NCBI GenBank assembly: GCA_958295895.1 | Contig: CATQHI010000002.1 | Location: 248,001 to 312,000 of the forward strand | Origin: Saprospiraceae bacterium | GTDB lineage: Bacteria > Bacteroidota > Bacteroidia > Chitinophagales > Saprospiraceae | Reading direction: 5' to 3' | Length of the DNA: 64,000 bases | Shown here: piece after piece, positions 1 to 64,000 of the stretch | How the letters are laid out: every line of letters begins with the position of its first letter | Numbering within the stretch: position 1 is the stretch's first letter | Notes under the pieces: model-generated | Seen by the model: the letters and a program-made list of their open reading frames with translations, nothing else | Database searches by the model: none | What the model was told of the DNA's origin: nothing | Translations under genes and position numbers: made by a program

Positions 1-185
1 GTAAAGCGAAAACGCATCATTTAGTAGTAGAGTAGTTCGGTAGTAGGGTAGTCTGGGCGACGGAGGCCGAAAGCTACCGCTTAAATACTCCGCACCTGCG
101 GCCCCGCCCTATCACACCTACCACACCTCCAACGACCGTCTAACCAGCGAAGGGTCTACCCTGCAAGGTCTGACGAGCCGAAAGC
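1..185. other. Intergenic stretch with degenerate TAGTAG repeats
   Basis: No gene is seen. Positions about 20-56 hold a degenerate TAG/GTAGT simple repeat. An exact copy of the dispersed GC-rich 18-mer lies at 92-109. The strings CCGAAAGCTACC and CCGAAAGCCTACC occur on either side of it. The stretch lies downstream of the minus-strand proA. Confidence 0.5.
92..109 (+). repeat. Dispersed GC-rich 18-mer, copy 1 (exact)
   Basis: Exact match to the consensus GCACCTGCGGCCCCGCCC, intergenic. No start codon of a recognisable gene lies downstream on the same strand within the window. Confidence 0.8.
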
Positions 186-1448
186 CTACCTCACCTGTCC
201 ATCGCCCCGCACCAGCCACTTATAGCTCGTCAGCGCAGCCAGCCCCATGGGGCCCCGCGCGTGCAGTTTCTGCGTACTGATGCCGATCTCCGCCCCGAGC
301 TCGAACTGCCCCCCGTCGGTGAAGGCGGTGCTGGTGTTGACGTACACCACGGCCGCGTCGATCTCGCGCAGGTAGCGGGCCTGGTTGATCTCGTTGTCGC
401 TCACAATGCTCTCGCTGTGGCGGCTGCCGTAGCGGCTCACGTGGGCGATGGCTGCGTCGATATCGTCGACTACTTTGATGGAAAGGGCCATGCGTAGGAA
501 CTCCGTGCCGAACGATTCGGCCGTAGCGCGGTGCAGTAAGTCGGCGGGATACTGCCCCTCGAGCTGGGCGTAGGCAAGTTTGTCGGCGTAGACCTCGCAG
601 CGGTAGGTGGTGGCCAGGTCTGCTAGTAGGTCGTGCAGGTCAGCTAGGTGGGAACGGTGCAGCAGTAAGCAGTCCAGGGCGTTGCAGACGCTCACGCGGC
701 GGGCCTTGGCATTGGTGATGATGGCGCGCGCCCAGTCCAGGTTGGCCTGCTCGTCGACGTAGGTATGGCAGATGCCGGCGCCGGTCTCGATTACGGGCAC
801 GGTGGCGTGTTTACGCACGTAGTCGATCAGGCCCTGGCTGCCGCGGGGGATGATCACGTCGACCAGTCCGTCGGCGGTGAGGATGGGCAGCAGGGCCTCG
901 CGCTCGGCCGGGGCGAGGTAGCAGGCGGCGGGCAGTCCGGTATCCTGTAGCGCTCGGTCGATGAGTTCCTTAATGGCCTGATTACTGTCGGCGGCGTCGC
1001 GACTTCCCTTCAGTACCGTAGCATTGCCCGCCTTCAGGTTCAGCCCGAAGACGTCGAAGGTCACATTTGGTCGTGATTCAAAGACAATGCCGACTACGCC
1101 GATGGGTACGCTTACGCGGCTCAGTTGTAGCCCGTTAGCTAATCCGCGGTCTTCCAAAAGGGTGCCCAGCGGAGAGGGCAGGTCGGCCACCCGGCGCAAG
1201 TCAGCGGCGATGGCTAGTAGGCGGTCGGCATTCAGGAGTAGGCGGTCGTACTTCGGGTTGGTGGGTTCCATACGGGCCAGGTCGAGGGCGTTGGCGCGGA
1301 GTAGGGCGGGGATATTTTCTTCGGTGAGCTCGGCCAGGCGGCGTAGACAGGCGTTCAGCTTTTCCACGGGCAGGCGGTTGAGCAGGTGGGCGGCGGCGCG
1401 CAGGTGCAGGAGTGTAGCGGGAAGGGCGGTGGGGGCGGCAACTGTCAT
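186..1448 (-). CDS. proA: Glutamate-5-semialdehyde dehydrogenase (gamma-glutamyl phosphate reductase)
   Basis: Cytoplasmic enzyme that reduces gamma-glutamyl phosphate to glutamate-5-semialdehyde with NADPH, the second step of proline synthesis. The 420-residue product matches the usual family length. It carries the aldehyde-dehydrogenase-fold signatures VFESRPNVTFD near residue 122 and SVCNALDCLLLH with the catalytic Cys at about 255. The frame stays open upstream to 1538, but the extra 30 residues run through a hairpin repeat and look non-coding, so the ATG at 1448 is chosen. No proB is adjacent. Residues 14-20 (LHLRAAA) are encoded by a sequence resembling the dispersed 18-mer. Confidence 0.95.
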   Translation of the reverse strand: MTVAAPTALPATLLHLRAAAHLLNRLPVEKLNACLRRLAELTEENIPALLRANALDLARMEPTNPKYDRLLLNADRLLAIAADLRRVADLPSPLGTLLEDRGLANGLQLSRVSVPIGVVGIVFESRPNVTFDVFGLNLKAGNATVLKGSRDAADSNQAIKELIDRALQDTGLPAACYLAPAEREALLPILTADGLVDVIIPRGSQGLIDYVRKHATVPVIETGAGICHTYVDEQANLDWARAIITNAKARRVSVCNALDCLLLHRSHLADLHDLLADLATTYRCEVYADKLAYAQLEGQYPADLLHRATAESFGTEFLRMALSIKVVDDIDAAIAHVSRYGSRHSESIVSDNEINQARYLREIDAAVVYVNTSTAFTDGGQFELGAEIGISTQKLHARGPMGLAALTSYKWLVRGDGQVR

Positions 1449-1520
1449 GGCGGCGGGGTGTTGTAGGGGGGCTGATACGGTCTGGTAAAATACTATTCCT
1501 ATAGCAGTCTGCCCGTTCAG

Positions 1521-1570
1521 CGCAGCCGGAGGCTGCATTTTGCTGGCGCTGCCGGAGGCAGCATTGTACT
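1521..1570. repeat. REP-like double hairpin upstream of mce
   Basis: Two adjacent GGA-loop hairpins, GCAGCC-GGA-GGCTGC at 1522-1536 and GCTGCC-GGA-GGCAGC at 1549-1563, followed by ATTGTACT. The reverse complement of the second arm matches the hairpin after purN (3825-3848), with changes that keep the stem paired. It sits between the divergent proA and mce genes. Confidence 0.6.
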
Positions 1571-1576
1571 ATGTGT

Positions 1577-1984
1577 ATGACCCTTGAACATATCGGTATT
1601 GCCGTGGCCGACCTGGCCCAGAGTGAGGAATTGCTTAAGCGCCTGCTCGGCCGCGGGAGCTATAAGCGGGAGACGGTAGCCACCCAGCACGTCACCACGA
1701 GCTTCTTTACCGCCGGTGGCAATGGGGCCAAACTGGAACTAGTGGCTGCGGAGGGACAGACCGGGCCGATCCAGAAGTACCTGGACAAGCGCGGTCCTGG
1801 CATCCACCACCTGGCCTTCGAGGTAGAAGATATCGTAGCGGAGATGCAGCGGCTCCGAGAAGATGGCTTCGAGCTGCTTCAGGAAGTACCTACGGAGGGG
1901 GCGGACAATAAGCTGGTCTGCTTCCTGCACCCTAAGTCGACTAACGGCGTGCTCGTCGAGATTTGCCAAAGCCGCCGCACATGA
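1577..1984 (+). CDS. mce: Methylmalonyl-CoA epimerase
   Basis: Interconverts (R)- and (S)-methylmalonyl-CoA in the propionyl-CoA/succinyl-CoA route. It is a vicinal oxygen chelate (glyoxalase-like) protein of about 135 residues. Visible motifs are the opening LEHIGIAVADL with a metal-ligand His, GPGIHHLAFEV with the second His, and C-terminal GVLVEICQ with the Glu ligand. An alternative ATG lies six bases upstream (1571); the chosen start matches the family's usual N-terminus. The stop overlaps the next gene's start as ATGA, so the two are probably translationally coupled. Confidence 0.92.
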   Translation: MTLEHIGIAVADLAQSEELLKRLLGRGSYKRETVATQHVTTSFFTAGGNGAKLELVAAEGQTGPIQKYLDKRGPGIHHLAFEVEDIVAEMQRLREDGFELLQEVPTEGADNKLVCFLHPKSTNGVLVEICQSRRT

Positions 1985-3237
1985 TCAGTGAGAAACGTCT
2001 GCTGGTTATTCTGGCTACGGTACAGTTTTGCCACATCATCGACTTCATGATCATCATGCCGCTGGGCAAAACGATCATGACGGAATTCGCAATCACGCCG
2101 GGGCAGTTTGCCTGGGTGGTATCGGCCTACGCCCTGGCGGCCTTTTCGGGTAACCTGGTGAGCACGGTGGTGATTGACCGCTTCGATCGACGTACGGCGC
2201 TGCTCTTTTTGTTTGCCAGCTTCACGCTGGGCACCCTGGCCTGTGCGTTTGCGCCGAGCTACGGAATCCTGTTGTTGCTGCGCTTCGTGACGGGACTCTT
2301 CGGGGGTACCCTCGGGGCGCTAGTGCTGGCGATTGTCGGCGATGTGATCCCGCTGGAGCGGCGGGCCTCAGCTATGGGCTGGGTAATGACAGCCTTCTCG
2401 GCGGCTTCCGTAGTAGGCGTACCGGCCGGCATCTGGATTGCGGCGGAGTACGGCTGGCACGCCCCCTTCCTGGTCACGGCGGCCATCGCGGCGGCCTTTG
2501 TAGCGATGGCTTTCTTTACCGTACCGTCGATGCGCGGCCATCTCGTAGAGCAAACGATTGTGCCGAGCGGGGATATGGACGATGTAGGTCGCGACCCGGA
2601 GGCACAACTCCTGCAACCGACCTCGGCCCTAACGCGGGTAATTGGTCCCTTCCGGGCCATCTTTGCCGATAGCAACCAGCGGGCGGCCCTGCTCTTCACC
2701 ATGACGCTGATGCTAGGCCACTTCACGATCATCCCCTTCATCGCGCCCTACATGCAGATCAACATCGGTTTTGCCGACAAGCAGGTGAGTCTGGTGTACC
2801 TCATTGGTGGATTACTTACGGTAGTGCTCCTGCCCCTATTCGGTAAGCTGGCGGATCGCTACGGGCGGCTACGGGTGTTCACGCTTTCTTCGGTGCTGGC
2901 ACTCTTCAGCATCTTCGCCCTGACTAATCTGGATACGGAATCCATCCCGCTGGCCCTGCTCGTCACGAGTTCTTTCTTCGTCGTCGCCAGCGGCCGTAAC
3001 GTACCGGCAACCACCATGATCACCAGTGTAGTCCGGCCCGAAAACCGCGGCGGCTTCATGAGCATTCGGCAGTCGGTCAACGAGGCGGCGCTCTTCTTCA
3101 GCACCGTCATCGCCGGCTTTATCATCACCGAGGGGCCGGACGGGAAGCTGGAGCACTACGAGATCCTGGGCTACTTCACCATCCTGATGAGCGTGGTGGC
3201 GATCTTTACGGCTCGGCGGATTAAGGCGGTGGCGTAG
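1981..3237 (+). CDS. MFS transporter
   Basis: Major facilitator superfamily permease of 418 residues with about twelve hydrophobic segments. The family loop appears as VVIDRFDRRTALL near residue 67 and again in the second half as GKLADRYGRLRVF. A hydrophilic central loop around residues 190-215 separates the two six-helix halves. It starts with an ATG that overlaps the mce stop codon (ATGA). The domain pattern resembles sugar or drug efflux permeases, but the substrate cannot be read from the sequence. Confidence 0.88.
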   Translation: MISEKRLLVILATVQFCHIIDFMIIMPLGKTIMTEFAITPGQFAWVVSAYALAAFSGNLVSTVVIDRFDRRTALLFLFASFTLGTLACAFAPSYGILLLLRFVTGLFGGTLGALVLAIVGDVIPLERRASAMGWVMTAFSAASVVGVPAGIWIAAEYGWHAPFLVTAAIAAAFVAMAFFTVPSMRGHLVEQTIVPSGDMDDVGRDPEAQLLQPTSALTRVIGPFRAIFADSNQRAALLFTMTLMLGHFTIIPFIAPYMQINIGFADKQVSLVYLIGGLLTVVLLPLFGKLADRYGRLRVFTLSSVLALFSIFALTNLDTESIPLALLVTSSFFVVASGRNVPATTMITSVVRPENRGGFMSIRQSVNEAALFFSTVIAGFIITEGPDGKLEHYEILGYFTILMSVVAIFTARRIKAVA

Positions 3238-3245
3238 CCGGTGAC

Positions 3246-3253
3246 TACCTTCG
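3246..3253 (+). promoter_or_regulatory. -7 box of purN
   Basis: TACCTTCG, a close match to the Bacteroidota -7 box TAnnTTTG, six bases before the purN ATG. No convincing -33 TTTG is seen. Confidence 0.4.
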
Positions 3254-3259
3254 TTGCTC

Positions 3260-3826
3260 ATGTCTAAACGCATCGCCCTCTTCGCCTCCGGCACTGGCAG
3301 CAACGCCCGCGTCCTCATCGACCGCTTCCGCGAGCACCCTGAGGACGGAGTAGAGGTGGTCTTACTAGTCAGCAATAAGTCGACCGCAGGAGCCCTTATG
3401 ATGGCGGCGGAGCGCGGGCTACCAACACTAGTAGTGAAGCGAGCCGACTGGACGGAGGGAAAAGAACTCTTACGGGCGCTCGACGCCCTGCGAGTTGACC
3501 TGATCGTACTGGCCGGCTTCCTCTGGTTAATCCCGGCCTATCTGGTGCAGGCTTATCCAAATAAGATCGTCAATATTCATCCGGCGCTACTTCCGAAGTA
3601 CGGCGGTAAAGGCATGTACGGCCGGCACGTGCACGAGGCAGTCAAAGCGGCCGGGGAGGTGGAAAGTGGCATCACCATCCACTACGTCGATGAAAACTAC
3701 GATGAGGGCAGCATTATCTACCAGGCGGCCGTGCGGCTGGATCCGGAGGATACCGCCGAGCAGATTGCGGAGCGGGTGCTGCGGCTGGAGCACGGGAATT
3801 ACTGGCGGGTGGTGTATGGGTTGTAG
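3260..3826 (+). CDS. purN: Phosphoribosylglycinamide formyltransferase
   Basis: Transfers a formyl group from 10-formyl-tetrahydrofolate to GAR in purine synthesis. The 188-residue protein has the N-terminal phosphate loop FASGTGSN, the folate-site block NIHPALLPKYGGKGMYG with the catalytic Asn-His pair, and the C-terminal SGITIHYVDENYDEG with the catalytic Asp. The upstream TTG is in frame but the ATG at 3260 gives the normal N-terminus. A REP-like hairpin begins at its stop codon. Confidence 0.96.
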   Translation: MSKRIALFASGTGSNARVLIDRFREHPEDGVEVVLLVSNKSTAGALMMAAERGLPTLVVKRADWTEGKELLRALDALRVDLIVLAGFLWLIPAYLVQAYPNKIVNIHPALLPKYGGKGMYGRHVHEAVKAAGEVESGITIHYVDENYDEGSIIYQAAVRLDPEDTAEQIAERVLRLEHGNYWRVVYGL

Positions 3827-3848
3827 TACAATGCAGCCTCTGGCTGCG
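3825..3848 (+). repeat. REP-like hairpin after purN
   Basis: AGTACAATGCAGCC, a TCT loop, then GGCTGCG. It matches the reverse complement of 1547-1570 at 21 of 24 positions. Two of the three differences are a paired A/T swap that preserves the stem. Confidence 0.55.
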
Positions 3849-3857
3849 TTCCTGGCT

Positions 3858-4124
3858 CTAAAAATCATCGTATATATCCTTCCGATGACCTACCCGTACC
3901 ACAAGAACAACTAACACATCGTGTTCTACCGTATAAACAATTCGGTAGTCACTCACTCGGATTCTATATAGGTTGGTGGCTCTAACTAGCTTCTTACAAC
4001 CACTAGGTAACGGGTCGCCGCCTAAATTTTCAATTGCTTGCAGTAACCGAATCAAGTAGGGTTTGCCGATACGGCGCAGATCCTTGGTCGCTCGTCTAGC
4101 TAGTTGTACCTTATACTGCTTCAT
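3858..4124 (-). CDS. RelE/ParE-family toxin
   Basis: 88-residue basic protein with the RelE fold pattern: RATKDLRRIGK near the N-terminus, then NLYRIRVSDYRIVYTVEHDVLVVLVVRVGHRKDIYDDF, where the YRIRVSDYRIVY strand and the terminal RVGHRKDIY are typical. RelE-type toxins cleave mRNA on the ribosome. ParE relatives target gyrase, and this sequence favours the RelE side. The gene overlaps the upstream small antitoxin gene by 14 bases, the usual two-gene operon layout. Confidence 0.88.
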   Translation of the reverse strand: MKQYKVQLARRATKDLRRIGKPYLIRLLQAIENLGGDPLPSGCKKLVRATNLYRIRVSDYRIVYTVEHDVLVVLVVRVGHRKDIYDDF

Positions 4125-4338
4125 CCAGCATACCTTCCTCGGTCAGCTCGCGACGAAAATCCTCTAACGAAAGGGTATCACCCTCTGCAAGTCGCTGTCG
4201 GGCAATGATAACATCGAAAAAATCTTGGAGCAAGTCACCGTGCCGCGATAAATCTATGACTACAGCCTTCTTATTTCCCTGGCTATCGGTCAAGAAGTCC
4301 ACTCCGTCTGCCGATTGTAAGGCCATCTGCTTTTCCAT
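4111..4338 (-). CDS. Antitoxin partner of the RelE-like toxin
   Basis: 75-residue acidic protein directly upstream of, and overlapping, the RelE-like toxin gene. The N-terminal half contains VDFLTDSQGNKKAVVIDLSRHGDLL, resembling the Phd/RelB-like strands of antitoxins that act with RelE toxins. The C-terminal half (LSLEDFRRELTEEG) is the probable toxin-binding tail. The exact antitoxin family is not clear; the role follows mainly from position, size and the overlap. Confidence 0.8.
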   Translation of the reverse strand: MEKQMALQSADGVDFLTDSQGNKKAVVIDLSRHGDLLQDFFDVIIARQRLAEGDTLSLEDFRRELTEEGMLDEAV

Positions 4339-4373
4339 TTTACATCAAATTAGCTTAGTTAAGACAAGATAGC

Positions 4374-5390
4374 CTAACGGACAGTTGCACTGCGCGCACG
4401 CCACCCTAGCCCAAACTCCAACAGCAGCAACACCACCCCCGGCGCCAAAAACCAGTAGAAGTAACTGTCATAGCTCGAAAACGACTGCGTCTCAAACTCC
4501 TGCTTCTCGATCCGGTCCACCTGCGCACGTAGGGCCTGGGCGAGATTCTCGCTGTCGCCGCTAAGCGTGAAGTACGCCCCGCCGCCACTACTAGCAATAT
4601 CCTCCAGCGTAGCCTGATCCGCACTGGTCGTAGCCGGTCCGCCGCCGGGCTCGCGGATGAAGTCACTCCGGCCGTTATTAAGCTGAATGGGCATCAGGCT
4701 GGCGCCGGACCTACCTACCCCTACCGTATACACCAGCAAGCCCGCATCATGCGCCCGTGCCGCCGCCGCCGCCGCCGACCCATCGTGGTCCTCACCGTCG
4801 GAGACGATGATTAGCGCCCGGTGGTTGGCACTCTTCTCATCGAAGGCCGCCTCAGCTACATCAATGGCCTCGGCGAGATTCGTGCCCTGTGCACTGATCT
4901 GGTAGGGAGCCGCCGTGCTCACCACGCTTTTGACGAAACTGTAGTCCGTAGTCAGCGGGGCGGACATCACTGCCGTACAGGTGAAGAGCTCTACGCCGAT
5001 GTTGTTGCCGGCTAGCTCATCGATCAGCGTAGTAGTGAAAAAGCGTGCCCGGTCCATCCGGCTTGGCTTTACGTCCTCGGCCAGCATCGAGTTACTGATG
5101 TCGAGGGCTACGATCAGGTCGATGCCCCGCCGCTGCATCTCCTCCCGCTGGGCCGACCACTGTGGATTGGCAAGGGCTAGAATTAACAATGGCAGACTGG
5201 CCAGTAACAGACCAAACTTCGTCCACGGCAACCGCCGGTTCACCCCCGGAGCCAGATAGTCCAGTAGCTCACGGTCGGCAAACCGGTCCAGGGCCGCCCT
5301 ACGCTGTCGCCAGTACCATAGGAACAGGCCGGCGATAAGCGGCACGAGAACTAGTAGCCAGAGGTATTCGGGGTGTTCTACGCGGAACAT
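4374..5390 (-). CDS. batB: BatB-like von Willebrand factor A membrane protein
   Basis: 338-residue inner-membrane protein: two N-terminal membrane segments (residues about 10-28 and 58-74), a VWA domain with the MIDAS motif DISNS near residue 96 and the second-loop Thr, then a C-terminal membrane segment (FYWFLAPGVVLLLLEFGL). Bat proteins of Bacteroidota form a MoxR-linked operon tied to aerotolerance or envelope stress; their molecular role is poorly known. It is the last gene of the minus-strand cluster that begins at 7950. Confidence 0.88.
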   Translation of the reverse strand: MFRVEHPEYLWLLVLVPLIAGLFLWYWRQRRAALDRFADRELLDYLAPGVNRRLPWTKFGLLLASLPLLILALANPQWSAQREEMQRRGIDLIVALDISNSMLAEDVKPSRMDRARFFTTTLIDELAGNNIGVELFTCTAVMSAPLTTDYSFVKSVVSTAAPYQISAQGTNLAEAIDVAEAAFDEKSANHRALIIVSDGEDHDGSAAAAAARAHDAGLLVYTVGVGRSGASLMPIQLNNGRSDFIREPGGGPATTSADQATLEDIASSGGGAYFTLSGDSENLAQALRAQVDRIEKQEFETQSFSSYDSYFYWFLAPGVVLLLLEFGLGWRARSATVR

Positions 5391-5403
5391 AGCTTAACGG
5401 TGG

Positions 5404-5952
5404 TCACCGCAATTTAATATCTTTAATGATCTTCATGATCCCCGGCGTCATCTCCTTCGGCATCTCAAAGGTCTCCTTGCGGTAGTCCGACCACGCCCGT
5501 TCCTCCTTCAGCTGCGCCTTCACCTCCTTGGCCAGGGGCTTGAGTACGTGCTCCAGATCGGGAAACTGCTTACGCAGCCCCGCAATCACCCGCTCGCTCT
5601 CGTCCATGCTATTGCTCGGGAACAGATCGACCTGGGCCGCGATCTCGATGCGCCGCCGCTGCTTGGTGTAAAACCACTCCTGAATCTCCTCGGCATCGAT
5701 CATCCCCCGGGCGTCGGTCGACCAGATCAGCACGTTGTACAGCTCGGCCACCTTGATCGCATCCACCCCCTCGCTCAGGCGAAACAACAACTCGGTCACC
5801 CCCTCTTCCGGCAGGTAGTCCAGCAGATCGGATAGCGCGGTAAACATCAGATCGGCAAAGGCCACCTGCTCATAGCCCGGCCGGCCCTCGATGTACATCA
5901 GACTATAGACCAATTCCAGTTGCTCGCGGGCGGCGGGTAGGGATGAAGGCAT
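5404..5952 (-). CDS. Conserved protein of unknown function in the Bat cluster
   Basis: 182-residue soluble protein without signal peptide or membrane segment, lying between batA and batB in the same orientation. It is mostly helical by composition, with LSDLLDYLPEEGVTELLFRLSEGVDAIKVAELYNVL in the first half and a basic C-terminus (MKIIKDIKLR). No family was recognised. Its position suggests a role with the VWA proteins, which is inference only. Confidence 0.75.
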   Translation of the reverse strand: MPSSLPAAREQLELVYSLMYIEGRPGYEQVAFADLMFTALSDLLDYLPEEGVTELLFRLSEGVDAIKVAELYNVLIWSTDARGMIDAEEIQEWFYTKQRRRIEIAAQVDLFPSNSMDESERVIAGLRKQFPDLEHVLKPLAKEVKAQLKEERAWSDYRKETFEMPKEMTPGIMKIIKDIKLR

Positions 5953-5954
5953 AA

Positions 5955-5989
5955 GGCGATCTCCCTCCTAGGGAGGGGCTAGGGGAGGT
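5955..5989. repeat. Small CTCCCTCC/GGGAGG hairpin repeat
   Basis: CTCCCTCCTAGGGAGGGG followed by CTAGGGGAGG lies between batA and the next gene. From memory, similar CCCTCC/GGGAGG inverted strings recur between genes in Bacteroidota. Only one copy is seen here. Confidence 0.35.
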
Positions 5990-6997
5990 TTAGGGAATAG
6001 TCTTCAACACCGTATACCGCAGCACGGTTTCCAGCACCAGCAGCAGCAGGCCCAGCCCCAGGAAGATCCCGAACCGCTCCTCGTACCGCTTGAAGACCGT
6101 GGTCTCGATCTCCGTCTTTTCCAACTCATCGATGTAATCGTAGATCGACTCCAGCTCCTCGGTATCCCGCGCCCGGAAGTAGCGCCCGTTAGTCTCCTCG
6201 GCGATGTAGGCCAGCAGCTTATCGTCTACCGTGCCCCGCGTCGGCTTAAAACGGTAGCGCCCACCGCCGATCGGTGCGGAGGGCATCAGGGTTTCCTCCC
6301 CACTACCCACCCCGATGGTGTACACCCGGATACCGAATTTACGTGCAATCTCAGCCGCTACCTCAGGCTTGTGTCGGTCACCGGCGTTGTTCTCTCCATC
6401 CGTCAGCAGGATGATGATCTTACTCACCGCCTCGCTATCCTTGAGCCGGTTGATGGCCGTCTCCAGCCCCAGCCCGATGGCCGTCCCGTCCGTAATCTCC
6501 CCCATCTGTAACTCGCTGATAAAGCGGTCGATGATCTGCTTATCCACCGTTAGCGGCGCCTTCGTGTAGGCCTCCCCCGCGTAGGCCACTAGGCCGATTC
6601 GGTCAAATTCCCGCCGGCTCACGAAGTCCCGCGCTACATTCTTAGCCACCTCTAGTCGGTTGGGCGTGAAGTCCTGCGCCCCCATGCTCGTCGATAGGTC
6701 CATGGTGAGCACGATATCGATGCCCTCAGCCGTCACCGATTCCTCGCTCAGGTCCAGCCGCGGCCGGGCCAGCGCGATGATCATCAGCACCAGCGCCGCT
6801 ACCTGCAGCAGGGGCAGGAAGGGCCGTAGCGCACTCCGCCAGCTCGTAAGTCCATCCACTGACCGCGTACTCGGCAGGCGCAGACTCACCAGCCGCTCCC
6901 CCGCCCGCCGTTGGTTCCACACGTACAGCAGCACGGGCAGCAGCACCAGCGGCAGCAACCAGGAATACACGAAGCTGAATTGATTCCACCAGCCCAT
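5990..6997 (-). CDS. batA: BatA-like von Willebrand factor A membrane protein
   Basis: 335-residue membrane protein with N-terminal segments at about 10-27 and 62-80, a VWA domain with MIDAS MDLSTSMGAQD near residue 99 and DGTAIGLGL providing the third loop, and a C-terminal membrane helix. It resembles its neighbour BatB but is a separate paralog. Its ATG overlaps the stop of the upstream BatD-like gene (TGATG), showing a tight operon. Functional assignment beyond the Bat family is not possible. Confidence 0.9.
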   Translation of the reverse strand: MGWWNQFSFVYSWLLPLVLLPVLLYVWNQRRAGERLVSLRLPSTRSVDGLTSWRSALRPFLPLLQVAALVLMIIALARPRLDLSEESVTAEGIDIVLTMDLSTSMGAQDFTPNRLEVAKNVARDFVSRREFDRIGLVAYAGEAYTKAPLTVDKQIIDRFISELQMGEITDGTAIGLGLETAINRLKDSEAVSKIIILLTDGENNAGDRHKPEVAAEIARKFGIRVYTIGVGSGEETLMPSAPIGGGRYRFKPTRGTVDDKLLAYIAEETNGRYFRARDTEELESIYDYIDELEKTEIETTVFKRYEERFGIFLGLGLLLLVLETVLRYTVLKTIP

Positions 6998-7950
6998 CAG
7001 TCGACTTTTTCAGTAGACACCGCCTCCACCCGCGTGGTTTCCCGCACGAAGTCGCGCACCCGTTGTAATCCCCGGGGGTGTAGGTCTTCCGCCGGCGTGG
7101 CTTTGGCAAATTTTACTAGGTCGGATAGTTGCAAAAGCTCACTCAGCTCCTCACGTTGCTCCCGGTTCAACTCCGCGCGGTTGCCCAGTGCCTGCGTGAT
7201 CTGCCGCGTCGTCATCTCCAGGGCGGGCAGGTCAAAGCGCGCCTCCAGGTACGTCCGCAGGATGCGCGTCAGCTCCACGTAGTAGGCATCGGTCCGCCCG
7301 GCCTGCCACAGTTTTTTAGCCTCCAACTCGTCTAGCGCCGTCAGGGCGCGCACGTGGGCGGGGGGAGGGGGCGGGGCCGCAGGTGCGGGTTTGGTCGCGC
7401 GGCGCCGATATTCCCGGTAGCCTAGTCCAACGAGGAGTAGCCCCAGCAGTGCCAGTACCCACCAGTAGTCCAGCAGGTTGCGTGGCTCCTCGATGATCGG
7501 CTTGATGGGCAGGATATCATCCTCAGCGGAGACTACGGCGCCGCGTACAGTGAGCAGAAAGTCGGTGGTAAAGGCCGTATCCCGTAGCCCCATCGCATCC
7601 TCGTAATACACGGGCAGCGGCTGGATGGTCACGTAGCCCGTATCGAAGCTGGTGATGAGTAGGCGTTGCTCCAGCAGTAGCTCCGGGGTCTCGGCTACGG
7701 TACGCAGCTCCTCGTCCTTGATCACCTCCACGCCCGGCATGGCATTCAGGATCGCCGGGTCCAGCGGCAGCACCTTTGTCCCGGGAGGCGCGGAGATATT
7801 TACGTCCAGGTAGATCTGGTCACCGATGGTGATCTCCGTCCGCGCCAGTTCCGCGCGCACATTGACGTTGCGGTTTGTCGACTGCTGGGCCCCCATTCCG
7901 CCTGCAATCGGCAACAGAGCAGTCAGCAAAAAAAGATGGCGCAGCGGCAT
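6997..7950 (-). CDS. BatD-like short membrane protein
   Basis: First gene of the Bat cluster, 317 residues. A signal peptide (MPLRHLFLLTALLPIAGGMGAQ) is followed by a periplasmic beta-rich domain like the N-terminal modules of BatD, one membrane helix (residues about 162-178, YWWVLALLGLLLVGLGY), and a cytosolic helical domain (LTALDELEAKKLW..., residues about 200-300). The open frame begins further upstream, but the ATG at 7950 starts the signal peptide. The Pro/Ala linker after the helix is encoded by an exact copy of the dispersed 18-mer. Confidence 0.8.
   Translation of the reverse strand: MPLRHLFLLTALLPIAGGMGAQQSTNRNVNVRAELARTEITIGDQIYLDVNISAPPGTKVLPLDPAILNAMPGVEVIKDEELRTVAETPELLLEQRLLITSFDTGYVTIQPLPVYYEDAMGLRDTAFTTDFLLTVRGAVVSAEDDILPIKPIIEEPRNLLDYWWVLALLGLLLVGLGYREYRRRATKPAPAAPPPPPAHVRALTALDELEAKKLWQAGRTDAYYVELTRILRTYLEARFDLPALEMTTRQITQALGNRAELNREQREELSELLQLSDLVKFAKATPAEDLHPRGLQRVRDFVRETTRVEAVSTEKVD
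7369..7386 (-). repeat. Dispersed GC-rich 18-mer, copy 2 (exact, in coding sequence)
   Basis: Exact consensus on the minus strand inside the BatD-like gene, read as Ala-Pro-Ala-Ala-Pro-Pro in the linker after the membrane helix. Confidence 0.85.
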
Positions 7951-7984
7951 ACGGGCTAAGGTCCGAAAGAATTTGCATTCCGGA

Positions 7985-9160
7985 TCACCTCTGGTCGTCA
8001 TACAGCAACTCCTCCAGCCGGTGCCGCGCCACGCCAAAGCGTTGCTTCACGCCTTCCCACTGCACCTGCGCCCCCGCCCGGTTGGTTGTACCTGGCTGCT
8101 TGACGGCCGTGATCATCACGTTTTTAGCGGTGTGCTCCAGGGGGATGAACTCGAAGAGCTTAGTAGCGTAACCCGCGCCCTGAAGGTAGAGCGCCCGCAG
8201 TCCATCAGTGACCATGGCCGCCTGCCGCTCCAGGAGGATGCCGTTGTCGAGCAGGGGTTTGAGATCGTTGGGGACGACCATATCGCGGCGTACCTGCTTC
8301 TGGCAGCAGGGAGCTACGATCATAATTTCAGCCTCGGCCTGAATACCCTGGTAGAGCGCATCATCGGTGGCCGTGTCGCAGGCATGCAGGGCGATGAGGA
8401 GGTCGATGCGGTCGGGCTGGTAGGTGTCGATATAGCCCTCTTCAAAATGCAATTGCGTGAAGTGGTTGTCGGCGGCAATATGGCGGCACTTGTCCACCAA
8501 CTGCGGACGTAGCTCCACCCCCGTGACCCGTACGTCGTAGCCTAATGTGTTGACCAGATGATCGTAGAGCGCAAAGGTGAGGTAGCCGCTGCCCGAGCCC
8601 ATATCCACCACCTGCGCCCCGGCCGGCAGGGGGTGATCGCGCAGGAGGCCGTCGACGATCTCGACGAACTTATTGATCTGCTTGTACTTGCGGCGGCCGG
8701 CGGCGGTGACCTCTCCGGCGGCAGTAGTGATGCCCAGGGCGTGGAGGTAGGGCCGGTCGGCCGCGATGGCGCGGAACTTCTCCCGGTCGTGGGTCACGGC
8801 GGCCTCGCGGTGCTGGGGAGCTTGCTCGCGCAGACGAGCGTTGCCCTTGCGGGACTGCATGATCGACAACTGCTCGTCGAGGCTGAAGAGATCGGCGTTG
8901 TAGAAGTTTTCGGATAGCTCGTCCTGCAAATACTTTAGTCCCTCCGTGTAGGCAAAGTTTTTGGCCTCCTCCCGGTCGACGTAGCGGTGGGTGATCTGCA
9001 GCTGGTACTCTCCCTTGAGTTCCACGGGGCGTGCGTAGAGGTTACGTGGCAGCTCCGCGTCTTTCCGCCGGGGCTTACTCAACGTCAGTTTAACCAGGCG
9101 ACCGAACAGGGTGGCGCGGCGGGCGGTCTCCCAAAACTGTGTGCGAGCATCATCTGGCAT
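7985..9160 (-). CDS. SAM-dependent methyltransferase (class I)
   Basis: 391-residue cytosolic protein. Residues about 165-290 form the class I methyltransferase core: the SAM loop VVDMGSGSGYLTFAL, then GVELRPQLVDKCR, and LLIALHACDTATDDAL with the Cys-containing IVAPCCQ motif that follows. This pattern resembles the methyltransferase group related to TRM13/RlmN-like RNA modifiers, but the substrate is unknown. The start is the ATG at 9160, four bases after a good -7 box. A dispersed repeat copy encodes AGAQVQ near the C-terminus (8062-8079). Confidence 0.82.
   Translation of the reverse strand: MPDDARTQFWETARRATLFGRLVKLTLSKPRRKDAELPRNLYARPVELKGEYQLQITHRYVDREEAKNFAYTEGLKYLQDELSENFYNADLFSLDEQLSIMQSRKGNARLREQAPQHREAAVTHDREKFRAIAADRPYLHALGITTAAGEVTAAGRRKYKQINKFVEIVDGLLRDHPLPAGAQVVDMGSGSGYLTFALYDHLVNTLGYDVRVTGVELRPQLVDKCRHIAADNHFTQLHFEEGYIDTYQPDRIDLLIALHACDTATDDALYQGIQAEAEIMIVAPCCQKQVRRDMVVPNDLKPLLDNGILLERQAAMVTDGLRALYLQGAGYATKLFEFIPLEHTAKNVMITAVKQPGTTNRAGAQVQWEGVKQRFGVARHRLEELLYDDQR
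8062..8079 (+). repeat. Dispersed GC-rich 18-mer, copy 3 (in coding sequence)
   Basis: 17 of 18 matches, near the 3' end of the methyltransferase gene, in opposite orientation to the gene. Translated in the gene's frame it gives AGAQVQ. Confidence 0.75.
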
Positions 9161-9164
9161 TGTA

Positions 9165-9192
9165 CAAAGGTAAGGGGCGGGATCGCAGGTGC
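9165..9192 (-). promoter_or_regulatory. Promoter of the methyltransferase gene built on the dispersed repeat
   Basis: The minus strand reads GCACCTGCGATCCCGCCC (9192-9175), then TACCTTTG (9172-9165), four bases, then ATG. The -7 box matches the Bacteroidota consensus TAnnTTTG. The short distance to the ATG predicts a leaderless or nearly leaderless message. The repeat occupies the promoter spacer. Confidence 0.6.
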
Positions 9193-9557
9193 AGGGCCCG
9201 AATATTAAGCAAATCGCCAATCGCCTTATTGAGCTCTGCCGCAGCCAGCAAACCACCGAGGCCTACCGGGAGCTCTTCGCCTCCGGTGCCTCCTCCCACG
9301 AAATGCCCGGCGTACCCGGTGGCGACCTTACCGGACTTGATAAACTGATTGCTAAGAGCGAGGCCTACGACGAGGGCATCACCGTACATGGTATTGAGGT
9401 CACCGAGCCGCTGATCTACCACCAATACTTCAGCGTCGGCATGGGCATTGACGTGACCCGCAAGGACGGGCAACGGGTGCAGGAACACGAGATGTGCGTG
9501 TACGAGGTACGCGACGGAAAGATCGTCTCCGAACGCTTCATCTATGCGATGAGCTAA
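9189..9557 (+). CDS. SnoaL/NTF2-like domain protein
   Basis: Small protein of about 122 residues with the NTF2-like pattern: an N-terminal helix (IANRLIELCRSQQTTEAYRELF), a central block, and C-terminal strands EHEMCVYEVRDGKIVSERFIY. Such folds serve as small-molecule isomerases, hydrolases or binding proteins; no ligand can be inferred. The only start in a suitable place is GTG at 9189, which falls inside a copy of the dispersed repeat, so the true start is uncertain. It is divergent from the methyltransferase gene. Confidence 0.75.
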   Translation: MQGPNIKQIANRLIELCRSQQTTEAYRELFASGASSHEMPGVPGGDLTGLDKLIAKSEAYDEGITVHGIEVTEPLIYHQYFSVGMGIDVTRKDGQRVQEHEMCVYEVRDGKIVSERFIYAMS

Positions 9558-9564
9558 GTAACCC

Positions 9565-9595
9565 TTGCACATTTCGCGAAGCCCTATTACCTTTG
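9565..9595 (+). promoter_or_regulatory. Promoter of tRNA-Leu
   Basis: TTG at 9565-9567, a 20-base spacer, then TACCTTTG at 9588-9595, an excellent match to the Bacteroidota -33/-7 promoter. The mature tRNA begins 14 bases later. Confidence 0.8.
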
Positions 9596-9608
9596 CGGGC
9601 CATTTGCC

Positions 9609-9690
9609 GCGGGTGTGGTGAAATTGGTATACACGCTAGATTTAGGATCTAGTGCCGCAAGGCGTGAAGGTTCGAGTCCTTTCACCCGCA
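9609..9690 (+). tRNA. tRNA-Leu (anticodon UAG)
   Basis: 82-nt tRNA with acceptor stem GCGGGTG/CACCCGC and discriminator A. The anticodon stem CTAGA/TCTAG encloses loop TTTAGGA (anticodon TAG). A long class II variable arm (TGCCGCAAGGCG) and a T arm with GTTCGAGTC are present. CCA is not encoded. It reads CUA and probably other CUN leucine codons. A promoter precedes it and a terminator follows. Confidence 0.97.
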
Positions 9691-9695
9691 CTATC

Positions 9696-9726
9696 GGGCC
9701 TACCTGCCACCGGGTAGGCCTTTTTT
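9696..9726 (+). terminator. Rho-independent terminator after tRNA-Leu
   Basis: GGCCTACC, a seven-base loop, then GGGTAGGCC and TTTTTT. It separates the tRNA from tig. Confidence 0.9.
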
Positions 9727-9740
9727 AACGCAGTAGCACC

Positions 9741-11330
9741 ATGGCCGAAGTAACGTACGAAAAGACCGGGCCGGTAACCGGTCGCATCCAACTCGCTTTT
9801 TCGAAGGAAGAACTTAGCAGGCAACTCAACGAGGAACTCCGTAAGGAAAGCAAGCGCGTGAGCATCAAGGGCTTCCGTAAGGGGAAGGTGCCCATGTCGG
9901 CCCTGCGTAAGCTGATGGGTAACCAAATCTTTGGGCCCCTGCTGGATCGTACCATCCAGGAAGAACTCTTCGGCTACATCGAGCAAAACGACATCAAGCT
10001 CATCTTCAGTCCCCTGCCCGACGAGGACGAGAAGGTGGAGACCATCAGCGCCACCAACATCAAGGATCTGAAACTGAGCTACGACCTAGGTCTGGAGCCT
10101 GACTTCGAGCTCCAGATGCCCGAGCAGCCCTTCACCAAGTACGTACTCAAAACGGACGAGGCCTTCATCGACGAGCAACTGGAGAGTCTGCGCAAGCAGC
10201 GGGGCGAGACCGAGGATGTAACGGAAGGCACCATCGGGGAAAATGATATCCTCAAAGTCACCATCCAGGAAGTTGACGGGCCCATCAGCAACGAGACCTC
10301 GCTGTACATCGATAGCCTCAGCGATAGCGTCAAGGAGCAATTCCTGGGCCAACCGATCGACACCAGTATTACCGTCGATGACCTCACCACCGTAGAGAAG
10401 GACGGCACCGAAGCCAACGTCAAAAAGTACCTCCTAGAGCTCGACGGCCCGGTTGACGATGAGGACGACGATGACGACTTCGACGACGATGACTTCGACG
10501 ACGAGCTAGAGAATATCGTATTAGATGAGGATACACAGTCGGAGTTCGAGGACGCCGAGATTGAGGAGTCCGAGGTCGAAATGGAAGACGTCGAGATCGA
10601 CACCGTAGAAGACTTCGACGAGGCCGAAGAGGAGGAGGAAGAATTTGACGAACAGCAGGAGGAGCAAGTGATCTCGTCTGCCGATGTAGACCTCAGCGGC
10701 AAGTCCTTCACCATCACCGTCAATAAGGTAGCCCGCCTCACGCCAGTCGAACTCAATGAGGAGTTTTTCATCCAGTTCGACCCCACGGGCGAGATTACCA
10801 ACGAGGAGCAACTACGCGAGCGCCTGGCCCAGAACGCCTCCGAAGGCTTCAATAAGCAGGGCGTATCGATGGCCAACTTCGAAATTCAGAAGGCCCTGGT
10901 CGAGGGCAATGACTTCGAGGTACCCACCGAGCTGATGAAGAAGCTCAGCAAGGGAGACGACGAGTCCGACTTCGGACTCTTCGAGCGCGGCGTCCGCTGG
11001 ATGCTGATCCGCAACAAGATCGCCGAGCAGCAAAAGATCGAGCTACAGTACGAGGACGTGCGTGCCGAGGCTCTCGATTCCCTACTTCAAATGCTCGGCG
11101 GCCAGCGCCCCGGCTTCCTCACCGACGAGTTCCTAGACAACTACATCCAAAATATGCTCAAGGACGACAAGCAGCGCGAGGAGCTCAGCGGCAACGCCCT
11201 GGAGAAAAAGATCATGGCCGCAGTACGCGGTGAGGTGACCCTGGAGGAACAGGAGCTAACGGTCGACGAGTTCAACGAAACAATCAAGTCCTTCAATGAG
11301 GCGAATACGCCGGCGGACGAGGAAGAGTAG
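9741..11330 (+). CDS. tig: Trigger factor with a large acidic insertion
   Basis: Ribosome-bound chaperone for nascent chains, 529 residues against the usual 430-450. The N-terminal ribosome-binding signature GFRKGKVP lies at residues 44-51. Residues about 150-335 correspond to the FKBP-like middle domain. It is split by an extremely acidic run at about 238-309 (mostly Asp/Glu, with repeated DDDDDFDDDDF-type strings). The helical C-terminal chaperone arms follow. Tandem GAC/GAT codons near 10460-10505 suggest growth of the insert by repeat expansion. clpP and clpX follow, as in many bacteria. Confidence 0.93.
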   Translation: MAEVTYEKTGPVTGRIQLAFSKEELSRQLNEELRKESKRVSIKGFRKGKVPMSALRKLMGNQIFGPLLDRTIQEELFGYIEQNDIKLIFSPLPDEDEKVETISATNIKDLKLSYDLGLEPDFELQMPEQPFTKYVLKTDEAFIDEQLESLRKQRGETEDVTEGTIGENDILKVTIQEVDGPISNETSLYIDSLSDSVKEQFLGQPIDTSITVDDLTTVEKDGTEANVKKYLLELDGPVDDEDDDDDFDDDDFDDELENIVLDEDTQSEFEDAEIEESEVEMEDVEIDTVEDFDEAEEEEEEFDEQQEEQVISSADVDLSGKSFTITVNKVARLTPVELNEEFFIQFDPTGEITNEEQLRERLAQNASEGFNKQGVSMANFEIQKALVEGNDFEVPTELMKKLSKGDDESDFGLFERGVRWMLIRNKIAEQQKIELQYEDVRAEALDSLLQMLGGQRPGFLTDEFLDNYIQNMLKDDKQREELSGNALEKKIMAAVRGEVTLEEQELTVDEFNETIKSFNEANTPADEEE

Positions 11331-11354
11331 CCACCTCAACCCTGCCGGAACTGG

Positions 11355-11362
11355 TACGTTTA
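11355..11362 (+). promoter_or_regulatory. Possible -7 box of clpP
   Basis: TACGTTTA, close to TAnnTTTG, 32 bases before the clpP ATG. No clear -33 element, so clpP may also be read through from tig. Confidence 0.3.
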
Positions 11363-11394
11363 CGGGGAGACATCTAACAGAAAATAAGACAATT

Positions 11395-12111
11395 ATGACT
11401 CCCCAAGTCCCCCAGGATGAATTCATGAAGTATGCCACTCGGCATATGGGTATGAGCACCATGCACCTGGAAAAATATGCCCAGACCATCGGCGGCATGA
11501 CGCCCCCCCAGGTCACGGCCTTCTCCCCCAACGTAATCGAGGAGCGGCAGATGAACGTAGCCGCCATCGACGTTTTCAGCCGCCTGATGATGGACCGCAT
11601 CATCTTTATGGGCGTACAGGTCACCGACTACGTAGCCAACGTAGTCCAAGCCCAGCTCCTCTTCCTCGAATCGGTAGACCCGAAGCGCGACGTGCAACTG
11701 TTCATCAATAGCCCCGGCGGTAGCGTCATTGCCGGTATGGGCATGTACGATACCATGCAGTACGTGACGCCCGACGTGGCTACGATCTGTACCGGACTGG
11801 CCGCCTCGATGGGCTCGCTTCTGCTGGCTGCCGGTGAAAAGGGCAAGCGCTCGATTCTACCCCACGCCCGGGTGATGATCCACCAGCCCAGCGGCGGGAT
11901 GCAGGGACAGTTCTCCGATATGGAGATCAACTACCAACTGATCTCGAAGCTCCGCGAGGAACTGTACAACATCTACGTCAAGCACACCGGCCAGTCGTTC
12001 GAGACCATCGAAAAGAGCAGTGACCGCGACAACTGGATGACCGCTCCCGAGGCCGTTGCCTATGGCCTGGTCGACGAGGTGCTTAATCGCGAGAAGGCAG
12101 AGCTCAACTAA
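11395..12111 (+). CDS. clpP: ATP-dependent Clp protease proteolytic subunit
   Basis: Serine peptidase that forms the 14-mer degradation chamber used by ClpX. 238 residues, slightly long because of an N-terminal extension (propeptide region). The catalytic triad is visible: Ser138 in GLAASMGS, His163 in MIHQPSGG and Asp212 in SDRDNWM. The open frame extends upstream, but the ATG at 11395 is preferred because the extra residues are read from the tig-clpP spacer. A strong terminator follows, then clpX. Confidence 0.96.
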   Translation: MTPQVPQDEFMKYATRHMGMSTMHLEKYAQTIGGMTPPQVTAFSPNVIEERQMNVAAIDVFSRLMMDRIIFMGVQVTDYVANVVQAQLLFLESVDPKRDVQLFINSPGGSVIAGMGMYDTMQYVTPDVATICTGLAASMGSLLLAAGEKGKRSILPHARVMIHQPSGGMQGQFSDMEINYQLISKLREELYNIYVKHTGQSFETIEKSSDRDNWMTAPEAVAYGLVDEVLNREKAELN

Positions 12112-12133
12112 TTTAGGCGCGCAAGTTGCGTCT

Positions 12134-12166
12134 AACGGCGGACCGCCACCGGTCCGCCGTTTTTTA
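12134..12166 (+). terminator. Rho-independent terminator after clpP
   Basis: AACGGCGGACC, a six-base loop, GGTCCGCCGTT and a T run. It implies that clpX has its own promoter. Confidence 0.9.
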
Positions 12167-12218
12167 TTCGTATCCTTAGGTAATACCTTGCGGACCATAA
12201 GCTTTAGCCCCCCCACCT

Positions 12219-13511
12219 ATGATGAGAGGTAAACGACAAGATTTTCGCTGTTCTTTCTGCGGCCGTGACAAGAGTGACGCCCTGGTGCTCGTGGCCGGCC
12301 TCGACGCCCACATCTGCGAGGTCTGCGTAGAGCAGGCCCAGGAGATCGTAGCCGAGGAACTCTACGGCGGCCTGGCCCCCGAGGGCGACGGCGGCGAGCA
12401 CCCTACTCCCGAACTGACTGCCCCAGGTTTTGAATTTAAGCTGCCAAAAAATATTATTCCCAACCAGATCAAGGAGCACCTCGATAAGTATGTGATCGGT
12501 CAGGATGCCGCTAAGAAGATTCTTTCCGTAGCCGTCTACAACCACTACAAACGCCTGGCCCACCCTGCCTCCGAAGATGACGAGGTGCAGATCGAGAAGA
12601 GTAATATCCTACTGGTCGGCCGTACCGGTACCGGTAAGACCTTGCTCGCCAAGACCATTGCTAAGTTCCTACAGGTGCCCTTTGCCATCGTCGATGCTAC
12701 GGTGTTTACCGAGGCCGGTTACGTCGGAGAGGACGTCGAGAGTATTCTAAGTCGCCTGCTCCAGGTGTGTGATTACAACGTGGCCGCCGCCGAGCACGGC
12801 ATCGTCTACATCGACGAGATGGACAAGGTGGCCCGTAAGAGCGATAACCCTAGCATCACCCGCGACGTAAGCGGCGAGGGGGTGCAGCAGGCCATGCTCA
12901 AGATGCTCGAGGGTACCGACGTGAACGTACCCCCCCAGGGTGGCCGCAAGCACCCCGAGCAGAAGCTGGTGAAGGTAAATACGCAGAATATCCTGTTCAT
13001 CTGCGGCGGTGCCTTCGACGGCATCGAAAAGATCATCGCCCGGCGCACCAACACCAAGGTCATCGGCTACGGCAACGCCAACAAGGCACAGATCAAGGAG
13101 GAGGACATGCTCCAGTACATCACCCACCGCGACGTGAAGCGCTTCGGCATGATCCCCGAGCTCATCGGCCGTCTGCCCATCGTAACCTACCTACGTCCTC
13201 TCGATCTCGATGCTATGAAGCGTATCCTGGTCGAGCCCCGCAATAGCCTGCTGCGGCAGTACCAGCACCTGTTCCGCCTGGAGGGCATCAACCTCACCTT
13301 TACGGACGACGCCATCCAGTACATCGCCGAGACCGCCCTGGAGTACGAACTTGGGGCCCGTGGCCTGCGCTCGATCTGCGAGGCGGTCATGACGGATGCT
13401 ATGTTTGACCTGCCGGGCCGTAAGGAGGTGAAGCATTACACCATCGATGCGCTGTACTGCAAGTCTAAGCTGGAGGGCGGGATGCTGGAGGTGTTGCGGG
13501 CTGCGGCGTAA
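12219..13511 (+). CDS. clpX: ClpX, ATPase subunit of the Clp protease
   Basis: AAA+ unfoldase that feeds substrates to ClpP, 430 residues. The N-terminal zinc-binding domain has Cys11, Cys14, Cys33 and Cys36 (CSFC...CEVC). Walker A is GRTGTGKT at 134-141, the pore-1 loop GYVGEDV follows, and Walker B is VYIDEMD. The C-terminal domain holds the sensor-2 region GARGLRSI. Two in-frame ATG codons are adjacent at the start. A TACCTTGC string near 12187 may be its promoter. Confidence 0.97.
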
Positions 13512-13535
13512 TTTTCTAAATTAATTGCGACCGTC

Positions 13536-14189
13536 ATGTCCATTAACGCCCAAGACCTAAGGGTAGACTACCAGGCCGACGTCCTGCTCGAAGAGGACGC
13601 CCCGGCCACCGATCCCTTCGCTCTCTTCGACCGCTGGTTCAAGGAGGCGAAGGAGAGCGATGACCCCGAGCCCAACGCCATGGTCGTAGCCACCGTTAAC
13701 ACCCAGGGCCATCCCGCCGCCCGTACCGTGCTGCTGAAGGAGGTCACCGACCAGGGTTTTGTGTTTTACACAAACTACGACAGCCGCAAGGGGCACGAGA
13801 TCACCGCCCACCCCTACGTGGCTACGGTATTTAACTGGTTGCAGCTGCAGCGCTCCGTGCGTGTGGAGGGGCGGGTAGAAAAGATCAGCCAAGAGGCCTC
13901 GACGGAGTACTTCCAAAGCCGCCCTAAAAAGAGCCAGATCGGCGCCTGGACCAGTCCTCAGAGCGACGTCATCCCCGACCGGCAGTTTCTGGACCGGAAG
14001 AAGGAGGAGGTTGAGGCCCGCTTTGCGGACGAAGAGAAGTTGCCTAAGCCCGAGCACTGGGGCGGCTTCGTCGTTATTCCTACCCTGATTGAGTTTTGGC
14101 AGGGGCGGAGTAGCCGGCTGCATGATCGGCTGGCCTATACCCGGGAGGGGGAGGACGGGGCGTGGGGACGGGAACGGCTAGCACCTTAA
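13536..14189 (+). CDS. pdxH: Pyridoxamine 5'-phosphate oxidase
   Basis: FMN enzyme that oxidises PNP or PMP to pyridoxal 5'-phosphate. 217 residues, the normal length. Signatures: N-terminal LRVDYQ, the FMN-binding ARTVLLKEV, FYTNYDSRKG, SRPKKSQIGAW, and the C-terminal FWQGRSSRLHDRLAY with RLAP at the end. It follows clpX by 24 bases. A second B6-synthesis gene, pdxA, lies at 19.6 kb. Confidence 0.96.
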   Translation: MSINAQDLRVDYQADVLLEEDAPATDPFALFDRWFKEAKESDDPEPNAMVVATVNTQGHPAARTVLLKEVTDQGFVFYTNYDSRKGHEITAHPYVATVFNWLQLQRSVRVEGRVEKISQEASTEYFQSRPKKSQIGAWTSPQSDVIPDRQFLDRKKEEVEARFADEEKLPKPEHWGGFVVIPTLIEFWQGRSSRLHDRLAYTREGEDGAWGRERLAP

Positions 14190-14201
14190 ACTCCCTGCTC
14201 C

Positions 14202-14555
14202 TTGCAACCCGCTAACTTCCTACAGCTACAGACCGACATTAAGGCCTACCACCAGCCCCTGCAGCAGGCGGCTGAGACGGTAGTGGACGAGAAGGTCAGC
14301 AACTACCCCATTCTGGTCGCCTACGCCGGGGAGGATACCGATAGTATCCCGGGCATCTTCGTACTGGAAATCCCAACGCCGCGGGAACTGGTGTGGACGA
14401 TCAACATCACTACCCTGGAGGAGCTTGTAGCGAAACAGGTAGTGACGCAGGAGAAGATCGATCCCTTCCGCAAGGTGTATAAAGACAATGACGATAGCTT
14501 CTGCTTCCTGATCTTTGATGAGGCGGGTGGGCGCTTTGCCTTCATCAAGCGTTGA
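14202..14555 (+). CDS. Conserved protein of unknown function
   Basis: About 117 residues, soluble, no signal peptide. The only suitable start is TTG at 14202, 12 bases after pdxH, preceded by no ATG in frame. The middle (VSNYPILVAYAGEDTDSIPGIFVLEIPT) and end (DDSFCFLIFDEAGGRFAFIKR) look like a compact alpha/beta fold. No family was recognised. Position after pdxH suggests cotranscription. Confidence 0.65.
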   Translation: MQPANFLQLQTDIKAYHQPLQQAAETVVDEKVSNYPILVAYAGEDTDSIPGIFVLEIPTPRELVWTINITTLEELVAKQVVTQEKIDPFRKVYKDNDDSFCFLIFDEAGGRFAFIKR

Positions 14556-14575
14556 GGGTACACACGATTCACCTT

Positions 14576-14593
14576 GCACCTGCGGCCCCGCCC
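14576..14593 (+). repeat. Dispersed GC-rich 18-mer, copy 4 (exact, two bases before an ATG)
   Basis: Exact consensus preceded by TT, ending two bases before the ATG at 14596, in the same orientation as the gene. Confidence 0.85.
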
Positions 14594-14595
14594 CT

Positions 14596-15054
14596 ATGAT
14601 TACCGAAGCCACCATCGACCGCGTACTGGAACGCCTGGAAGCCAGCCCCGACACCTACGAGCAAGAAGTGAATGACCTTGCCGACCGGCAGCCGGAGCTG
14701 ATGGACTACCTGACCAACGAGGACGTAGAGGCCTTCACGGAGCTGGAGCGCGACCTGCTGCTGTTCGCCGCCCTGGTGATCTGGCAGGCTGTGGAAAGCG
14801 AGCGGCCCGAGCTGGAGGAGGTGGAAGGGGATACCATCGCCGCGGCCGAGGAACGCAACTACCACCAGCTGAGTCTGGTCAAAGCACCCAGCTTTCGCGA
14901 CCGGCTTACGCCCTTTTTCGAGCAGACCGCGCAGGAAGATCTACTAGCCTTCGTGGAGGACCTTACGCTGGCCGAAGGGGAAGAGGAGGTAAGTAGCGAG
15001 GCCCGTGAGCCCTTTTTTGTGACCCTGAAAACGGTGATCGACGTACTGACCTAG
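14596..15054 (+). CDS. Conserved protein of unknown function
   Basis: 152-residue acidic, helical protein without signal or membrane segments. MITEATIDRVLERLEASPDTYEQEVNDLADRQPELMDYL at the N-terminus and a run of leucine-rich helices suggest an all-alpha fold. The ATG at 14596 is chosen because the upstream extension would read through the dispersed repeat. It converges on, and overlaps by four bases, the MFS gene. Function unknown. Confidence 0.7.
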   Translation: MITEATIDRVLERLEASPDTYEQEVNDLADRQPELMDYLTNEDVEAFTELERDLLLFAALVIWQAVESERPELEEVEGDTIAAAEERNYHQLSLVKAPSFRDRLTPFFEQTAQEDLLAFVEDLTLAEGEEEVSSEAREPFFVTLKTVIDVLT

Positions 15055-16322
15055 ACGAGATCGCCCTGAAGCATACGGGTGCGTGCTTCCCGTGCTTTGT
15101 CTACACCAAAGAGCAGTAGTATCCCCAGAATGCCGAAACTGCTCACCGTGAAAATCGAGACGACGTAGCCGAAGTGCTCCGCCAGTTGAAAGCCCAGCAC
15201 GGGACTCAGGATGAAGGCCAGGGAGTAGCTCGCAGAAAGCACACCCAGGTACTCTCCACGCCGTACCGGGGGGGCATGTTTAGCTACGTAGGTGCTGGTA
15301 AAGGGCATAAAGAGGATCTCGCCAAGGGTGATGAGCACAATCCAGAGTACGACTAGTGCATAACCCAGCGGTACGGCAAATGGGAGTAGGAAGTAACCGG
15401 CCAGGATTAGGGTAGTACCCCCCAGCATGACGTAGAGCGGGCGGTAGCGGCGGTCGGCCAGGTACACCAGCGGCATCTCTACGGCCACGATGAGTACGCC
15501 GCTGATGGTCAGGAGCAGGCCGAACTCCCCCTCCGTGTAGCCATGGTCGGTCAGGTAGACCGGGATGGTGCTGAAAAACTGGAAAAAGCAGGTGATTACG
15601 CAGGTATTGGCAAGGATGAGGTAGACCAGCCAGGGCTGGCGTAGGGCGGGGCGGGTCTCACGCAGGGGTTGGTTTTGGGCGGGGGACGCTGGTGCGGGGT
15701 CCTCCTCGAGGGGCCGCGCGGTCTCATCGGCGGGAAGAGTGATTAGGAAGAGGGCGGCGGCGAGCAGGAAGGTGAGCCCGTCGGCCCAGAAGAGGCTTTC
15801 GTAGCCGTACAGTCCGATGAGCAGACCGCCCAGGGCAGGGCCGATGGAGAAGCCCAGGTTAGCGGCCAGGCGCTGGAGTCCGTAGGCCTGAGTGAGGTGT
15901 TCGGGGTCGGCGTAGATGGCAATGGCCGCCCGGTTAGCGGGGCGAAAGGCATCGGCGGTGACCGAGGTAAAGAAGACCAGGATGCAGAGGGGCCAGAAGG
16001 CGGTGACCTGTCCGATAAGAATATGTAGGATGCCCGCCGTGATCAGGCTGAAGACCATGATGTGCCAGGAGCCGTAACGGTCATTGAGCAGTCCGCCGAC
16101 GTAGTTGCCCACGATGCCGCCGGCCCCGAAGGCGCCCATGACCCAGCCGGCGTCGGTGGCCGTATAGCCCATGGAGTTGACGAGGTAGACGGAGAGGAAG
16201 GCGACCACCATGGCCCCGCTGCGGTTGACGACCATGACCAGGCTGAGCAGCCAGACCTTGCGGGGCAGGCCGGCGAAGGCCCGCACGTAGAGCTGGGTCA
16301 GTCGGGGAAGAAAGGCGGCCAT
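15051..16322 (-). CDS. MFS transporter
   Basis: 423-residue major facilitator with about twelve membrane helices. The first half has GNYVGGLLNDRYGSWH, the typical loop 2-3 signature; the second half has YLADRRYRPLYV. The order MFS-1 half, hydrophilic loop (EEDPAPASPAQNQ near residue 210), second half is standard. It resembles the multidrug-efflux type, substrate unknown. The central loop is encoded by a near copy of the dispersed repeat (15677-15695). Confidence 0.87.
   Translation of the reverse strand: MAAFLPRLTQLYVRAFAGLPRKVWLLSLVMVVNRSGAMVVAFLSVYLVNSMGYTATDAGWVMGAFGAGGIVGNYVGGLLNDRYGSWHIMVFSLITAGILHILIGQVTAFWPLCILVFFTSVTADAFRPANRAAIAIYADPEHLTQAYGLQRLAANLGFSIGPALGGLLIGLYGYESLFWADGLTFLLAAALFLITLPADETARPLEEDPAPASPAQNQPLRETRPALRQPWLVYLILANTCVITCFFQFFSTIPVYLTDHGYTEGEFGLLLTISGVLIVAVEMPLVYLADRRYRPLYVMLGGTTLILAGYFLLPFAVPLGYALVVLWIVLITLGEILFMPFTSTYVAKHAPPVRRGEYLGVLSASYSLAFILSPVLGFQLAEHFGYVVSIFTVSSFGILGILLLFGVDKAREARTRMLQGDLV
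15677..15695 (-). repeat. Dispersed GC-rich repeat, copy 5 (in coding sequence)
   Basis: GCACCAGCGTCCCCCGCCC on the minus strand, with two substitutions and one extra C against the consensus. It encodes Ala-Pro-Ala-Ser-Pro-Ala in the central loop of the MFS protein. Confidence 0.55.
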
Positions 16323-16415
16323 CTGGGGGGGTTGGGAGTGGAGATAACGGGCGGATTGAACGGGAAGTTCCAGCCCCCGGGCTTAAGTTTGTCGCTCCAA
16401 TACGTAGTGAGCCGG

Positions 16416-17291
16416 ATGGCAGGACGAAAGGAAAAGTGGTTACTGGGTGGCATCCGCCGCCTGCTCAACGGCACGGCCCGGATGTCGAAGCGGCAGGCCG
16501 GCGCCCTGGGTTACTACCTGCTGAGTAAGCCGCGGCGGGCAGCCGACGAGCCGCTGAGCGACGCCTTCATGCAAACTGCGGAGCACTACAGCGTAGACAT
16601 GGACGGCACTAAGCTACAGTGCTTCCACTGGCCGGGCCGGGGGCCGAGCGTACTTCTGCTCCACGGCTGGGAAAGTAACAGCGGGCGCTGGTTCGCCTTC
16701 TTCGAGCCGCTGCGGCAGGCGGGCTACTCCATCTATGCTTTCGATGCGCCGGCCCACGGGCGTAGCGGGGGCAGCCGCTTTACGGCGCTGATGTACGCTG
16801 AGGCGTTAGAGGCCTATCTGGACCACCTGGGGTTTGCGCCGGACTACTGGATCGGCCATTCCGCCGGCGGTATGGCAGCCATTCTTTACCTGACGGAGAT
16901 GCAACCGCAGTACGAGCCCGATCAGCTCATCAGCCTGGCCGTGCCGGGGGAGTTGGAGAACTTTATCGACAAGTTCTGCGACGTGATCGGGGTGCACGAC
17001 CGGGTGAAGCGGGGCATCGACGATCAGTTCCGCCGCAAGCTGGACGTGAGCTATTCGGACATCTCCTTCATCAATTACGTCAAGAAGCTGCGCGTGCCGG
17101 GCCTGATCGTGCACGACGAGTGCGACGACCTGGCTCCCATCGACGGCGCCTACCAGATGCACGCCAACTGGGCCGGCTCCAGCCTGATCACTACCCGTGA
17201 CTGCGGTCATAGCCTCTCCGGGGAGCTTGTCCCGGCCATGGTCCTGGAGTACCTACGCCACTGCCGCGTAGCCCGGCGGCGGGTGGGTTAA
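16416..17291 (+). CDS. Alpha/beta hydrolase
   Basis: 291-residue serine hydrolase. The oxyanion region is VLLLHGWESNSGRW, the nucleophile elbow is GHSAGG (Ser), the acid is in VHDECDDLAP and the catalytic His in RDCGHSLSG. No signal peptide is present, so it is cytosolic. The open frame extends over the start of the divergent MFS gene, but the ATG at 16416 fits a compact protein. The substrate cannot be predicted. Confidence 0.85.
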   Translation: MAGRKEKWLLGGIRRLLNGTARMSKRQAGALGYYLLSKPRRAADEPLSDAFMQTAEHYSVDMDGTKLQCFHWPGRGPSVLLLHGWESNSGRWFAFFEPLRQAGYSIYAFDAPAHGRSGGSRFTALMYAEALEAYLDHLGFAPDYWIGHSAGGMAAILYLTEMQPQYEPDQLISLAVPGELENFIDKFCDVIGVHDRVKRGIDDQFRRKLDVSYSDISFINYVKKLRVPGLIVHDECDDLAPIDGAYQMHANWAGSSLITTRDCGHSLSGELVPAMVLEYLRHCRVARRRVG

Positions 17292-17334
17292 ACCATGGCC
17301 GGGGTGCCGTGTTGACCTGGCAGTCCCAAATTGA

Positions 17335-18879
17335 ATGTCCCCCATGGCTGCCGCTTCCGTCGTAGGTATCGATGATTTCTCCGTCTACGTACCGCCCCTG
17401 TACTTACCCATCGACGTGTTAGCCGAGAAGCGGTCCGTCCCCTACGCCAAGCTCCACCAGGGGCTGGGCCTCCAGCAGATGGCCGTCGCCGATGCCCGCG
17501 AGGACGCCGCCACCATGGCCGCCAACGCCGTGCTGGACCTGCTGCACAAAAACGACCTGGACCCCGCTACCATCGGCCGTATCTACCTCGGCACCGAGAG
17601 CGCCCTGGACGGGGCCAAGCCCACGGCTACCTACATCCTGGATATGCTGCAGGACCACTTCGCCGATGCCTACGGACCCAACTGCTTCCTGCACTGTGAC
17701 GTCGTAGATCTCACCTTCGCCTGCATCGGTGGCGTGGACGCCCTCCAGAACTCGCTAGAGTGGGCCGCGGCAAAACAGGATCGCATCGGTATCGTGGTGG
17801 CCAGCGACAGCGCCAAGTACGAACTCGGTAGCACCGGCGAGTACACCCAGGGCGCGGGTGCCGTAGCGATGCTGGTCAAGCAGTCTCCCCGGCTGCTCAC
17901 TATCGACCCCGACTTCGGCGTAGCCACCCGGCCGGCCCACGACTTCTTCAAACCCCGCCGCAGGGTGCGTAAGCAGGATTTGATCCGGGAGGTGATCGAG
18001 TTACTGCCCGATCTCTCCGCCGAAGATTATCAGCTCGATGAGTTGGAGCAGCGTTTGTCGTCTGGACTGAACGTCAAGGGCGTGCTCGACTGCAACGAAA
18101 ACTACCTCACTCTGCACAAGGATACCCCCGTCTTCGACGGCCCCTACACCACCGAGGCCTACCAGGCTCGCATCCGCGAGGCCCTGATGGACTTCCGTAA
18201 CCGCACGGGTACCCAGGCCGGTGAGCTGAATCAGTACGCCGCCCTGGCCTTCCACCTCCCCTATGCCTACCAGGCCCGCCGCATGTTCTCCGAGCTCTAC
18301 ATGGAAGAGCTCAAGGTGCGCGAGGAGTGGATGGACTTCATCGAGCGTAACGATCTCGACGTACCCTGCGCCGACGACTACGCCGACCGCGAGCAGTACA
18401 TCACCAAGTGCAGCGAGTTCCTGCGGGCGGTGACGAAGACCGAAGACTATAAGCAGTTCGTGCAGCAGTACATCGCCCCCGGTGAGTGGGCCAGTGCCCG
18501 GGTGGGTAATCTCTACTCCGGTAGCGTTTTCCTGTGCATCGTGGCTATTCTGGAAGATGCCCTCAACCAGGATCGGGAGCTGGCCGGCAAGCAAATGCTC
18601 ACCTTCGCCTACGGCAGTGGCTCCAAGGCCAAGGTCTTTGCCGCCACGGTACAGGAGGGCTGGCAGGATGTGGCCCGGCAGTTCGACCTGCGCATGCGCC
18701 TCGACAACCGGCAGGAGCTCGACTACGCCACCTACGAAAAGCTCCACCGCTGCGGACTGGATAAGAACGTCGCCACCCAGAGTGAGGGCGGCTTCTTCCT
18801 GGCCGACGTGCACGAGCGGGCCGATGAATCCGAGGGCGTACGCCACTATGGCTATGCCGCCACCGCCGCGATGGCGTAG
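17335..18879 (+). CDS. Hydroxymethylglutaryl-CoA synthase
   Basis: Condenses acetyl-CoA with acetoacetyl-CoA to HMG-CoA, the entry into the mevalonate route of isoprenoid synthesis. The thiolase-fold protein shows all three catalytic residues: Glu in YLGTESALDG, the nucleophilic Cys in DLTFACIGGVDAL and His in FHLPYAYQARRM. At 514 residues it is longer than short bacterial MvaS (about 390) and closer to eukaryote-like enzymes. An in-frame ATG three codons later (17344) is an alternative start. No other mevalonate genes lie in the window. Confidence 0.93.
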   Translation: MSPMAAASVVGIDDFSVYVPPLYLPIDVLAEKRSVPYAKLHQGLGLQQMAVADAREDAATMAANAVLDLLHKNDLDPATIGRIYLGTESALDGAKPTATYILDMLQDHFADAYGPNCFLHCDVVDLTFACIGGVDALQNSLEWAAAKQDRIGIVVASDSAKYELGSTGEYTQGAGAVAMLVKQSPRLLTIDPDFGVATRPAHDFFKPRRRVRKQDLIREVIELLPDLSAEDYQLDELEQRLSSGLNVKGVLDCNENYLTLHKDTPVFDGPYTTEAYQARIREALMDFRNRTGTQAGELNQYAALAFHLPYAYQARRMFSELYMEELKVREEWMDFIERNDLDVPCADDYADREQYITKCSEFLRAVTKTEDYKQFVQQYIAPGEWASARVGNLYSGSVFLCIVAILEDALNQDRELAGKQMLTFAYGSGSKAKVFAATVQEGWQDVARQFDLRMRLDNRQELDYATYEKLHRCGLDKNVATQSEGGFFLADVHERADESEGVRHYGYAATAAMA

Positions 18880-18881
18880 GC

Positions 18882-19295
18882 CTATTCTAGCCGCAACAGG
18901 CTATCCTGTAGTAGGCTGTCCTGATAAATACTATCCAGCCGCAGACTATCCTGCAGCAAACTGTCGCGCAGCAGCGTATCGAAGCGAATCTCGAAGGGGA
19001 AGAGCGGCCGTAGCGGCAAGGGCTCCGACAGTTCCATCACGGGGGGTGCCCCGGGGCGACCGGGCTTCGGGGGCCGGCCGGCGATACGACGCATACGGCG
19101 GGCGCGGTCGAGTAGAAGCGAATCTGCCCGCGCTACGGCAGCTTCCTGCACATCGGACTCACATTGCCTTAGGATATTGGCCCGGATCGCCGCTACCTGC
19201 GCCACGGCACGTTCCTGGATCAGCACCTGGGGGTCGACCTCTTTACGTCCGCAGGCCAGACTGAGTAAGCAGATTACTACGCAGAGGGTTCTCAC
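18882..19295 (-). CDS. Small lipoprotein with C-terminal DSLL repeats
   Basis: 137-residue predicted lipoprotein: signal MRTLCVVICLLSLACG with lipobox Cys at residue 15. The mature part is helical and basic. The C-terminus is built of short repeats (LLRDSLLQDSLRLDSIYQDSLLQDSLL). Its start overlaps the stop of the next upstream lipoprotein by four bases, so the two form an operon convergent with the HMG-CoA synthase gene. No family was recognised. Confidence 0.72.
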   Translation of the reverse strand: MRTLCVVICLLSLACGRKEVDPQVLIQERAVAQVAAIRANILRQCESDVQEAAVARADSLLLDRARRMRRIAGRPPKPGRPGAPPVMELSEPLPLRPLFPFEIRFDTLLRDSLLQDSLRLDSIYQDSLLQDSLLRLE

Positions 19296-19564
19296 TGCGG
19301 CACGCTTTGTCCCAGCCGTGCCCGCAACCGTAGTTCTTCCTCCAGTCGCTCCTGCACGATACTATCCGTAGCCACCGCCACGCGCACCTCAAAGGTAGCC
19401 GTGCAGATGCTATCGAGCAGCGGCCGTAGCGAGTCGATCTCCGCCGTAGCAATGTCCTGATAGGCCTCGCGCTGGGCCGGCGTCAGTTGGATGCGTACTT
19501 TCTCCTCCGGCCCACAGGCCAGACCGAGGAACACCAGCAGGAGCAGGGCTATCGAACGCTTCAC
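19292..19564 (-). CDS. Small lipoprotein
   Basis: 90-residue predicted lipoprotein with signal MKRSIALLLLVFLGLACG (lipobox LGLAC). The mature part is short and helical (LTPAQREAYQDIATAEIDSLRPLLDSI). It has the same opening logic as the downstream gene and is transcribed with it. Divergent from pdxA. Function unknown. Confidence 0.72.
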   Translation of the reverse strand: MKRSIALLLLVFLGLACGPEEKVRIQLTPAQREAYQDIATAEIDSLRPLLDSICTATFEVRVAVATDSIVQERLEEELRLRARLGQSVPQ

Positions 19565-19609
19565 GCCACAAACTTACGGCCCCCTTACCGTTCCCGCCCG
19601 CCGGCTCGC

Positions 19610-19617
19610 TACCTTCG
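19610..19617 (+). promoter_or_regulatory. Possible -7 box of pdxA
   Basis: TACCTTCG, one base off TAnnTTTG, 19 bases before the pdxA ATG. No -33 TTTG is clear. Confidence 0.35.
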
Positions 19618-19636
19618 CCCCCCCAAGCAAGCTCCC

Positions 19637-20746
19637 ATGGACCCCTTACGCGTAGGTATTTCGATCGGAGACGTCAACGGCATCGGCCCGGAGGTGATCG
19701 TAAAAGCCCTGCGTAACGACGCTATGCTGGACTTCTTCACCCCCGTCATCTACGCCACCCCGGAGGCCTTTTCCGCCTTCGCCACGGGAGATGACGCCTT
19801 TGAATTTACCGCGGTCGCAGGTGCAAAGGAGGCTAGCGCGGGCCGGATCAACCTCGTGGCCCCCTGGGACGAACCCCTGGAGTATGCGCCCGGTCGGGCC
19901 ACCGCCGCGGGAGGCCGTGCCGCCGCCCAGTCGCTTGAGTGTGCCGTAGCCGACCTAAGGGCGGGCAGCATCCAGGCCCTGGTCACCGCCCCCATCAACA
20001 AATCGGTGATGCCCACCGATGCCTTCCCCTTTCCCGGCCACACCGAGATGCTTACCACCCGCCTGGAAGTGGAAGAAAGCCTGATGTTCCTGGTCACGGA
20101 TGAGCTACGCGTGGGCGTGGTCACCAACCACATCCCCGTTTCCGAGGTAGCCGCCGCCGTCACTCAGGAAAAGATCGTAGCCAAGCTCAAGATTATGGAC
20201 CGGAGTCTACGTTCCGACTTCGGCATCGTAAAACCCCTGATCGGTGTCCTGGCCCTGAACCCCCACGCCGGCGACGAGGGCCGCATCGGTAATGAGGATG
20301 CCACCGTGGTGCGCCCCGCCATCGAGCAGGCCAAGAAGGAGGGCATTTTGGCCATGGGCCCCTACCCCGCCGACGGATTTTTCGGCAGTGGCAACTTCCA
20401 GAAGTTCGACGCTATACTAGCCATGTACCACGACCAGGGGTTGATTCCTTTTAAGGCGCTCAGCTTCGGTAAGGGGGTCAATTTCACCGCCGGACTGCCG
20501 GCCATTCGCACCTCACCCGACCACGGTACGGCCTACGATCTGGTGGGACAGGATAAGGCCAGCCCCGATTCCTTTCTGGCTGCCCTCTTCCTGGCACGCG
20601 ATACCTACCGCAACCGCCACCAGCACCAGGAGGATACCGCCAACCCCCTGGAAAGCCGCATGCACCTGGTCTACAAGCGCCGCTCCGACAGCGACGGCGA
20701 CCGCAGGGGAAAGTCCCGTAAGGGCGGCGGCCGGTTGAAGCGTTAA
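19637..20746 (+). CDS. pdxA: 4-hydroxythreonine-4-phosphate dehydrogenase
   Basis: NAD-dependent oxidative decarboxylation of 4-phosphohydroxy-L-threonine in pyridoxal phosphate synthesis. 369 residues, slightly long because of a basic tail (SDGDRRGKSRKGGGRLKR). The metal-binding histidines appear in FPGHTEML, ALNPHAGDEG and MYHDQGLIPFK; the N-terminal GDVNGIGPEV is typical. The ATG at 19637 removes 50 residues read from the upstream promoter region. Confidence 0.96.
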   Translation: MDPLRVGISIGDVNGIGPEVIVKALRNDAMLDFFTPVIYATPEAFSAFATGDDAFEFTAVAGAKEASAGRINLVAPWDEPLEYAPGRATAAGGRAAAQSLECAVADLRAGSIQALVTAPINKSVMPTDAFPFPGHTEMLTTRLEVEESLMFLVTDELRVGVVTNHIPVSEVAAAVTQEKIVAKLKIMDRSLRSDFGIVKPLIGVLALNPHAGDEGRIGNEDATVVRPAIEQAKKEGILAMGPYPADGFFGSGNFQKFDAILAMYHDQGLIPFKALSFGKGVNFTAGLPAIRTSPDHGTAYDLVGQDKASPDSFLAALFLARDTYRNRHQHQEDTANPLESRMHLVYKRRSDSDGDRRGKSRKGGGRLKR

Positions 20747-20815
20747 AGATTACACTGGCCTGTCCAACAATCCCCTTCCGCCGGGCTTTCTTCCCGGACT
20801 AGTCCCGCTGCCTCC

Positions 20816-23053
20816 ATGCGCCGTTACCGCCTTCCGGTCCTCATTGGTTTTGGTATTTACGCCGCTCTGGCGATCTACGGCTGCTTCCGGCTTACCTTCA
20901 GTTTCGACTTTCAACAGTTTTTTCCGCGGGGCGATGAGGACCTGGATTTCTTCGTTGAGTTCATCGAGGAATTCGAGGGCGACGATAACTTTTTGCTCGT
21001 GGCCCTGGAGCGGGAGCCCTCCGTGTTCGATAGCAGCTTTCTGGCCCAGGCCAATGACTTTGCCATCAAGGTGCGCGACGTACCGGGGGTGGAGGGGGCC
21101 CAGTCGCTGACCTCGTTCGGCTACCCCATCAAGACGCCCTTTGCGATCACGACGATTCCGGCCATCCACCTGAACGATCCCGGTCGCTACCCCGCCGATA
21201 GCGCCCGCATCATGGCCGATGAGCGCTTCGTGGGTAACCTGATCAATAGGCGGGGCACGGCCCTGGTCACGGTACTAAAAACTCCGAGCCTGATCGGCCT
21301 TGATCAGAGTCGGGCCCTTATACAGGGGCTAGACAGTCTGGTAGCGACCTACGACTTTCCGGACTACCACTACCTGGGGCCCGCCTACTTTCAGACCGAG
21401 CTGGTGGATCTACAGATTCGCGAGGTGGTGGTCTCGGCGGTGGTGTCGGGACTACTCGTCACCCTAGTAATGTTCTTCCTCTTCCGCCGGCCACTGGGCA
21501 TCACGGTTGCCCTGGCGAGTATCGCGCTGGGTCTACTGCTCTTCATGGGTACCCTGGGCCTGCTCGGACGCGAGTTAAATGCCATTGCCGCCCTCTACCC
21601 CGTACTGATGATTATCGTGGGCACCTCCGACGTGATCCACATCATGTCGAAATACATCGACGAACTGCGTAAGGGGTTAAGTAAGGAGGAGGCCATCCGG
21701 GTGTCGGTGAAGGAGATCGGGCTGGCTACGCTACTCACCTCGCTGACCACGGCGGTGGGCTTCGCCAGCCTGCTCACCAGTCGCATCAACCCCATTCGCG
21801 ACTTTGGTATTAATGCCGCCCTGGGGGTGATGATCGCCTACGTGACCGTCATCCTCTTTACCACCGCGCTGCTGAGTTACCTGAGTGTGGACCAGATCGT
21901 GAAGATCGGCCGCCAGCAGGCCTTCTGGGACCGCCTGCTGGAGGGCACCTACCAGTTCACCCAGCGGCGGCCGGGGTGGATCAAGTTGGGGACCGCAACC
22001 ACCGTCCTCCTCTGCGTATTCGGTATCTCCATAATCACCACCAACTACCGCATCGAGTCTACGCTGCCGAAGAACCGTAAGGTGACCGAAGACTTCCTCT
22101 TCTTCGAGCGGGAGCTGGCCGGCTTTCGTCCCTTTGAGCTCGCCATCACGACCAAGGATAGCACCGACCAGGTCACGGATTACGACGTGCTTCAGGAGAT
22201 CGGCAAGATCGAGGACTACGTCAAAGTCTTCCCCTTCGTACAGAGTACCGCCAGTATCACGGCCGTCTACCGCAGCATCAACCAGGCCTTCAACAACAAC
22301 CGCCCCGATGCCTACACCCTACCGGCCGACGCGGGCCGCTACCGCCAGTACCGCACCCTGGCCGATCGGGTCCCCGATGTGAACCTCAACCTGCTCGTCA
22401 GCAAGGACCGCCGCAAGGCCCGCATCACCAGCCGCATGGACGATATCGGGGCCGACAGCATCAGGGTCTTCCTCGACAACACCACCGCCTGGATCAACGC
22501 TAACGTCGATACCGGCCTGATCGACATCCGCTCCACCGGCACCGGCCTCATCATTGACAAGAACGCCGAGTACATCCGCCGCAACCTGCTCCAGGGCCTG
22601 GGCATCGCCATCGTGATCGTCTGCGGCCTCATGGCGTTGCTGTTCCGCAACTGGCGCATGCTGGTCGTGAGCCTGATCCCAAACCTGCTCCCCTTACTCA
22701 TTGCCGGCGCCATGCTGGGCTACCTCGGCATCGAACTGGAGGCCGGCGTAAGTATTGTCTTCGCCGTCATCTTTGGCATCGCGGTTGACGACACCATCCA
22801 CTTCCTGTCGAAGTACAAGCTGGCCCGCCGCCGCGGGCTCGACGTCACGGAGGCCATCCACCTCACCTTCCGCGAGACGGGTAAAGCCATCGTACTCACC
22901 TCCGTGGTGCTCTTCTTCGGTTTTCTGGTCATGCTCTTTAGCATCAGTCCACCGAGTGTTACCATTGGACTGCTGATCAGTTTGACACTTGCGAGTGCGC
23001 TGGTGAGTGATTTGCTGTTGATTCCGTTGCTGCTTCGCTGGCTGGATCGCTAG
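20816..23053 (+). CDS. RND/MMPL-family exporter
   Basis: 745-residue inner-membrane protein of the RND superfamily, in the MMPL/patched-like group that lacks a MexB-type partner. Layout: one N-terminal helix, a periplasmic domain (residues about 35-215), five helices with the proton-relay region, a second periplasmic loop (about 405-590) and the second helix bundle containing FGIAVDDTIHFLSKY. Members export lipids, hopanoids or similar molecules; the cargo here is unknown. No membrane-fusion or TolC gene is nearby. Confidence 0.88.
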   Translation: MRRYRLPVLIGFGIYAALAIYGCFRLTFSFDFQQFFPRGDEDLDFFVEFIEEFEGDDNFLLVALEREPSVFDSSFLAQANDFAIKVRDVPGVEGAQSLTSFGYPIKTPFAITTIPAIHLNDPGRYPADSARIMADERFVGNLINRRGTALVTVLKTPSLIGLDQSRALIQGLDSLVATYDFPDYHYLGPAYFQTELVDLQIREVVVSAVVSGLLVTLVMFFLFRRPLGITVALASIALGLLLFMGTLGLLGRELNAIAALYPVLMIIVGTSDVIHIMSKYIDELRKGLSKEEAIRVSVKEIGLATLLTSLTTAVGFASLLTSRINPIRDFGINAALGVMIAYVTVILFTTALLSYLSVDQIVKIGRQQAFWDRLLEGTYQFTQRRPGWIKLGTATTVLLCVFGISIITTNYRIESTLPKNRKVTEDFLFFERELAGFRPFELAITTKDSTDQVTDYDVLQEIGKIEDYVKVFPFVQSTASITAVYRSINQAFNNNRPDAYTLPADAGRYRQYRTLADRVPDVNLNLLVSKDRRKARITSRMDDIGADSIRVFLDNTTAWINANVDTGLIDIRSTGTGLIIDKNAEYIRRNLLQGLGIAIVIVCGLMALLFRNWRMLVVSLIPNLLPLLIAGAMLGYLGIELEAGVSIVFAVIFGIAVDDTIHFLSKYKLARRRGLDVTEAIHLTFRETGKAIVLTSVVLFFGFLVMLFSISPPSVTIGLLISLTLASALVSDLLLIPLLLRWLDR

Positions 23054-23084
23054 CCTCGTTCACAAGCCACTCGGCGGACGAGGG

Positions 23085-23735
23085 CTACCCCTTCTTCTCC
23101 GCCACCATAATATACTGGTAGTCCAGCGCCGTATTATCCGTACTCACCACCGCGAAGCCCGCCCGTTCCAGCATGCGGCCGAGGTCGGCCAGTCCGATAC
23201 GGTCGGCCAGGTCGGGCCCCAGGGGGGTATCCTCCTTTTTCCAGTCCACAATCACGACGCGGCCGCCGGGGCGGATGGCCGGTAGCAGGCGGTGCAGGTA
23301 CTGCTCCCGGTTATCGATGAGGTAAAGCGTGTTGACGAAGAGCACGATGTCGACCTCATCATCCTCCAGCATGGGGTCGTCGGGCAGGGCCAGGCGGGGT
23401 TCCAGGCGCGACTGCATACTTCTAGGAAACTCCGTCACCCGCAGCGTGTCGAGGTAGTCGATCCAGCGCTGGTCGATCTCGATGGCGATGACGCGGTCAG
23501 CCAGGGGGGCCAGCCGGCGGGCGAAGAAGCCTTCCCCGGCCCCGATGTCGGCAATCACCTTCTCCTCGATATCACCCAGGGCGTCGATCACGGTACCCGG
23601 CTTCTGCCATACGTGGCGCTCGCGGGTATCGTCCTGCTGGTACTCCGGGGCGTACACATCCTCGGGGGGTGGCGTGGGACCATCCGTATCCCGACAGCCG
23701 AGGCAGAGCAGGAGCAACAGGGGAAGTAGGCGCAT
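23085..23735 (-). CDS. Lipoprotein with a methyltransferase domain
   Basis: 216-residue protein. MRLLPLLLLLCLGCRDTDG is a clear lipoprotein signal (lipobox Cys at residue 14). The mature part is a class I methyltransferase fold: VIADIGAGEGFFARRLA (SAM loop), VIAIEIDQRW, and VDIVLFVNTLYLID. A cell-envelope location for a SAM-dependent enzyme is unexpected. The upstream in-frame ATG at 23798 would bury the lipobox, so the start at 23735 is chosen. Adjacent to dacB. Confidence 0.8.
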   Translation of the reverse strand: MRLLPLLLLLCLGCRDTDGPTPPPEDVYAPEYQQDDTRERHVWQKPGTVIDALGDIEEKVIADIGAGEGFFARRLAPLADRVIAIEIDQRWIDYLDTLRVTEFPRSMQSRLEPRLALPDDPMLEDDEVDIVLFVNTLYLIDNREQYLHRLLPAIRPGGRVVIVDWKKEDTPLGPDLADRIGLADLGRMLERAGFAVVSTDNTALDYQYIMVAEKKG

Positions 23736-23779
23736 ACTAGGAGGGCTAGGGCGCGGTAAGATAAGCCCCGCCCGGCCTC

Positions 23780-25222
23780 CTACAGCCCCGCCGTGCACAG
23801 GTCGCGCATCAGGCCGTATATCAGGGGGTTCAACTCCGTCCCCCGCAGCGTGTGGTTGTTGACCGCGATGTGGTACACCAGCCGCCGCCCGTCCGGCCGC
23901 TCGACGTAGCCCGCGTAGGCCCGCACCCCATCTATCGTACCGCTCTTACCCCACACCCGGCCCTCGGCTACGGTACCCTTCAGCACGTTGCGCATACTGC
24001 CCGTGCGGCCGGCCAGTGGGATGCTCCGGCGCCAGCGGGCTTCCCCCGCCCGGTTCACGAGTAGGGCCGTCATCAGCGCGGGCGGGAAGTAGTTGCGGGG
24101 CGAAAGGCCACTACCATCCTGTAGTTGCAGTCCATCGGTGGTGATCCCGTGCTCCTCCAGCCAGTCCACGATCACCTCCGTCAGTTCCTGCTCACCGCCC
24201 CCCCGTACCCGGTACACCTCCCGTAGCAGCGCCTCGGCGAAGAGGTTGTTGCTGGTCAGATTGGTCCGGTCCACGAGCTCGGCCAGGGGGGGCGATTGGG
24301 ACGTGACGAGCAGCTCTCCGGTATCCGCCGCTAGGGGACCTACCACTAGGTGAGTGGTGGGTGGCTGTACCACCTCAATGCCCGCCGCCCGCAGCGCCGT
24401 GGTCAGTAGCTGGGCCACCCACAGCGGCGGATCGGGCACGCTGCCCCGGATCCGAAACCGCCCCGTGCCCACCGGTATACTGCCCCGAATGAAGTAGTCG
24501 TAGGTGAAGGGTGATCCGAAGATGTAAGCCTGGTCCCCACTACCCCGGGGCCCACTCCGCAGTTCATTCGTGAAAGTCAGCCCCGGTACCACCGGGTCGG
24601 TACTCAGCACGGGCGGCGTGCTTCCCTCCTGGGGCCGCTGCGCGAAGGAGAGGGTGTAGCTGTTTTCGTTGAAGTTCAGCCCGTAGGCCCCGGCTCCATA
24701 GTAGTTACCTAGGTCCGCCCAGGGCCAGCCCCGCCCCGCCCCGTCGGTCCCGAGGTAGCTGCCATCGCCGACCACCGCCCCGGTGATGCGTCTGATGCCC
24801 CGCTGCTGTACCGCGGCGACCCACCGGTCGAGTACCGCCTCCACGCCCGGCACCCCGTCCATCATGTTGCTGCCCAGGCTGGGATCTCCCCCGCCCACTA
24901 CGTAGAGGTTACCGCGTAGCGCCCCGTTGTCTACTGCTCCACCGGCGATCAGTTTGGTTTCGAAGCGGTAATCGGGGCCGAGTACGTCCATGGCCACCGC
25001 CGTAGTGAGGAGCTTTTGGGTGGAGGCCGGAATACAGGCGAGCTCGGGCTGATAACTGGCCACCCGCTCTCCCGTGCTCGCATCGCGTACGTCGACGGCC
25101 CGCCACGAGTGGGCCAGCACCTGCGTCCCCGCGAACTTATCGACCACATCCTGCACGCCCGTCTGCCCCGTAAGCGAGTAAGTCCAGAGCAGTAAGAGCG
25201 GCAGTAAGAGACGTAACGGCAT
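23780..25222 (-). CDS. dacB: D-alanyl-D-alanine carboxypeptidase/endopeptidase (PBP4 type)
   Basis: Periplasmic class C penicillin-binding protein that trims peptidoglycan peptides. 480 residues with an N-terminal signal peptide (to about TGQTG). Motifs: SxxK in PASTQKLLTT, SxN in TSNNLFAEAL and KTG as WGKSGTIDG. The long insert between SxxK and SxN is typical of this class. A variant of the dispersed repeat sits eight bases before its ATG. Confidence 0.94.
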   Translation of the reverse strand: MPLRLLLPLLLLWTYSLTGQTGVQDVVDKFAGTQVLAHSWRAVDVRDASTGERVASYQPELACIPASTQKLLTTAVAMDVLGPDYRFETKLIAGGAVDNGALRGNLYVVGGGDPSLGSNMMDGVPGVEAVLDRWVAAVQQRGIRRITGAVVGDGSYLGTDGAGRGWPWADLGNYYGAGAYGLNFNENSYTLSFAQRPQEGSTPPVLSTDPVVPGLTFTNELRSGPRGSGDQAYIFGSPFTYDYFIRGSIPVGTGRFRIRGSVPDPPLWVAQLLTTALRAAGIEVVQPPTTHLVVGPLAADTGELLVTSQSPPLAELVDRTNLTSNNLFAEALLREVYRVRGGGEQELTEVIVDWLEEHGITTDGLQLQDGSGLSPRNYFPPALMTALLVNRAGEARWRRSIPLAGRTGSMRNVLKGTVAEGRVWGKSGTIDGVRAYAGYVERPDGRRLVYHIAVNNHTLRGTELNPLIYGLMRDLCTAGL

Positions 25223-25230
25223 AACAAATG

Positions 25231-25248
25231 GGGCGGGTGCGCCGGTGC
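25231..25248 (-). repeat. Dispersed GC-rich repeat, copy 6 (divergent, before dacB)
   Basis: GCACCGGCGCACCCGCCC on the minus strand, preceded by TT, 15 of 18 matches. It lies eight bases before the dacB ATG, in the gene's orientation. Confidence 0.55.
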
Positions 25249-25255
25249 AAGGTAG

Positions 25256-28200
25256 TTAGTGCAGCACCACGCGGCTCGTCTGGGCACCGGTCTGACTGCT
25301 GAGCCGGAGGTAGTACACGCCGGCCGGTAGGTCCCCTAACTGGAGGGTTTCCTGCTCGCCGCGTAGGTTGTTCCAGGTGCGGAGGGACTGACCGGAAGTG
25401 CCATACAGTACGCCCCGCAGCGCCTCGCCCGACCAACTGCCCCGGCGGCTGAGGGTGAGCTGGCCGTGGGTGGGATTGGGGTAGACCGCGATGCTACGAC
25501 CGCCGCCGAAGTCGTGTACCGCGTTGATCTTGTCGAGTTCCACCTGGCGGGCGGGGCCCTCCAGTGTGCCGCAGTCGGTAGTGGTGATCAGGCGGTAGTA
25601 AAAGGTAGCCGGCAGTGCCTCGCGGGGCGCGGAGAGGATGGTTTCCTGGGTAGCCTGGGAGTAAAAGGGGGTGGTGAAGTCGTCCTTATCGGATAGCTGG
25701 AGGGTATAGGTAGCCTCCGTGACGGCAGCCTGCCAGCGGAAGGTAGCCTGACTGGCCTCGAGCTCAATGGATAGGGGCTCGGCCGCGACCGGCTCCGGAA
25801 GGACCGTCAGGGTCTGGGTGGCCCGCCGCTCGGTGCCGTCCTGCGTGAAGACAGAGAACACCAGGGGCTGGAAGCCCTGCTCGGCGAAGGTCCAGGCGCT
25901 GAAGGTCACGTCGAGTAGTCCGGTGCGGGCATCGAAGCTGAAGGTGTAGTTGTCGAGGGGCGTGGTGCCGGCCGTGACTGCGAGGGTGAGCTCGTCGGTA
26001 AAGTCACCACCCAGTTGCAGTTGACTGCTGCCGCCCTCCGTGGAGCAGGCTACGATACTGGGGGTGGCAAGGCCTACGCTTAGGTCACGCTGCTCCTTCG
26101 TCTTGCCGCATACGCGCAGGTCGAAGTCGGTAAGTTGCCCCCCGTCCTGCGGTGCCCGGTCGGTGAGGACGAGTTGCCAGACGCCCTGGACAGAAGTGCC
26201 GAGTAGACTTGCCAGGGGGTCGAGAGGCTGCACCCTGAGGTAGGTACCGGGGGCCTGGCTCGGACAGCTACCGGCGAAGGTTTCGGCGGTGGTTTCCCCA
26301 GCGTCGGAAAAATCGAGGTAGAGGTCGGTACCGGTGCAGAGGCCATTCATCAGGGGGCGGAAGAGTCGGATGACCTCCCCGGCAGGACTGACCAGGTCGG
26401 CGTACAAATCGCCGGTAAAGGTGTGCTGGATACCGAGGCGAATCTCGATGGCGGTGAGCTCCAGCGGTTCGTTGATCGTCACCTCGGCGACGATCTGTAC
26501 CGAGTCTTGTTCGGGGATCGTGAGGGGGAGGGCGGCGGGACTAGCGGACAGGCACTGCCGCGGGGCAGTGGTGAAGGACAGGGGCTCGGACCACTCCCCC
26601 GGCCCGCAGGAGCTACGGGTACGGGTCCGCCAGTAGTAGGTAGTGGCTCCGGCCAGGGCATCCGTCACTCCGTATTCGGGGGCGGTCAGGGCGCTGAGGT
26701 CGAGGGTACGGGTGCTGAAGTCTGCCCGCGTCGCTACCTGCAGATCGTAGGTGAACGGCTCGGGCAGCGGCTGCCAGCTAAAGGCGGCGAAGGGATCGAC
26801 GTCTCGCTGGTTCGTGGCGGGGAGGAGGGGGCGGGGTACTTCGGACGGTACCGCATCGAGCAGAGTCAGGCTCAGTACCACGGTATCGGTGACTGCACCG
26901 GCGGTAAGCACCACCTGTACCGGGTAGCTGCCCGGAGTAGCCGCACCGCCCCCCGGATAGCGCACCGTGAAGGGACGGCCCCGAATAGCCGTAGGCGGTG
27001 CGGTGATGCCAAGTACCGTAGGGGCAATGATAATAATCTCGCTGCCGGTGGGAAAGTCCGCTCCGGCACGCAGGGTGAACGTGGCGGCTTCCGCTACGCA
27101 GCGGGTCAGGCAACTACGGTCGGCGAATACCTGGCCGGAGAGTACGGACTGATCCAGGCCATCGCTGCTAAGGGTACCGGTACCGCAGGGGTCAAGCCAG
27201 TCCTGAAGCCGCGTCTGGGGGGTACCGCCACCGGTCCAGCTGCGGTTGAGGTAGCCGAAAACGTCAAACTGCTCGTTGCCGCAGCCGGCCAGTCCACCGA
27301 ACAGCTGACCCCGCACCCGCCCGTCGCGGTCGAAAAGGGGTGCACCGGAGGAACCGCCCTGGGTGGTGCCCTCGTCCCAGGAGACGACCTTGATGTAGCT
27401 GAAGTCCGGCGTGGTGAGGGTAACTCCGGCGGAGTTAGCGGCTACGGTGGGCTGGCCGGAAAAGGAGATACGCTTCTCATCGAGTTCGGGGTGGTGGACG
27501 ATGGCGACCCCACCGGTGGGCGGGGCGTCCTCGGCCGACCAGCCGGCAAAGTAGGCCCCGGCGGCGGGGTTGACGGGCTGACTGAGTTCGAGCAGCGTCA
27601 TGTCGGTACCCGGGTAGGTGGCCAGTAGGCGGGCGCCAGAGTTGAAGGTCTTTAGACTTCCATCGCCTTCTTCGCCGCTGGCTTCTGAGCCGGGGGTGCG
27701 GCAGCTACTGTTTTCGAAGTTCCAGTAGGCAACCAGCGTGGGGGCGTTGTCGGCCGTGATGCGGCAGTGCTCGGCGGTGAGAAAGAGGGGCCGGCCGTCC
27801 TGGTTGGTGTTATTGACCAAAAAGCCGGTACACTTGGCGCGGCCGTCGAGGGTGTAGGCGGCCACGCTGCGGATGGCGTCGCGGTAGTCCTCGATGAAGG
27901 GAAAGCCGTCGGCGGCCCCACAGGCTACGTCGATGTTGCAGTCGCCGCTGAGCTGATTGATGATGCCGAGATAATCGTGGTTGACGGTGCTGAGGTGGAG
28001 CGTGGCCCCCTCAGTACTAGCGCCGGGCATGACCAGTTCGAGCAGGAGTTCGTCGCCCGGCAGTAAGGGCGACCAGAACTGGGCGTGGTCGGCATTATCG
28101 GCGGCGGTGAAGGGGCCGTAGCGGGTGGTCGCAGTGGCCAGGTAGAGTTCGGCACCTTCGGGCAGGCGGTAGTCGGTGAAGCCCAGGTTGAGGGATTTGG

Positions 28201-28486
28201 CTCCCGCACTGTGTACGCGGAGCTGCCAGACGGCCCGTCCGTCGCGCTCGGTCCAGCGGCCGGCGGTGGCGGGATCGAGATCGACCGGCAGACTTACGGC
28301 GAACTCCTCGGGGCGGTTCGGCTTATGGCTCGCGGCGTTGGCGGTACGCAGGGCGGCATTATCCTGGGTGGGAAGCTCCGCGGTGGGTACCCGGGCCAGG
28401 GTGGCGCGCGACATCCCGAACTGGGCGTGTAGGGGGGACCACACGTAGCAGAAGGACAAAGCCAGTAAAACAAGCAAACGCAGCAT
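25256..28486 (-). CDS. Secreted trypsin-like protease with P-domain, Fn3-like modules and T9SS sorting domain
   Basis: 1076-residue secreted protein. A signal peptide ends near HAQ (residue 22). The protease domain has His240 (FLTAEHC), Asp295 (YPGTDMTLLE) and Ser380 (TQGGSSGAPL), resembling lysyl-endopeptidase-type S1 proteases. Fn3-like modules follow, then a proprotein-convertase P-type domain near 680-815 (TFTGDLYADLVSPAGEV... and GVWQLVLTDRAPQDGG). The C-terminal ~80 residues (VYPNPTHGQLTL ... LPAGVYYLRL) form a type A T9SS sorting domain. The ATG at 28486 starts the signal peptide. Divergent from rpmH. Confidence 0.92.
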   Translation of the reverse strand: MLRLLVLLALSFCYVWSPLHAQFGMSRATLARVPTAELPTQDNAALRTANAASHKPNRPEEFAVSLPVDLDPATAGRWTERDGRAVWQLRVHSAGAKSLNLGFTDYRLPEGAELYLATATTRYGPFTAADNADHAQFWSPLLPGDELLLELVMPGASTEGATLHLSTVNHDYLGIINQLSGDCNIDVACGAADGFPFIEDYRDAIRSVAAYTLDGRAKCTGFLVNNTNQDGRPLFLTAEHCRITADNAPTLVAYWNFENSSCRTPGSEASGEEGDGSLKTFNSGARLLATYPGTDMTLLELSQPVNPAAGAYFAGWSAEDAPPTGGVAIVHHPELDEKRISFSGQPTVAANSAGVTLTTPDFSYIKVVSWDEGTTQGGSSGAPLFDRDGRVRGQLFGGLAGCGNEQFDVFGYLNRSWTGGGTPQTRLQDWLDPCGTGTLSSDGLDQSVLSGQVFADRSCLTRCVAEAATFTLRAGADFPTGSEIIIIAPTVLGITAPPTAIRGRPFTVRYPGGGAATPGSYPVQVVLTAGAVTDTVVLSLTLLDAVPSEVPRPLLPATNQRDVDPFAAFSWQPLPEPFTYDLQVATRADFSTRTLDLSALTAPEYGVTDALAGATTYYWRTRTRSSCGPGEWSEPLSFTTAPRQCLSASPAALPLTIPEQDSVQIVAEVTINEPLELTAIEIRLGIQHTFTGDLYADLVSPAGEVIRLFRPLMNGLCTGTDLYLDFSDAGETTAETFAGSCPSQAPGTYLRVQPLDPLASLLGTSVQGVWQLVLTDRAPQDGGQLTDFDLRVCGKTKEQRDLSVGLATPSIVACSTEGGSSQLQLGGDFTDELTLAVTAGTTPLDNYTFSFDARTGLLDVTFSAWTFAEQGFQPLVFSVFTQDGTERRATQTLTVLPEPVAAEPLSIELEASQATFRWQAAVTEATYTLQLSDKDDFTTPFYSQATQETILSAPREALPATFYYRLITTTDCGTLEGPARQVELDKINAVHDFGGGRSIAVYPNPTHGQLTLSRRGSWSGEALRGVLYGTSGQSLRTWNNLRGEQETLQLGDLPAGVYYLRLSSQTGAQTSRVVLH

Positions 28487-28507
28487 CGGGAGGCCTTCGG
28501 GGCTCCG

Positions 28508-28535
28508 GAAAGGTACGGGACATTTACGGGGCAAA
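28508..28535 (-). promoter_or_regulatory. Promoter of the T9SS protease gene
   Basis: On the minus strand: TTTG (28535-28532), a 16-base spacer, TACCTTTC (28515-28508), 21 bases before the ATG. The spacer is shorter than usual. Confidence 0.5.
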
Positions 28536-28551
28536 TAAAATGTTTAGCCGC

Positions 28552-28583
28552 TTTGTAGGTTTGGCGGCAAAGCTGTACCTTTG
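28552..28583 (+). promoter_or_regulatory. Promoter of rpmH
   Basis: TTTG at 28552-28555, a 20-base spacer, TACCTTTG at 28576-28583: a textbook Bacteroidota promoter. It runs back-to-back with the protease promoter. Confidence 0.85.
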
Positions 28584-28636
28584 CCCGACTTTTGCAGCTT
28601 GGGGCCGGTTGAAGCGGCCCGATAAATTATCCCGCG

Positions 28637-28792
28637 ATGAAAAGGACCTTCCAACCCTCCAAGCGTAAGCGCGTCAACAAGCACGGCTTCCGCTCCCGTA
28701 TGTCGACCAAGAACGGCCGCAAGCTGCTGGCCCGCCGCCGCGCCAAGGGCCGCTACAAGCTCACCGTCAGCGACGACACCTACAAGAAGTAA
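28637..28792 (+). CDS. rpmH: 50S ribosomal protein L34
   Basis: 51-residue, highly basic ribosomal protein of the large subunit. It opens [19 protein letters not shown] and continues [19 protein letters not shown], the universal L34 pattern, with a short Bacteroidota-style C-terminal extension ([12 protein letters not shown]). It has its own strong promoter and is followed by a terminator. rnpA and dnaA are not adjacent. Confidence 0.98.
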
Positions 28793-28839
28793 GAAACTGA
28801 TACCGCCGGCGTAAACTCCCGGAAGGTTGCAAAATTTGG

Positions 28840-28871
28840 AGCCCCCTGCACACCGTGTTGGGGGCTTTTTT
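28840..28871 (+). terminator. Rho-independent terminator after rpmH
   Basis: AGCCCCC, a 13-base loop, GGGGGCT and TTTTT. Confidence 0.88.
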
Positions 28872-28890
28872 CGCTTCGGGTGGCCGGACC

Positions 28891-28922
28891 TTTGAGCGTC
28901 CTGGCGGGTTGGTTTAATTTTG
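28891..28922 (+). promoter_or_regulatory. Promoter of dtd
   Basis: TTTG at 28891-28894, a 20-base spacer, TAATTTTG at 28915-28922, five bases before the ATG. The position predicts a leaderless message. Confidence 0.75.
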
Positions 28923-28927
28923 TCGGC

Positions 28928-29380
28928 ATGCGCATACTCATTCAGCGAGTAATGAAAGCTTCCGTGACCGTTGGGGGCGAAGTGATCGGCCAGATCGGCC
29001 CGGGCTTACTCATCTTGCTCGGTATCGAGGGCGAAGACGGACCGGAAGACATCGACTACCTCTGCGGCAAGCTCACCCGCCTGCGCATCTTCAGTGATGG
29101 GAAGGGGAAAATGAACCGGAGCGTGATGGATATTGACGGCGGACTGCTGGTCGTCTCCCAGTTTACCCTCTACGCCAGTACCAAAAAGGGTAACCGGCCG
29201 GGCTTTACGCGCAGTGCACCGCCGGCGGTGGCCGTGCCGCTGTACGAGCAGTTCGTGGCGCGGCTCGGGGAGGTGGCCGGGCGGGCCGTGGCGACCGGTG
29301 AGTTCGGGGCCGATATGCAGGTGGCGCTGGTGAACGATGGGCCGGTGACTATTTGGATGGACTCGCGGGCGCGGGAGTAG
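28928..29380 (+). CDS. dtd: D-aminoacyl-tRNA deacylase
   Basis: Hydrolyses D-amino acids from tRNA and clears glycine from mischarged tRNA-Ala. 150 residues, standard length. [17 protein letters not shown] opens the fold; SQFTLYAS is the substrate pocket and [11 protein letters not shown] carries the Gly-cisPro proofreading motif. The open frame starts at 28880, but the ATG at 28928 matches the family. It converges on truA with a gap of two bases. Confidence 0.97.
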
Positions 29381-29382
29381 CA

Positions 29383-30114
29383 TTAGTACGCCACCCCACT
29401 CAAAAAGAGCCCCTCCGGCCGCGCCTGCCCCGTCCCGAGCCGCTGGCCCGACGCTAAGGCTTCGGTGATCTCCACTACCGTCACCTCCCCCGCCGATACC
29501 CGCAGCAGCTGGTGTACCAGGATACGGATCATGCCCCGCAGGAAACGGTTGGCGACGAAGCGAAAACGGTAGCGACCGGGCCCTTCCAGATGCAGACTTG
29601 CCTCGCGTAACTCGCAGGTGGTGGTGGTGTGGCGGTCGGGCGTGAGGCAGAAGGCACGGAAGTCGTGGGGGCCGGTGAGAATTTCCAGCGCGGCGTTGAT
29701 TCGGTCGGCATCCAAACTAGGAAGGTCGTAGTAACTACTCACTACCGCCAGGAAGGGGTCGGGGTGGGTATGGAGACGGTAGTCATAGGTGCGGGCCCGC
29801 GCATCGTAGCGCACGTGGGCGGTGGGGGCTACCTCCCAAATGCGGTAGAGCACGATATCGTCCGGTAGCTGCTTATTCATCACGAACAGCCAGTTGTCGC
29901 GAATGGGCTCCGGCGTATCGAAGTGGAGGTAGTACGCGGAGGCGTGGACGCCGGCGTCGGTACGACCGCAGCCAACGACTTTGATCGATTGACGTTGCAC
30001 CTGCGACCCCGCCCGCTCGATGGTTTGTTGGACGGTGGGTACGTTGCCGCTCTGTCGCTGCCAGCCGCGGTAGTGGGTGCCGCGGTAGGCTAGGTGGACG
30101 AAGTAGCGCGGCAT
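29383..30114 (-). CDS. truA: tRNA pseudouridine(38-40) synthase
   Basis: Makes pseudouridine at positions 38-40 of tRNA anticodon arms. 243 residues, normal length. The catalytic Asp53 lies in VVGCGRTDAGVHASAY; the end has FLSGVAY. In the helix before this motif, ERAGSQVQ stands where the family usually has a leucine-rich ALxxLL-type helix; these residues are encoded by a copy of the dispersed 18-mer. The ATG at 30114 excludes a heptamer repeat that the longer frame would translate. Confidence 0.95.
   Translation of the reverse strand: MPRYFVHLAYRGTHYRGWQRQSGNVPTVQQTIERAGSQVQRQSIKVVGCGRTDAGVHASAYYLHFDTPEPIRDNWLFVMNKQLPDDIVLYRIWEVAPTAHVRYDARARTYDYRLHTHPDPFLAVVSSYYDLPSLDADRINAALEILTGPHDFRAFCLTPDRHTTTTCELREASLHLEGPGRYRFRFVANRFLRGMIRILVHQLLRVSAGEVTVVEITEALASGQRLGTGQARPEGLFLSGVAY
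29997..30014 (+). repeat. Dispersed GC-rich 18-mer, copy 7 (in truA)
   Basis: 17 of 18 matches and preceded by TT. It lies opposite to the gene and encodes AGSQVQ in truA, close to the AGAQVQ encoded by copy 3. Confidence 0.8.
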
Positions 30115-30121
30115 TAGGACG

Positions 30122-30156
30122 TACGATTTACGATGTACAATATACGATGTACGATC
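30122..30156. repeat. Five-unit heptamer tandem repeat TACGATN
   Basis: Five contiguous 7-base units: TACGATT, TACGATG, TACAATA, TACGATG, TACGATC, in the truA/oxidoreductase intergenic region. A GC-rich hairpin-like string (GCTGCTGCCTTCGGCGGTTGCGG) follows. Confidence 0.8.
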
Positions 30157-30256
30157 AGCTGCGCTGCTGCCTTCGGCGGTTGCGGCTTTGCTCACTTCGT
30201 TCGTCTGGGCGATCCTGCGGGCAAATTGTACATTGTCCATGGTAATTTGTAATTGG

Positions 30257-30264
30257 TATATTTC
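30257..30264 (+). promoter_or_regulatory. -7 box of the FAD oxidoreductase operon
   Basis: TATATTTC, close to TAnnTTTG, only two bases before the ATG. An upstream TTG lies about 21 bases away, in keeping with a leaderless start. Confidence 0.45.
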
Positions 30265-30266
30265 TC

Positions 30267-31652
30267 ATGCACGTAGCTATCATTGGTAACGGCATCGCCG
30301 GAGTCACCGCCGCCCGCTGGCTACGTAAGCTCAGCGATACCGTCCGCATCACCATGATCTCGGCCGAGAGCGACTTCTTTTTCTCGCGTACGGCGCTGAT
30401 GTACGTCTATATGGGCCACCAGCGCTGGGAGGACCTGATGCCCTACGAGCCCTTCTTCTGGAAAAAGAACCGGATCGACCTGCTGCGGCAGTACGTCGAG
30501 CGGGTCGATACCGGGGGTAAGGTGTTGCACTGTGGCGACGGCAGCACGCTGCAGTACGATAAGCTCATCCTGGCTACCGGCAGCAGCTGGAATAAATTTG
30601 GCTGGCCGGGGCAGGACCTGCGGCGCGTGGGCGGCATGGTCAGTGCCCAGGACCTGAACCTGCTGGAGGAGATCACGCCGGAGGTGAGGTCGGCCGTCAT
30701 CGTCGGGGGTGGACTGATCGGTGTCGAGCTGGCGGAGATGCTGCACAGCCGGCACATCCACGTTACCCTGCTGGTGCGCGACCGCAGTTACTGGAGCGGT
30801 ACCCTTCCCCCAGAAGAGAGCGAAATGGTCAGCCGCCACATCCTTAGCCAGGGCATCGACCTGCGCCACGATACGGAGCTGGGGGAGATCGTAGACGACG
30901 GTGCCGGGGCCGCGGGTGCAGTGATCACCAAAAGCGGAGAGCGTATCGAATGCCAGTACGTAGGCCTCACCGCGGGCGTGCATCCTAACATTGACTTTTT
31001 GAGTAATGCCGATGGGTTGGAAACAAAGAAGGGTATCTTGATCGATAACTACCTGGAAACCTCGGTGCCGGACGTCTACGCCATCGGCGACTGCGCCCAG
31101 GTACGGGAGCCGCGGCCCGGCCGCACCCCCATCGAGGCGGTCTGGTACACCGGCCGTATAATGGGTGAGACGGTAGCTTACAATATCCTCGGCCGACCGG
31201 TGGCCTACGACCCGGGCATCTGGTTCAACTCCGCCAAATTTATCGACATCGAGTACCAGGTCTACGGCGAGGTGCCGGCGGACGGCCGCAAGGGGATGAG
31301 TACCATTTACTGGGAGCACCCTGGGGGAGAGAAATCCGTGCGCATTAACTACGACGGCGCCAGTGGCCGCGTGCTAGGCTTCAACCTGATGGGCATCCGC
31401 TACCGCCACGAGGTCTGTGAAAAGTGGATTGCCGACGGTACCCACGTCGAGGAGGTACTACAGAAAATGGGGATGGCCAACTTCGACCCCGAGTTCTATA
31501 AGCAGTACGAGGCCGAGGTCGTGGCCCGGTACAACCGCCAGACCGGCAGTAACCTACAACTGCGCCAGCAGCGTAGCCTGTCCGCCGCCCTCAGGTTTCT
31601 CGGCTTTAAATCGCGGACGCCCCGCACAACTTCCCCCCAAGATGCCCAGTAA
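30267..31652 (+). CDS. FAD-dependent pyridine nucleotide-disulphide-type oxidoreductase
   Basis: 461-residue flavoprotein. Two Rossmann folds are seen: VAIIGNGIAGVTAARWL at the N-terminus for FAD and VIVGGGLIGVELAEML near residue 143 for NAD(P)H. TSVPDVYAIGDCAQV is the C-terminal FAD motif. There is no redox-active CxxC, so it resembles ferredoxin or rubredoxin reductases and NirB-like domains. The gene overlaps the downstream membrane Fe-S gene by 11 bases; the pair probably moves electrons from NAD(P)H to a membrane Fe-S carrier. Confidence 0.88.
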   Translation: MHVAIIGNGIAGVTAARWLRKLSDTVRITMISAESDFFFSRTALMYVYMGHQRWEDLMPYEPFFWKKNRIDLLRQYVERVDTGGKVLHCGDGSTLQYDKLILATGSSWNKFGWPGQDLRRVGGMVSAQDLNLLEEITPEVRSAVIVGGGLIGVELAEMLHSRHIHVTLLVRDRSYWSGTLPPEESEMVSRHILSQGIDLRHDTELGEIVDDGAGAAGAVITKSGERIECQYVGLTAGVHPNIDFLSNADGLETKKGILIDNYLETSVPDVYAIGDCAQVREPRPGRTPIEAVWYTGRIMGETVAYNILGRPVAYDPGIWFNSAKFIDIEYQVYGEVPADGRKGMSTIYWEHPGGEKSVRINYDGASGRVLGFNLMGIRYRHEVCEKWIADGTHVEEVLQKMGMANFDPEFYKQYEAEVVARYNRQTGSNLQLRQQRSLSAALRFLGFKSRTPRTTSPQDAQ

Positions 31653-33621
31653 GAGCACCCAGAAGAACACCCTGCAGTACGTCGGCCTGGGGCTGTTCTG
31701 CATCGCCCTGCTCGTTTTCGCCGGCATGCTCGGGATAGAATCATACCGGCTCACGGAGGCCGACCTGATCGCCACCATAGCGCCCAACCCCGACGTCTCC
31801 GCGCCGGAGCCGCAGTCGGGCCCGGAGGGAGGCACCGTCTCGGCCGGCTCCTCGGGGGGGGAGACCAGCGCCGAGGACGGTTCGGCCCAGGAGACAGACG
31901 ACCCCCGGGCCCGTCTTCTATACCAGGTGCAGGGGACGGCCTTTAGCGAGGCGGCCCGGCAGCTCGGCCTGACGGACCAGACCTTCGGCAGTAGCTTCAG
32001 CTTCACCGACCGGGCGGAGGAGGTGTACGCCTTGGCGAAGATCACGGTAGACGAACGGGTCGACCAGCTCAAGGCCGACGGTGCCCTACCTGAAGGTATA
32101 TCGGAATGGGACGTGCGCCTTGGCGATCCGGTCTACTTCAAGGAAAAGCTGGCTACCCTGGCCACGCTGGCCGAGCGGGGGCCGGTGAAGGACAATCCCT
32201 GGCTCTTCCTGGGCCTGACCATCGGGCTGGGGCTGCTGGGGGGGCTGCTCTACATCCTACCCAAATTCAGCTCCCACCCCGGCATCAAAAACAACCACAT
32301 CTACCACTCCCAGCTCACCAAGGGGCTAAACCTGGGGTGGCGGAGCGTGCTGCTGGCGGCCACCGCGGCCGGCATCGTGCTTTACGGCATCCGCTACATG
32401 GCCGGCGACTACTTCTGGCCGGCGGTGACGGCCGGCATCGCACTGGTGATTATCGGGCTGGTCCTCTTCGTGCAGCACTCCTTCGGGCGAGACGTACGGG
32501 ACGCCGGTCCGGCGGGGTTATCGGCCTACCTCGGCATCCTGGCCGGCACCTACCTCATCGGTTTCTACGTGCTACTGTACTGGATGCCCCACCACGTGAC
32601 GGCCTGGGTGACGATGGTCAACCCCGTCAAGCAGGGCATCTTCGGCACCATGGCCAGCCAGTGGTTTTTGTACGGGTTGCTGTACACACTCATCATCCTG
32701 GTCATGGGTGTGCGGATGATCAGCCGGTACCTCCACAACAAGTACCAGATCATTCGCACGCTGTCGGTCATGTTTTTCCAGCTGGCGTTTGCCTTCACTA
32801 TTCCCGAAATCCTCGGCGCGCTCAACCAGCCCCAGCAGGACCTTAAAAACATCTGGCCGCTCGACTACGACTTCTTCTTCGGCTGGCAGCTCGACCAGTT
32901 CCAGAGTGCCGGGGCGCTGGGCACCTTTATGCTGGTGTGGGGCATCTTCCTGGTCATCGTCGGCGTACCGCTTATGGTGCACCTGGTGGGCAAGCGTTGG
33001 TACTGCAGTTGGGTGTGTGGCTGCGGCGGTCTGGCCGAGACCATGGGCGACCCCTGGCGGCAGCTCAGCGACAAATCCCTGCGCGCCTGGCGGTTCGAGC
33101 GCTGGATCATCCACGGGGTGCTGCTGGCGGCCCTCCTCATGACGGCCCTGACGCTCTACTCCTACTTCTCGGGCACCTCCCAGCTGCTCGGCTTCGAGAC
33201 CTGGAAGGTGCAGAAGTGGTACGGCTTCCTCATAGGCGCAGGCTTTGCGGGCGTGGTGGGTACGGGTTTTTATCCCCTGATGGGTAACCGGGTGTGGTGC
33301 CGCTTCGGGTGTCCGCTGGCCGCTTATCTGGGCCTGGTGCAACGGTTCCAGAGTCGCTTTCGCATCACCACCAATGGCGGGCAGTGCATCAGCTGCGGCA
33401 ACTGTTCGACCTACTGTGAGATGGGTATAGACGTGCGGGCGTATGCGCAGAAGGGGCAGGATATCGTGCGGGCGAGTTGCGTGGGCTGCGGGGTGTGTGC
33501 GGCGGTGTGTCCGCGGGGCGTGCTCCGGCTGGAGAACTCTAGTGTGGATGCGGGCTACCGGACGGTGGCGGAGCGGGTGATTCGGGTGAGTGAGGGGGAG
33601 GGGGTAGTAATGGTGGGATAG
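31642..33621 (+). CDS. Membrane 4Fe-4S protein (NosR/NapH-like)
   Basis: 659-residue inner-membrane polyferredoxin. An N-terminal helix, a periplasmic region of about 190 residues and several helices are followed by the cluster region: CSWVCGCGG near residue 455, RVWCRFGCPLAAYLG, then two ferredoxin-like 4Fe-4S motifs CISCGNCSTYC and CVGCGVCAAVCP. The pattern matches the NapH/NosR/CcoG-type membrane electron carriers. Coupled by overlap to the flavoprotein gene. The electron acceptor is unknown. A copy of the dispersed repeat begins at its stop codon. Confidence 0.87.
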   Translation: MPSKSTQKNTLQYVGLGLFCIALLVFAGMLGIESYRLTEADLIATIAPNPDVSAPEPQSGPEGGTVSAGSSGGETSAEDGSAQETDDPRARLLYQVQGTAFSEAARQLGLTDQTFGSSFSFTDRAEEVYALAKITVDERVDQLKADGALPEGISEWDVRLGDPVYFKEKLATLATLAERGPVKDNPWLFLGLTIGLGLLGGLLYILPKFSSHPGIKNNHIYHSQLTKGLNLGWRSVLLAATAAGIVLYGIRYMAGDYFWPAVTAGIALVIIGLVLFVQHSFGRDVRDAGPAGLSAYLGILAGTYLIGFYVLLYWMPHHVTAWVTMVNPVKQGIFGTMASQWFLYGLLYTLIILVMGVRMISRYLHNKYQIIRTLSVMFFQLAFAFTIPEILGALNQPQQDLKNIWPLDYDFFFGWQLDQFQSAGALGTFMLVWGIFLVIVGVPLMVHLVGKRWYCSWVCGCGGLAETMGDPWRQLSDKSLRAWRFERWIIHGVLLAALLMTALTLYSYFSGTSQLLGFETWKVQKWYGFLIGAGFAGVVGTGFYPLMGNRVWCRFGCPLAAYLGLVQRFQSRFRITTNGGQCISCGNCSTYCEMGIDVRAYAQKGQDIVRASCVGCGVCAAVCPRGVLRLENSSVDAGYRTVAERVIRVSEGEGVVMVG

Positions 33622-33622
33622 G

Positions 33623-33640
33623 GGGCGGGGCCGCGGGTGC
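33623..33640 (-). repeat. Dispersed GC-rich 18-mer, copy 8 (just after a stop codon)
   Basis: GCACCCGCGGCCCCGCCC on the minus strand, 17 of 18 matches. It begins two bases after the stop codon of the Fe-S gene, in opposite orientation to that gene. Confidence 0.75.
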
Positions 33641-33686
33641 GAGGGGACGGCTTCCGCTGACTATACAATAACTAAATCCTAATTTT

Positions 33687-33716
33687 ACTCGGGTGGAGTA
33701 TTCCACCCGAGTTTCT
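33687..33716 (+). terminator. Rho-independent terminator
   Basis: ACTCGGGTGGA, a GTAT loop, TCCACCCGAGT and TTCTTATT. The 11-bp stem ends transcription of the FAD/Fe-S operon. Confidence 0.82.
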
Positions 33717-33727
33717 TATTCCTCACC

Positions 33728-34144
33728 GTGAGATTAGTTCGTTTTCGTCCTAGCGGGACCACCACTGTAACAGCGTTACTTTACCTACTGGTCATAATTG
33801 CTAGCACCACATACATCCAGGAACTGCGTAAGGTAGAATGGCAACCTGCCTATGGCTGGCTCCCTAGCCTACTAGCGGCTGCGGGCTTTCCGCTCCTCTT
33901 CACAGTAGCGCGAATGGACCCCAATGGTCATCGCACTTCGCGTATGATGCTTCTTTATGCCATCACACTAGGGTGGCACCTTATTTATGAGACCGTACTG
34001 TACCTTGACGGACGCACCTTCGATCATACCGACAATTTGGCCGCTGCAATGGGAGCAGTGATTGGAGTAGCGATGTACGAACTGATCAACCACCGCAAGT
34101 TTCCAAAGCTTGCCATCGCGGTAGCCGGGCAGCGGGATTCTTGA
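33728..34144 (+). CDS. Small multi-span membrane protein
   Basis: 138-residue membrane protein with about four hydrophobic segments. The last half (GWHLIYETVLYLDGRTFDHTDNLAAAMGAVIGVAMYELI) has the D-N-AAA-G spacing of small VanZ-like membrane proteins, but the match is weak. The start is GTG at 33728, directly after the terminator. It is the first gene of the lower-GC island. Function unknown. Confidence 0.6.
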   Translation: MRLVRFRPSGTTTVTALLYLLVIIASTTYIQELRKVEWQPAYGWLPSLLAAAGFPLLFTVARMDPNGHRTSRMMLLYAITLGWHLIYETVLYLDGRTFDHTDNLAAAMGAVIGVAMYELINHRKFPKLAIAVAGQRDS

Positions 34145-34207
34145 AAACGAGTCCTCATTTCCCATTATTCTTGGGGATACCCGTAGCCCCCTATACCACT
34201 GACCCGT

Positions 34208-34483
34208 TTGTTTTGAATTACATTGCCCGCCATGGCATCGGCATCGTTGCCGGAGCTAAGTTTTTCTACGCCTGCTGCTCTCTTGCGTGTCGTACTGCTG
34301 AAAGACAAGCGCCTTGATCCCTTGCTGAAGTACTTTGCTGAGCCCGAGCACTTGATCGGCGCTATCAACATTCTTACCGCCGCTGAAGTAACGGCTTTTC
34401 CGCCGTACTCGATCACCCGCCAAGAGAGGGGGGTTGACGGCGGAGTTTGTGGCGCGACTAAGTACAGAGCGGCGGGATTTTAG
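34208..34483 (+). pseudogene. Degenerate partial copy of the following gene
   Basis: The region reads LNYIARHGIGIVAGAKFF in one frame and LLRVVLLKDKRLDPLLKYFAEPEHLIGAINILTAAE in another. The first matches RHGVGIVANEKGF, the second RLLVVEHPHTEALLEALDQ...VIDILTEAE, both from the gene at 34619. It is therefore a frameshifted, internally deleted duplicate. No promoter is seen. Confidence 0.6.
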
Positions 34484-34618
34484 AAAGTGGGTGAAGGAAA
34501 AAATACCACCACGTAGCATTATTTCCTACGCCTTCATGTGTTATGTTGGTGCTATGATGCCTAGGTTCGTGCCAATCAGTCGTTTGATGCGACTCACACT
34601 CACCTAAATCACCCTGTT

Positions 34619-35068
34619 TTGGACCTTACTATCCTGCGCCATGGCGTCGGCATCGTAGCAAATGAAAAAGGATTCACCAGTTGTGCCTTCGTGGAATACT
34701 TGCAACGGGACGGACCGAGTCAGTACGGCCGCAGAAACCGCGACTACCCCGCCCGGACTACCGGCTTTGAGCGCCTGCGCCGCTGCGTGACCCGGCTGAG
34801 GAGTGACCCCCGTCTGACTAGTGGTGCTGCAACTCCCTTTCGCCTCCTGGTCGTAGAGCATCCGCACACCGAGGCGCTTCTCGAAGCATTGGACCAAAAT
34901 CCTGGCCCTGTTGACGTGATCGACATTCTTACCGAGGCGGAAGCTCTACGTATGGCGACCAAGATCGACTGCCTTTCCGACGAGGGGTGTGTGACGCCTG
35001 AGCTGGTAGGACGGCTTAGTGTGGAGCGGCGTGATTTGGTGGTGTGGGCGGAGGAGTTGGGGTTTTAG
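34619..35068 (+). CDS. Protein of unknown function with a degenerate upstream duplicate
   Basis: About 149 residues from a TTG at 34619; the frame is open further upstream without an ATG, so the start is uncertain. LTILRHGVGIVANEKGFTSCAFVEYL and the ending LLVVEHPHTEALLEALDQNPGPVDVIDILTEAEALRMA look like an intact fold. No family was recognised. It sits in the lower-GC island next to other poorly conserved genes, so horizontal acquisition is likely. Confidence 0.5.
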   Translation: MDLTILRHGVGIVANEKGFTSCAFVEYLQRDGPSQYGRRNRDYPARTTGFERLRRCVTRLRSDPRLTSGAATPFRLLVVEHPHTEALLEALDQNPGPVDVIDILTEAEALRMATKIDCLSDEGCVTPELVGRLSVERRDLVVWAEELGF

Positions 35069-35146
35069 GGGGCGGGGGCGGGCGCGAAGTGAAGAACAGC
35101 AACTAGAAGTAGCAATCGTATAATGTTCCTATCTTCCCCACGTTGA

Positions 35147-35880
35147 ATGACTGCTATGGCGAACCGCATTCCGATCTCACTCGACCGGCCGTTTCTGCGC
35201 GACGCGATTATCGAGTTTCGCTACGACCCGCAGGAGAACCTGAGCTGATCAAGGGTCTGCTGTTCGAAAAGCTTAGACAGTGTAGCTGGAAGTTGCCAGA
35301 GAATCGACTTCAACTTCCGATCCGCCTGGGGCAGGAACTAGTCGTACAGGCCAATCAGACAATCGAACTGCATAGAGGAGATTTCAGGCTTGCACTTCTA
35401 CCCAACGCGCTCAGTTTCAACGTAAGGGTTCAGTATCCGGGTTATGCCGATAACTATCGTCCAGTGCTTACAGAAACTTTGGAACACCTTGGCGATGCAA
35501 CGATCTTGCGCTTCACGGGGGTTGGGCTTAGGTACATCAACGACTTCGCTGGAATTGACATCTACAATGTCATCCAACGCTTCATGGAGACTGGTCTGGA
35601 AAGCTTCAGCGAAGCAAATCGAGTAGTACGATGGAATTTTGTCCAGGAAGAGACCCTAATTGGCGTGAACATCGGTAACGCTCTCCCGTCAAGAGATAAC
35701 CAGAACGAACTAGGTTCTGTTATTGATATAGATTTACAAGAGCGGTGTGAACCAACTGTAGAAACCGAAAAAGTGATCGTCTTAGCAGATCGCCTTCATG
35801 ACCTTAACAAAGCTATTCTGTTCGGTCAACTGTTGCCCGAAGACTTCGTCAGTCGGTTCGGTCCAACCTATCAACACTAA
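35147..35880 (+). pseudogene. TIGR04255-family gene with an N-terminal frameshift
   Basis: The ATG at 35147 gives MTAMANRIPISLDRPFLRDA and then IIEFRYDPQEN before a stop near 35248. The next frame continues PELIKGLLFEKLRQC through LRYINDFAGIDIYN to the stop at 35880. The N-terminal 'PFLRDAIIEFRY' and the central 'RFTGVGLRYIN' are typical of the sporadically distributed TIGR04255 family, about 250 residues. One indel between about 35230 and 35250 separates the frames. The family's function is unknown; members often lie in accessory islands. Confidence 0.7.
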
Positions 35881-35885
35881 CACTT

Positions 35886-36107
35886 ATGTCAACTCTTACA
35901 GCAACCTCTCGGTCAGCTTACGTACCAGATCGATCTCGCCAATTTGGTTCAGTGATCGGTACAGATCAAATGTTGAATTCGGTGTTTCTAACGCGAAGTG
36001 GATCAATGTGTCGAGGTACAACGATCAATCCATCTAATGCAACTAGCGCTGAAGATAAGCTCGTCTATGATCTACTAAATCAAGCAAGGAGTGGTAGGGT
36101 GAGATAG
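35886..36107 (+). pseudogene. Unknown gene truncated by the IS element
   Basis: 73 codons after an ATG six bases downstream of the TIGR04255 gene. The last codons run into the left end of the IS, which supplies the TAG stop at 36105-36107. The original C-terminus is lost and no continuation was recognised to the right of the IS. The remaining sequence (DQMLNSVFLTRSGSMCRGTT, ATSAEDKLVYDLLNQARSG) matches no family I know. It may have been a partner of the TIGR04255 gene. Confidence 0.5.
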
Positions 36108-37268
36108 GGCAAACGCATCAAAGTTGTAGCTTTAGCGGCATGATTCAAACAAAAACGCCCTATTCGATTGCGTAGTTGATCCACGCGTCAGTGGTCGGTG
36201 CCGCTACAAGCTGAATGATCTTTTATTCATCGCCTTGTGCACTTTACTCGCTAATGGCGAGGATTATGAGGACATGCAGTTCTCTGCCGAAGAGCGTAGT
36301 GCTTGGCTGGCTGACCGTTTATCCGACCCCGATATTACTCCATCCCACGACACCTTTATCGGATATTCCAAATCGTTGATCCTGAACACCTTAAGCAAGG
36401 CTTGGCCGAAGACGGACGCCGCTTACTCAATAGCCTGGAAGGTCAGTTGATCACTATCGATGGCAAAAAGCTGAAAGGGAGTAATCCGACCAGTCGGGGA
36501 AATAGTGGATTATTCATTCTCAACGCCTGGGTCAGCGACCATAGCATCTGTATCGGGCAAACCAAGGTGATGGATAAAAGCAATGAGATTACGGCCATCC
36601 CCCAACTGCTCGACGAACTTGAACTGTCAGGAAGCACGGTCAGCATCGATGCCATGGGTTGCCAGCATGAGATCGCCGATCAGATCGTGGAGGCCCAGGC
36701 CAACTACATCCTGGCGCTCAAGGGCAATCAGGGAGACTGGTACGAGGAAGTTCAGGAGGCCTTTAACTACGGGCGCATTGAGGCCCAGGACGAGCAGTGG
36801 GAGTACGATCACGGTCGGTACGAAACCAGACGGTGTGAGGTCATGACCGCCACGGGGTACCTGAGCCCTAAGTTCACCCAACGATGGAGCTCCGTTCGGC
36901 AGTTCGTGCGACTGACCGCTCAGCGTACGCTCAGCGTACGATCGGTGAGGCAACTACCACTCAGACAAGGTATTATCTCACCAGTAGTGCTGACTTTAGT
37001 GCCAGCAAGCTCAACGAGTTGATCCGCGGACACTGGAGTATTGAGCACAAGCTGCACTGGCATCTGGATGTTACCTTCCATGAAGATGGCAGTCGAGCAC
37101 GCAGTGGCCATGCAGCAGTCAATTTGAGCATCCTGCGCAAGATGGCCTTGCACCGGATCAAACAAGACACCCAGAAGCTCAGTCAGGAAGAAGCGACGAT
37201 TCAAAGCCTCGATGAACGTGGACTATCTCGACCAGCTTTTACAACTATAATTTGATGCGTTTGCCCTA
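36105..37268. mobile_element. ISAs1-family insertion sequence (inactive)
   Basis: 1164 bp bounded by perfect 18-bp terminal inverted repeats TAGGGCAAACGCATCAAA (36105-36122 and 37251-37268). It contains one transposase gene broken by several frameshifts. No clear target duplication is visible in the flanks. Confidence 0.88.
36178..37255 (+). pseudogene. ISAs1-family transposase, frameshifted
   Basis: Three frames together give a DDE transposase of the ISAs1 family. An N-terminal part opens DPRVSGRCRYKLNDLLFIALC and includes GEDYEDM. The central part has LITIDGKKLKGS (first Asp), VSIDAMGCQ (second Asp) and ANYILALKGNQ. The end has RGHWSIEHKLHWHLDVTFHEDGSRAR with the Glu. Frame changes near 36175, 36385-36420 and 36870-36900 inactivate it. 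The terminal repeats are intact, so mobilisation by a related transposase cannot be excluded. Confidence 0.85.
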
Positions 37269-37842
37269 ATTGGGCGTAAGAAGTTTGTTTTACACCTAAG
37301 TCGTAAAGTAGCTTGCTTCTTCTATAAGTCACTGACTGTCAGCTTGTTCTTGTTTTACAAGCAACTCACAGATGTGGAAAAAGCTGTGGAAAACAAGTCC
37401 AAGCCCCCTAATCATGAAGGGGCTGTCTTGTCAAATCGTCAAGTTACGCTGGCGGCCCACCCGTAAAGTTTAGGTCCATTTCCGGCCAATGGACGATGCA
37501 TATACTGGTTCCAGTTAGGTAGACTACTTGTGCCAGAGACGGCCTGGACTTGATAGCTGTACGGTAGGACACTAGCGCGTCGGGGTATAGACCTATGGTA
37601 TAAGTTCGCGCAGATTTCCTTACTTCCTTTTTAGTTAGCTGACGCGCTACCGTACGGTCGAAAGGGTATCTCTGGCTTGTGTATGGGAAGTTTCTGCGCA
37701 TAAGCCGAAGAATTAAGCTGCTTCATGGTAGTTTCTGCGCATAAGGGGGCACATCGTGGTAGTTTCTGCGCGTAAGAGCGCAGAGGTCACCTTGAGTTGA
37801 GACAACCCCCAGCCGTGTACACCTCCCCCCTTTGCAAACCCA
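37269..37842. other. Long non-coding stretch with short direct repeats
   Basis: About 570 bases without a convincing gene. It holds two TGTGGAAAA strings at 37373-37381 and 37385-37393 and three 16-bp direct repeats at 37689-37776. An 85-codon minus-strand frame at 37444-37701 lacks any recognisable domain and is not called. Confidence 0.5.
37689..37776 (+). repeat. Three 16-bp direct repeats AGTTTCTGCGCATAAG
   Basis: Copies at 37689-37704, 37730-37745 and 37761-37776 (the last with one change), spaced 41 and 31 bases apart. They resemble iterons or operator sites. They lie upstream of the nuclease gene. Confidence 0.75.
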
Positions 37843-37869
37843 GCACCCGCGTCCCCGCCCCTACCTTTA
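37843..37869 (+). promoter_or_regulatory. Promoter of the S1/P1 nuclease gene built on the dispersed repeat
   Basis: The repeat GCACCCGCGTCCCCGCCC (37843-37860, 16 of 18 matches) is followed by the -7 box TACCTTTA at 37862-37869 and, four bases later, the ATG. The arrangement is almost the same as at 9192-9160. Confidence 0.6.
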
Positions 37870-37873
37870 CCCC

Positions 37874-38728
37874 ATGCTCCGTCACTTCCCCCTCCTATTC
37901 CTCCTCACCCTCCCCCAACTCCTGCCCGCCTGGGGCGCCAACGGCCACCGCATCGTCGCCCAAATCTGCTACGATAACCTCACCGATCAGGCCCGCGAGA
38001 AGGTAGACGCCGCCCTGGGTGACAACTACCTCGCCCAGGTCAGCACCTGGCCCGACTACATCCGCGCCGAGTCCGGCTGGGACTTCACCCACCCCTGGCA
38101 CTATATGACGGTGCAGCCCGATGAGACGGTCGCCGACGTAGCCCGCCAAACCGCCACCGACCCCGCTATCGACGACGTGAACGAGGCCATCGCCTTCATG
38201 ACCGATGTGCTGGCTGGTGACAGCGAAGCTCGCCAGCGTATGACCGACCTACTCCAGCAACACGATGTCGACCCCCTGGCCGGCTCCCTCGACGCCACGG
38301 CCCTGGCCTTCCTGATTCACTTCGTGGCCGACGTGCACATGCCCCTACACGTAGGCAAAAACCGCGACCTGGGCGGCAACCGCATCACCGTGCTCTTCTT
38401 CGGCGAGCGCTACAACCTGCACTCGGTCTGGGATACGCAGATCATCGAGCAGGAGCGGTTGAGCTATACGGAGTTTGCCAACTTCGTGACCATGCACACC
38501 CGCGCCCGCCGGGCGGACTGGGCCGAGGCGAGCCCCGAAACGTGGATGCAAGAGTCTGTCGCCCTGCGCGAAGTAGTCTACAATACACTCTACGATAATA
38601 CCGACCGCGAGACCGGTCTACCTGACCTCGGCTACGACTACCAGCACGACTTCCTGCCCATCGTGGAGGAGCGGCTGGGTGCGGCGGGCTACCGGGCGGC
38701 GGCCGTGTTGAACCGGGTACTTAATTAA
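37874..38728 (+). CDS. S1/P1-family nuclease
   Basis: Secreted zinc-dependent nuclease acting on single-stranded DNA and RNA and on 3'-phosphomononucleotides. 284 residues with signal MLRHFPLLFLLTLPQLLPA; cleavage exposes the Trp of WGANGHRIVAQ that, in this family, binds zinc with its amino end. Further ligands lie in STWPDYIR, HPWHYM, HFVADVHMPLHVG and NLHSVWD. The ATG at 37874 begins the signal peptide. The GH3 gene follows after five bases, so the two are likely cotranscribed. Confidence 0.93.
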   Translation: MLRHFPLLFLLTLPQLLPAWGANGHRIVAQICYDNLTDQAREKVDAALGDNYLAQVSTWPDYIRAESGWDFTHPWHYMTVQPDETVADVARQTATDPAIDDVNEAIAFMTDVLAGDSEARQRMTDLLQQHDVDPLAGSLDATALAFLIHFVADVHMPLHVGKNRDLGGNRITVLFFGERYNLHSVWDTQIIEQERLSYTEFANFVTMHTRARRADWAEASPETWMQESVALREVVYNTLYDNTDRETGLPDLGYDYQHDFLPIVEERLGAAGYRAAAVLNRVLN

Positions 38729-38733
38729 GCACT

Positions 38734-41004
38734 ATGAACTACGCTACACTATTCCTATTCGTACTTGCAGCTAGCCTCCTACGGGCCCAGCAGTCTATTC
38801 CTGAGGTAGAGGAGCTACTCAGCCGCATGACCATCGAGGAAAAGATCGGTCAGCTCAACCTCCTCACCCCCGGCGGCGGCGCGGTAACCGGCGCAGTAGT
38901 CAGCAGCGACGTAGAAGCGAAGATCAAGGCCGGACAGGTCGGCGGGCTGTTCGGGCTGGCCGGTCCCGACCGCATCCGCACCGCACAGGAGTATGCCATC
39001 AACGAGACCCGACTGGGCATCCCCCTCTTCATCGGCTCCGATGTAATCCACGGCTACAAAACGACCTTCCCCATCCCGCTCGGACTGTCCAGCAGCTGGG
39101 ACATGGCCCTCATCGAGCGCACCGCCCAGATCGCTGCCACCGAAGCGACCGCCGATGGCATCAACTGGAATTTCTCGCCCATGGTCGACATCGCCCGCGA
39201 CCCGCGCTGGGGCCGCATCGCTGAGGGGGCGGGGGAAGATCCCTACCTGGGCTCGGCCGTCGCCCGCGCTATGGTCCGCGGTTACCAGGGCGATGATCTG
39301 GGCGCGGACTCGACCATGCTAGCTACCGTCAAGCACCTGGCCCTCTACGGTGCCGCCGAGGGGGGGCGCGACTACGCCACCGTCGACATGAGCCGGCTGA
39401 AGATGTACAACCAGTACCTGCCCCCGTACCACGCCGCCGTCGAGGCCGGAGTAGCCAGCGCCATGACCTCCTTCAACGACGTCGAGGGCGTACCCGCCTC
39501 CGGCAACAAATGGCTACTGACCGATCTGCTGCGCGGACAGTGGGGCTTCCAGGGCTTCGTCGTCTCCGACTACACCTCCATCAACGAAATGACTAACCAC
39601 GGCCTCGGCGATCTCCAGGCCGTGTCTGCCCTCGCCCTGACCGCCGGTATGGACATGGACATGGTCGGCGAGGGCTTCTTGACCACCCTGCCCGAGTCGC
39701 TCGAGGAAGGCAAGGTAACCGAGGAGCAGATCACCACCGCCTGCCGCCGCATCCTGGAGGCGAAGCACAAACTGGGCCTCTTCGATGACCCCTATCGCTA
39801 TCTGGACACCCTGCGTCCCGCCCGCGATATTCTGACGGATGCCCACCGCGCAGTCGCCCGTCGGGCTGCGGCCAGCGCCGCCGTACTGCTGAAGAACGAC
39901 AGCGGTACGCTTCCCCTGTCCCGCGACGCCCGTATCGCCCTGGTCGGTCCGCTGGCAGATAGCCAAAACAACATGCTCGGTACCTGGGCTCCGACCGGTG
40001 AATTGAGCGAAGCCATCACCATCCAGGCGGGTTTCGACGAGGTGGTACCCGAGGTCACGTATACCTATGCTGTGGGCGCCAACATCACCGACGATACCAC
40101 CCTGGCCAATAACACTAATGTTTTCGGCCCCCGGGTGGTCATCGACGAGCGCAACCCTGACACCCTGCTGGAGGAAGCCCTCGCCGCAGCCCGTCAGGCC
40201 GACGTGGTCGTAGCCGTGGTCGGTGAGGCCAGCGAGTTCAGTGGGGAGGCCGGCAGCCGTACGGAACTTACCATCCCGGAAAGCCAGAAGAAACTGATCC
40301 GTGCCCTCGTCGCCACCGGCAAGCCCGTCGTCCTCGTCCTCATGAGCGGCCGGCCCCTCGTCATTACCGAAGAGATGGACCTACCCCTCAGCATCCTCCA
40401 GGTCTGGCACCCCGGCGTGGAGGCGGGCAACGGCGTGGTCGATGTCCTGTACGGCAACTACAATCCGGCCGGCCACCTGACGGCCAGTTGGCCCCGTAGC
40501 GTGGGGCAGATTCCCGTCTACCACTCCATGAAGCGCAGCGGCCGCCCGGCCCCGAACAAGGGAGCCCCCTTCCAGAAGTTCCAGTCCAACTACCTCGATG
40601 TACCCAACACCCCCCTACTACCCTTCGGCTACGGCCTGAGCTACACCACCTTCACCTACACCAATCCACAGCTAGGTAGCGAGCAGATACGGATGGGTGA
40701 TTCCGTCCAGGTAAGCATCGAAGTGACCAACACGGGACAGCTAGCCGGCGAGGAAGTCGTACAACTCTACCTCCGCGACGTAGTCCGCAGCGTCACCCCG
40801 CCCGACAAGACGCTCAAGGGCTTCACCAAAGTTATGCTCGCACCGGGTGAGAGCCGTCGGGTCACGATCACTCTCGCGCCCGACGACCTCAAATTTTACA
40901 ACGCCGCCCTGGACTTCGCCGCTGAGCCGGGCACCTTCGAGGTATTCATCGGGGAAAACGCCGAAGATGAACAAAACATGCTCAGCTTCGAACTACTCCC
41001 CTGA
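38734..41004 (+). CDS. bglX: Glycoside hydrolase family 3 beta-glucosidase
   Basis: 756-residue secreted or periplasmic beta-glucosidase. A signal peptide ends near RAQ (residue 19). The GH3 N-terminal barrel covers about 25-360, with the substrate-binding KHLALYGAAEGGRDY and the nucleophile Asp279 in GFVVSDYTSI. The C-terminal GH3 domain (AVLLKNDSGTLPL, MSGRPLVI) and a Fn3-like domain (LPFGYGLSYTTF to the end) follow. Length and order match BglX. The neighbouring nuclease suggests nutrient scavenging from polymers. Confidence 0.93.
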   Translation: MNYATLFLFVLAASLLRAQQSIPEVEELLSRMTIEEKIGQLNLLTPGGGAVTGAVVSSDVEAKIKAGQVGGLFGLAGPDRIRTAQEYAINETRLGIPLFIGSDVIHGYKTTFPIPLGLSSSWDMALIERTAQIAATEATADGINWNFSPMVDIARDPRWGRIAEGAGEDPYLGSAVARAMVRGYQGDDLGADSTMLATVKHLALYGAAEGGRDYATVDMSRLKMYNQYLPPYHAAVEAGVASAMTSFNDVEGVPASGNKWLLTDLLRGQWGFQGFVVSDYTSINEMTNHGLGDLQAVSALALTAGMDMDMVGEGFLTTLPESLEEGKVTEEQITTACRRILEAKHKLGLFDDPYRYLDTLRPARDILTDAHRAVARRAAASAAVLLKNDSGTLPLSRDARIALVGPLADSQNNMLGTWAPTGELSEAITIQAGFDEVVPEVTYTYAVGANITDDTTLANNTNVFGPRVVIDERNPDTLLEEALAAARQADVVVAVVGEASEFSGEAGSRTELTIPESQKKLIRALVATGKPVVLVLMSGRPLVITEEMDLPLSILQVWHPGVEAGNGVVDVLYGNYNPAGHLTASWPRSVGQIPVYHSMKRSGRPAPNKGAPFQKFQSNYLDVPNTPLLPFGYGLSYTTFTYTNPQLGSEQIRMGDSVQVSIEVTNTGQLAGEEVVQLYLRDVVRSVTPPDKTLKGFTKVMLAPGESRRVTITLAPDDLKFYNAALDFAAEPGTFEVFIGENAEDEQNMLSFELLP

Positions 41005-41022
41005 TTGCAGCTGCCACGTTCG

Positions 41023-43164
<2,142 letters not shown>

Positions 43165-43176
43165 CAGTAGTTCTAT

Positions 43177-43647
43177 TTAGACCGGGCGAGAGGGAAAGTC
43201 TGCCGGATGGCCCGTCAGGCGGTAGACGACCCTCGATAACATTCCCCGCTGCAGGTGTGTTCGGGGGGCGGCGGCGCGCAGGTGCAATGGTAAGCGAGTA
43301 AAGCCAACCGCTACGAATGCCGCCCCCGTACCGGCAATAAGCCAGAGCGCTGTCCGCTCGGCCTCGCCGTAGGTGTTGAGAATGACATCTGCTACCACTG
43401 TTCCGATGAGGGCTCCACCCGACAGGCTCAGCACTTGTCCGGTGAAAGTGTAAAAGCGACTACTCTTTAGCAGCTGCTGACTCTCCGAGCTGGCAGCTAG
43501 CATCCGGATGGTTTCCCGAATGGTAAGAATCTCATCGTTCTGCGCAAACACGTAGTCGCTATTGATCTGACGGACGACCAGCCTCTGGGCAGCACCACTG
43601 CTTAGGACGAAAACGGTCAATAGTAGGGTCAGAGTCAAGTGCTTCAT
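43177..43647 (-). CDS. Exported or membrane protein of unknown function
   Basis: 156 residues with a signal peptide (MKHLTLTLLLTVFVLSSGAAQ) and two later hydrophobic segments (about 73-90 and 100-118). The gene lies directly upstream of katE on the same strand. The LHLRAAA stretch is encoded by a sequence resembling the dispersed repeat (43267-43285). No family was recognised. Confidence 0.62.
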   Translation of the reverse strand: MKHLTLTLLLTVFVLSSGAAQRLVVRQINSDYVFAQNDEILTIRETIRMLAASSESQQLLKSSRFYTFTGQVLSLSGGALIGTVVADVILNTYGEAERTALWLIAGTGAAFVAVGFTRLPLHLRAAAPRTHLQRGMLSRVVYRLTGHPADFPSRPV

Positions 43648-43759
43648 ATACGGAAGTTAGCACCCAATCTTATTCCTCCATCTCCTTCTCAATGGTTTAA
43701 GAAAACCTTAGTAGTACCTCTATCCCCTGCGTCGACATCTTCTCCCCTTGACCAAGCCC

Positions 43760-43777
43760 GCACCCGCGGCCCCGCCC
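43760..43777 (+). repeat. Dispersed GC-rich 18-mer, copy 9 (upstream of katG)
   Basis: GCACCCGCGGCCCCGCCC, 17 of 18 matches, about 128 bases before the katG ATG and in the gene's orientation. Confidence 0.75.
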
Positions 43778-43781
43778 CCCG

Positions 43782-43840
43782 TCCCTAAGTCCCCCCATCC
43801 CTAAGTCCCCCCATCCCTAAATCCCCTGTCCCTATTCCCC
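43782..43840. repeat. Tandem TCCCTAAGTCCCCCCA repeats
   Basis: Two near-perfect 16-bp units and two or three degenerate ones (TCCCTAAATCCCC, TCCCTATTCCCC) follow the dispersed repeat between katE's neighbour and katG. Confidence 0.7.
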
Positions 43841-43893
43841 TGGTGAACCACACCCGCCCCCAAATCCTTCTTACTATTCCCCCCTAAATCTAA

Positions 43894-46245
<2,352 letters not shown>

Positions 46246-46266
46246 CCTACGATTCAAATAAAAAGC

Positions 46267-46300
46267 AAGCGGTGACTCAGGGATGGGTCACCGCTTTTTT
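46267..46300 (+). terminator. Rho-independent terminator between katG and the ATPase gene
   Basis: AAGCGGTGAC, a ten-base loop, GTCACCGCTT and a T run. The mirrored A run before the stem could let it serve both convergent genes. Confidence 0.88.
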
Positions 46301-46303
46301 GTG

Positions 46304-47440
46304 TCAGTACAGTAGGCCGAAGAGCCAGAGGGGTATACGATCGCTAGCTCCGCTTACTTCGCTGTCGACGACGGCGAAGTGATTGGGTGCCTTACCGATT
46401 TGGGCCAAGGTTTTGTTGGGGCCGCCTACTTCAAATAAGTACCGTTCTTCACGATCGATGAAGAGAAAGTCTCCCTGTGTAGGTAAGCGGATTTCGGGGG
46501 GAAGTAGACTCGTCCTGTAGGTTAGGTAGTTGAGCTGATTGAAGAAGAACGTCTCGCGTACCGTGCCTACGTTAGCCTCCTGGGGGGCGAGGGTATAGAG
46601 TAAATTGGTGTTATTGAGGTAGATTTTATCTGGCTTCGCTAGTGCGGCCACGCCCTTTGCCGCCTGGTGTAGACTGTTGATCAGATCGGCACGCTGGAGT
46701 AGGTCTAGGTATCTTAGTACGGTGTTGCGGCCGATTTCCAAGCGGGAGGCCAGCTTGCTGATATTGGGCTTGAACGGTGCGGATGAGGCTACGGCGTACA
46801 GTAGGCGCCCGATAGCCTGGTAATCTGCGCGGCCTGATTCCATACTGTGGGGAATGTCACTTTCCAGCACAAGTTGTACCACCGTATTGAGTCGACCACT
46901 ATACCCCTCTGGCTCACTTAAAAAGATCGGGTAATAACCTGTCTGCCAGTAGTCTTTCAGAAAGGCTAGGGGGCTGAATTTGTCCTGCGTAAGTTCCCTT
47001 ACGGTCACCTGATGACGTTGCAGTATGTCGGATAGGGTGAGGACGGGTAGTTCGCGGTTGTGTTTAAGCCACAGGAACTCGCGAAAGGACAAACCTGGAA
47101 TCCTATACTGTAGCGCTCTACGACTCAGGTCCGCTTTTTGCTTTAAGATTTGAATGGCGGACGAGCCGGTAAACGTGATCCGTAAGCGATCACGGTACAG
47201 GTCATATGCCTGCTTTATCTCCTGCGCCCACGTGTTATATCCGTAGCGGTGCACTTCGTCGATAAATAGGTACCTACCACCCCCCTCCACGAAGGTGGTG
47301 ATGACATCAATCAGGCGGTGCTCGCTAAAGTAGATGTCCCCTAGATCAACGTAGAGCGCCTCGTCCCCCGGTAGTGCTAGTTGTCGCAGACGCTGTAGCA
47401 GCAGCGTAGTCTTGCCCACTCCCCGTGATCCGAGCAGCAC
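46304..47440 (-). CDS. AAA ATPase with DUF4143 domain
   Basis: At least 378 residues. Walker A is LLGSRGVGKTTLL near the annotated start, and Walker B is YLFIDEVHRY. The C-terminal winged-helix and nuclease-like part (from about residue 215) is typical of AAA_14/DUF4143 proteins of unknown role. The called start is GTG at 47440. The upstream frame continues with plausible family sequence (EHLQRTSEAFLRGASDRYIRP) to a stop near 47549 without ATG, GTG or TTG, so the true start may be non-standard. Confidence 0.82.
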   Translation of the reverse strand: MLLGSRGVGKTTLLLQRLRQLALPGDEALYVDLGDIYFSEHRLIDVITTFVEGGGRYLFIDEVHRYGYNTWAQEIKQAYDLYRDRLRITFTGSSAIQILKQKADLSRRALQYRIPGLSFREFLWLKHNRELPVLTLSDILQRHQVTVRELTQDKFSPLAFLKDYWQTGYYPIFLSEPEGYSGRLNTVVQLVLESDIPHSMESGRADYQAIGRLLYAVASSAPFKPNISKLASRLEIGRNTVLRYLDLLQRADLINSLHQAAKGVAALAKPDKIYLNNTNLLYTLAPQEANVGTVRETFFFNQLNYLTYRTSLLPPEIRLPTQGDFLFIDREERYLFEVGGPNKTLAQIGKAPNHFAVVDSEVSGASDRIPLWLFGLLY

Positions 47441-47545
47441 GTTCAGGGGGTTGTCCCAGGCGATGGTAGCAAAAATAGGACGGATGTACCGATCGGATGC
47501 CCCCCGTAGAAAGGCTTCACTGGTACGCTGGAGATGTTCTATAAT

Positions 47546-47640
47546 GATTCAGTTTTAAATCAGTTCTTCGGTAAACTGATCTATCGCTGGATCAAAATTA
47601 AACAAAAATGATCTACCTCCAGATCAATTTCGTCGCAAAG
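47546..47640 (-). promoter_or_regulatory. Promoter and inverted repeats upstream of the ATPase gene
   Basis: On the minus strand the -7 box TAATTTTG lies at 47600-47593. It is flanked by GATC-centred inverted repeats: TGATCTGGAGGTAGATCA, TTGATCCAGCGATAGATCAG and ATCAGTTTACCGAAGAACTGAT. They look like operator sites or leader hairpins. Confidence 0.5.
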
Positions 47641-47649
47641 CGTCTTTTC

Positions 47650-48099
47650 TCACTTATCCGAACCCTCCAAGCGGCTAGCTCCGGCCTCCAGAGCCTCTAC
47701 CAAGCGACCGGCATTTTCCTTACCCCCGGCAACCTTGCGAGTCTCGTCGGCAAGGGAACGCAGTAGGGCGGCAACTGCCGCTCCGTCAATTTCGCCGCCA
47801 CTAAGTGCAGACTGTAGCGACTCCAAATGGCGGATCACCGGCTCGGTACCCTCCTTACCACGAAGGCGGTTGATCCAGATGTCAATGTTCTCGGTGGCCA
47901 TGTCGAGGGGTAGGGCGGTGAGGTCGCCGCCATGCATCTCAGCAGCTTCGAGGGTGGAGGCTACGGTAGCGGTGGGGTCGGGGTCGGTCATGTCCCGGTC
48001 CTCACTCTCTACGCGGTTTTCGTCGACGGTGGTGGCGTCATTATTGCCGGCGCAGGCTATGAATAGGAGGGGGCAAAAGATTAGTGTGAAGTATTTCAT
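47650..48099 (-). CDS. Lipoprotein with one copy of a helical repeat domain
   Basis: 149-residue predicted lipoprotein, signal MKYFTLIFCPLLFIACAG (lipobox IACA). The mature part has one ~95-residue domain: GGDLTALPLDMATENIDIWI, EGTEPVIRHLESLQSAL, and LLRSLADETRKVAGG. The following gene encodes a paralog with two copies of the domain and nearly the same signal peptide and NNDATT opening. Function unknown. Confidence 0.72.
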   Translation of the reverse strand: MKYFTLIFCPLLFIACAGNNDATTVDENRVESEDRDMTDPDPTATVASTLEAAEMHGGDLTALPLDMATENIDIWINRLRGKEGTEPVIRHLESLQSALSGGEIDGAAVAALLRSLADETRKVAGGKENAGRLVEALEAGASRLEGSDK

Positions 48100-48205
48100 C
48101 GTAGGGCAGTTTGGTGTGACTTTTCAACTCCAAAGAGTAAATTTGAGTTCAGGGGGCGATCTTGATTTGGAACAGCGATCCTCGCTTATGTACTATACAA
48201 GAAGC

Positions 48206-48232
48206 GGTAACCCAGTGCTGGATTACCGCTTC
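48206..48232. terminator. Probable terminator hairpin between the lipoprotein genes
   Basis: AAGCGGTAA, a nine-base interior, TTACCGCTTCTT. It is close to the katG terminator stem and may end the upstream minus-strand transcript. Confidence 0.5.
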
Positions 48233-48288
48233 TTCGTACCCTACGGGGGCAACTCGGGGTGCTACACCTCGACCCTTACTTAGCTTAG

Positions 48289-49071
48289 TTAGTCTTCGTC
48301 CTCCTCCGAGCCCTCCAGGCGCCAGCCGCCGGCCTCCAGTGCGTAGGCCAGGATAGCCAGGTTCTTATTGTCGCCGGCCAGCTCGCGGGTCTCTTCGGCG
48401 AGGGAGAACATGATCTCGGATACGCGTTCGCCGTCGATCTCGCTGGCTCCAAGCTCCGTTTTCAGTGTTTCCAGGTTACCGATCATATCGTCGGTACCGT
48501 CCATGCCGCGGAGCTCGGTGATCCAGGAGTCGATGTTTTTAGTGGCGGTGGGTACGCCGAGGGTCGTGATATCGACGGCCTTGGCCCGCACGGCAGCTAG
48601 GGTCTGGTCCAGCAGGCTCTTTCCGGCAAAGGCACCGTCGGTCAGCTTTTCGCCGCCGCTCTGTAGCGCAGAAACGAGGGTCGATACGCCGGGGGCGGTG
48701 CCGGCCACCTGACGGGTATCCTCGGCCAGCGTGATGAGGAGCATACCTACGAGGGGACCGTTAATGGGCTGCTCGCCGAGGGCGTCCTGTAGTTCTTCGA
48801 GGTTGCCGGTGACCTTGCCGGCGTCCTCATTGTCCTCGAGCTGGTCCATCCAGGAGTCGATGTTGGCCAGTGCAGCGTCGGTGGGTAGGGCGGTGATATC
48901 TCCCCCGTTAGCCTGTACGGCGTCGACGGTGGATTGTACGGTAGCGGTGCCGTCCTGGTCGGTCATCTCGCTGCTATCTACGGCATCGGGGTCAGTGGTG
49001 GTAGCGTCGTTGTTGCCGGCGCAGGCGGCCAGCAGCAGGGTAAAGACGAAAAGTGTGAAGTATTTCATCAT
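48289..49071 (-). CDS. Lipoprotein with two copies of the helical repeat domain
   Basis: 260-residue lipoprotein (MKYFTLFVFTLLLAACAG; an extra ATG precedes). Two ~95-residue domains repeat the pattern found once in the neighbour. The first has GGDITALPTDAALANIDSWM ... LLITLAEDTRQVAG; the second has DITTLGVPTATKNIDSWI ... IMFSLAEETRELAG. Both genes end with a GWRLEG/SRLEG motif. The pair is a tandem duplication with domain gain or loss. No known family was recognised. Confidence 0.75.
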   Translation of the reverse strand: MMKYFTLFVFTLLLAACAGNNDATTTDPDAVDSSEMTDQDGTATVQSTVDAVQANGGDITALPTDAALANIDSWMDQLEDNEDAGKVTGNLEELQDALGEQPINGPLVGMLLITLAEDTRQVAGTAPGVSTLVSALQSGGEKLTDGAFAGKSLLDQTLAAVRAKAVDITTLGVPTATKNIDSWITELRGMDGTDDMIGNLETLKTELGASEIDGERVSEIMFSLAEETRELAGDNKNLAILAYALEAGGWRLEGSEEDED

Positions 49072-49145
49072 TTGTGGTTTACGTGTGTGCCCTACTAACT
49101 AGCATGCTCGTATTGGGTTCATGCAGGCTTGCCTTCCTTCGCTTA

Positions 49146-49170
49146 GCACCTGCGCACGCGCCCAACTTTG
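49146..49170 (+). promoter_or_regulatory. Promoter of hflX with a dispersed-repeat spacer
   Basis: GCACCTGCGCACGCGCCC (49146-49163, 15 of 18 matches) overlaps the -7 box CAACTTTG at 49163-49170. The ATG follows 27 bases later. Confidence 0.5.
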
Positions 49171-49197
49171 CCGCTGGGCTAATCGTTGTACCTGACT

Positions 49198-50409
49198 ATG
49201 GCGAATGAATGGACGGTCGGGCAGAAGGATTCCGGTCTAGCAGTAGAGACGGAGTATGCCGTCGTGGTGGGTGTGGTACTCCGCAACCAGACGGAGGAGC
49301 AGGTCACCGAATATCTGGACGAGCTAGAATTTTTGGCGGAGACCGCAGGTGCAACGACCGTGAAGCGGTTCATCCAGAAACTCGACCACCCGGACAATCG
49401 CACCTTCGTGGGCAGTGGTAAGGCGAAGGAGATCGCCGACTACGTGGACCAGCATGAGGAGGTGTCGATGGTGATCTTCGACGACGATCTAAGCGGCAAG
49501 CAGGTGAACATCCTGGAGGAAGAGATGAAGGTGAAGATCATCGACCGCTCCACGCTGATTCTGGACATTTTTGCCCGGCGGGCCCAAACCGCACAGGCAA
49601 AAACACAGGTCGAACTAGCGCAGATGCAGTACCTCTTGCCCCGACTACGCGGTCTGTGGACGCACTTAGAGCGGCAGCGCGGTGGTATCGGTATGCGGGG
49701 CCCCGGTGAGACGGAGATCGAGACCGACCGCCGAATCGTACGCGACAAGATCAGCAAGCTTAAAAAAGACCTGGAGAAGATCGATAAGCAGGCCGAGACG
49801 CGGCGCAAGGGGCGGGATACGATGGTGCGCGTGGCCCTGGTAGGCTACACCAACGTGGGCAAATCGACGCTAATGAATCTGCTGACGAAGAGCGACGTGT
49901 TTGCCGAGGATAAACTCTTTGCGACGCTGGATACGACGGTGCGCAAGGTGGCCTACGAGGGGGTACCCTTCCTGCTGACGGATACGGTCGGGTTCATCCG
50001 TAAGCTGCCGCACCACCTGATCGAGTCGTTCCGCTCTACACTAGACGAGGTGCGGGAGAGTGACGTGCTGCTGCACGTGGTGGACGTGGCGCACCCCCAA
50101 TATGACGACCAGATCCGTACGGTGCAGACCCTGCTCAAGGAAATGAACTGCGAGGAGAAGCCTACGCTGCTGGTGTTCAATAAGATCGACCTCTTCCGGG
50201 AGCGCAACTACGACCTGTACCTGGACGAGGAGGGCCGGGGGGAGGTGGAAAGTGACCTGGTGAAAGGGCTACAAGGGGAGTTCGGGCAGGAGGCGCTGCT
50301 GGTGAGTGCGGAGACGAAGGAGAATATTGATACCCTGCGGGAGCGGGTGACGGAGCTGGTGCGGGTGGAGTATAGGCAGACTTATCCGTACGTAGCGCAA
50401 GGCTGGTAG
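49198..50409 (+). CDS. hflX: Ribosome-associated GTPase HflX
   Basis: GTPase that binds the 50S subunit and rescues stalled or heat-damaged ribosomes. 403 residues. The N-terminal domain contains TAGATT and the glycine-rich GPGETEIETDRR. The G domain has G1 VGYTNVGKSTL, G3 DTVGFIRKLPHHLIESF, G4 NKIDLF and G5 LLVSAETKENI. The in-frame TTG at 49186 is an alternative; the ATG at 49198 is preferred. Confidence 0.96.
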   Translation: MANEWTVGQKDSGLAVETEYAVVVGVVLRNQTEEQVTEYLDELEFLAETAGATTVKRFIQKLDHPDNRTFVGSGKAKEIADYVDQHEEVSMVIFDDDLSGKQVNILEEEMKVKIIDRSTLILDIFARRAQTAQAKTQVELAQMQYLLPRLRGLWTHLERQRGGIGMRGPGETEIETDRRIVRDKISKLKKDLEKIDKQAETRRKGRDTMVRVALVGYTNVGKSTLMNLLTKSDVFAEDKLFATLDTTVRKVAYEGVPFLLTDTVGFIRKLPHHLIESFRSTLDEVRESDVLLHVVDVAHPQYDDQIRTVQTLLKEMNCEEKPTLLVFNKIDLFRERNYDLYLDEEGRGEVESDLVKGLQGEFGQEALLVSAETKENIDTLRERVTELVRVEYRQTYPYVAQGW

Positions 50410-50436
50410 ATAGCGGGATTCGGCGGCAGGAGGGGG

Positions 50437-50444
50437 AACCTTTG
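50437..50444 (+). promoter_or_regulatory. Possible -7 box of the AbiE-like pair
   Basis: AACCTTTG, one base off TAnnTTTG, 23 bases before the ATG at 50468. No clear -33 box. Confidence 0.3.
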
Positions 50445-50467
50445 GTGGGGGTGAGTGTTTTTTGGGT

Positions 50468-50797
50468 ATGGCCAATACGCTTGAAACCAGTGACTTTTCA
50501 CTGCCCCAGCATTTGCTTTGGGAATATGATTTGCGTACTTTCGACTATGAACGCAATGCCGATTTGGTCATCGAGCGGGTGCTGCGGCGGGGCAATATTG
50601 TAGAGTGGCGGGCTACCCAAGCATACTACGGTAAGGAACGAATGCTAGCGGTAGCTGAGAAAAGCCGTGAGTTGACCGAGCGCGAGAAGGCGTTTGCCCG
50701 TATTTACGTTGATTCTAACTTGAATGATCCACACCGACGAGGCCGTTATCAAGCCGGGGACTTTGTCTTTGCTGAAAAAGTTGCAGCAGGACGATAG
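50468..50797 (+). CDS. Putative antitoxin partner of the AbiEii-like nucleotidyltransferase
   Basis: 109 residues: LPQHLLWEYDLRTFDYERNADLVIERVLRRGNIVEWRA is typical of small proteins encoded just before AbiEii-type toxins in Bacteroidota. It overlaps the next gene by 74 bases in another frame, an unusually long overlap. The last ~25 residues lie in that overlap and look unrelated to a fold. The antitoxin role follows from position and the known pairing, not from direct evidence. Confidence 0.72.
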   Translation: MANTLETSDFSLPQHLLWEYDLRTFDYERNADLVIERVLRRGNIVEWRATQAYYGKERMLAVAEKSRELTEREKAFARIYVDSNLNDPHRRGRYQAGDFVFAEKVAAGR

Positions 50798-51359
50798 ACT
50801 AAAGGAGCACTTCCTAGTGGGCGGTACCGCGCTGGCACTTCACTACGGGCACCGGCACTCCATCGACCTCGACTTGTTCACCCAGGAACGGTTCGACGAA
50901 AATGCGCTGGAGATTTACCTTCAGAATGGGCATCAGTTCAATACCACCGTGAAGTTTGCTCACACGCTGATGGGATTCATCGATGAAGTCAAGGTAGATT
51001 TCATCACTCACGCTTATGACCTGGTTGAACCACTACAGCAAATTGATGGGATGCGGTTAGCATCTCCGGTTGATATAGGTGCGATGAAGCTCAACGCAAT
51101 CTCTCAGAGTGGAAAGCGGCAGAAAGACTTTTACGATATATACTTTTTGCTCGAGCACTTCACCTTGGCGCGGATGCTGGCCGCGTACGAGGAGAAGTAT
51201 CCACGTTCCAGTCCTACAATAGCCGTGCGGGCACTAGTCTATTTCGGTGACATCGATTTTGCTATGGAACCGCCGATTTTACTACGCAAGGTGACTTTTC
51301 AACAAGTCATAAAGCGGCTTCAGCAGGCTGTATACAACACGGATAAAACATTCGGCTGA
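50724..51359 (+). CDS. AbiEii-type nucleotidyltransferase toxin
   Basis: 211 residues. LVGGTALALHYGHRHSIDLDLF holds the GG and DxD nucleotidyltransferase motifs of the AbiEii/MenT-type toxins, which inactivate targets such as tRNA by nucleotide transfer. Conserved helices (KLNAISQSGKRQKDFYDIYFLLE) follow. Together with the overlapping upstream gene it forms a type IV-style toxin-antitoxin or phage-defence pair. Confidence 0.87.
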   Translation: MIHTDEAVIKPGTLSLLKKLQQDDRLKEHFLVGGTALALHYGHRHSIDLDLFTQERFDENALEIYLQNGHQFNTTVKFAHTLMGFIDEVKVDFITHAYDLVEPLQQIDGMRLASPVDIGAMKLNAISQSGKRQKDFYDIYFLLEHFTLARMLAAYEEKYPRSSPTIAVRALVYFGDIDFAMEPPILLRKVTFQQVIKRLQQAVYNTDKTFG

Positions 51360-51379
51360 GGTTACGGCTTCCAAAGCCC

Positions 51380-52492
51380 ATGAAGCACCCTGACTACCCC
51401 CGTTACGCCCACCTCCTCGTTAACTACTGTGTAAGCTTACAACCGGGCGAGCGGCTTTTCGTCAGCTCGACGACCCTGGCCGAGGAGCTGGTGGATGCGG
51501 TGTACCGGGAGGCCGTGAAGGCCGGGGGGCACTGCGAGTTTACACTGGCAACCAGGGGGCAGGCGGCGGCGCTGCGGGAGTACGGTAGTGCCGAGCAGTA
51601 TGCCTTCGTGCCTACGCTCTACGCCCGGGCCATGAATGAGTACGAGGCGTATGTGTACATCTCGGCCCCTTTCGACCTACGGGAGCCGGAGGCGGCGGCG
51701 GAATTAAAGGCAGCGCGGCGCACGGCGATGCAGCCACTTCACACTACCTACTTCGCACGTACGGCCGACCGGCGACTGAAGCGCACCATGTGCATCTTTC
51801 CTACCGAGGCACTGGCCCGGGAGGCGAGCATGAGTCTAGAGGAGTACACTGATTTTGTATTCCGGGCATGTAAGCTCGACCAGGACGATCCGCGGGCGGC
51901 ATGGCTAGGGGTGCGGAAGCGGCAGCAGGCGGTGGTCGATCACCTCAATAGCTGTACGACCTTCCGGTACACCAATGACCGGAGCGACATCAGTTTCACG
52001 ACGAAGGGGCGTACCTGGATCAACAGCGACGGGCAGACCAATATGCCGAGCGGGGAGGTGTACACCAGCCCGGAGGAAGACTCGGTGAACGGCACCATCT
52101 ACTTCGACTACCCGGCCATCCGCAACGGGGAGGAGGTACGGGGAGTTACGCTGGAGGTAGAAGGTGGAGAAATACAGCGCTGGCGGGCGGAGTCGGGGCA
52201 GCAGGTCCTGGACGAGACCTTTGCCATCGAGGGGACGCGGCGCTTCGGCGAGGCAGCAATCGGGACGAACTACGACATTGATCGCTTCTCGAAGCAGATC
52301 CTGTTTGATGAGAAAATCGGCGGTACGGTGCACATGGCCGTGGGGCAGAGCTACGCGCAGGCGGGGGGCAAGAACGAGAGTGCCGTGCACTGGGACATGA
52401 TCGCCAATATGCGGCAGGGGGGTAAGGTGTACGCGGACGGGGAGGTGATCTACCGGGACGGGCGGTTCGTGGACCGTTTGTGGTCGGTCTGA
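51380..52492 (+). CDS. M29-family aminopeptidase
   Basis: Cytosolic metal-dependent aminopeptidase, 370 residues. The active-site signatures are NMPSGEVYTSPEEDSVNG with the metal-binding Glu residues, and the C-terminal HMAVGQSY and SAVHWDMI with the metal-binding His and Asp. The N-terminal half (residues 1-180) is the family's substrate-recognition domain. The start follows the toxin gene by 20 bases. Length agrees with AmpS/AmpT-type enzymes. Confidence 0.92.
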   Translation: MKHPDYPRYAHLLVNYCVSLQPGERLFVSSTTLAEELVDAVYREAVKAGGHCEFTLATRGQAAALREYGSAEQYAFVPTLYARAMNEYEAYVYISAPFDLREPEAAAELKAARRTAMQPLHTTYFARTADRRLKRTMCIFPTEALAREASMSLEEYTDFVFRACKLDQDDPRAAWLGVRKRQQAVVDHLNSCTTFRYTNDRSDISFTTKGRTWINSDGQTNMPSGEVYTSPEEDSVNGTIYFDYPAIRNGEEVRGVTLEVEGGEIQRWRAESGQQVLDETFAIEGTRRFGEAAIGTNYDIDRFSKQILFDEKIGGTVHMAVGQSYAQAGGKNESAVHWDMIANMRQGGKVYADGEVIYRDGRFVDRLWSV

Positions 52493-52575
52493 CGGCGGGT
52501 AGGCATACGATTTACCGCGCGGGGGACGTTTGACGGCGGGCCGACTTTTACCCCGGCCACTCGCCGTAAAAAGCC

Positions 52576-52583
52576 TATCTTTG
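52576..52583 (+). promoter_or_regulatory. -7 box upstream of the exonuclease-like gene
   Basis: TATCTTTG, a full match to TAnnTTTG, 65 bases before the GTG start. No -33 TTTG at the usual spacing. Confidence 0.5.
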
Positions 52584-52648
52584 GGATTGCCTTGTCTTTA
52601 CCCTATTAGTACAGTGGGACCCCTTCTTTTGACTGAAACCTTTGCACC

Positions 52649-53404
52649 GTGAACGAAAACGTCGCCTTCCTAGAACTGAAGTACGGAAACATATACGGTG
52701 GTTACCCCAACTTCTACGCAATCTCAGAAATTGCCCTCCTGGTCTTCGAGCGAGGGTCGAATAAGATCTTTCTGGAGAGCTGGATTAACCAGGCCAACGT
52801 CGACATCGTGGACGTCTACGCCGAGACCGATGACCTGGGCCACACCGTCCGCCGTGTGCGTGAGGTGCTCAACATGCGTACTAACCGCCGCTTTCCCTAC
52901 CACGAGGACTTTCGCCTGAGCGAGAACGACCTGCAGTACGCCTTCCGTAACCTGCGCTCCACGAAGAACGCCATCCGCAACTTCCTCAATAAGAACCTGA
53001 ATAAGTACCGCTTCCAGGACCTGATCGTCTTCGACGGGCGGCGCGACATCTTCCTCTGCGAACGCAGCGGGGTGCGCTTCGACTGGGTCAATATCATCGA
53101 CATCCAGAAGGACCTGAACCGGGAGACCGACTACCTCTTCAGCCTCAATAAGCTGGCCAAGGTAGTCAACTTCAATACCGATCGTTCGTACCTGCGTTCC
53201 AATAACCAGGAGTACTGGCTGCATCCCATCGCGGCGCGGCAGATCATCCCCGGCACGGCGGCCTTCGACGCGGCGCGGCTGCTGATGGTATTCAACGAGT
53301 ATACGATGTTCCACGACGACTTCTTGATCAAGGCGGCCATTCTACTTAATAAGGTGAGCAAGCGGAAGGAGGAGGAGAAGGAACGGGCGGAGAAGGAAGA
53401 TTAG
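52649..53404 (+). CDS. Protein with a degenerate DEDD exonuclease-like fold
   Basis: 251 residues from GTG at 52649. Three blocks line up with DEDD 3'-5' exonucleases: FLELKYGNIYGG at the position of motif I, but without the DxE; LIVFDGRRDIFLCE, with the motif II Asp; and HPIAARQIIPGTAAFDAARLLMVFNEY, like motif III with the conserved DA. The C-terminus is a charged helix (SKRKEEEKERAEKED). The lost motif I acidic pair suggests a non-catalytic relative. The assignment is tentative. Confidence 0.6.
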   Translation: MNENVAFLELKYGNIYGGYPNFYAISEIALLVFERGSNKIFLESWINQANVDIVDVYAETDDLGHTVRRVREVLNMRTNRRFPYHEDFRLSENDLQYAFRNLRSTKNAIRNFLNKNLNKYRFQDLIVFDGRRDIFLCERSGVRFDWVNIIDIQKDLNRETDYLFSLNKLAKVVNFNTDRSYLRSNNQEYWLHPIAARQIIPGTAAFDAARLLMVFNEYTMFHDDFLIKAAILLNKVSKRKEEEKERAEKED

Positions 53405-53432
53405 ACTGCCTTGGGCAGGTAGACGGCCAGCG

Positions 53433-54647
53433 TTAGAGAAGGTAGAGGACGGTCAGGAGGAGTAGGAGGCTGATGCCTAGTCCTAATAAGAAGATGTTGT
53501 AGGCTACCCGGAGGAGGTGGTACTTGCGGTCGATGGCGCGGCCGAAGCCGTGGAGGTCCTGGATGAGGTTGCCGTAGAGGGCATCGGGGTCGAGCAGGGT
53601 AGCTTCCATGCGGCGGGTGAACTCGGCGCGGTCGAGCTTGCTGACGGTGCCGTAGAAGGCCAGGTTATCGTCTTCGTCGGGGCGGGTGTGGGGGCGGGAG
53701 GAGATGAGGGCGTAGACCAGACTTACCAGGGCGCAGGTGATAAACACGACGACGGGCAGGAGTACTTCGGGGCGGGTCTGAGCCCAGTTGCGGTAGCTGA
53801 CGAAGGTGATGAGGGCACCAATGAGTAGGGCGTTGACGCTGACCATGATGGCGGCCTTCTGATCGGCCATGCGCTTGAGCTGGACGTTGTTGCGAAAGAT
53901 GGTGCGGAAGTAAGTCTGGGTCGCCTGACGGGTGGGGCCCTGCTCGATCTTTTCGAGACTCTGGGGGGCGGTGGGGTCGATCGCAGCGGGCGGGGCGGTA
54001 CGGGCCTGTTTCTTTTCGAGGCGGTCTACGAGCTTTTGGAGGTCCAGTAGGACGGCGCTATGGGTGTGCTGGTAGCGGCGGCGGAGCTCACCGTTACGGA
54101 AGCGGGCCTGGCGCAACTCGGTAAGGTAGTGAGCCAGGGCATCCGTACGGTTCATACTGCGGCGGGGGCCCTGTCCGGCGGCAAGCGCGTAGCGGTTTTC
54201 GAGCCAGGTGAGCTCGGCCCCCTCCGAGCCACTAAGGAGACGCTGCGCCAGCTGGGCGTCGTAGAGGACATCCGAGACCTCGGCCCGCATGGAGGAACTA
54301 CCGTTAGGAAGTACGGTGCCCAGGGTGAGCTGGAGGTGGAGGTAGTCGGGGCCGGTCCAGTCGCGGAACTCCTGGGCAACCTCATCCCAGCGGCGTAGCT
54401 CGCTGCCCGTACCCCAGTAGCGGCAGGCTTCAAGTAGGGCTACAGTGCGGGCCAGGTGGGGCAGGTCGGGGGAGACGCCCGGCCGACGCAGTGCGATTTC
54501 GAGGGAGTGGCCGGCTAAACTTAGCGCCCAGCTATCGTTGTGCAATACCAGGGCGCGGGGTAAGCGTTCGTAGGACATGAGCATGAACCGCTCGGCCTGT
54601 TCGGCCAGGTGGCTGAGGTGGAGGGCACTGAAGCGGGCGGTGTTCAT
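53433..54647 (-). CDS. HD-like plus PycTM (DUF5706) membrane protein
   Basis: 404 residues. The C-terminal half matches the Pycsar effector transmembrane (PycTM/DUF5706) domain: FRNNVQLKRMADQKAAIMVSVNALLIG, two helices, FYGTVSKLDRAEFTRRME, and LYGNLIQDLHGFGRAIDRKYHLLRVAYNIFLLGLG. The N-terminal half aligns with the HD domain that usually precedes it, but the metal-binding residues are replaced: ALLEACRYW at the FHD position and LYDAQLAQRL at the CDAD position. No nucleotide cyclase gene lies nearby. Confidence 0.75.
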   Translation of the reverse strand: MNTARFSALHLSHLAEQAERFMLMSYERLPRALVLHNDSWALSLAGHSLEIALRRPGVSPDLPHLARTVALLEACRYWGTGSELRRWDEVAQEFRDWTGPDYLHLQLTLGTVLPNGSSSMRAEVSDVLYDAQLAQRLLSGSEGAELTWLENRYALAAGQGPRRSMNRTDALAHYLTELRQARFRNGELRRRYQHTHSAVLLDLQKLVDRLEKKQARTAPPAAIDPTAPQSLEKIEQGPTRQATQTYFRTIFRNNVQLKRMADQKAAIMVSVNALLIGALITFVSYRNWAQTRPEVLLPVVVFITCALVSLVYALISSRPHTRPDEDDNLAFYGTVSKLDRAEFTRRMEATLLDPDALYGNLIQDLHGFGRAIDRKYHLLRVAYNIFLLGLGISLLLLLTVLYLL

Positions 54648-54690
54648 GGTGCCCGAAGGTAAGGGGTACGGTACTTCTTTCTATTAGCTT

Positions 54691-54717
54691 TCACCTGCGG
54701 GCCCCGCCCTACTATTT
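54691..54717 (+). promoter_or_regulatory. Dispersed repeat and -7 box before the next lipoprotein gene
   Basis: TCACCTGCGGGCCCCGCCC (54691-54709) is followed by TACTATTT (54710-54717), three bases before the ATG at 54721. It has the same arrangement as the other repeat-bearing promoters. Confidence 0.5.
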
Positions 54718-54720
54718 ACT

Positions 54721-56258
54721 ATGCCTATGCGTTACGCTATACTACTCTGGGGGGCTTGTCTGCTGATGGTGGGGTGTCTGGATACGATCGAGGTGGATGA
54801 GGTGCGTATCCGAGCTGAATATGCCGTGCCGCTAGTGGATAGCCGCGTGAACCTCACGGAGCTGGTGGGAGACGTCGATGAGCGACTGCGCCTGACGGTG
54901 GATGCTGACGGACTGCTGCGCTTTAACTACACCGATACCGTGCCGGCGGTAACTAGTGACGAGGTCTTCGATGAGCTGCGGAACCTAGCGCGGGGCCTAC
55001 CGCTACCGATTACGCAGCGGCGTCAAACTTACCCCTTCCCGGCACCGGAGGATACGCGTCTGGATAGCCTACGGACTAAGGCGGGGGCCTTTACGTACAG
55101 TCTGCCGAATCCCTACCCCCGGGCGGTGCGCATCGAACTGACGCTACCGGGCGTGACTCGCGACGGGGTACCTCTGCAAGTACGGGGAGAGCTGCCCGCT
55201 TACAGCGGTAATGGTGACCAGCCTAGGCTAACGAACGTGGATGCGCCCCTAGCTTTTTCCGACTATACGTTCGACCTGAGTGGGGGAGCACTGGTAGTCG
55301 AATACGCGATAAACGGACTGAATGGGGAGGAGCTCGTCCCCGGACGGGGTACAGTGGCAGCCTTTACGGAGCTACAGTTTGACCGCATCGATGGGTACTT
55401 TGGCCGGGCGCCCTATCCGGGGGTGAGTGACCGGCTGGCGATCGACTTTTTTGAGAACTATGAAGGGGGGGGAGATCGACTTCGTGGAACCGCAGATCCG
55501 GGTGCGTATTCGCAATGGCTTCGGAGTACCGGCCCGGGCGGTAGTGGACGAATTGTACGTGGAGACGCTCTCCGGCGACACCGTGCGGGTGACCGGGCAG
55601 GTGGTCGAGGAGGGCTTCGACTTCGATTATCCCCGGGAGCCGGGCGCTTTGGCCTTTACCACCTACATCATCGACGAGACCAATAGCAACCTCAAGGAAC
55701 TACTAGCCGCCCGGCCCACGGCGCTCAACTACCGCATCAGTGCACTGATTAATCCCACGGCAGACGAAGCGATCACCGGCTACCTGCTCGACACCAGCAC
55801 CTACGCGGCCACCATCACGGTGGAGCTGCCGCTGTACGGTGCTACGGCCGACTTTCAGGTGAGGGACAGTTTTGCCGTCAATATTGGGACACAGTATAGG
55901 GAGGTGACGGCGGCCGAGTTTCGGATCACGACGGATAATGAACTGCCCTTCGACCTATCACTGACGGGCACCTTCGTCGACTCCCTCGGCAATATGCTGG
56001 GCGATCTGACGGATGGGGAGCTGCTGGTCATTCAGGCCAGTCCGGTCGATACGGCCGGCAACACCGCGGGGGCGGTACAGGCCACCACCGATATCCCCGT
56101 AGCGGGGAGAGCGGCTGGTGCAACTGCGAGAGGCCAGTACGCTCGTGCTCAACATCACCTTTGCTACCACCGAGCAGGGCACCCGGCCGGTACGGGTTAC
56201 CGACCGGCAGCACCTCCGCGTGCGCATCGGTGCCCGGCTTACCGTAAACGACCAATGA
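54721..56258 (+). pseudogene. Lipoprotein of unknown function with two frameshifts
   Basis: The signal MPMRYAILLWGACLLMVGC has a lipobox Cys at residue 19. The reading frame continues to ENYEGG, shifts at an eight-G run (55465-55472), goes on as EIDFVEPQIRVRIRNGFG, and shifts again near 56105 to end GERLVQLREASTLVLNI ... TVNDQ at 56258. About 510 residues of one coherent protein are obtained, so single-base errors or fresh mutations are likely. Beta-rich composition; family not recognised. Confidence 0.7.
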
Positions 56259-57639
56259 TGCGGGCTCTTCTTCTCGCGCTGGCGCTGGCCCTGCTCGGCG
56301 GCAGCCTCGGGGCACAAAACCTCACCGCCCCTCTGCTAGCCGGTAGCTGGCAGAGCACCTACCATAATCCGGCGATGGTGCACTTCTTACCACAGCGGGT
56401 GACGCTGGGACTACCGGGCGTGGCTAACGACCTGCGGCTACAAAATCTACAGTACGGTGATCTCTTTGTGGAGGAGAATGGGCGCCGCATCCTGGACTTC
56501 ATGGAGCTGGCCCGGGTAGCGAACGAACAGAACACGGTACAGGACGTGTACGGTATCGAGACGCTGGGGCTGGCGGTACAGACCGGTCACCTGGGCCTGA
56601 GCGTCTATCACCGCCTACGGGCGCAGGGGGAGGCAGAGTACGGCAGGGATCTGGTCGAACTGGTCGCCCGGGGGAATGCCCCTTTATCGGACAAACGGTG
56701 GAGCTGGCCCCACGCGGCCAGGTGATCAGTTTTCAGGAGGTAGGGTTCGGAGTGAGCTATGCGCTGAGTGATAAGATCGCCATGGGCGGCCGGCTGAAGT
56801 ATCTGGCGGGTACCAGCACTATTCAGGTGGTGGACGGGGGCAGCTTGCGGCTGCGTACGGAAGAGGAGAACTACGCCCTTACCCTGGAGCAGGAGCTAAC
56901 GGTCAATACGAGCAACGCGCTGGTGTACGAGAGTCTGGACTCCGTCTCCTTTGATTACAATCCCAGCCGGTTAGACCCTAGCGATCTGGCTACCGGCAAT
57001 ACGGGACTTGCCTTCGACCTGGGCGTGGCCGTCAACCTGGACCGACTTCGCCTCAACGCCTCGGTGGTGGACCTAGGGGCCAGCATCGACTGGCAGGACG
57101 ACGTCACCAGCCTACGCTTCACGGGCACCGACGTATTTACCGGACTTGATCTACTAGAAAACTTACTACGCGACACCGTATCACTCGAAACCGCCGTAGA
57201 CAGTCTGCTACTGACCTACGAACCAGAGCGGAGTAGTGAAGGGTACACTACGGAGATCGGCGCGAGCTACTATGTAGGTGGGGAGTACGACATCACCGGG
57301 CGGTTCACGGCGGGCGCCATGCTGGTCCTAGAAGATAGGCTGGACGAGCTCCAGCCTGCCCTGGTCCTGATCGGACGCTATGCGCTTACCGATTGGTTAC
57401 AGGTGGGCCTGAACCTCAACCACCGCCCGGGCATCCGCACCAATCTAGGCCTACACCTCTACGCCACGCCGGGCCGGCTGCGCGTCTTTGCCAGCTCCGA
57501 TAAGTTCATCACGCTGCTTTCCAGCGGCAATACGAGCCTGGCGGGCGTCAGGCTGGGGCTTGCCCTGGCGCTGGGTCAGCGGGCGGAGCGGCCGGGGCGG
57601 AGCCGTTCATCTTTCGCATCTCTTCCCGGATATCGGTGA
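56258..57639 (+). pseudogene. DUF5723-like outer-membrane protein with one frameshift
   Basis: Signal MRALLLALALALLGGSLGAQ. The mature protein opens NLTAPLLAGSWQSTYHNPAMV, typical of DUF5723-type outer-membrane proteins, and continues with beta-strand-rich sequence. The frame shifts near 56670-56695, where NAPLSDKRW should read as ECPFIGQTVELAPRGQ in the other frame. The start overlaps the previous gene's stop, so both belong to one operon. The 3' end overlaps mscL by 92 bases on the opposite strand. Confidence 0.65.
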
Positions 57640-58027
57640 GCAGCTGGATGTCCTTCGGGGTAGGTACGGTCTTATCGCCCGCATCCTCGGCCTTGTCGCG
57701 CAGGGAGTTGATGAAGCGGATCACGATGAACAGGGTAAATGCAATGATCAAAAAGTCGATCAGTGCCTCCAGGAACAGACCGTAGCCGATCACCACGCCG
57801 GGATCAACGACTTCTCCGGCGGCATTGGTCTCCGGAGCCTTAAGCACCCAGGCCAGATCGTGCATCTCGATACCTGCGGTAAGGAAGCCCAGCGGGGGGG
57901 AGATGACCTGCTTGACCAGTACATCGACGATTTTATTGAAGGCCGCACCGATCACTACGCCCACCGCCAGGTCGACCATGTTGCCCTTGACGGCAAACTT
58001 TTTGAATTCAGTTAAAAATCCAGCCAT
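57548..58027 (-). CDS. mscL: Large-conductance mechanosensitive channel
   Basis: Pentameric inner-membrane channel that opens under membrane tension. 159 residues. MAGFLTEFKKFAVKGNMVDLAVGVVIGAAFNKIV is the N-terminal helix and TM1; the second helix is FLIIAFTLFIVIRFIN. An insertion in the periplasmic loop (NAAGEVVDPG) and an Ala/Pro-rich tail (APAAPPADPAPGQAPA) are extra features. Confidence 0.95.
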   Translation of the reverse strand: MAGFLTEFKKFAVKGNMVDLAVGVVIGAAFNKIVDVLVKQVISPPLGFLTAGIEMHDLAWVLKAPETNAAGEVVDPGVVIGYGLFLEALIDFLIIAFTLFIVIRFINSLRDKAEDAGDKTVPTPKDIQLLTDIREEMRKMNGSAPAAPPADPAPGQAPA

Positions 58028-58042
58028 AGCCTTAGATAGCGA

Positions 58043-59017
58043 TTAGTTAATGAGCGCGGCGACCAATAAGGCCAAAGCCGCCGCAAAAAGCAGCAGGTGG
58101 TAAAACTCCGCCCGCGCCGCCTCCTGCCGCACCAGCCAGAGCCCGAAGAGCATCCCCAACGGCACCACCAGCACCTGCGCCGCCGCCGCCCGCACCGTAG
58201 CCATGCAGGCCACCACCAGAGGAGCAAACAGCAGCACCCAGTACACGAAGGATACGTTCTTACTTCCCTCGATGTTGAGCAGCAGCCTACCGCGCTCGCT
58301 GGTCAGCAGCACGATCAGTAGCGGGAGGGCTAGTAGGGCAAGACCGCCCAGTACGTAAGGCATCTCCGTACCAAAATATAGAAATCCAAAACTGCCCACC
58401 TGTAGCGTGTACCACTCCAGAAAATCACCCCGCCAGTACGCGTAAGTACCCGCCAAGAAGTGAGCGATCACCACCCCGCCCAGCAACTGTCCGATCGCCC
58501 GCAGATCGGCCGTACGGAAGATGCTGATGCCCACGATGAAGCAGGGAATGAACACCAAATAAGCGGGCACAAGCAGGGAAGCCAGCCCCAACCACCAGCC
58601 GGCGTTGAAGCGGGCTATTTCCATCGAGCTGCCCTTGTACGTACTACTTAGCGCACCGATCGCCAGCAGCAAAAACAAGTGGGTGAGTAACTGCGGATCG
58701 AAGAAGTGAAAGGCCGGACAAAGCCCCCACACCAGCACCACCCCCAGGCCGGGAAACTGCGTCACGGTGCGCGCAAAACGGTAGCTACTGCAGATGGCGT
58801 TGGCCACGATACCGGCTAGAGCCACCAGTACCGAAGGGGCCAGCGTGGCCAACCAGTAACTCCGGTTAACCCCCGCCATCAGCCAGCTGCCATAATAAGT
58901 GTGGTCTCCCGTGACCGCTGGTACGTCGAAGAAAAACACCGGCAGCTGCAACAGCAGCGCGTAGCCGAACAGAAACAAGCTCGCGTACGACTGGTTAGTG
59001 CGAAACAACGAAAGCAT
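58043..59017 (-). CDS. Multi-span membrane protein of the Bacteroidota DUF6427 type
   Basis: 324 residues with about nine hydrophobic segments. The opening MLSLFRTNQSYASLFLFGYALLL resembles a group of Bacteroidota-specific membrane proteins of unknown function, which I tentatively place in DUF6427. It lies between mscL and batD on the same strand; only one base separates it from batD. No catalytic motif is apparent. Confidence 0.72.
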   Translation of the reverse strand: MLSLFRTNQSYASLFLFGYALLLQLPVFFFDVPAVTGDHTYYGSWLMAGVNRSYWLATLAPSVLVALAGIVANAICSSYRFARTVTQFPGLGVVLVWGLCPAFHFFDPQLLTHLFLLLAIGALSSTYKGSSMEIARFNAGWWLGLASLLVPAYLVFIPCFIVGISIFRTADLRAIGQLLGGVVIAHFLAGTYAYWRGDFLEWYTLQVGSFGFLYFGTEMPYVLGGLALLALPLLIVLLTSERGRLLLNIEGSKNVSFVYWVLLFAPLVVACMATVRAAAAQVLVVPLGMLFGLWLVRQEAARAEFYHLLLFAAALALLVAALIN

Positions 59018-59018
59018 C

Positions 59019-60749
59019 TCAGGGGCGGAGCTGTCGCTCGGTCTCGGTGATCAGATCGACGGCCGTAGCGTAGGTCTCGCCCAGGTCGGCGGCCGAATCC
59101 TGCCCGGCGTAGAGGGCCATCTCGCAGCGGCCCAGCAGGCGGTCGTAGCGGTCGGTCAATCCCCTATCGGCACCGGCCTCGGTCAGTACTTGCTGGATAT
59201 TCTTGCGGCTCAGATCCGCTACCTGTAGCGAGAAGCGGTCGCGTAGGTAGGTCAGCAGCGCCCCCTCCACGGCATCGTAAAACTGCCGGGGCTCCACCTG
59301 CTGTAGGTGCACCCTAGCGTCCTTCAGGCGGGCGGCGGCCACCTTCCCGGCCCGCTCCCGCAGCACCAGCGCCGGGTCGCGGGCATCCCGCTGCTGACGG
59401 TAGCGGGTCCAACCGATAAGGCCACCCCCGAGGAGCAAGGGTAGCAGCATCAGCGCCCAGTACAGCGGCTGGGCAGCCAGGTTGCGCTCGATGCGGGGCC
59501 GGCCAGTAACCTCCGGGGCCGGTAGCAGGGTCAGGGCTTCATCGGCCGTAGTGGCGGTATCGATTGTGTAGGTTTTCTGCCCGCTCCCTCCCGTCACTGC
59601 GACTCCAAAGGTCTCGGGCACTAGCGACACATACGCCTGGCTGTCCGTATTAAAGTAGGTCACGGTAGGTGCCACGGTATACTCACCCCCCCGCTTCGGC
59701 ACCAGCTGGTACTCGAAGGTCTTACGCCCAAACATCCCCGAGGGGCTATCCAAAAATTCCTCCTGCGTCACCTGGGGGTCGTAGATGTTCCAGTTGGCCT
59801 CGTCCACCGGCGTAGGGGCCTCTAACCGCTGCACATCGCCCTGCCCTACCACCTGGAGTACCACCTTAAGGGCATCATCGGTGGTCATGCGGTCGCGGTC
59901 GATCTGTACGTTGGCGGTGTAGGTACCCACCCCACCGCTGAAGTCTGCCGGACGGGGCTGCGGCAGCTCCTGCACGTCGATGTAGACCGTATCGGAGTTG
60001 ACCGGGATTTGCTCCGTATACCGCCGGGTGAAGCTACTATTAGTCCGCAGCCGTACCGCACCGATGACCATGCGGTAAGGGTCGATCTGTAGCCGTCCGC
60101 TCTTGATGGGAAAGAGCGCCATACTCGCCAGCGTGCGCCGCTGGTACTCCCGCCCGCCCTCCATTACGCCCACCGGAGAGGCATCGAAGCGGCGGCGCGG
60201 GCGGGCAAAGAAACCGTCGAGGTCCGGCTCCCGTACCATGTTGCGGGAGATCGGATTGACCGAAGCGTACAGGTTTAGGTCCAGGATGATCTGCTGGCCC
60301 ACGTAGGCTCGGTCGGTCGAGACCTCCACCCGCAGGAAGTTTTCCGGCGCGGCGGTCAGGGCGTTAGTATCTACCTCCAGTACCTCTACGCTTTGGGAAT
60401 TGGCCCGGTAGGTACGGCCGGCAGCGCGTACCGTAGCGGCCCCCACGGTCAGGGTACCGATGCGCTTCGGCTGCAGCATCCAGGAGAGCGTCATTTGGCT
60501 CGTCGCTACCCCGTTGATGATGGTAGTACCGATGGAGCGGTTCGGCCCCTGTAGCACCTCGAAATTCCTGAACTCCGGTGGCGTGAGTTGCTCCCCCTGG
60601 GCGTTGCGTAGCGTCAGGTTGTACTCCACGGTGCTGTTCTTGAGCATCCGCTCCTTGCTGAGTTCGGCGGTGAAGGTGATGTCCTGATGCTGCTGAGCGA
60701 GTAACCCACTCACCTGTAGCAGGAGTATGATAAGTAGCCCCGCACGCAT
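59019..60749 (-). CDS. batD: BatD-family membrane protein
   Basis: 576 residues. Signal peptide MRAGLLIILLLQVSGLLAQ, then a large periplasmic beta-rich region typical of BatD (EYNLTLRNAQGEQLTPPEF, GPNRSIGTTIINGVAT), one membrane helix near residue 465 (YWALMLLPLLLGGGLIGW) and a cytosolic helical tail. It overlaps batC by one base (TGATG). It completes the Bat set whose other members lie at 4.4-8 kb. Confidence 0.9.
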   Translation of the reverse strand: MRAGLLIILLLQVSGLLAQQHQDITFTAELSKERMLKNSTVEYNLTLRNAQGEQLTPPEFRNFEVLQGPNRSIGTTIINGVATSQMTLSWMLQPKRIGTLTVGAATVRAAGRTYRANSQSVEVLEVDTNALTAAPENFLRVEVSTDRAYVGQQIILDLNLYASVNPISRNMVREPDLDGFFARPRRRFDASPVGVMEGGREYQRRTLASMALFPIKSGRLQIDPYRMVIGAVRLRTNSSFTRRYTEQIPVNSDTVYIDVQELPQPRPADFSGGVGTYTANVQIDRDRMTTDDALKVVLQVVGQGDVQRLEAPTPVDEANWNIYDPQVTQEEFLDSPSGMFGRKTFEYQLVPKRGGEYTVAPTVTYFNTDSQAYVSLVPETFGVAVTGGSGQKTYTIDTATTADEALTLLPAPEVTGRPRIERNLAAQPLYWALMLLPLLLGGGLIGWTRYRQQRDARDPALVLRERAGKVAAARLKDARVHLQQVEPRQFYDAVEGALLTYLRDRFSLQVADLSRKNIQQVLTEAGADRGLTDRYDRLLGRCEMALYAGQDSAADLGETYATAVDLITETERQLRP

Positions 60750-61486
60750 CACCACCCCTTCGTTCCGGTACAGCCCTCGCGGTCGGCCTGCCGTAGTCGG
60801 CTCAGCGTCCGTTTTTCCTCCTCGGCGGCGATGCCCAGCTGGCGTTCGGCCTCCTCCCGGCTCATTTGGGGGTTAGCCCCGGCGTTGGCGATCGACTCGC
60901 CGGGCGTCTCCTGCTGGTTCTTGGCGGACTGCTGGTCGTTAGAATTCCCGTCACCGTCCTGCGGTTGTTGCTGGGCGTCCTGTTGTTGCTGCTCGCCGTT
61001 CTGTCCGTCCTGCCCCTGTTGCCCCTGCTGCTGTTGTTGCTGCTGCCCGTCCTGCTGCTCCTGGTCCTGCTGATCTTGTTGGTCCTGTTGCTGCTGTTGT
61101 TGTTGCTGCTGTTCCTGCAGGTCGCGGATCGCCTTGGTCAGGTTATACTTCGTCTCCTGATCATCGGGGGTGATGCGCAGGCTATTCTTGTAGGCTTCCA
61201 CGGCCTGCTCGTAGTTCTCCTGGCGGTAGTAGCTGTCCCCCAGGTTGCGGTAGGCGCGCGAGCGTACGTCGGGGTCTTCGGCCAGTCCGGCGGCCTCCTC
61301 GTAGCGTTTGGCGGCCTCGCTGTACTCCCCGTTTTCGTAGAGGGCATTGCCTAGGTTGTAGTTCCCCTTGGCGCTATTGTCGGCGGTCACGGCATCGGCG
61401 TATTCCTGTTCGGCCTGGGCGTAGTTTTTGTCGTGGTAGGCCTGGTCGCCGCGGCGTAGAGCCCGGTGTGCTTCCTGGGCGTGCAT
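60749..61486 (-). CDS. batC: BatC-like TPR protein with poly-Gln tract
   Basis: Tetratricopeptide-repeat protein. Three TPR-like units follow AHRALRRGDQAYHDKNYAQAE, then a Gln/Asp tract about 50 residues long and a helical C-terminus. The frame begins in the middle of a signal peptide. The real start is probably the ATG at 61541 (MRQSIFTVLLL), which reaches this frame if one base is removed from the five-G run at 61493-61497. That run belongs to a copy of the dispersed repeat. So either the base is an error or the gene is newly broken. Confidence 0.85.
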   Translation of the reverse strand: MHAQEAHRALRRGDQAYHDKNYAQAEQEYADAVTADNSAKGNYNLGNALYENGEYSEAAKRYEEAAGLAEDPDVRSRAYRNLGDSYYRQENYEQAVEAYKNSLRITPDDQETKYNLTKAIRDLQEQQQQQQQQQDQQDQQDQEQQDGQQQQQQQGQQGQDGQNGEQQQQDAQQQPQDGDGNSNDQQSAKNQQETPGESIANAGANPQMSREEAERQLGIAAEEEKRTLSRLRQADREGCTGTKGW

Positions 61487-61488
61487 CA

Positions 61489-61507
61489 GGGCGGGGGCCG
61501 CAGGTGC
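61489..61507 (-). repeat. Dispersed GC-rich repeat, copy 10 (in the batC signal peptide)
   Basis: Consensus plus one extra C. Without that base it reads CTCGPAL in frame between the signal-peptide start and the AQEAHR of BatC. Confidence 0.75.
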
Positions 61508-61580
61508 AGAGTAAGAGGACGGTGAAGATGGACTGGCGCATGGATACTGCGAAGGTACGGTAGGGACTGGGGATGGGGGA

Positions 61581-62353
61581 CTAGCTCAGGAAGCCCCGCA
61601 CCAGCCCCTCCAGCTCCCCCGGCCGCTCCGCATGCACCCAGTGCCCCGCCCCGGCCACCGTAACCAACTGCGCCCGCGGAAAGAGCTCCAGTACCCCCGG
61701 CCAGTCTATATCGCGGATATAGTCGCTCTTGCTACCTCGCACGAAGAGCGCCGGTCCGGGGTAGGGTCTGCCCCGGATGGCCGACCGGCGCGATCAGCTG
61801 CTCATAGTCCCGGTCCAGCACCTCCAGGTTCATGCGCCAGCGGAAGCCGGTATCGTCGCGGCGAGTGAGATTCTTGAGGAGGAACTGCCGTACGCCGGCA
61901 TCGGCTATGTGGGGTTGCATGACAGCATCAGCCTCGCTGCGATCGCTAAGCGTGGCGGGGGTCGAGAGCGTGCAGGGCGGCAAAGACATCGTCGTGGCCA
62001 CGGCCGTACTGGCGGGGAGCCATATCGACCACAATGAGTTTCTCGACGAGTGTGGGGTAGGTCAGCGCCGTCTGCATCGCCACCTTGCCACCCATGCTGT
62101 GGCCCAGCAGGTGACAGCGGTCGATGGTGAGGGTTTCGAGGAGTTCGGCTACGTCCTGCGCCATGAGGGGGTAGGTCATCTCGTCGGCGTGAGGAGAGCG
62201 GCCGTGGTTGCGTAGGTCTACGAGGATTACGGTGTAGTCGGAGGCCCCAGCGGCGGGCCAGGGTCTGCCAGTTGTCGAGGTTGCCGAATAGGCCGTGGAG
62301 GATGACTAGGTGGGGGGCCCGGAGTCTCCGTAGGTTTTGTGGTTGAGCTGCAT
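61581..62353 (-). pseudogene. Alpha/beta hydrolase with several frameshifts
   Basis: Fragments in three frames assemble into one serine hydrolase of about 255 residues: LVILHGLFGNLDNWQ near the start, VDLRNHGRSPH, the nucleophile elbow LLGHSMGGKVAM, LFVRGSKSDYI, and the C-terminal GAGHWVHAE. This resembles the YbfF/MenH-type esterases. Frame changes occur near 62310, 62245, 61955 and 61765, too many for a working gene unless the sequence contains errors. Confidence 0.7.
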
Positions 62354-62364
62354 GCTATAGGTTT

Positions 62365-62440
62365 AACCACAGAGTCGCACAAAGTGGGGCACAGAGTACT
62401 CGGTGTAACTCTGTGCGCTACTCCGTGCTACTCTGTGGTT
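62365..62440. repeat. 33-bp imperfect inverted repeat of CACAGAG type
   Basis: Arms at 62365-62397 and 62408-62440 pair at 28 of 33 positions around a ten-base loop. They begin AACCACAGAGT and end ACTCTGTGGTT and contain CACAGAGT again inside. It lies between the MscS and hydrolase genes and could form a long hairpin in either transcript. Confidence 0.8.
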
Positions 62441-63938
62441 TCAATTTGCTTTGCACCTGCGTCCCCGCCCCCCCTGCTTAGCCTCTTCTGCGGGTTTGAC
62501 CGAGTGGCCATTCGAGGACTGGGTGGTGATGAGGCGGTCCAGACCCTTGCCCGCCACGGATCCAGAGGTCGCGCTGGGGGAAGGGAATCTCGACGCCGCG
62601 CTCGCGGGAACATCTTATCAATGGCGAAGCGGACGTCGCTCTTGATGTCCTCGATGCGGATGAGGTCGCGCGACCAGAAGAGGACGTCGAAATCGAGGGA
62701 GGAGTTGCCGAAGTCGATGAAGCGCACGATGGGCTTCGGGGTCTTCAGGATGCGGGCGTGCTCATCCACCACCTTGAAGAGGATCTCGCGCACCAGCTCG
62801 GTATCGGAGCCGTAAGCCACACCCACCTTGACGTGAAAGCGGGCCTTGCGCTCCACGTGGCTCCAGTTGACGACGTTCTCGCCGATGAGCTTGGAGTTGG
62901 GGACGAAGATGATGATGTCGTCGCGGGTCTCTACCGTAGCCGTGCGGGCACCGATTTTGCGCACCGTACCCACTTCATGATCGGCCACCTCCACCACATC
63001 GCCCCACCATGACGCTGCGCTCGAAGAGGATGATGACGCCGCAGATCAGGTCGTTGAAGGTCTGTTGTAGCCCGATACCGATACCTACTAAGAGTGCCGC
63101 CGCCCCCGTCCATAGTACCAGCAGGTCGAAGCCCGCCGCTTGCAGCACCAGCAGCACGCCGACCACGTAGACGAAGTAAGTGATAAGCCGATTGATGGCG
63201 TACTGGCTGCCCGTATCGACCTTCGAGCGGCGCGGTAGTAGGTTCCTAGGACCAGGTTAGTGATGGTCCATGAGCAACAGTCGCAGAAAGAGGAAGATGG
63301 CCGTTGGCCTGCGCCAGATTACCCAGCGTAATCAGGATACTGTCCTCGTTGATGGGCTCGCTAAAGGGATAGAGTACGTACTTACTCAGGCCCGTATCCT
63401 GTAGTATGATGAGGATGGCCAGGGTATACATCAGGGGGCGCACGGCCCGGAAGCGCTCCGTGGTGTCCCGCTCCGCGTCGCGGGTCTGCTGCGTGGCCGT
63501 ATTCTGTAGGTGCGTATGGTGGTAGCGCTGTACGAGCAGCTCCTCGATCAAAATATCGAGCACATTGGCCACGATGAAGGCCAGTAGCGCCCTTGACAAT
63601 CGTGCTGATGCGGTATGGTCAGGTACACCGGTGGCCCGTCCTCGGTCGAGGCCTGCTGGATGGGCTTCGTCGATGAAGGTGATGTCGAGTGTGAAGAATG
63701 CGTAGAATAGCAATGACCAGTAGGCTCACCAGCGAAAAGCGGATCACGGCCCGCACCCGGGTACGGTTCTTCTCCGACACCGACTCGCGGCCGTAGTACC
63801 AGGGCAGCACCTTGCGCAACAGCAGGGGAGTTCGCCCCCAGCAACAGGAAGGCCGCCAGGCCGATCAGCAGTAACTGATGGGCCGTGACCGTAAAGCCAT
63901 TCACGTCGAGCAGCAGGATGTCCCCGTAATCTGTTCAT
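62441..63938 (-). pseudogene. MscS-family mechanosensitive channel with many frameshifts
   Basis: Fragments in all three minus-strand frames add up to a protein of nearly 500 residues: N-terminal helices (NGFTVTAHQLLLIGLAAFLLLG), then GTGAAALLVGIGIGLQQTFNDLICG-like pore helix sequence (visible as TGAAALLVGIGIGLQQTF), GTVRKIGARTATVETRDD, IIIFVPNSKLIGENVVNWS, and KARFHVKVGVAYGSD. These are the MscS beta and alpha/beta domains. At least six frame changes occur. The ATG at 63938 is a guess. Confidence 0.7.
62453..62470 (+). repeat. Dispersed GC-rich 18-mer, copy 11 (3' end of the MscS gene)
   Basis: GCACCTGCGTCCCCGCCC, 17 of 18 matches, preceded by TTT. It overlaps the last codons of the MscS frame, in opposite orientation to the gene. 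Confidence 0.8.
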
Positions 63939-64000
63939 GGTCGGAGTAAAGTAAGCCGTCTTTTCCGCACGGGATGACAACCCCGCGGCACACCAGCCGT

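Follow-up and report, generated by a model that had tools for sequence, protein, structure and literature searches.

The window analysed here, a 64,000-nucleotide stretch of DNA from a member of Neolewinella/Lewinella, a genus of marine bacteria, carries an 18-mer that recurs on both strands within genes, closely upstream of start codons and in intergenic DNA (Table 1). At up to three mismatches, the window holds 16 copies versus 0.31 expected, and dinucleotide shuffles of it (n = 100) never gave more than two such matches, which agrees with an earlier judgement that chance is an unlikely explanation. The ten exact and near-exact copies listed in the initial annotation all lie at the places and on the strands given there. 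Among the looser copies, those at 25231 and 49146 are both three-mismatch copies, and those at 15677 and 61489 each contain one extra C; the copy at 54691 is present as a degenerate form (an extra G, and a T replacing the first G), which falls outside the 18-mer scan. The scans picked up additional copies at 19807 (-), 25117 (+), 30902 (-) and 58171 (+). Gene positions were obtained with a simple ORF caller, and start sites are approximate.

Table 1. Copies of the 18-mer in the 64-kb window and their gene context (G009, close relative; G001 and G007, genus members with other dialects; names of dacB-, truA- and katG-like genes were read from sequence).
Copy	Position	Strand	Context
Exact consensus	92..109	+	Intergenic
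Exact	7369..7386	-	Sense in gene 6997-7896(-); conserved in G009
Copy	8062..8079	+	Antisense in methyltransferase-like gene 7985-9160(-); G009 copy at same place; G001 and G007 hold other dialect there
Copy	9175..9192	-	14 bp upstream of start of methyltransferase-like gene 7985-9160(-); then TTACCTTTG
Exact	14576..14593	+	2 bp upstream of gene 14596-15054(+); G009 copy at same place
One inserted C	15678..15695	-	Sense in gene 15051-16322(-)
Weak	19807..19824	-	Antisense in gene 19637-20746(+)
Copy	25117..25134	+	Antisense in dacB-like gene 23780-25222(-); conserved in G009
Copy	25231..25248	-	8 bp upstream of dacB-like gene 23780-25222(-)
Copy	29997..30014	+	Antisense in truA-like gene 29383-30114(-); conserved in G009
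Copy	30902..30919	-	Antisense in gene 30267-31652(+); conserved in G009
Copy	33623..33640	-	Intergenic, directly past stop of 31642-33621(+)
Copy	37843..37860	+	13 bp upstream of gene 37874-38728(+)
Copy	43760..43777	+	Intergenic, upstream of katG-like gene 43906-46245(+)
Copy	49146..49163	+	34 bp upstream of gene 49198-50409(+)
Degenerate, one inserted G	54691..54709	+	ORF start ATG at 54721
Weak	58171..58188	+	Antisense in gene 58043-59017(-)
One inserted C	61490..61507	-	3 bp upstream of gene 60749-61486(-); G009 copy at same place
Copy	62453..62470	+	Antisense in ORF 62428-62997(-); conserved in G009

In the source genome (G000), the 18-mer is the core of an element of ~22 bp, C-n-Y-Y-GCACCtGCGgCC(C/G)CGCCC. 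Genome-wide, 814 copies are found at up to two mismatches, as compared with 8 for the pattern read backwards, and exact copies of the general pattern number 758 versus 1. The score distribution of the copies is two-peaked with near-perfect copies predominating, and beyond the element there is scant conserved sequence around them. The word is GC-rich and the host genome has a GC content of ~60%, which would favour an origin by chance or codon bias, but the counts in the window and genome-wide refute chance. Codon bias is refuted as well: 42 copies at up to two mismatches occur in 452 kb of coding sequence, whereas 30 synonymous-codon shuffles averaged 2.8 and never exceeded 6. Neither of the refuting outcomes named in the initial annotation was thus observed, and chance or codon bias has a practically negligible probability.

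The placement of the copies bears on a role in transcription. The 123 copies that were classed divide into 60 intergenic ones and 63 in genes (30 sense, 33 antisense), the latter often far from either gene end; relative to expectation, copies are enriched threefold between genes (57 versus 19). The copies ahead of start codons had suggested a promoter module, in which the copy would serve as the spacer from a -33 TTG to the -7 box; a few copies are indeed so placed, for example the one at 9175, and the copy is often preceded by TT. The -7 box of Bacteroidota sigma-A has the consensus TAnnTTTG, which begins 18-40 bp past only 2 of the 60 intergenic copies (1.1% at random intergenic places). Together with the large share of copies in genes, this led to the promoter module, also a candidate in the initial annotation, being abandoned as very improbable. 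A transcription-factor regulon does not fit either, the sites not being confined to gene starts.

On the contigs listed, copies of both orientations are intermingled, so that the element does not look polar, in agreement with the initial annotation. A signal for recombination or chromosome maintenance (Chi-like or for segregation) could explain that many copies are spread across contigs, but both the mixed strands and the length of ~22 letters, far from the 5-8 letters of Chi sites, make it improbable. On the source contig, the copies are spaced more evenly than random (CV 0.81; ~1% of random sets are as even), and in G009 the evenness is not significant (11% of random sets). Neither clustering nor an excess of inverted pairs was found in G000 and G009, and close pairs (<200 bp) are not in excess (3 versus 6.5 expected and 4 versus 4.2, respectively).

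Comparison with the close relative G009 indicates how the copies arose. Among the alignable coding copies, 31 of 36 face a stretch of the same length in G009, with no gap. Coding copies that were aligned between the two species (n = 41) show 87% identity over the 14 specified letters and 58% over the 4 free ones; the local flanks are 72% identical, as compared with 80% for random coding windows. Of these 41 copies, 26 have lost no more than one of the 14 specified letters, which holds for 27% of random windows. To judge from these alignments, the in-gene copies, on both strands, are the product of substitution and not of insertion. A short mobile repeat (REP- or MITE-like), another earlier proposal, would be compatible with dispersed copies on both strands, but the ungapped orthologous alignments refute it for coding copies and the sequence beyond the element is little conserved; as a general explanation it is highly improbable. 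Sites at the same place are found in G009 for 36 of 62 copies. Across dialects, the corresponding figures are 3 of 17 for G001 and 4 of 14 for G007, where chance would give 0.2-0.5%; some orthologous tags have thus been converted in place, each species having its own dialect there, the copy at 8062 being an example.

The element is a property of the genus. Among its other members, 17 of 20 carry 161-1135 copies, whereas the counts in 19 genomes from elsewhere in the family and order are 0-3, and the three members seemingly without the element carry other dialects. All 17 genus genomes sampled for dialects have more sites for some form of the motif than their reversed sequence does (19-129 versus 0-11), the weakest excess being that of G019 (26 versus 11). 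G001, G007, G011, G004 and G013 were searched with seeds of their own and the other 12 with a G000-like seed; G003, G008, G010 and G018 belong to the copy count and lie outside this sample. C is the commonest letter at position -4 in 16 of the 17 genomes (the exception is G015), and G000 additionally has YY at -2/-1; consensuses are loose in G012, G015, G016 and G020. Density within the genus is 0.16-0.35 copies per kb. The dialects are consistent with the tree, in which 15 of the 17 sampled genomes stand among 18.

Taken together, these features suggest, with a probability of roughly 0.7, that a ~22-bp DNA-uptake-sequence-like tag of Neolewinella/Lewinella has the 18-mer as its core. The initial annotation had named an uptake-like or a protein-binding signal as candidates; the evidence favours the former, and plain protein binding is less favoured. 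The tag could act in the following manner: A surface protein would bind it on free double-stranded DNA and ease passage through the outer membrane, whereupon ComEC would move one strand inward for recombination by DprA and RecA. Fragments with a chance tag would enter the cell and recombine more frequently, with the result that tags would accumulate on either strand where they are tolerated, that is, in intergenic DNA, signal peptides and variable protein stretches. As the preference of the receptor drifts, the tags would follow and species dialects would emerge.

Several properties of uptake sequences are found: over-representation, spread by substitution on both strands and across coding and intergenic DNA, dialects fitting phylogeny, and competence genes. 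ComEC is present in 21 of 21 genomes and DprA and HHH_3 in 20 each, the single miss being a genome that is 55% complete; since control genomes contain the three in 10-11 of 14 cases, these genes alone prove nothing. Type IV pilus machinery was not recognised with the PF00437 profile of the motor ATPase in the 21 genomes: the best score is 25.5 bits, scores lie just above the cut-off of 24.9 in 11 of 21, and the match inspected, that of the source genome, reads as ClpB. A pilin receptor is therefore not expected, and the receptor is probably pilus-free. Fewer tags in acquired DNA and inverted pairs serving as terminators, which are typical of uptake sequences and not defining, were not seen here; densities are equal in syntenic and non-syntenic stretches (0.270 per kb from 68 sites versus 0.274 per kb from 19), 'acquired' meaning non-syntenic with one relative.

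This equal density would also fit a site at which some abundant protein, nucleoid-associated or a global regulator, binds the chromosome at ~1000 places, the dialects reflecting co-evolution of protein and site. The intergenic enrichment and the occurrence in both orientations with a fairly even spread likewise speak for it, as does the finding that, where the neighbouring genes share one direction, 23 of 34 copies point with them (p 0.058). Against it, about half of the copies lie in genes, often far from their ends, and near-perfect copies predominate, whereas regulator sites are usually graded; moreover, rewriting ~1000 sites is hard without a drive, yet the dialects have switched. Such a site is an unlikely, though not a far-fetched, explanation.

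To our knowledge, proven uptake sequences are confined to Neisseriaceae and Pasteurellaceae, and all of them work with type IV pili through a pilin receptor. The Neolewinella tag resembles the USS of Pasteurellaceae in having a core and a looser flank and in occurring in coding and intergenic DNA, but its sequence differs and its loose flank is the 5' one. HIP1 of cyanobacteria is likewise highly iterated with lineage-specific variants; in contrast to the tag, which is non-palindromic, it is an 8-bp palindrome. A study of the Neisseriaceae DUS describes ~1000 or more near-perfect copies per genome, dialects fitting phylogeny and a short shared core (PMC3630211), all of which the tag calls to mind, although the DUS has 10-12 bp and belongs to another phylum. 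Further differences from the DUS are the density of the tag, the unrecognised pilus motor ATPase and the lack of an inverted-pair excess. Within Bacteroidota, a preference for self-DNA is documented in the competent species Riemerella columbina; the section of that report on the matter leaves the signal open and gives A/T-rich k-mers of up to 10 bp alone (PMC7965970), unlike the longer Neolewinella tag. A search of the open-access literature (PMC), by listings and the beginnings of abstracts, returned no described uptake sequence in Bacteroidota.

A Riemerella-type operon as the common receptor was rejected, as within the genus DUF5689 occurs only in G011, whose barrel has no close match elsewhere. 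The analysis leans towards a joint reading, in which a complete multi-dialect uptake-sequence system with a non-pilus outer-membrane receptor arose independently in Bacteroidota and in-place conversion of tags records receptor/tag co-evolution; G011 may use the Riemerella-type barrel with the DUF5689 lipoprotein, and the others a replacement. If true, a third, unrelated case of uptake sequences would imply that self-DNA tags evolve repeatedly. The tag would then be a bait for the outer-membrane DNA importer, which is poorly known in Bacteroidota, and the multi-dialect genus would make it possible to study how tag and receptor co-evolve and how gene flow is barred between species.

The motif also emerges with no prior word: when over-represented 11-mers are ranked, a motif word is among the top 12 in 13 of 17 genomes. 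It is outside the top 12 in G012, G014, G016 and G020, where the general pattern nevertheless remains over-represented (422-1356 versus 25-84). G023, from another genus of the family, gave no convincing over-represented word in 100 kb. Other words rank above the motif or beside it in a number of genomes, including G005, G007, G012, G014, G016, G017 and G020.

The dispersed 18-mer described in the initial annotation is present in the window: GCACCTGCGGCCCCGCCC occurs 16 times at up to 3 mismatches, against 0.31 expected, and none of 100 dinucleotide shuffles gave more than 2. Scanning with a weight matrix yields 18 copies, to which one copy with an inserted base is additional (Table). Chance, which the annotation had put to a genome-wide count, fails to account for the excess, as, with up to 2 mismatches allowed, the own genome (4.77 Mb) holds 814 copies versus 8 for the pattern read backwards. 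Codon bias was likewise rejected as the source of the coding copies (42 observed; 30 synonymous-codon shuffles gave a mean of 2.8 and a maximum of 6).

Over 452 kb of the own contig (C2), a refined motif finds 123 sites versus 4 in reversed sequence, and motif scores separate near-perfect copies from background in two peaks. The 18-letter core varies little at most positions, change being tolerated at 6, 10 and 13 and, in the close relative G009, also at 11. With a C at -4 and a pyrimidine at each of -2 and -1 included, the element measures ~22 bp in the own genome; C is the commonest letter at -4 in 16 of 17 genus genomes.

The annotation had also considered a short mobile repeat and a promoter module, neither of which is borne out. 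Coding copies were aligned with G009, which is largely collinear with the own genome; 36 of 53 were alignable; for 13 the fetched stretch held no ortholog, and 4 lay outside the aligned part. Insertion as the origin of the coding copies was rejected, since 31 of the 36 face G009 without a gap (15 conserved, 16 diverged) and only 5 show one. At 41 fully aligned coding weight-matrix sites, which were selected for the motif in one species (a choice left uncorrected in the comparison), identity is 87% at the 14 specified letters, 58% at the 4 free letters and 72% in the flanks, versus 80% at the equivalent 14 places of random coding windows; at least 13 of the 14 are kept in 26 of these 41 selected sites versus 27% of random windows. 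The copies thus occupy comparatively variable sequence but retain the letters that the motif specifies. As for a promoter, the -7 box consensus of Bacteroidota, TAnnTTTG, starts 18-40 bp past only 2 of 60 intergenic sites versus 1.1% of random places.

The exact 20-mer has at least 79 loci in GTDB genomes, and those listed all belong to Neolewinella/Lewinella species or metagenome genomes titled Lewinella or Bacteroidia; viral contigs hold one. Copies number 161-1135 in 17 of the 20 other genus genomes, 4-34 in the remaining three (G001, G007, G011) and 0-3 in each of 19 other family and order genomes. With a more general pattern and up to 1 mismatch allowed, counts are 383-1645 (controls 6-118) in 18 of the 21 genomes of the genus, the own among them, and 70 versus 20 in G007, 10 versus 10 in G001 and 12 versus 4 in G011; matched exactly, this pattern occurs 758 times in the own genome, where its control occurs once, and 0-3 times in each of 246 other class genomes.

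K-mer counts without a prior word revealed other dialects, ACCTGCGCTCCGCCGC in G001, CCTGCGCTCCGGCGC in G007 and CATTGCTACTTTG-nn-AGCCA in G011, all with C commonest at -4; the own genome, G001 and G007 have the same commonest form, CCTGCG. Weight matrices for 17 genus genomes find 19-129 sites each versus 0-11 in reversed sequence, and a motif word ranks within the top 12 over-represented 11-mers in 13 of them, but outside in G012, G014, G016 and G020. Two neighbouring proteins from 18 genomes give a midpoint-rooted tree in which G001 is sister to G007 (support 100), the longest branch carries G011 alone, and the GCACC form is found across both large clades. Single-letter shifts are visible between sisters: G004 (L181-L185) reads GCTCC, core position 3 being T instead of A, and G017 (L141-L145) GCACC. 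An own site lies at equal place and strand for 36 of 62 mappable G009 sites (chance 0.3%), and, although the dialect there differs, for 3 of 17 in G001 and 4 of 14 in G007 (chance 0.2-0.5%), offset within 1 bp in 2 of 3 and 2 of 4, respectively, and by 6-12 bp otherwise.

By placement, 60 of the 123 sites are intergenic, 33 antisense and 30 sense in genes; at up to 3 mismatches, 57 of 111 copies are intergenic versus 19 expected. The main rival, a protein that binds the chromosome at a thousand sites, would account for this enrichment, whereas the coding copies and the rewriting into dialects are not easily explained by it. Spacing on the own contig is evener than random (CV 0.81; ~1% of random sets as even). 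The element matches the feature set of Neisseriaceae uptake sequences, including dialects consistent with phylogeny (PMC3630211). We therefore favour the DNA-uptake-like signal among the annotation's candidates, with protein binding kept as its rival: the element is probably (roughly 70%) an uptake-sequence-like tag, filed as working like an uptake sequence, short of a proven member. A surface receptor would selectively bind the tag, DNA would enter in a ComEC-dependent manner and recombine, and the favoured word would accumulate. Against this reading, or of no help to it, are the equal tag density in syntenic and non-syntenic DNA, the lack of excess of close pairs, the non-significant evenness in G009 (11% of random sets as even) and the pilus motor, none being recognised in the 21 genus genomes by a PF00437 search with the own-genome hit inspected.

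PF00437 (type IV pilus/type II secretion ATPase) matches just above the cut-off of 24.9 in 11 of 21 genomes (top 25.5 bits), in frames of ~950 residues; the own-genome match, the only one inspected, we take to be ClpB. ComEC is found in 21 of 21, DprA and HHH_3 proteins in 20 of 21 each, the single genome without the latter two being 55% complete. G011 has a barrel-like gene and, directly after it, a lipoprotein-like gene carrying DUF5689 three times, identities presumed from their sequences; the barrel has weak CarboxypepD_reg and Plug (TonB-plug) matches below Pfam cut-offs. This order resembles the Riemerella competence operon. In Riemerella, which shows that Bacteroidota can be competent by means of novel proteins, competence involves ComEC, DprA, ComF and RecA together with four proteins that are not homologous to known machinery, one located in the outer membrane and one with DUF5689 among them (PMC8459023), and R. 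columbina prefers own DNA, by a signal its authors leave open (PMC7965970). DUF5689 is absent from the 20 other genus genomes, where the barrel has no close match; G011, alone in carrying the pair, also has the most divergent dialect, a lead from one case and no correlation.

Among the sense copies, 8 of 30 start within the first 75 nt of the gene (expected 7.6%; p 0.0014). Other strongly over-represented 11-mers, perhaps terminators or local repeats, are tabulated for four genomes (G005, G013, G014, G017).

Table. Positions of individual copies, genes and words
Feature	Location	Position (strand)	Observation
Copy	Window	8062	In same gene in own genome, G009, G001 and G007
Copy	C2	225957 (-)	As 8062; in frame spells ..CTC(V/G)(R/P)AQ, ending signal-peptide-like start
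Copies	C2	336791 (-), 378940 (-), 165387 (+)	In frame, same ending of signal-peptide-like start
Copy	Window	54691	Inserted base
C-rich repeat	Window	43778-43837	Short unit, about CCCTAAGTCCCCCCAT, directly after 43760 copy, upstream of katG-like gene
comEC	C2	226083-228195	Bears tag at 226251, kept in G009
Barrel-DUF5689 pair	G011, C115	L270:1673-6601	
11-mers	G005	L161-L165	AACCCCTGCAA, TCGCTTCGCTC
11-mer	G013	L166-L170	GACTATAGACT
11-mer	G014	L186-L190	CCGACGAAATC
11-mer	G017	L141-L145	GTCGGCCGACG
Word	G007	L099-L104	TAGTCTTTTAG, 13 occurrences on the two strands of 120 kb versus 0.0 expected
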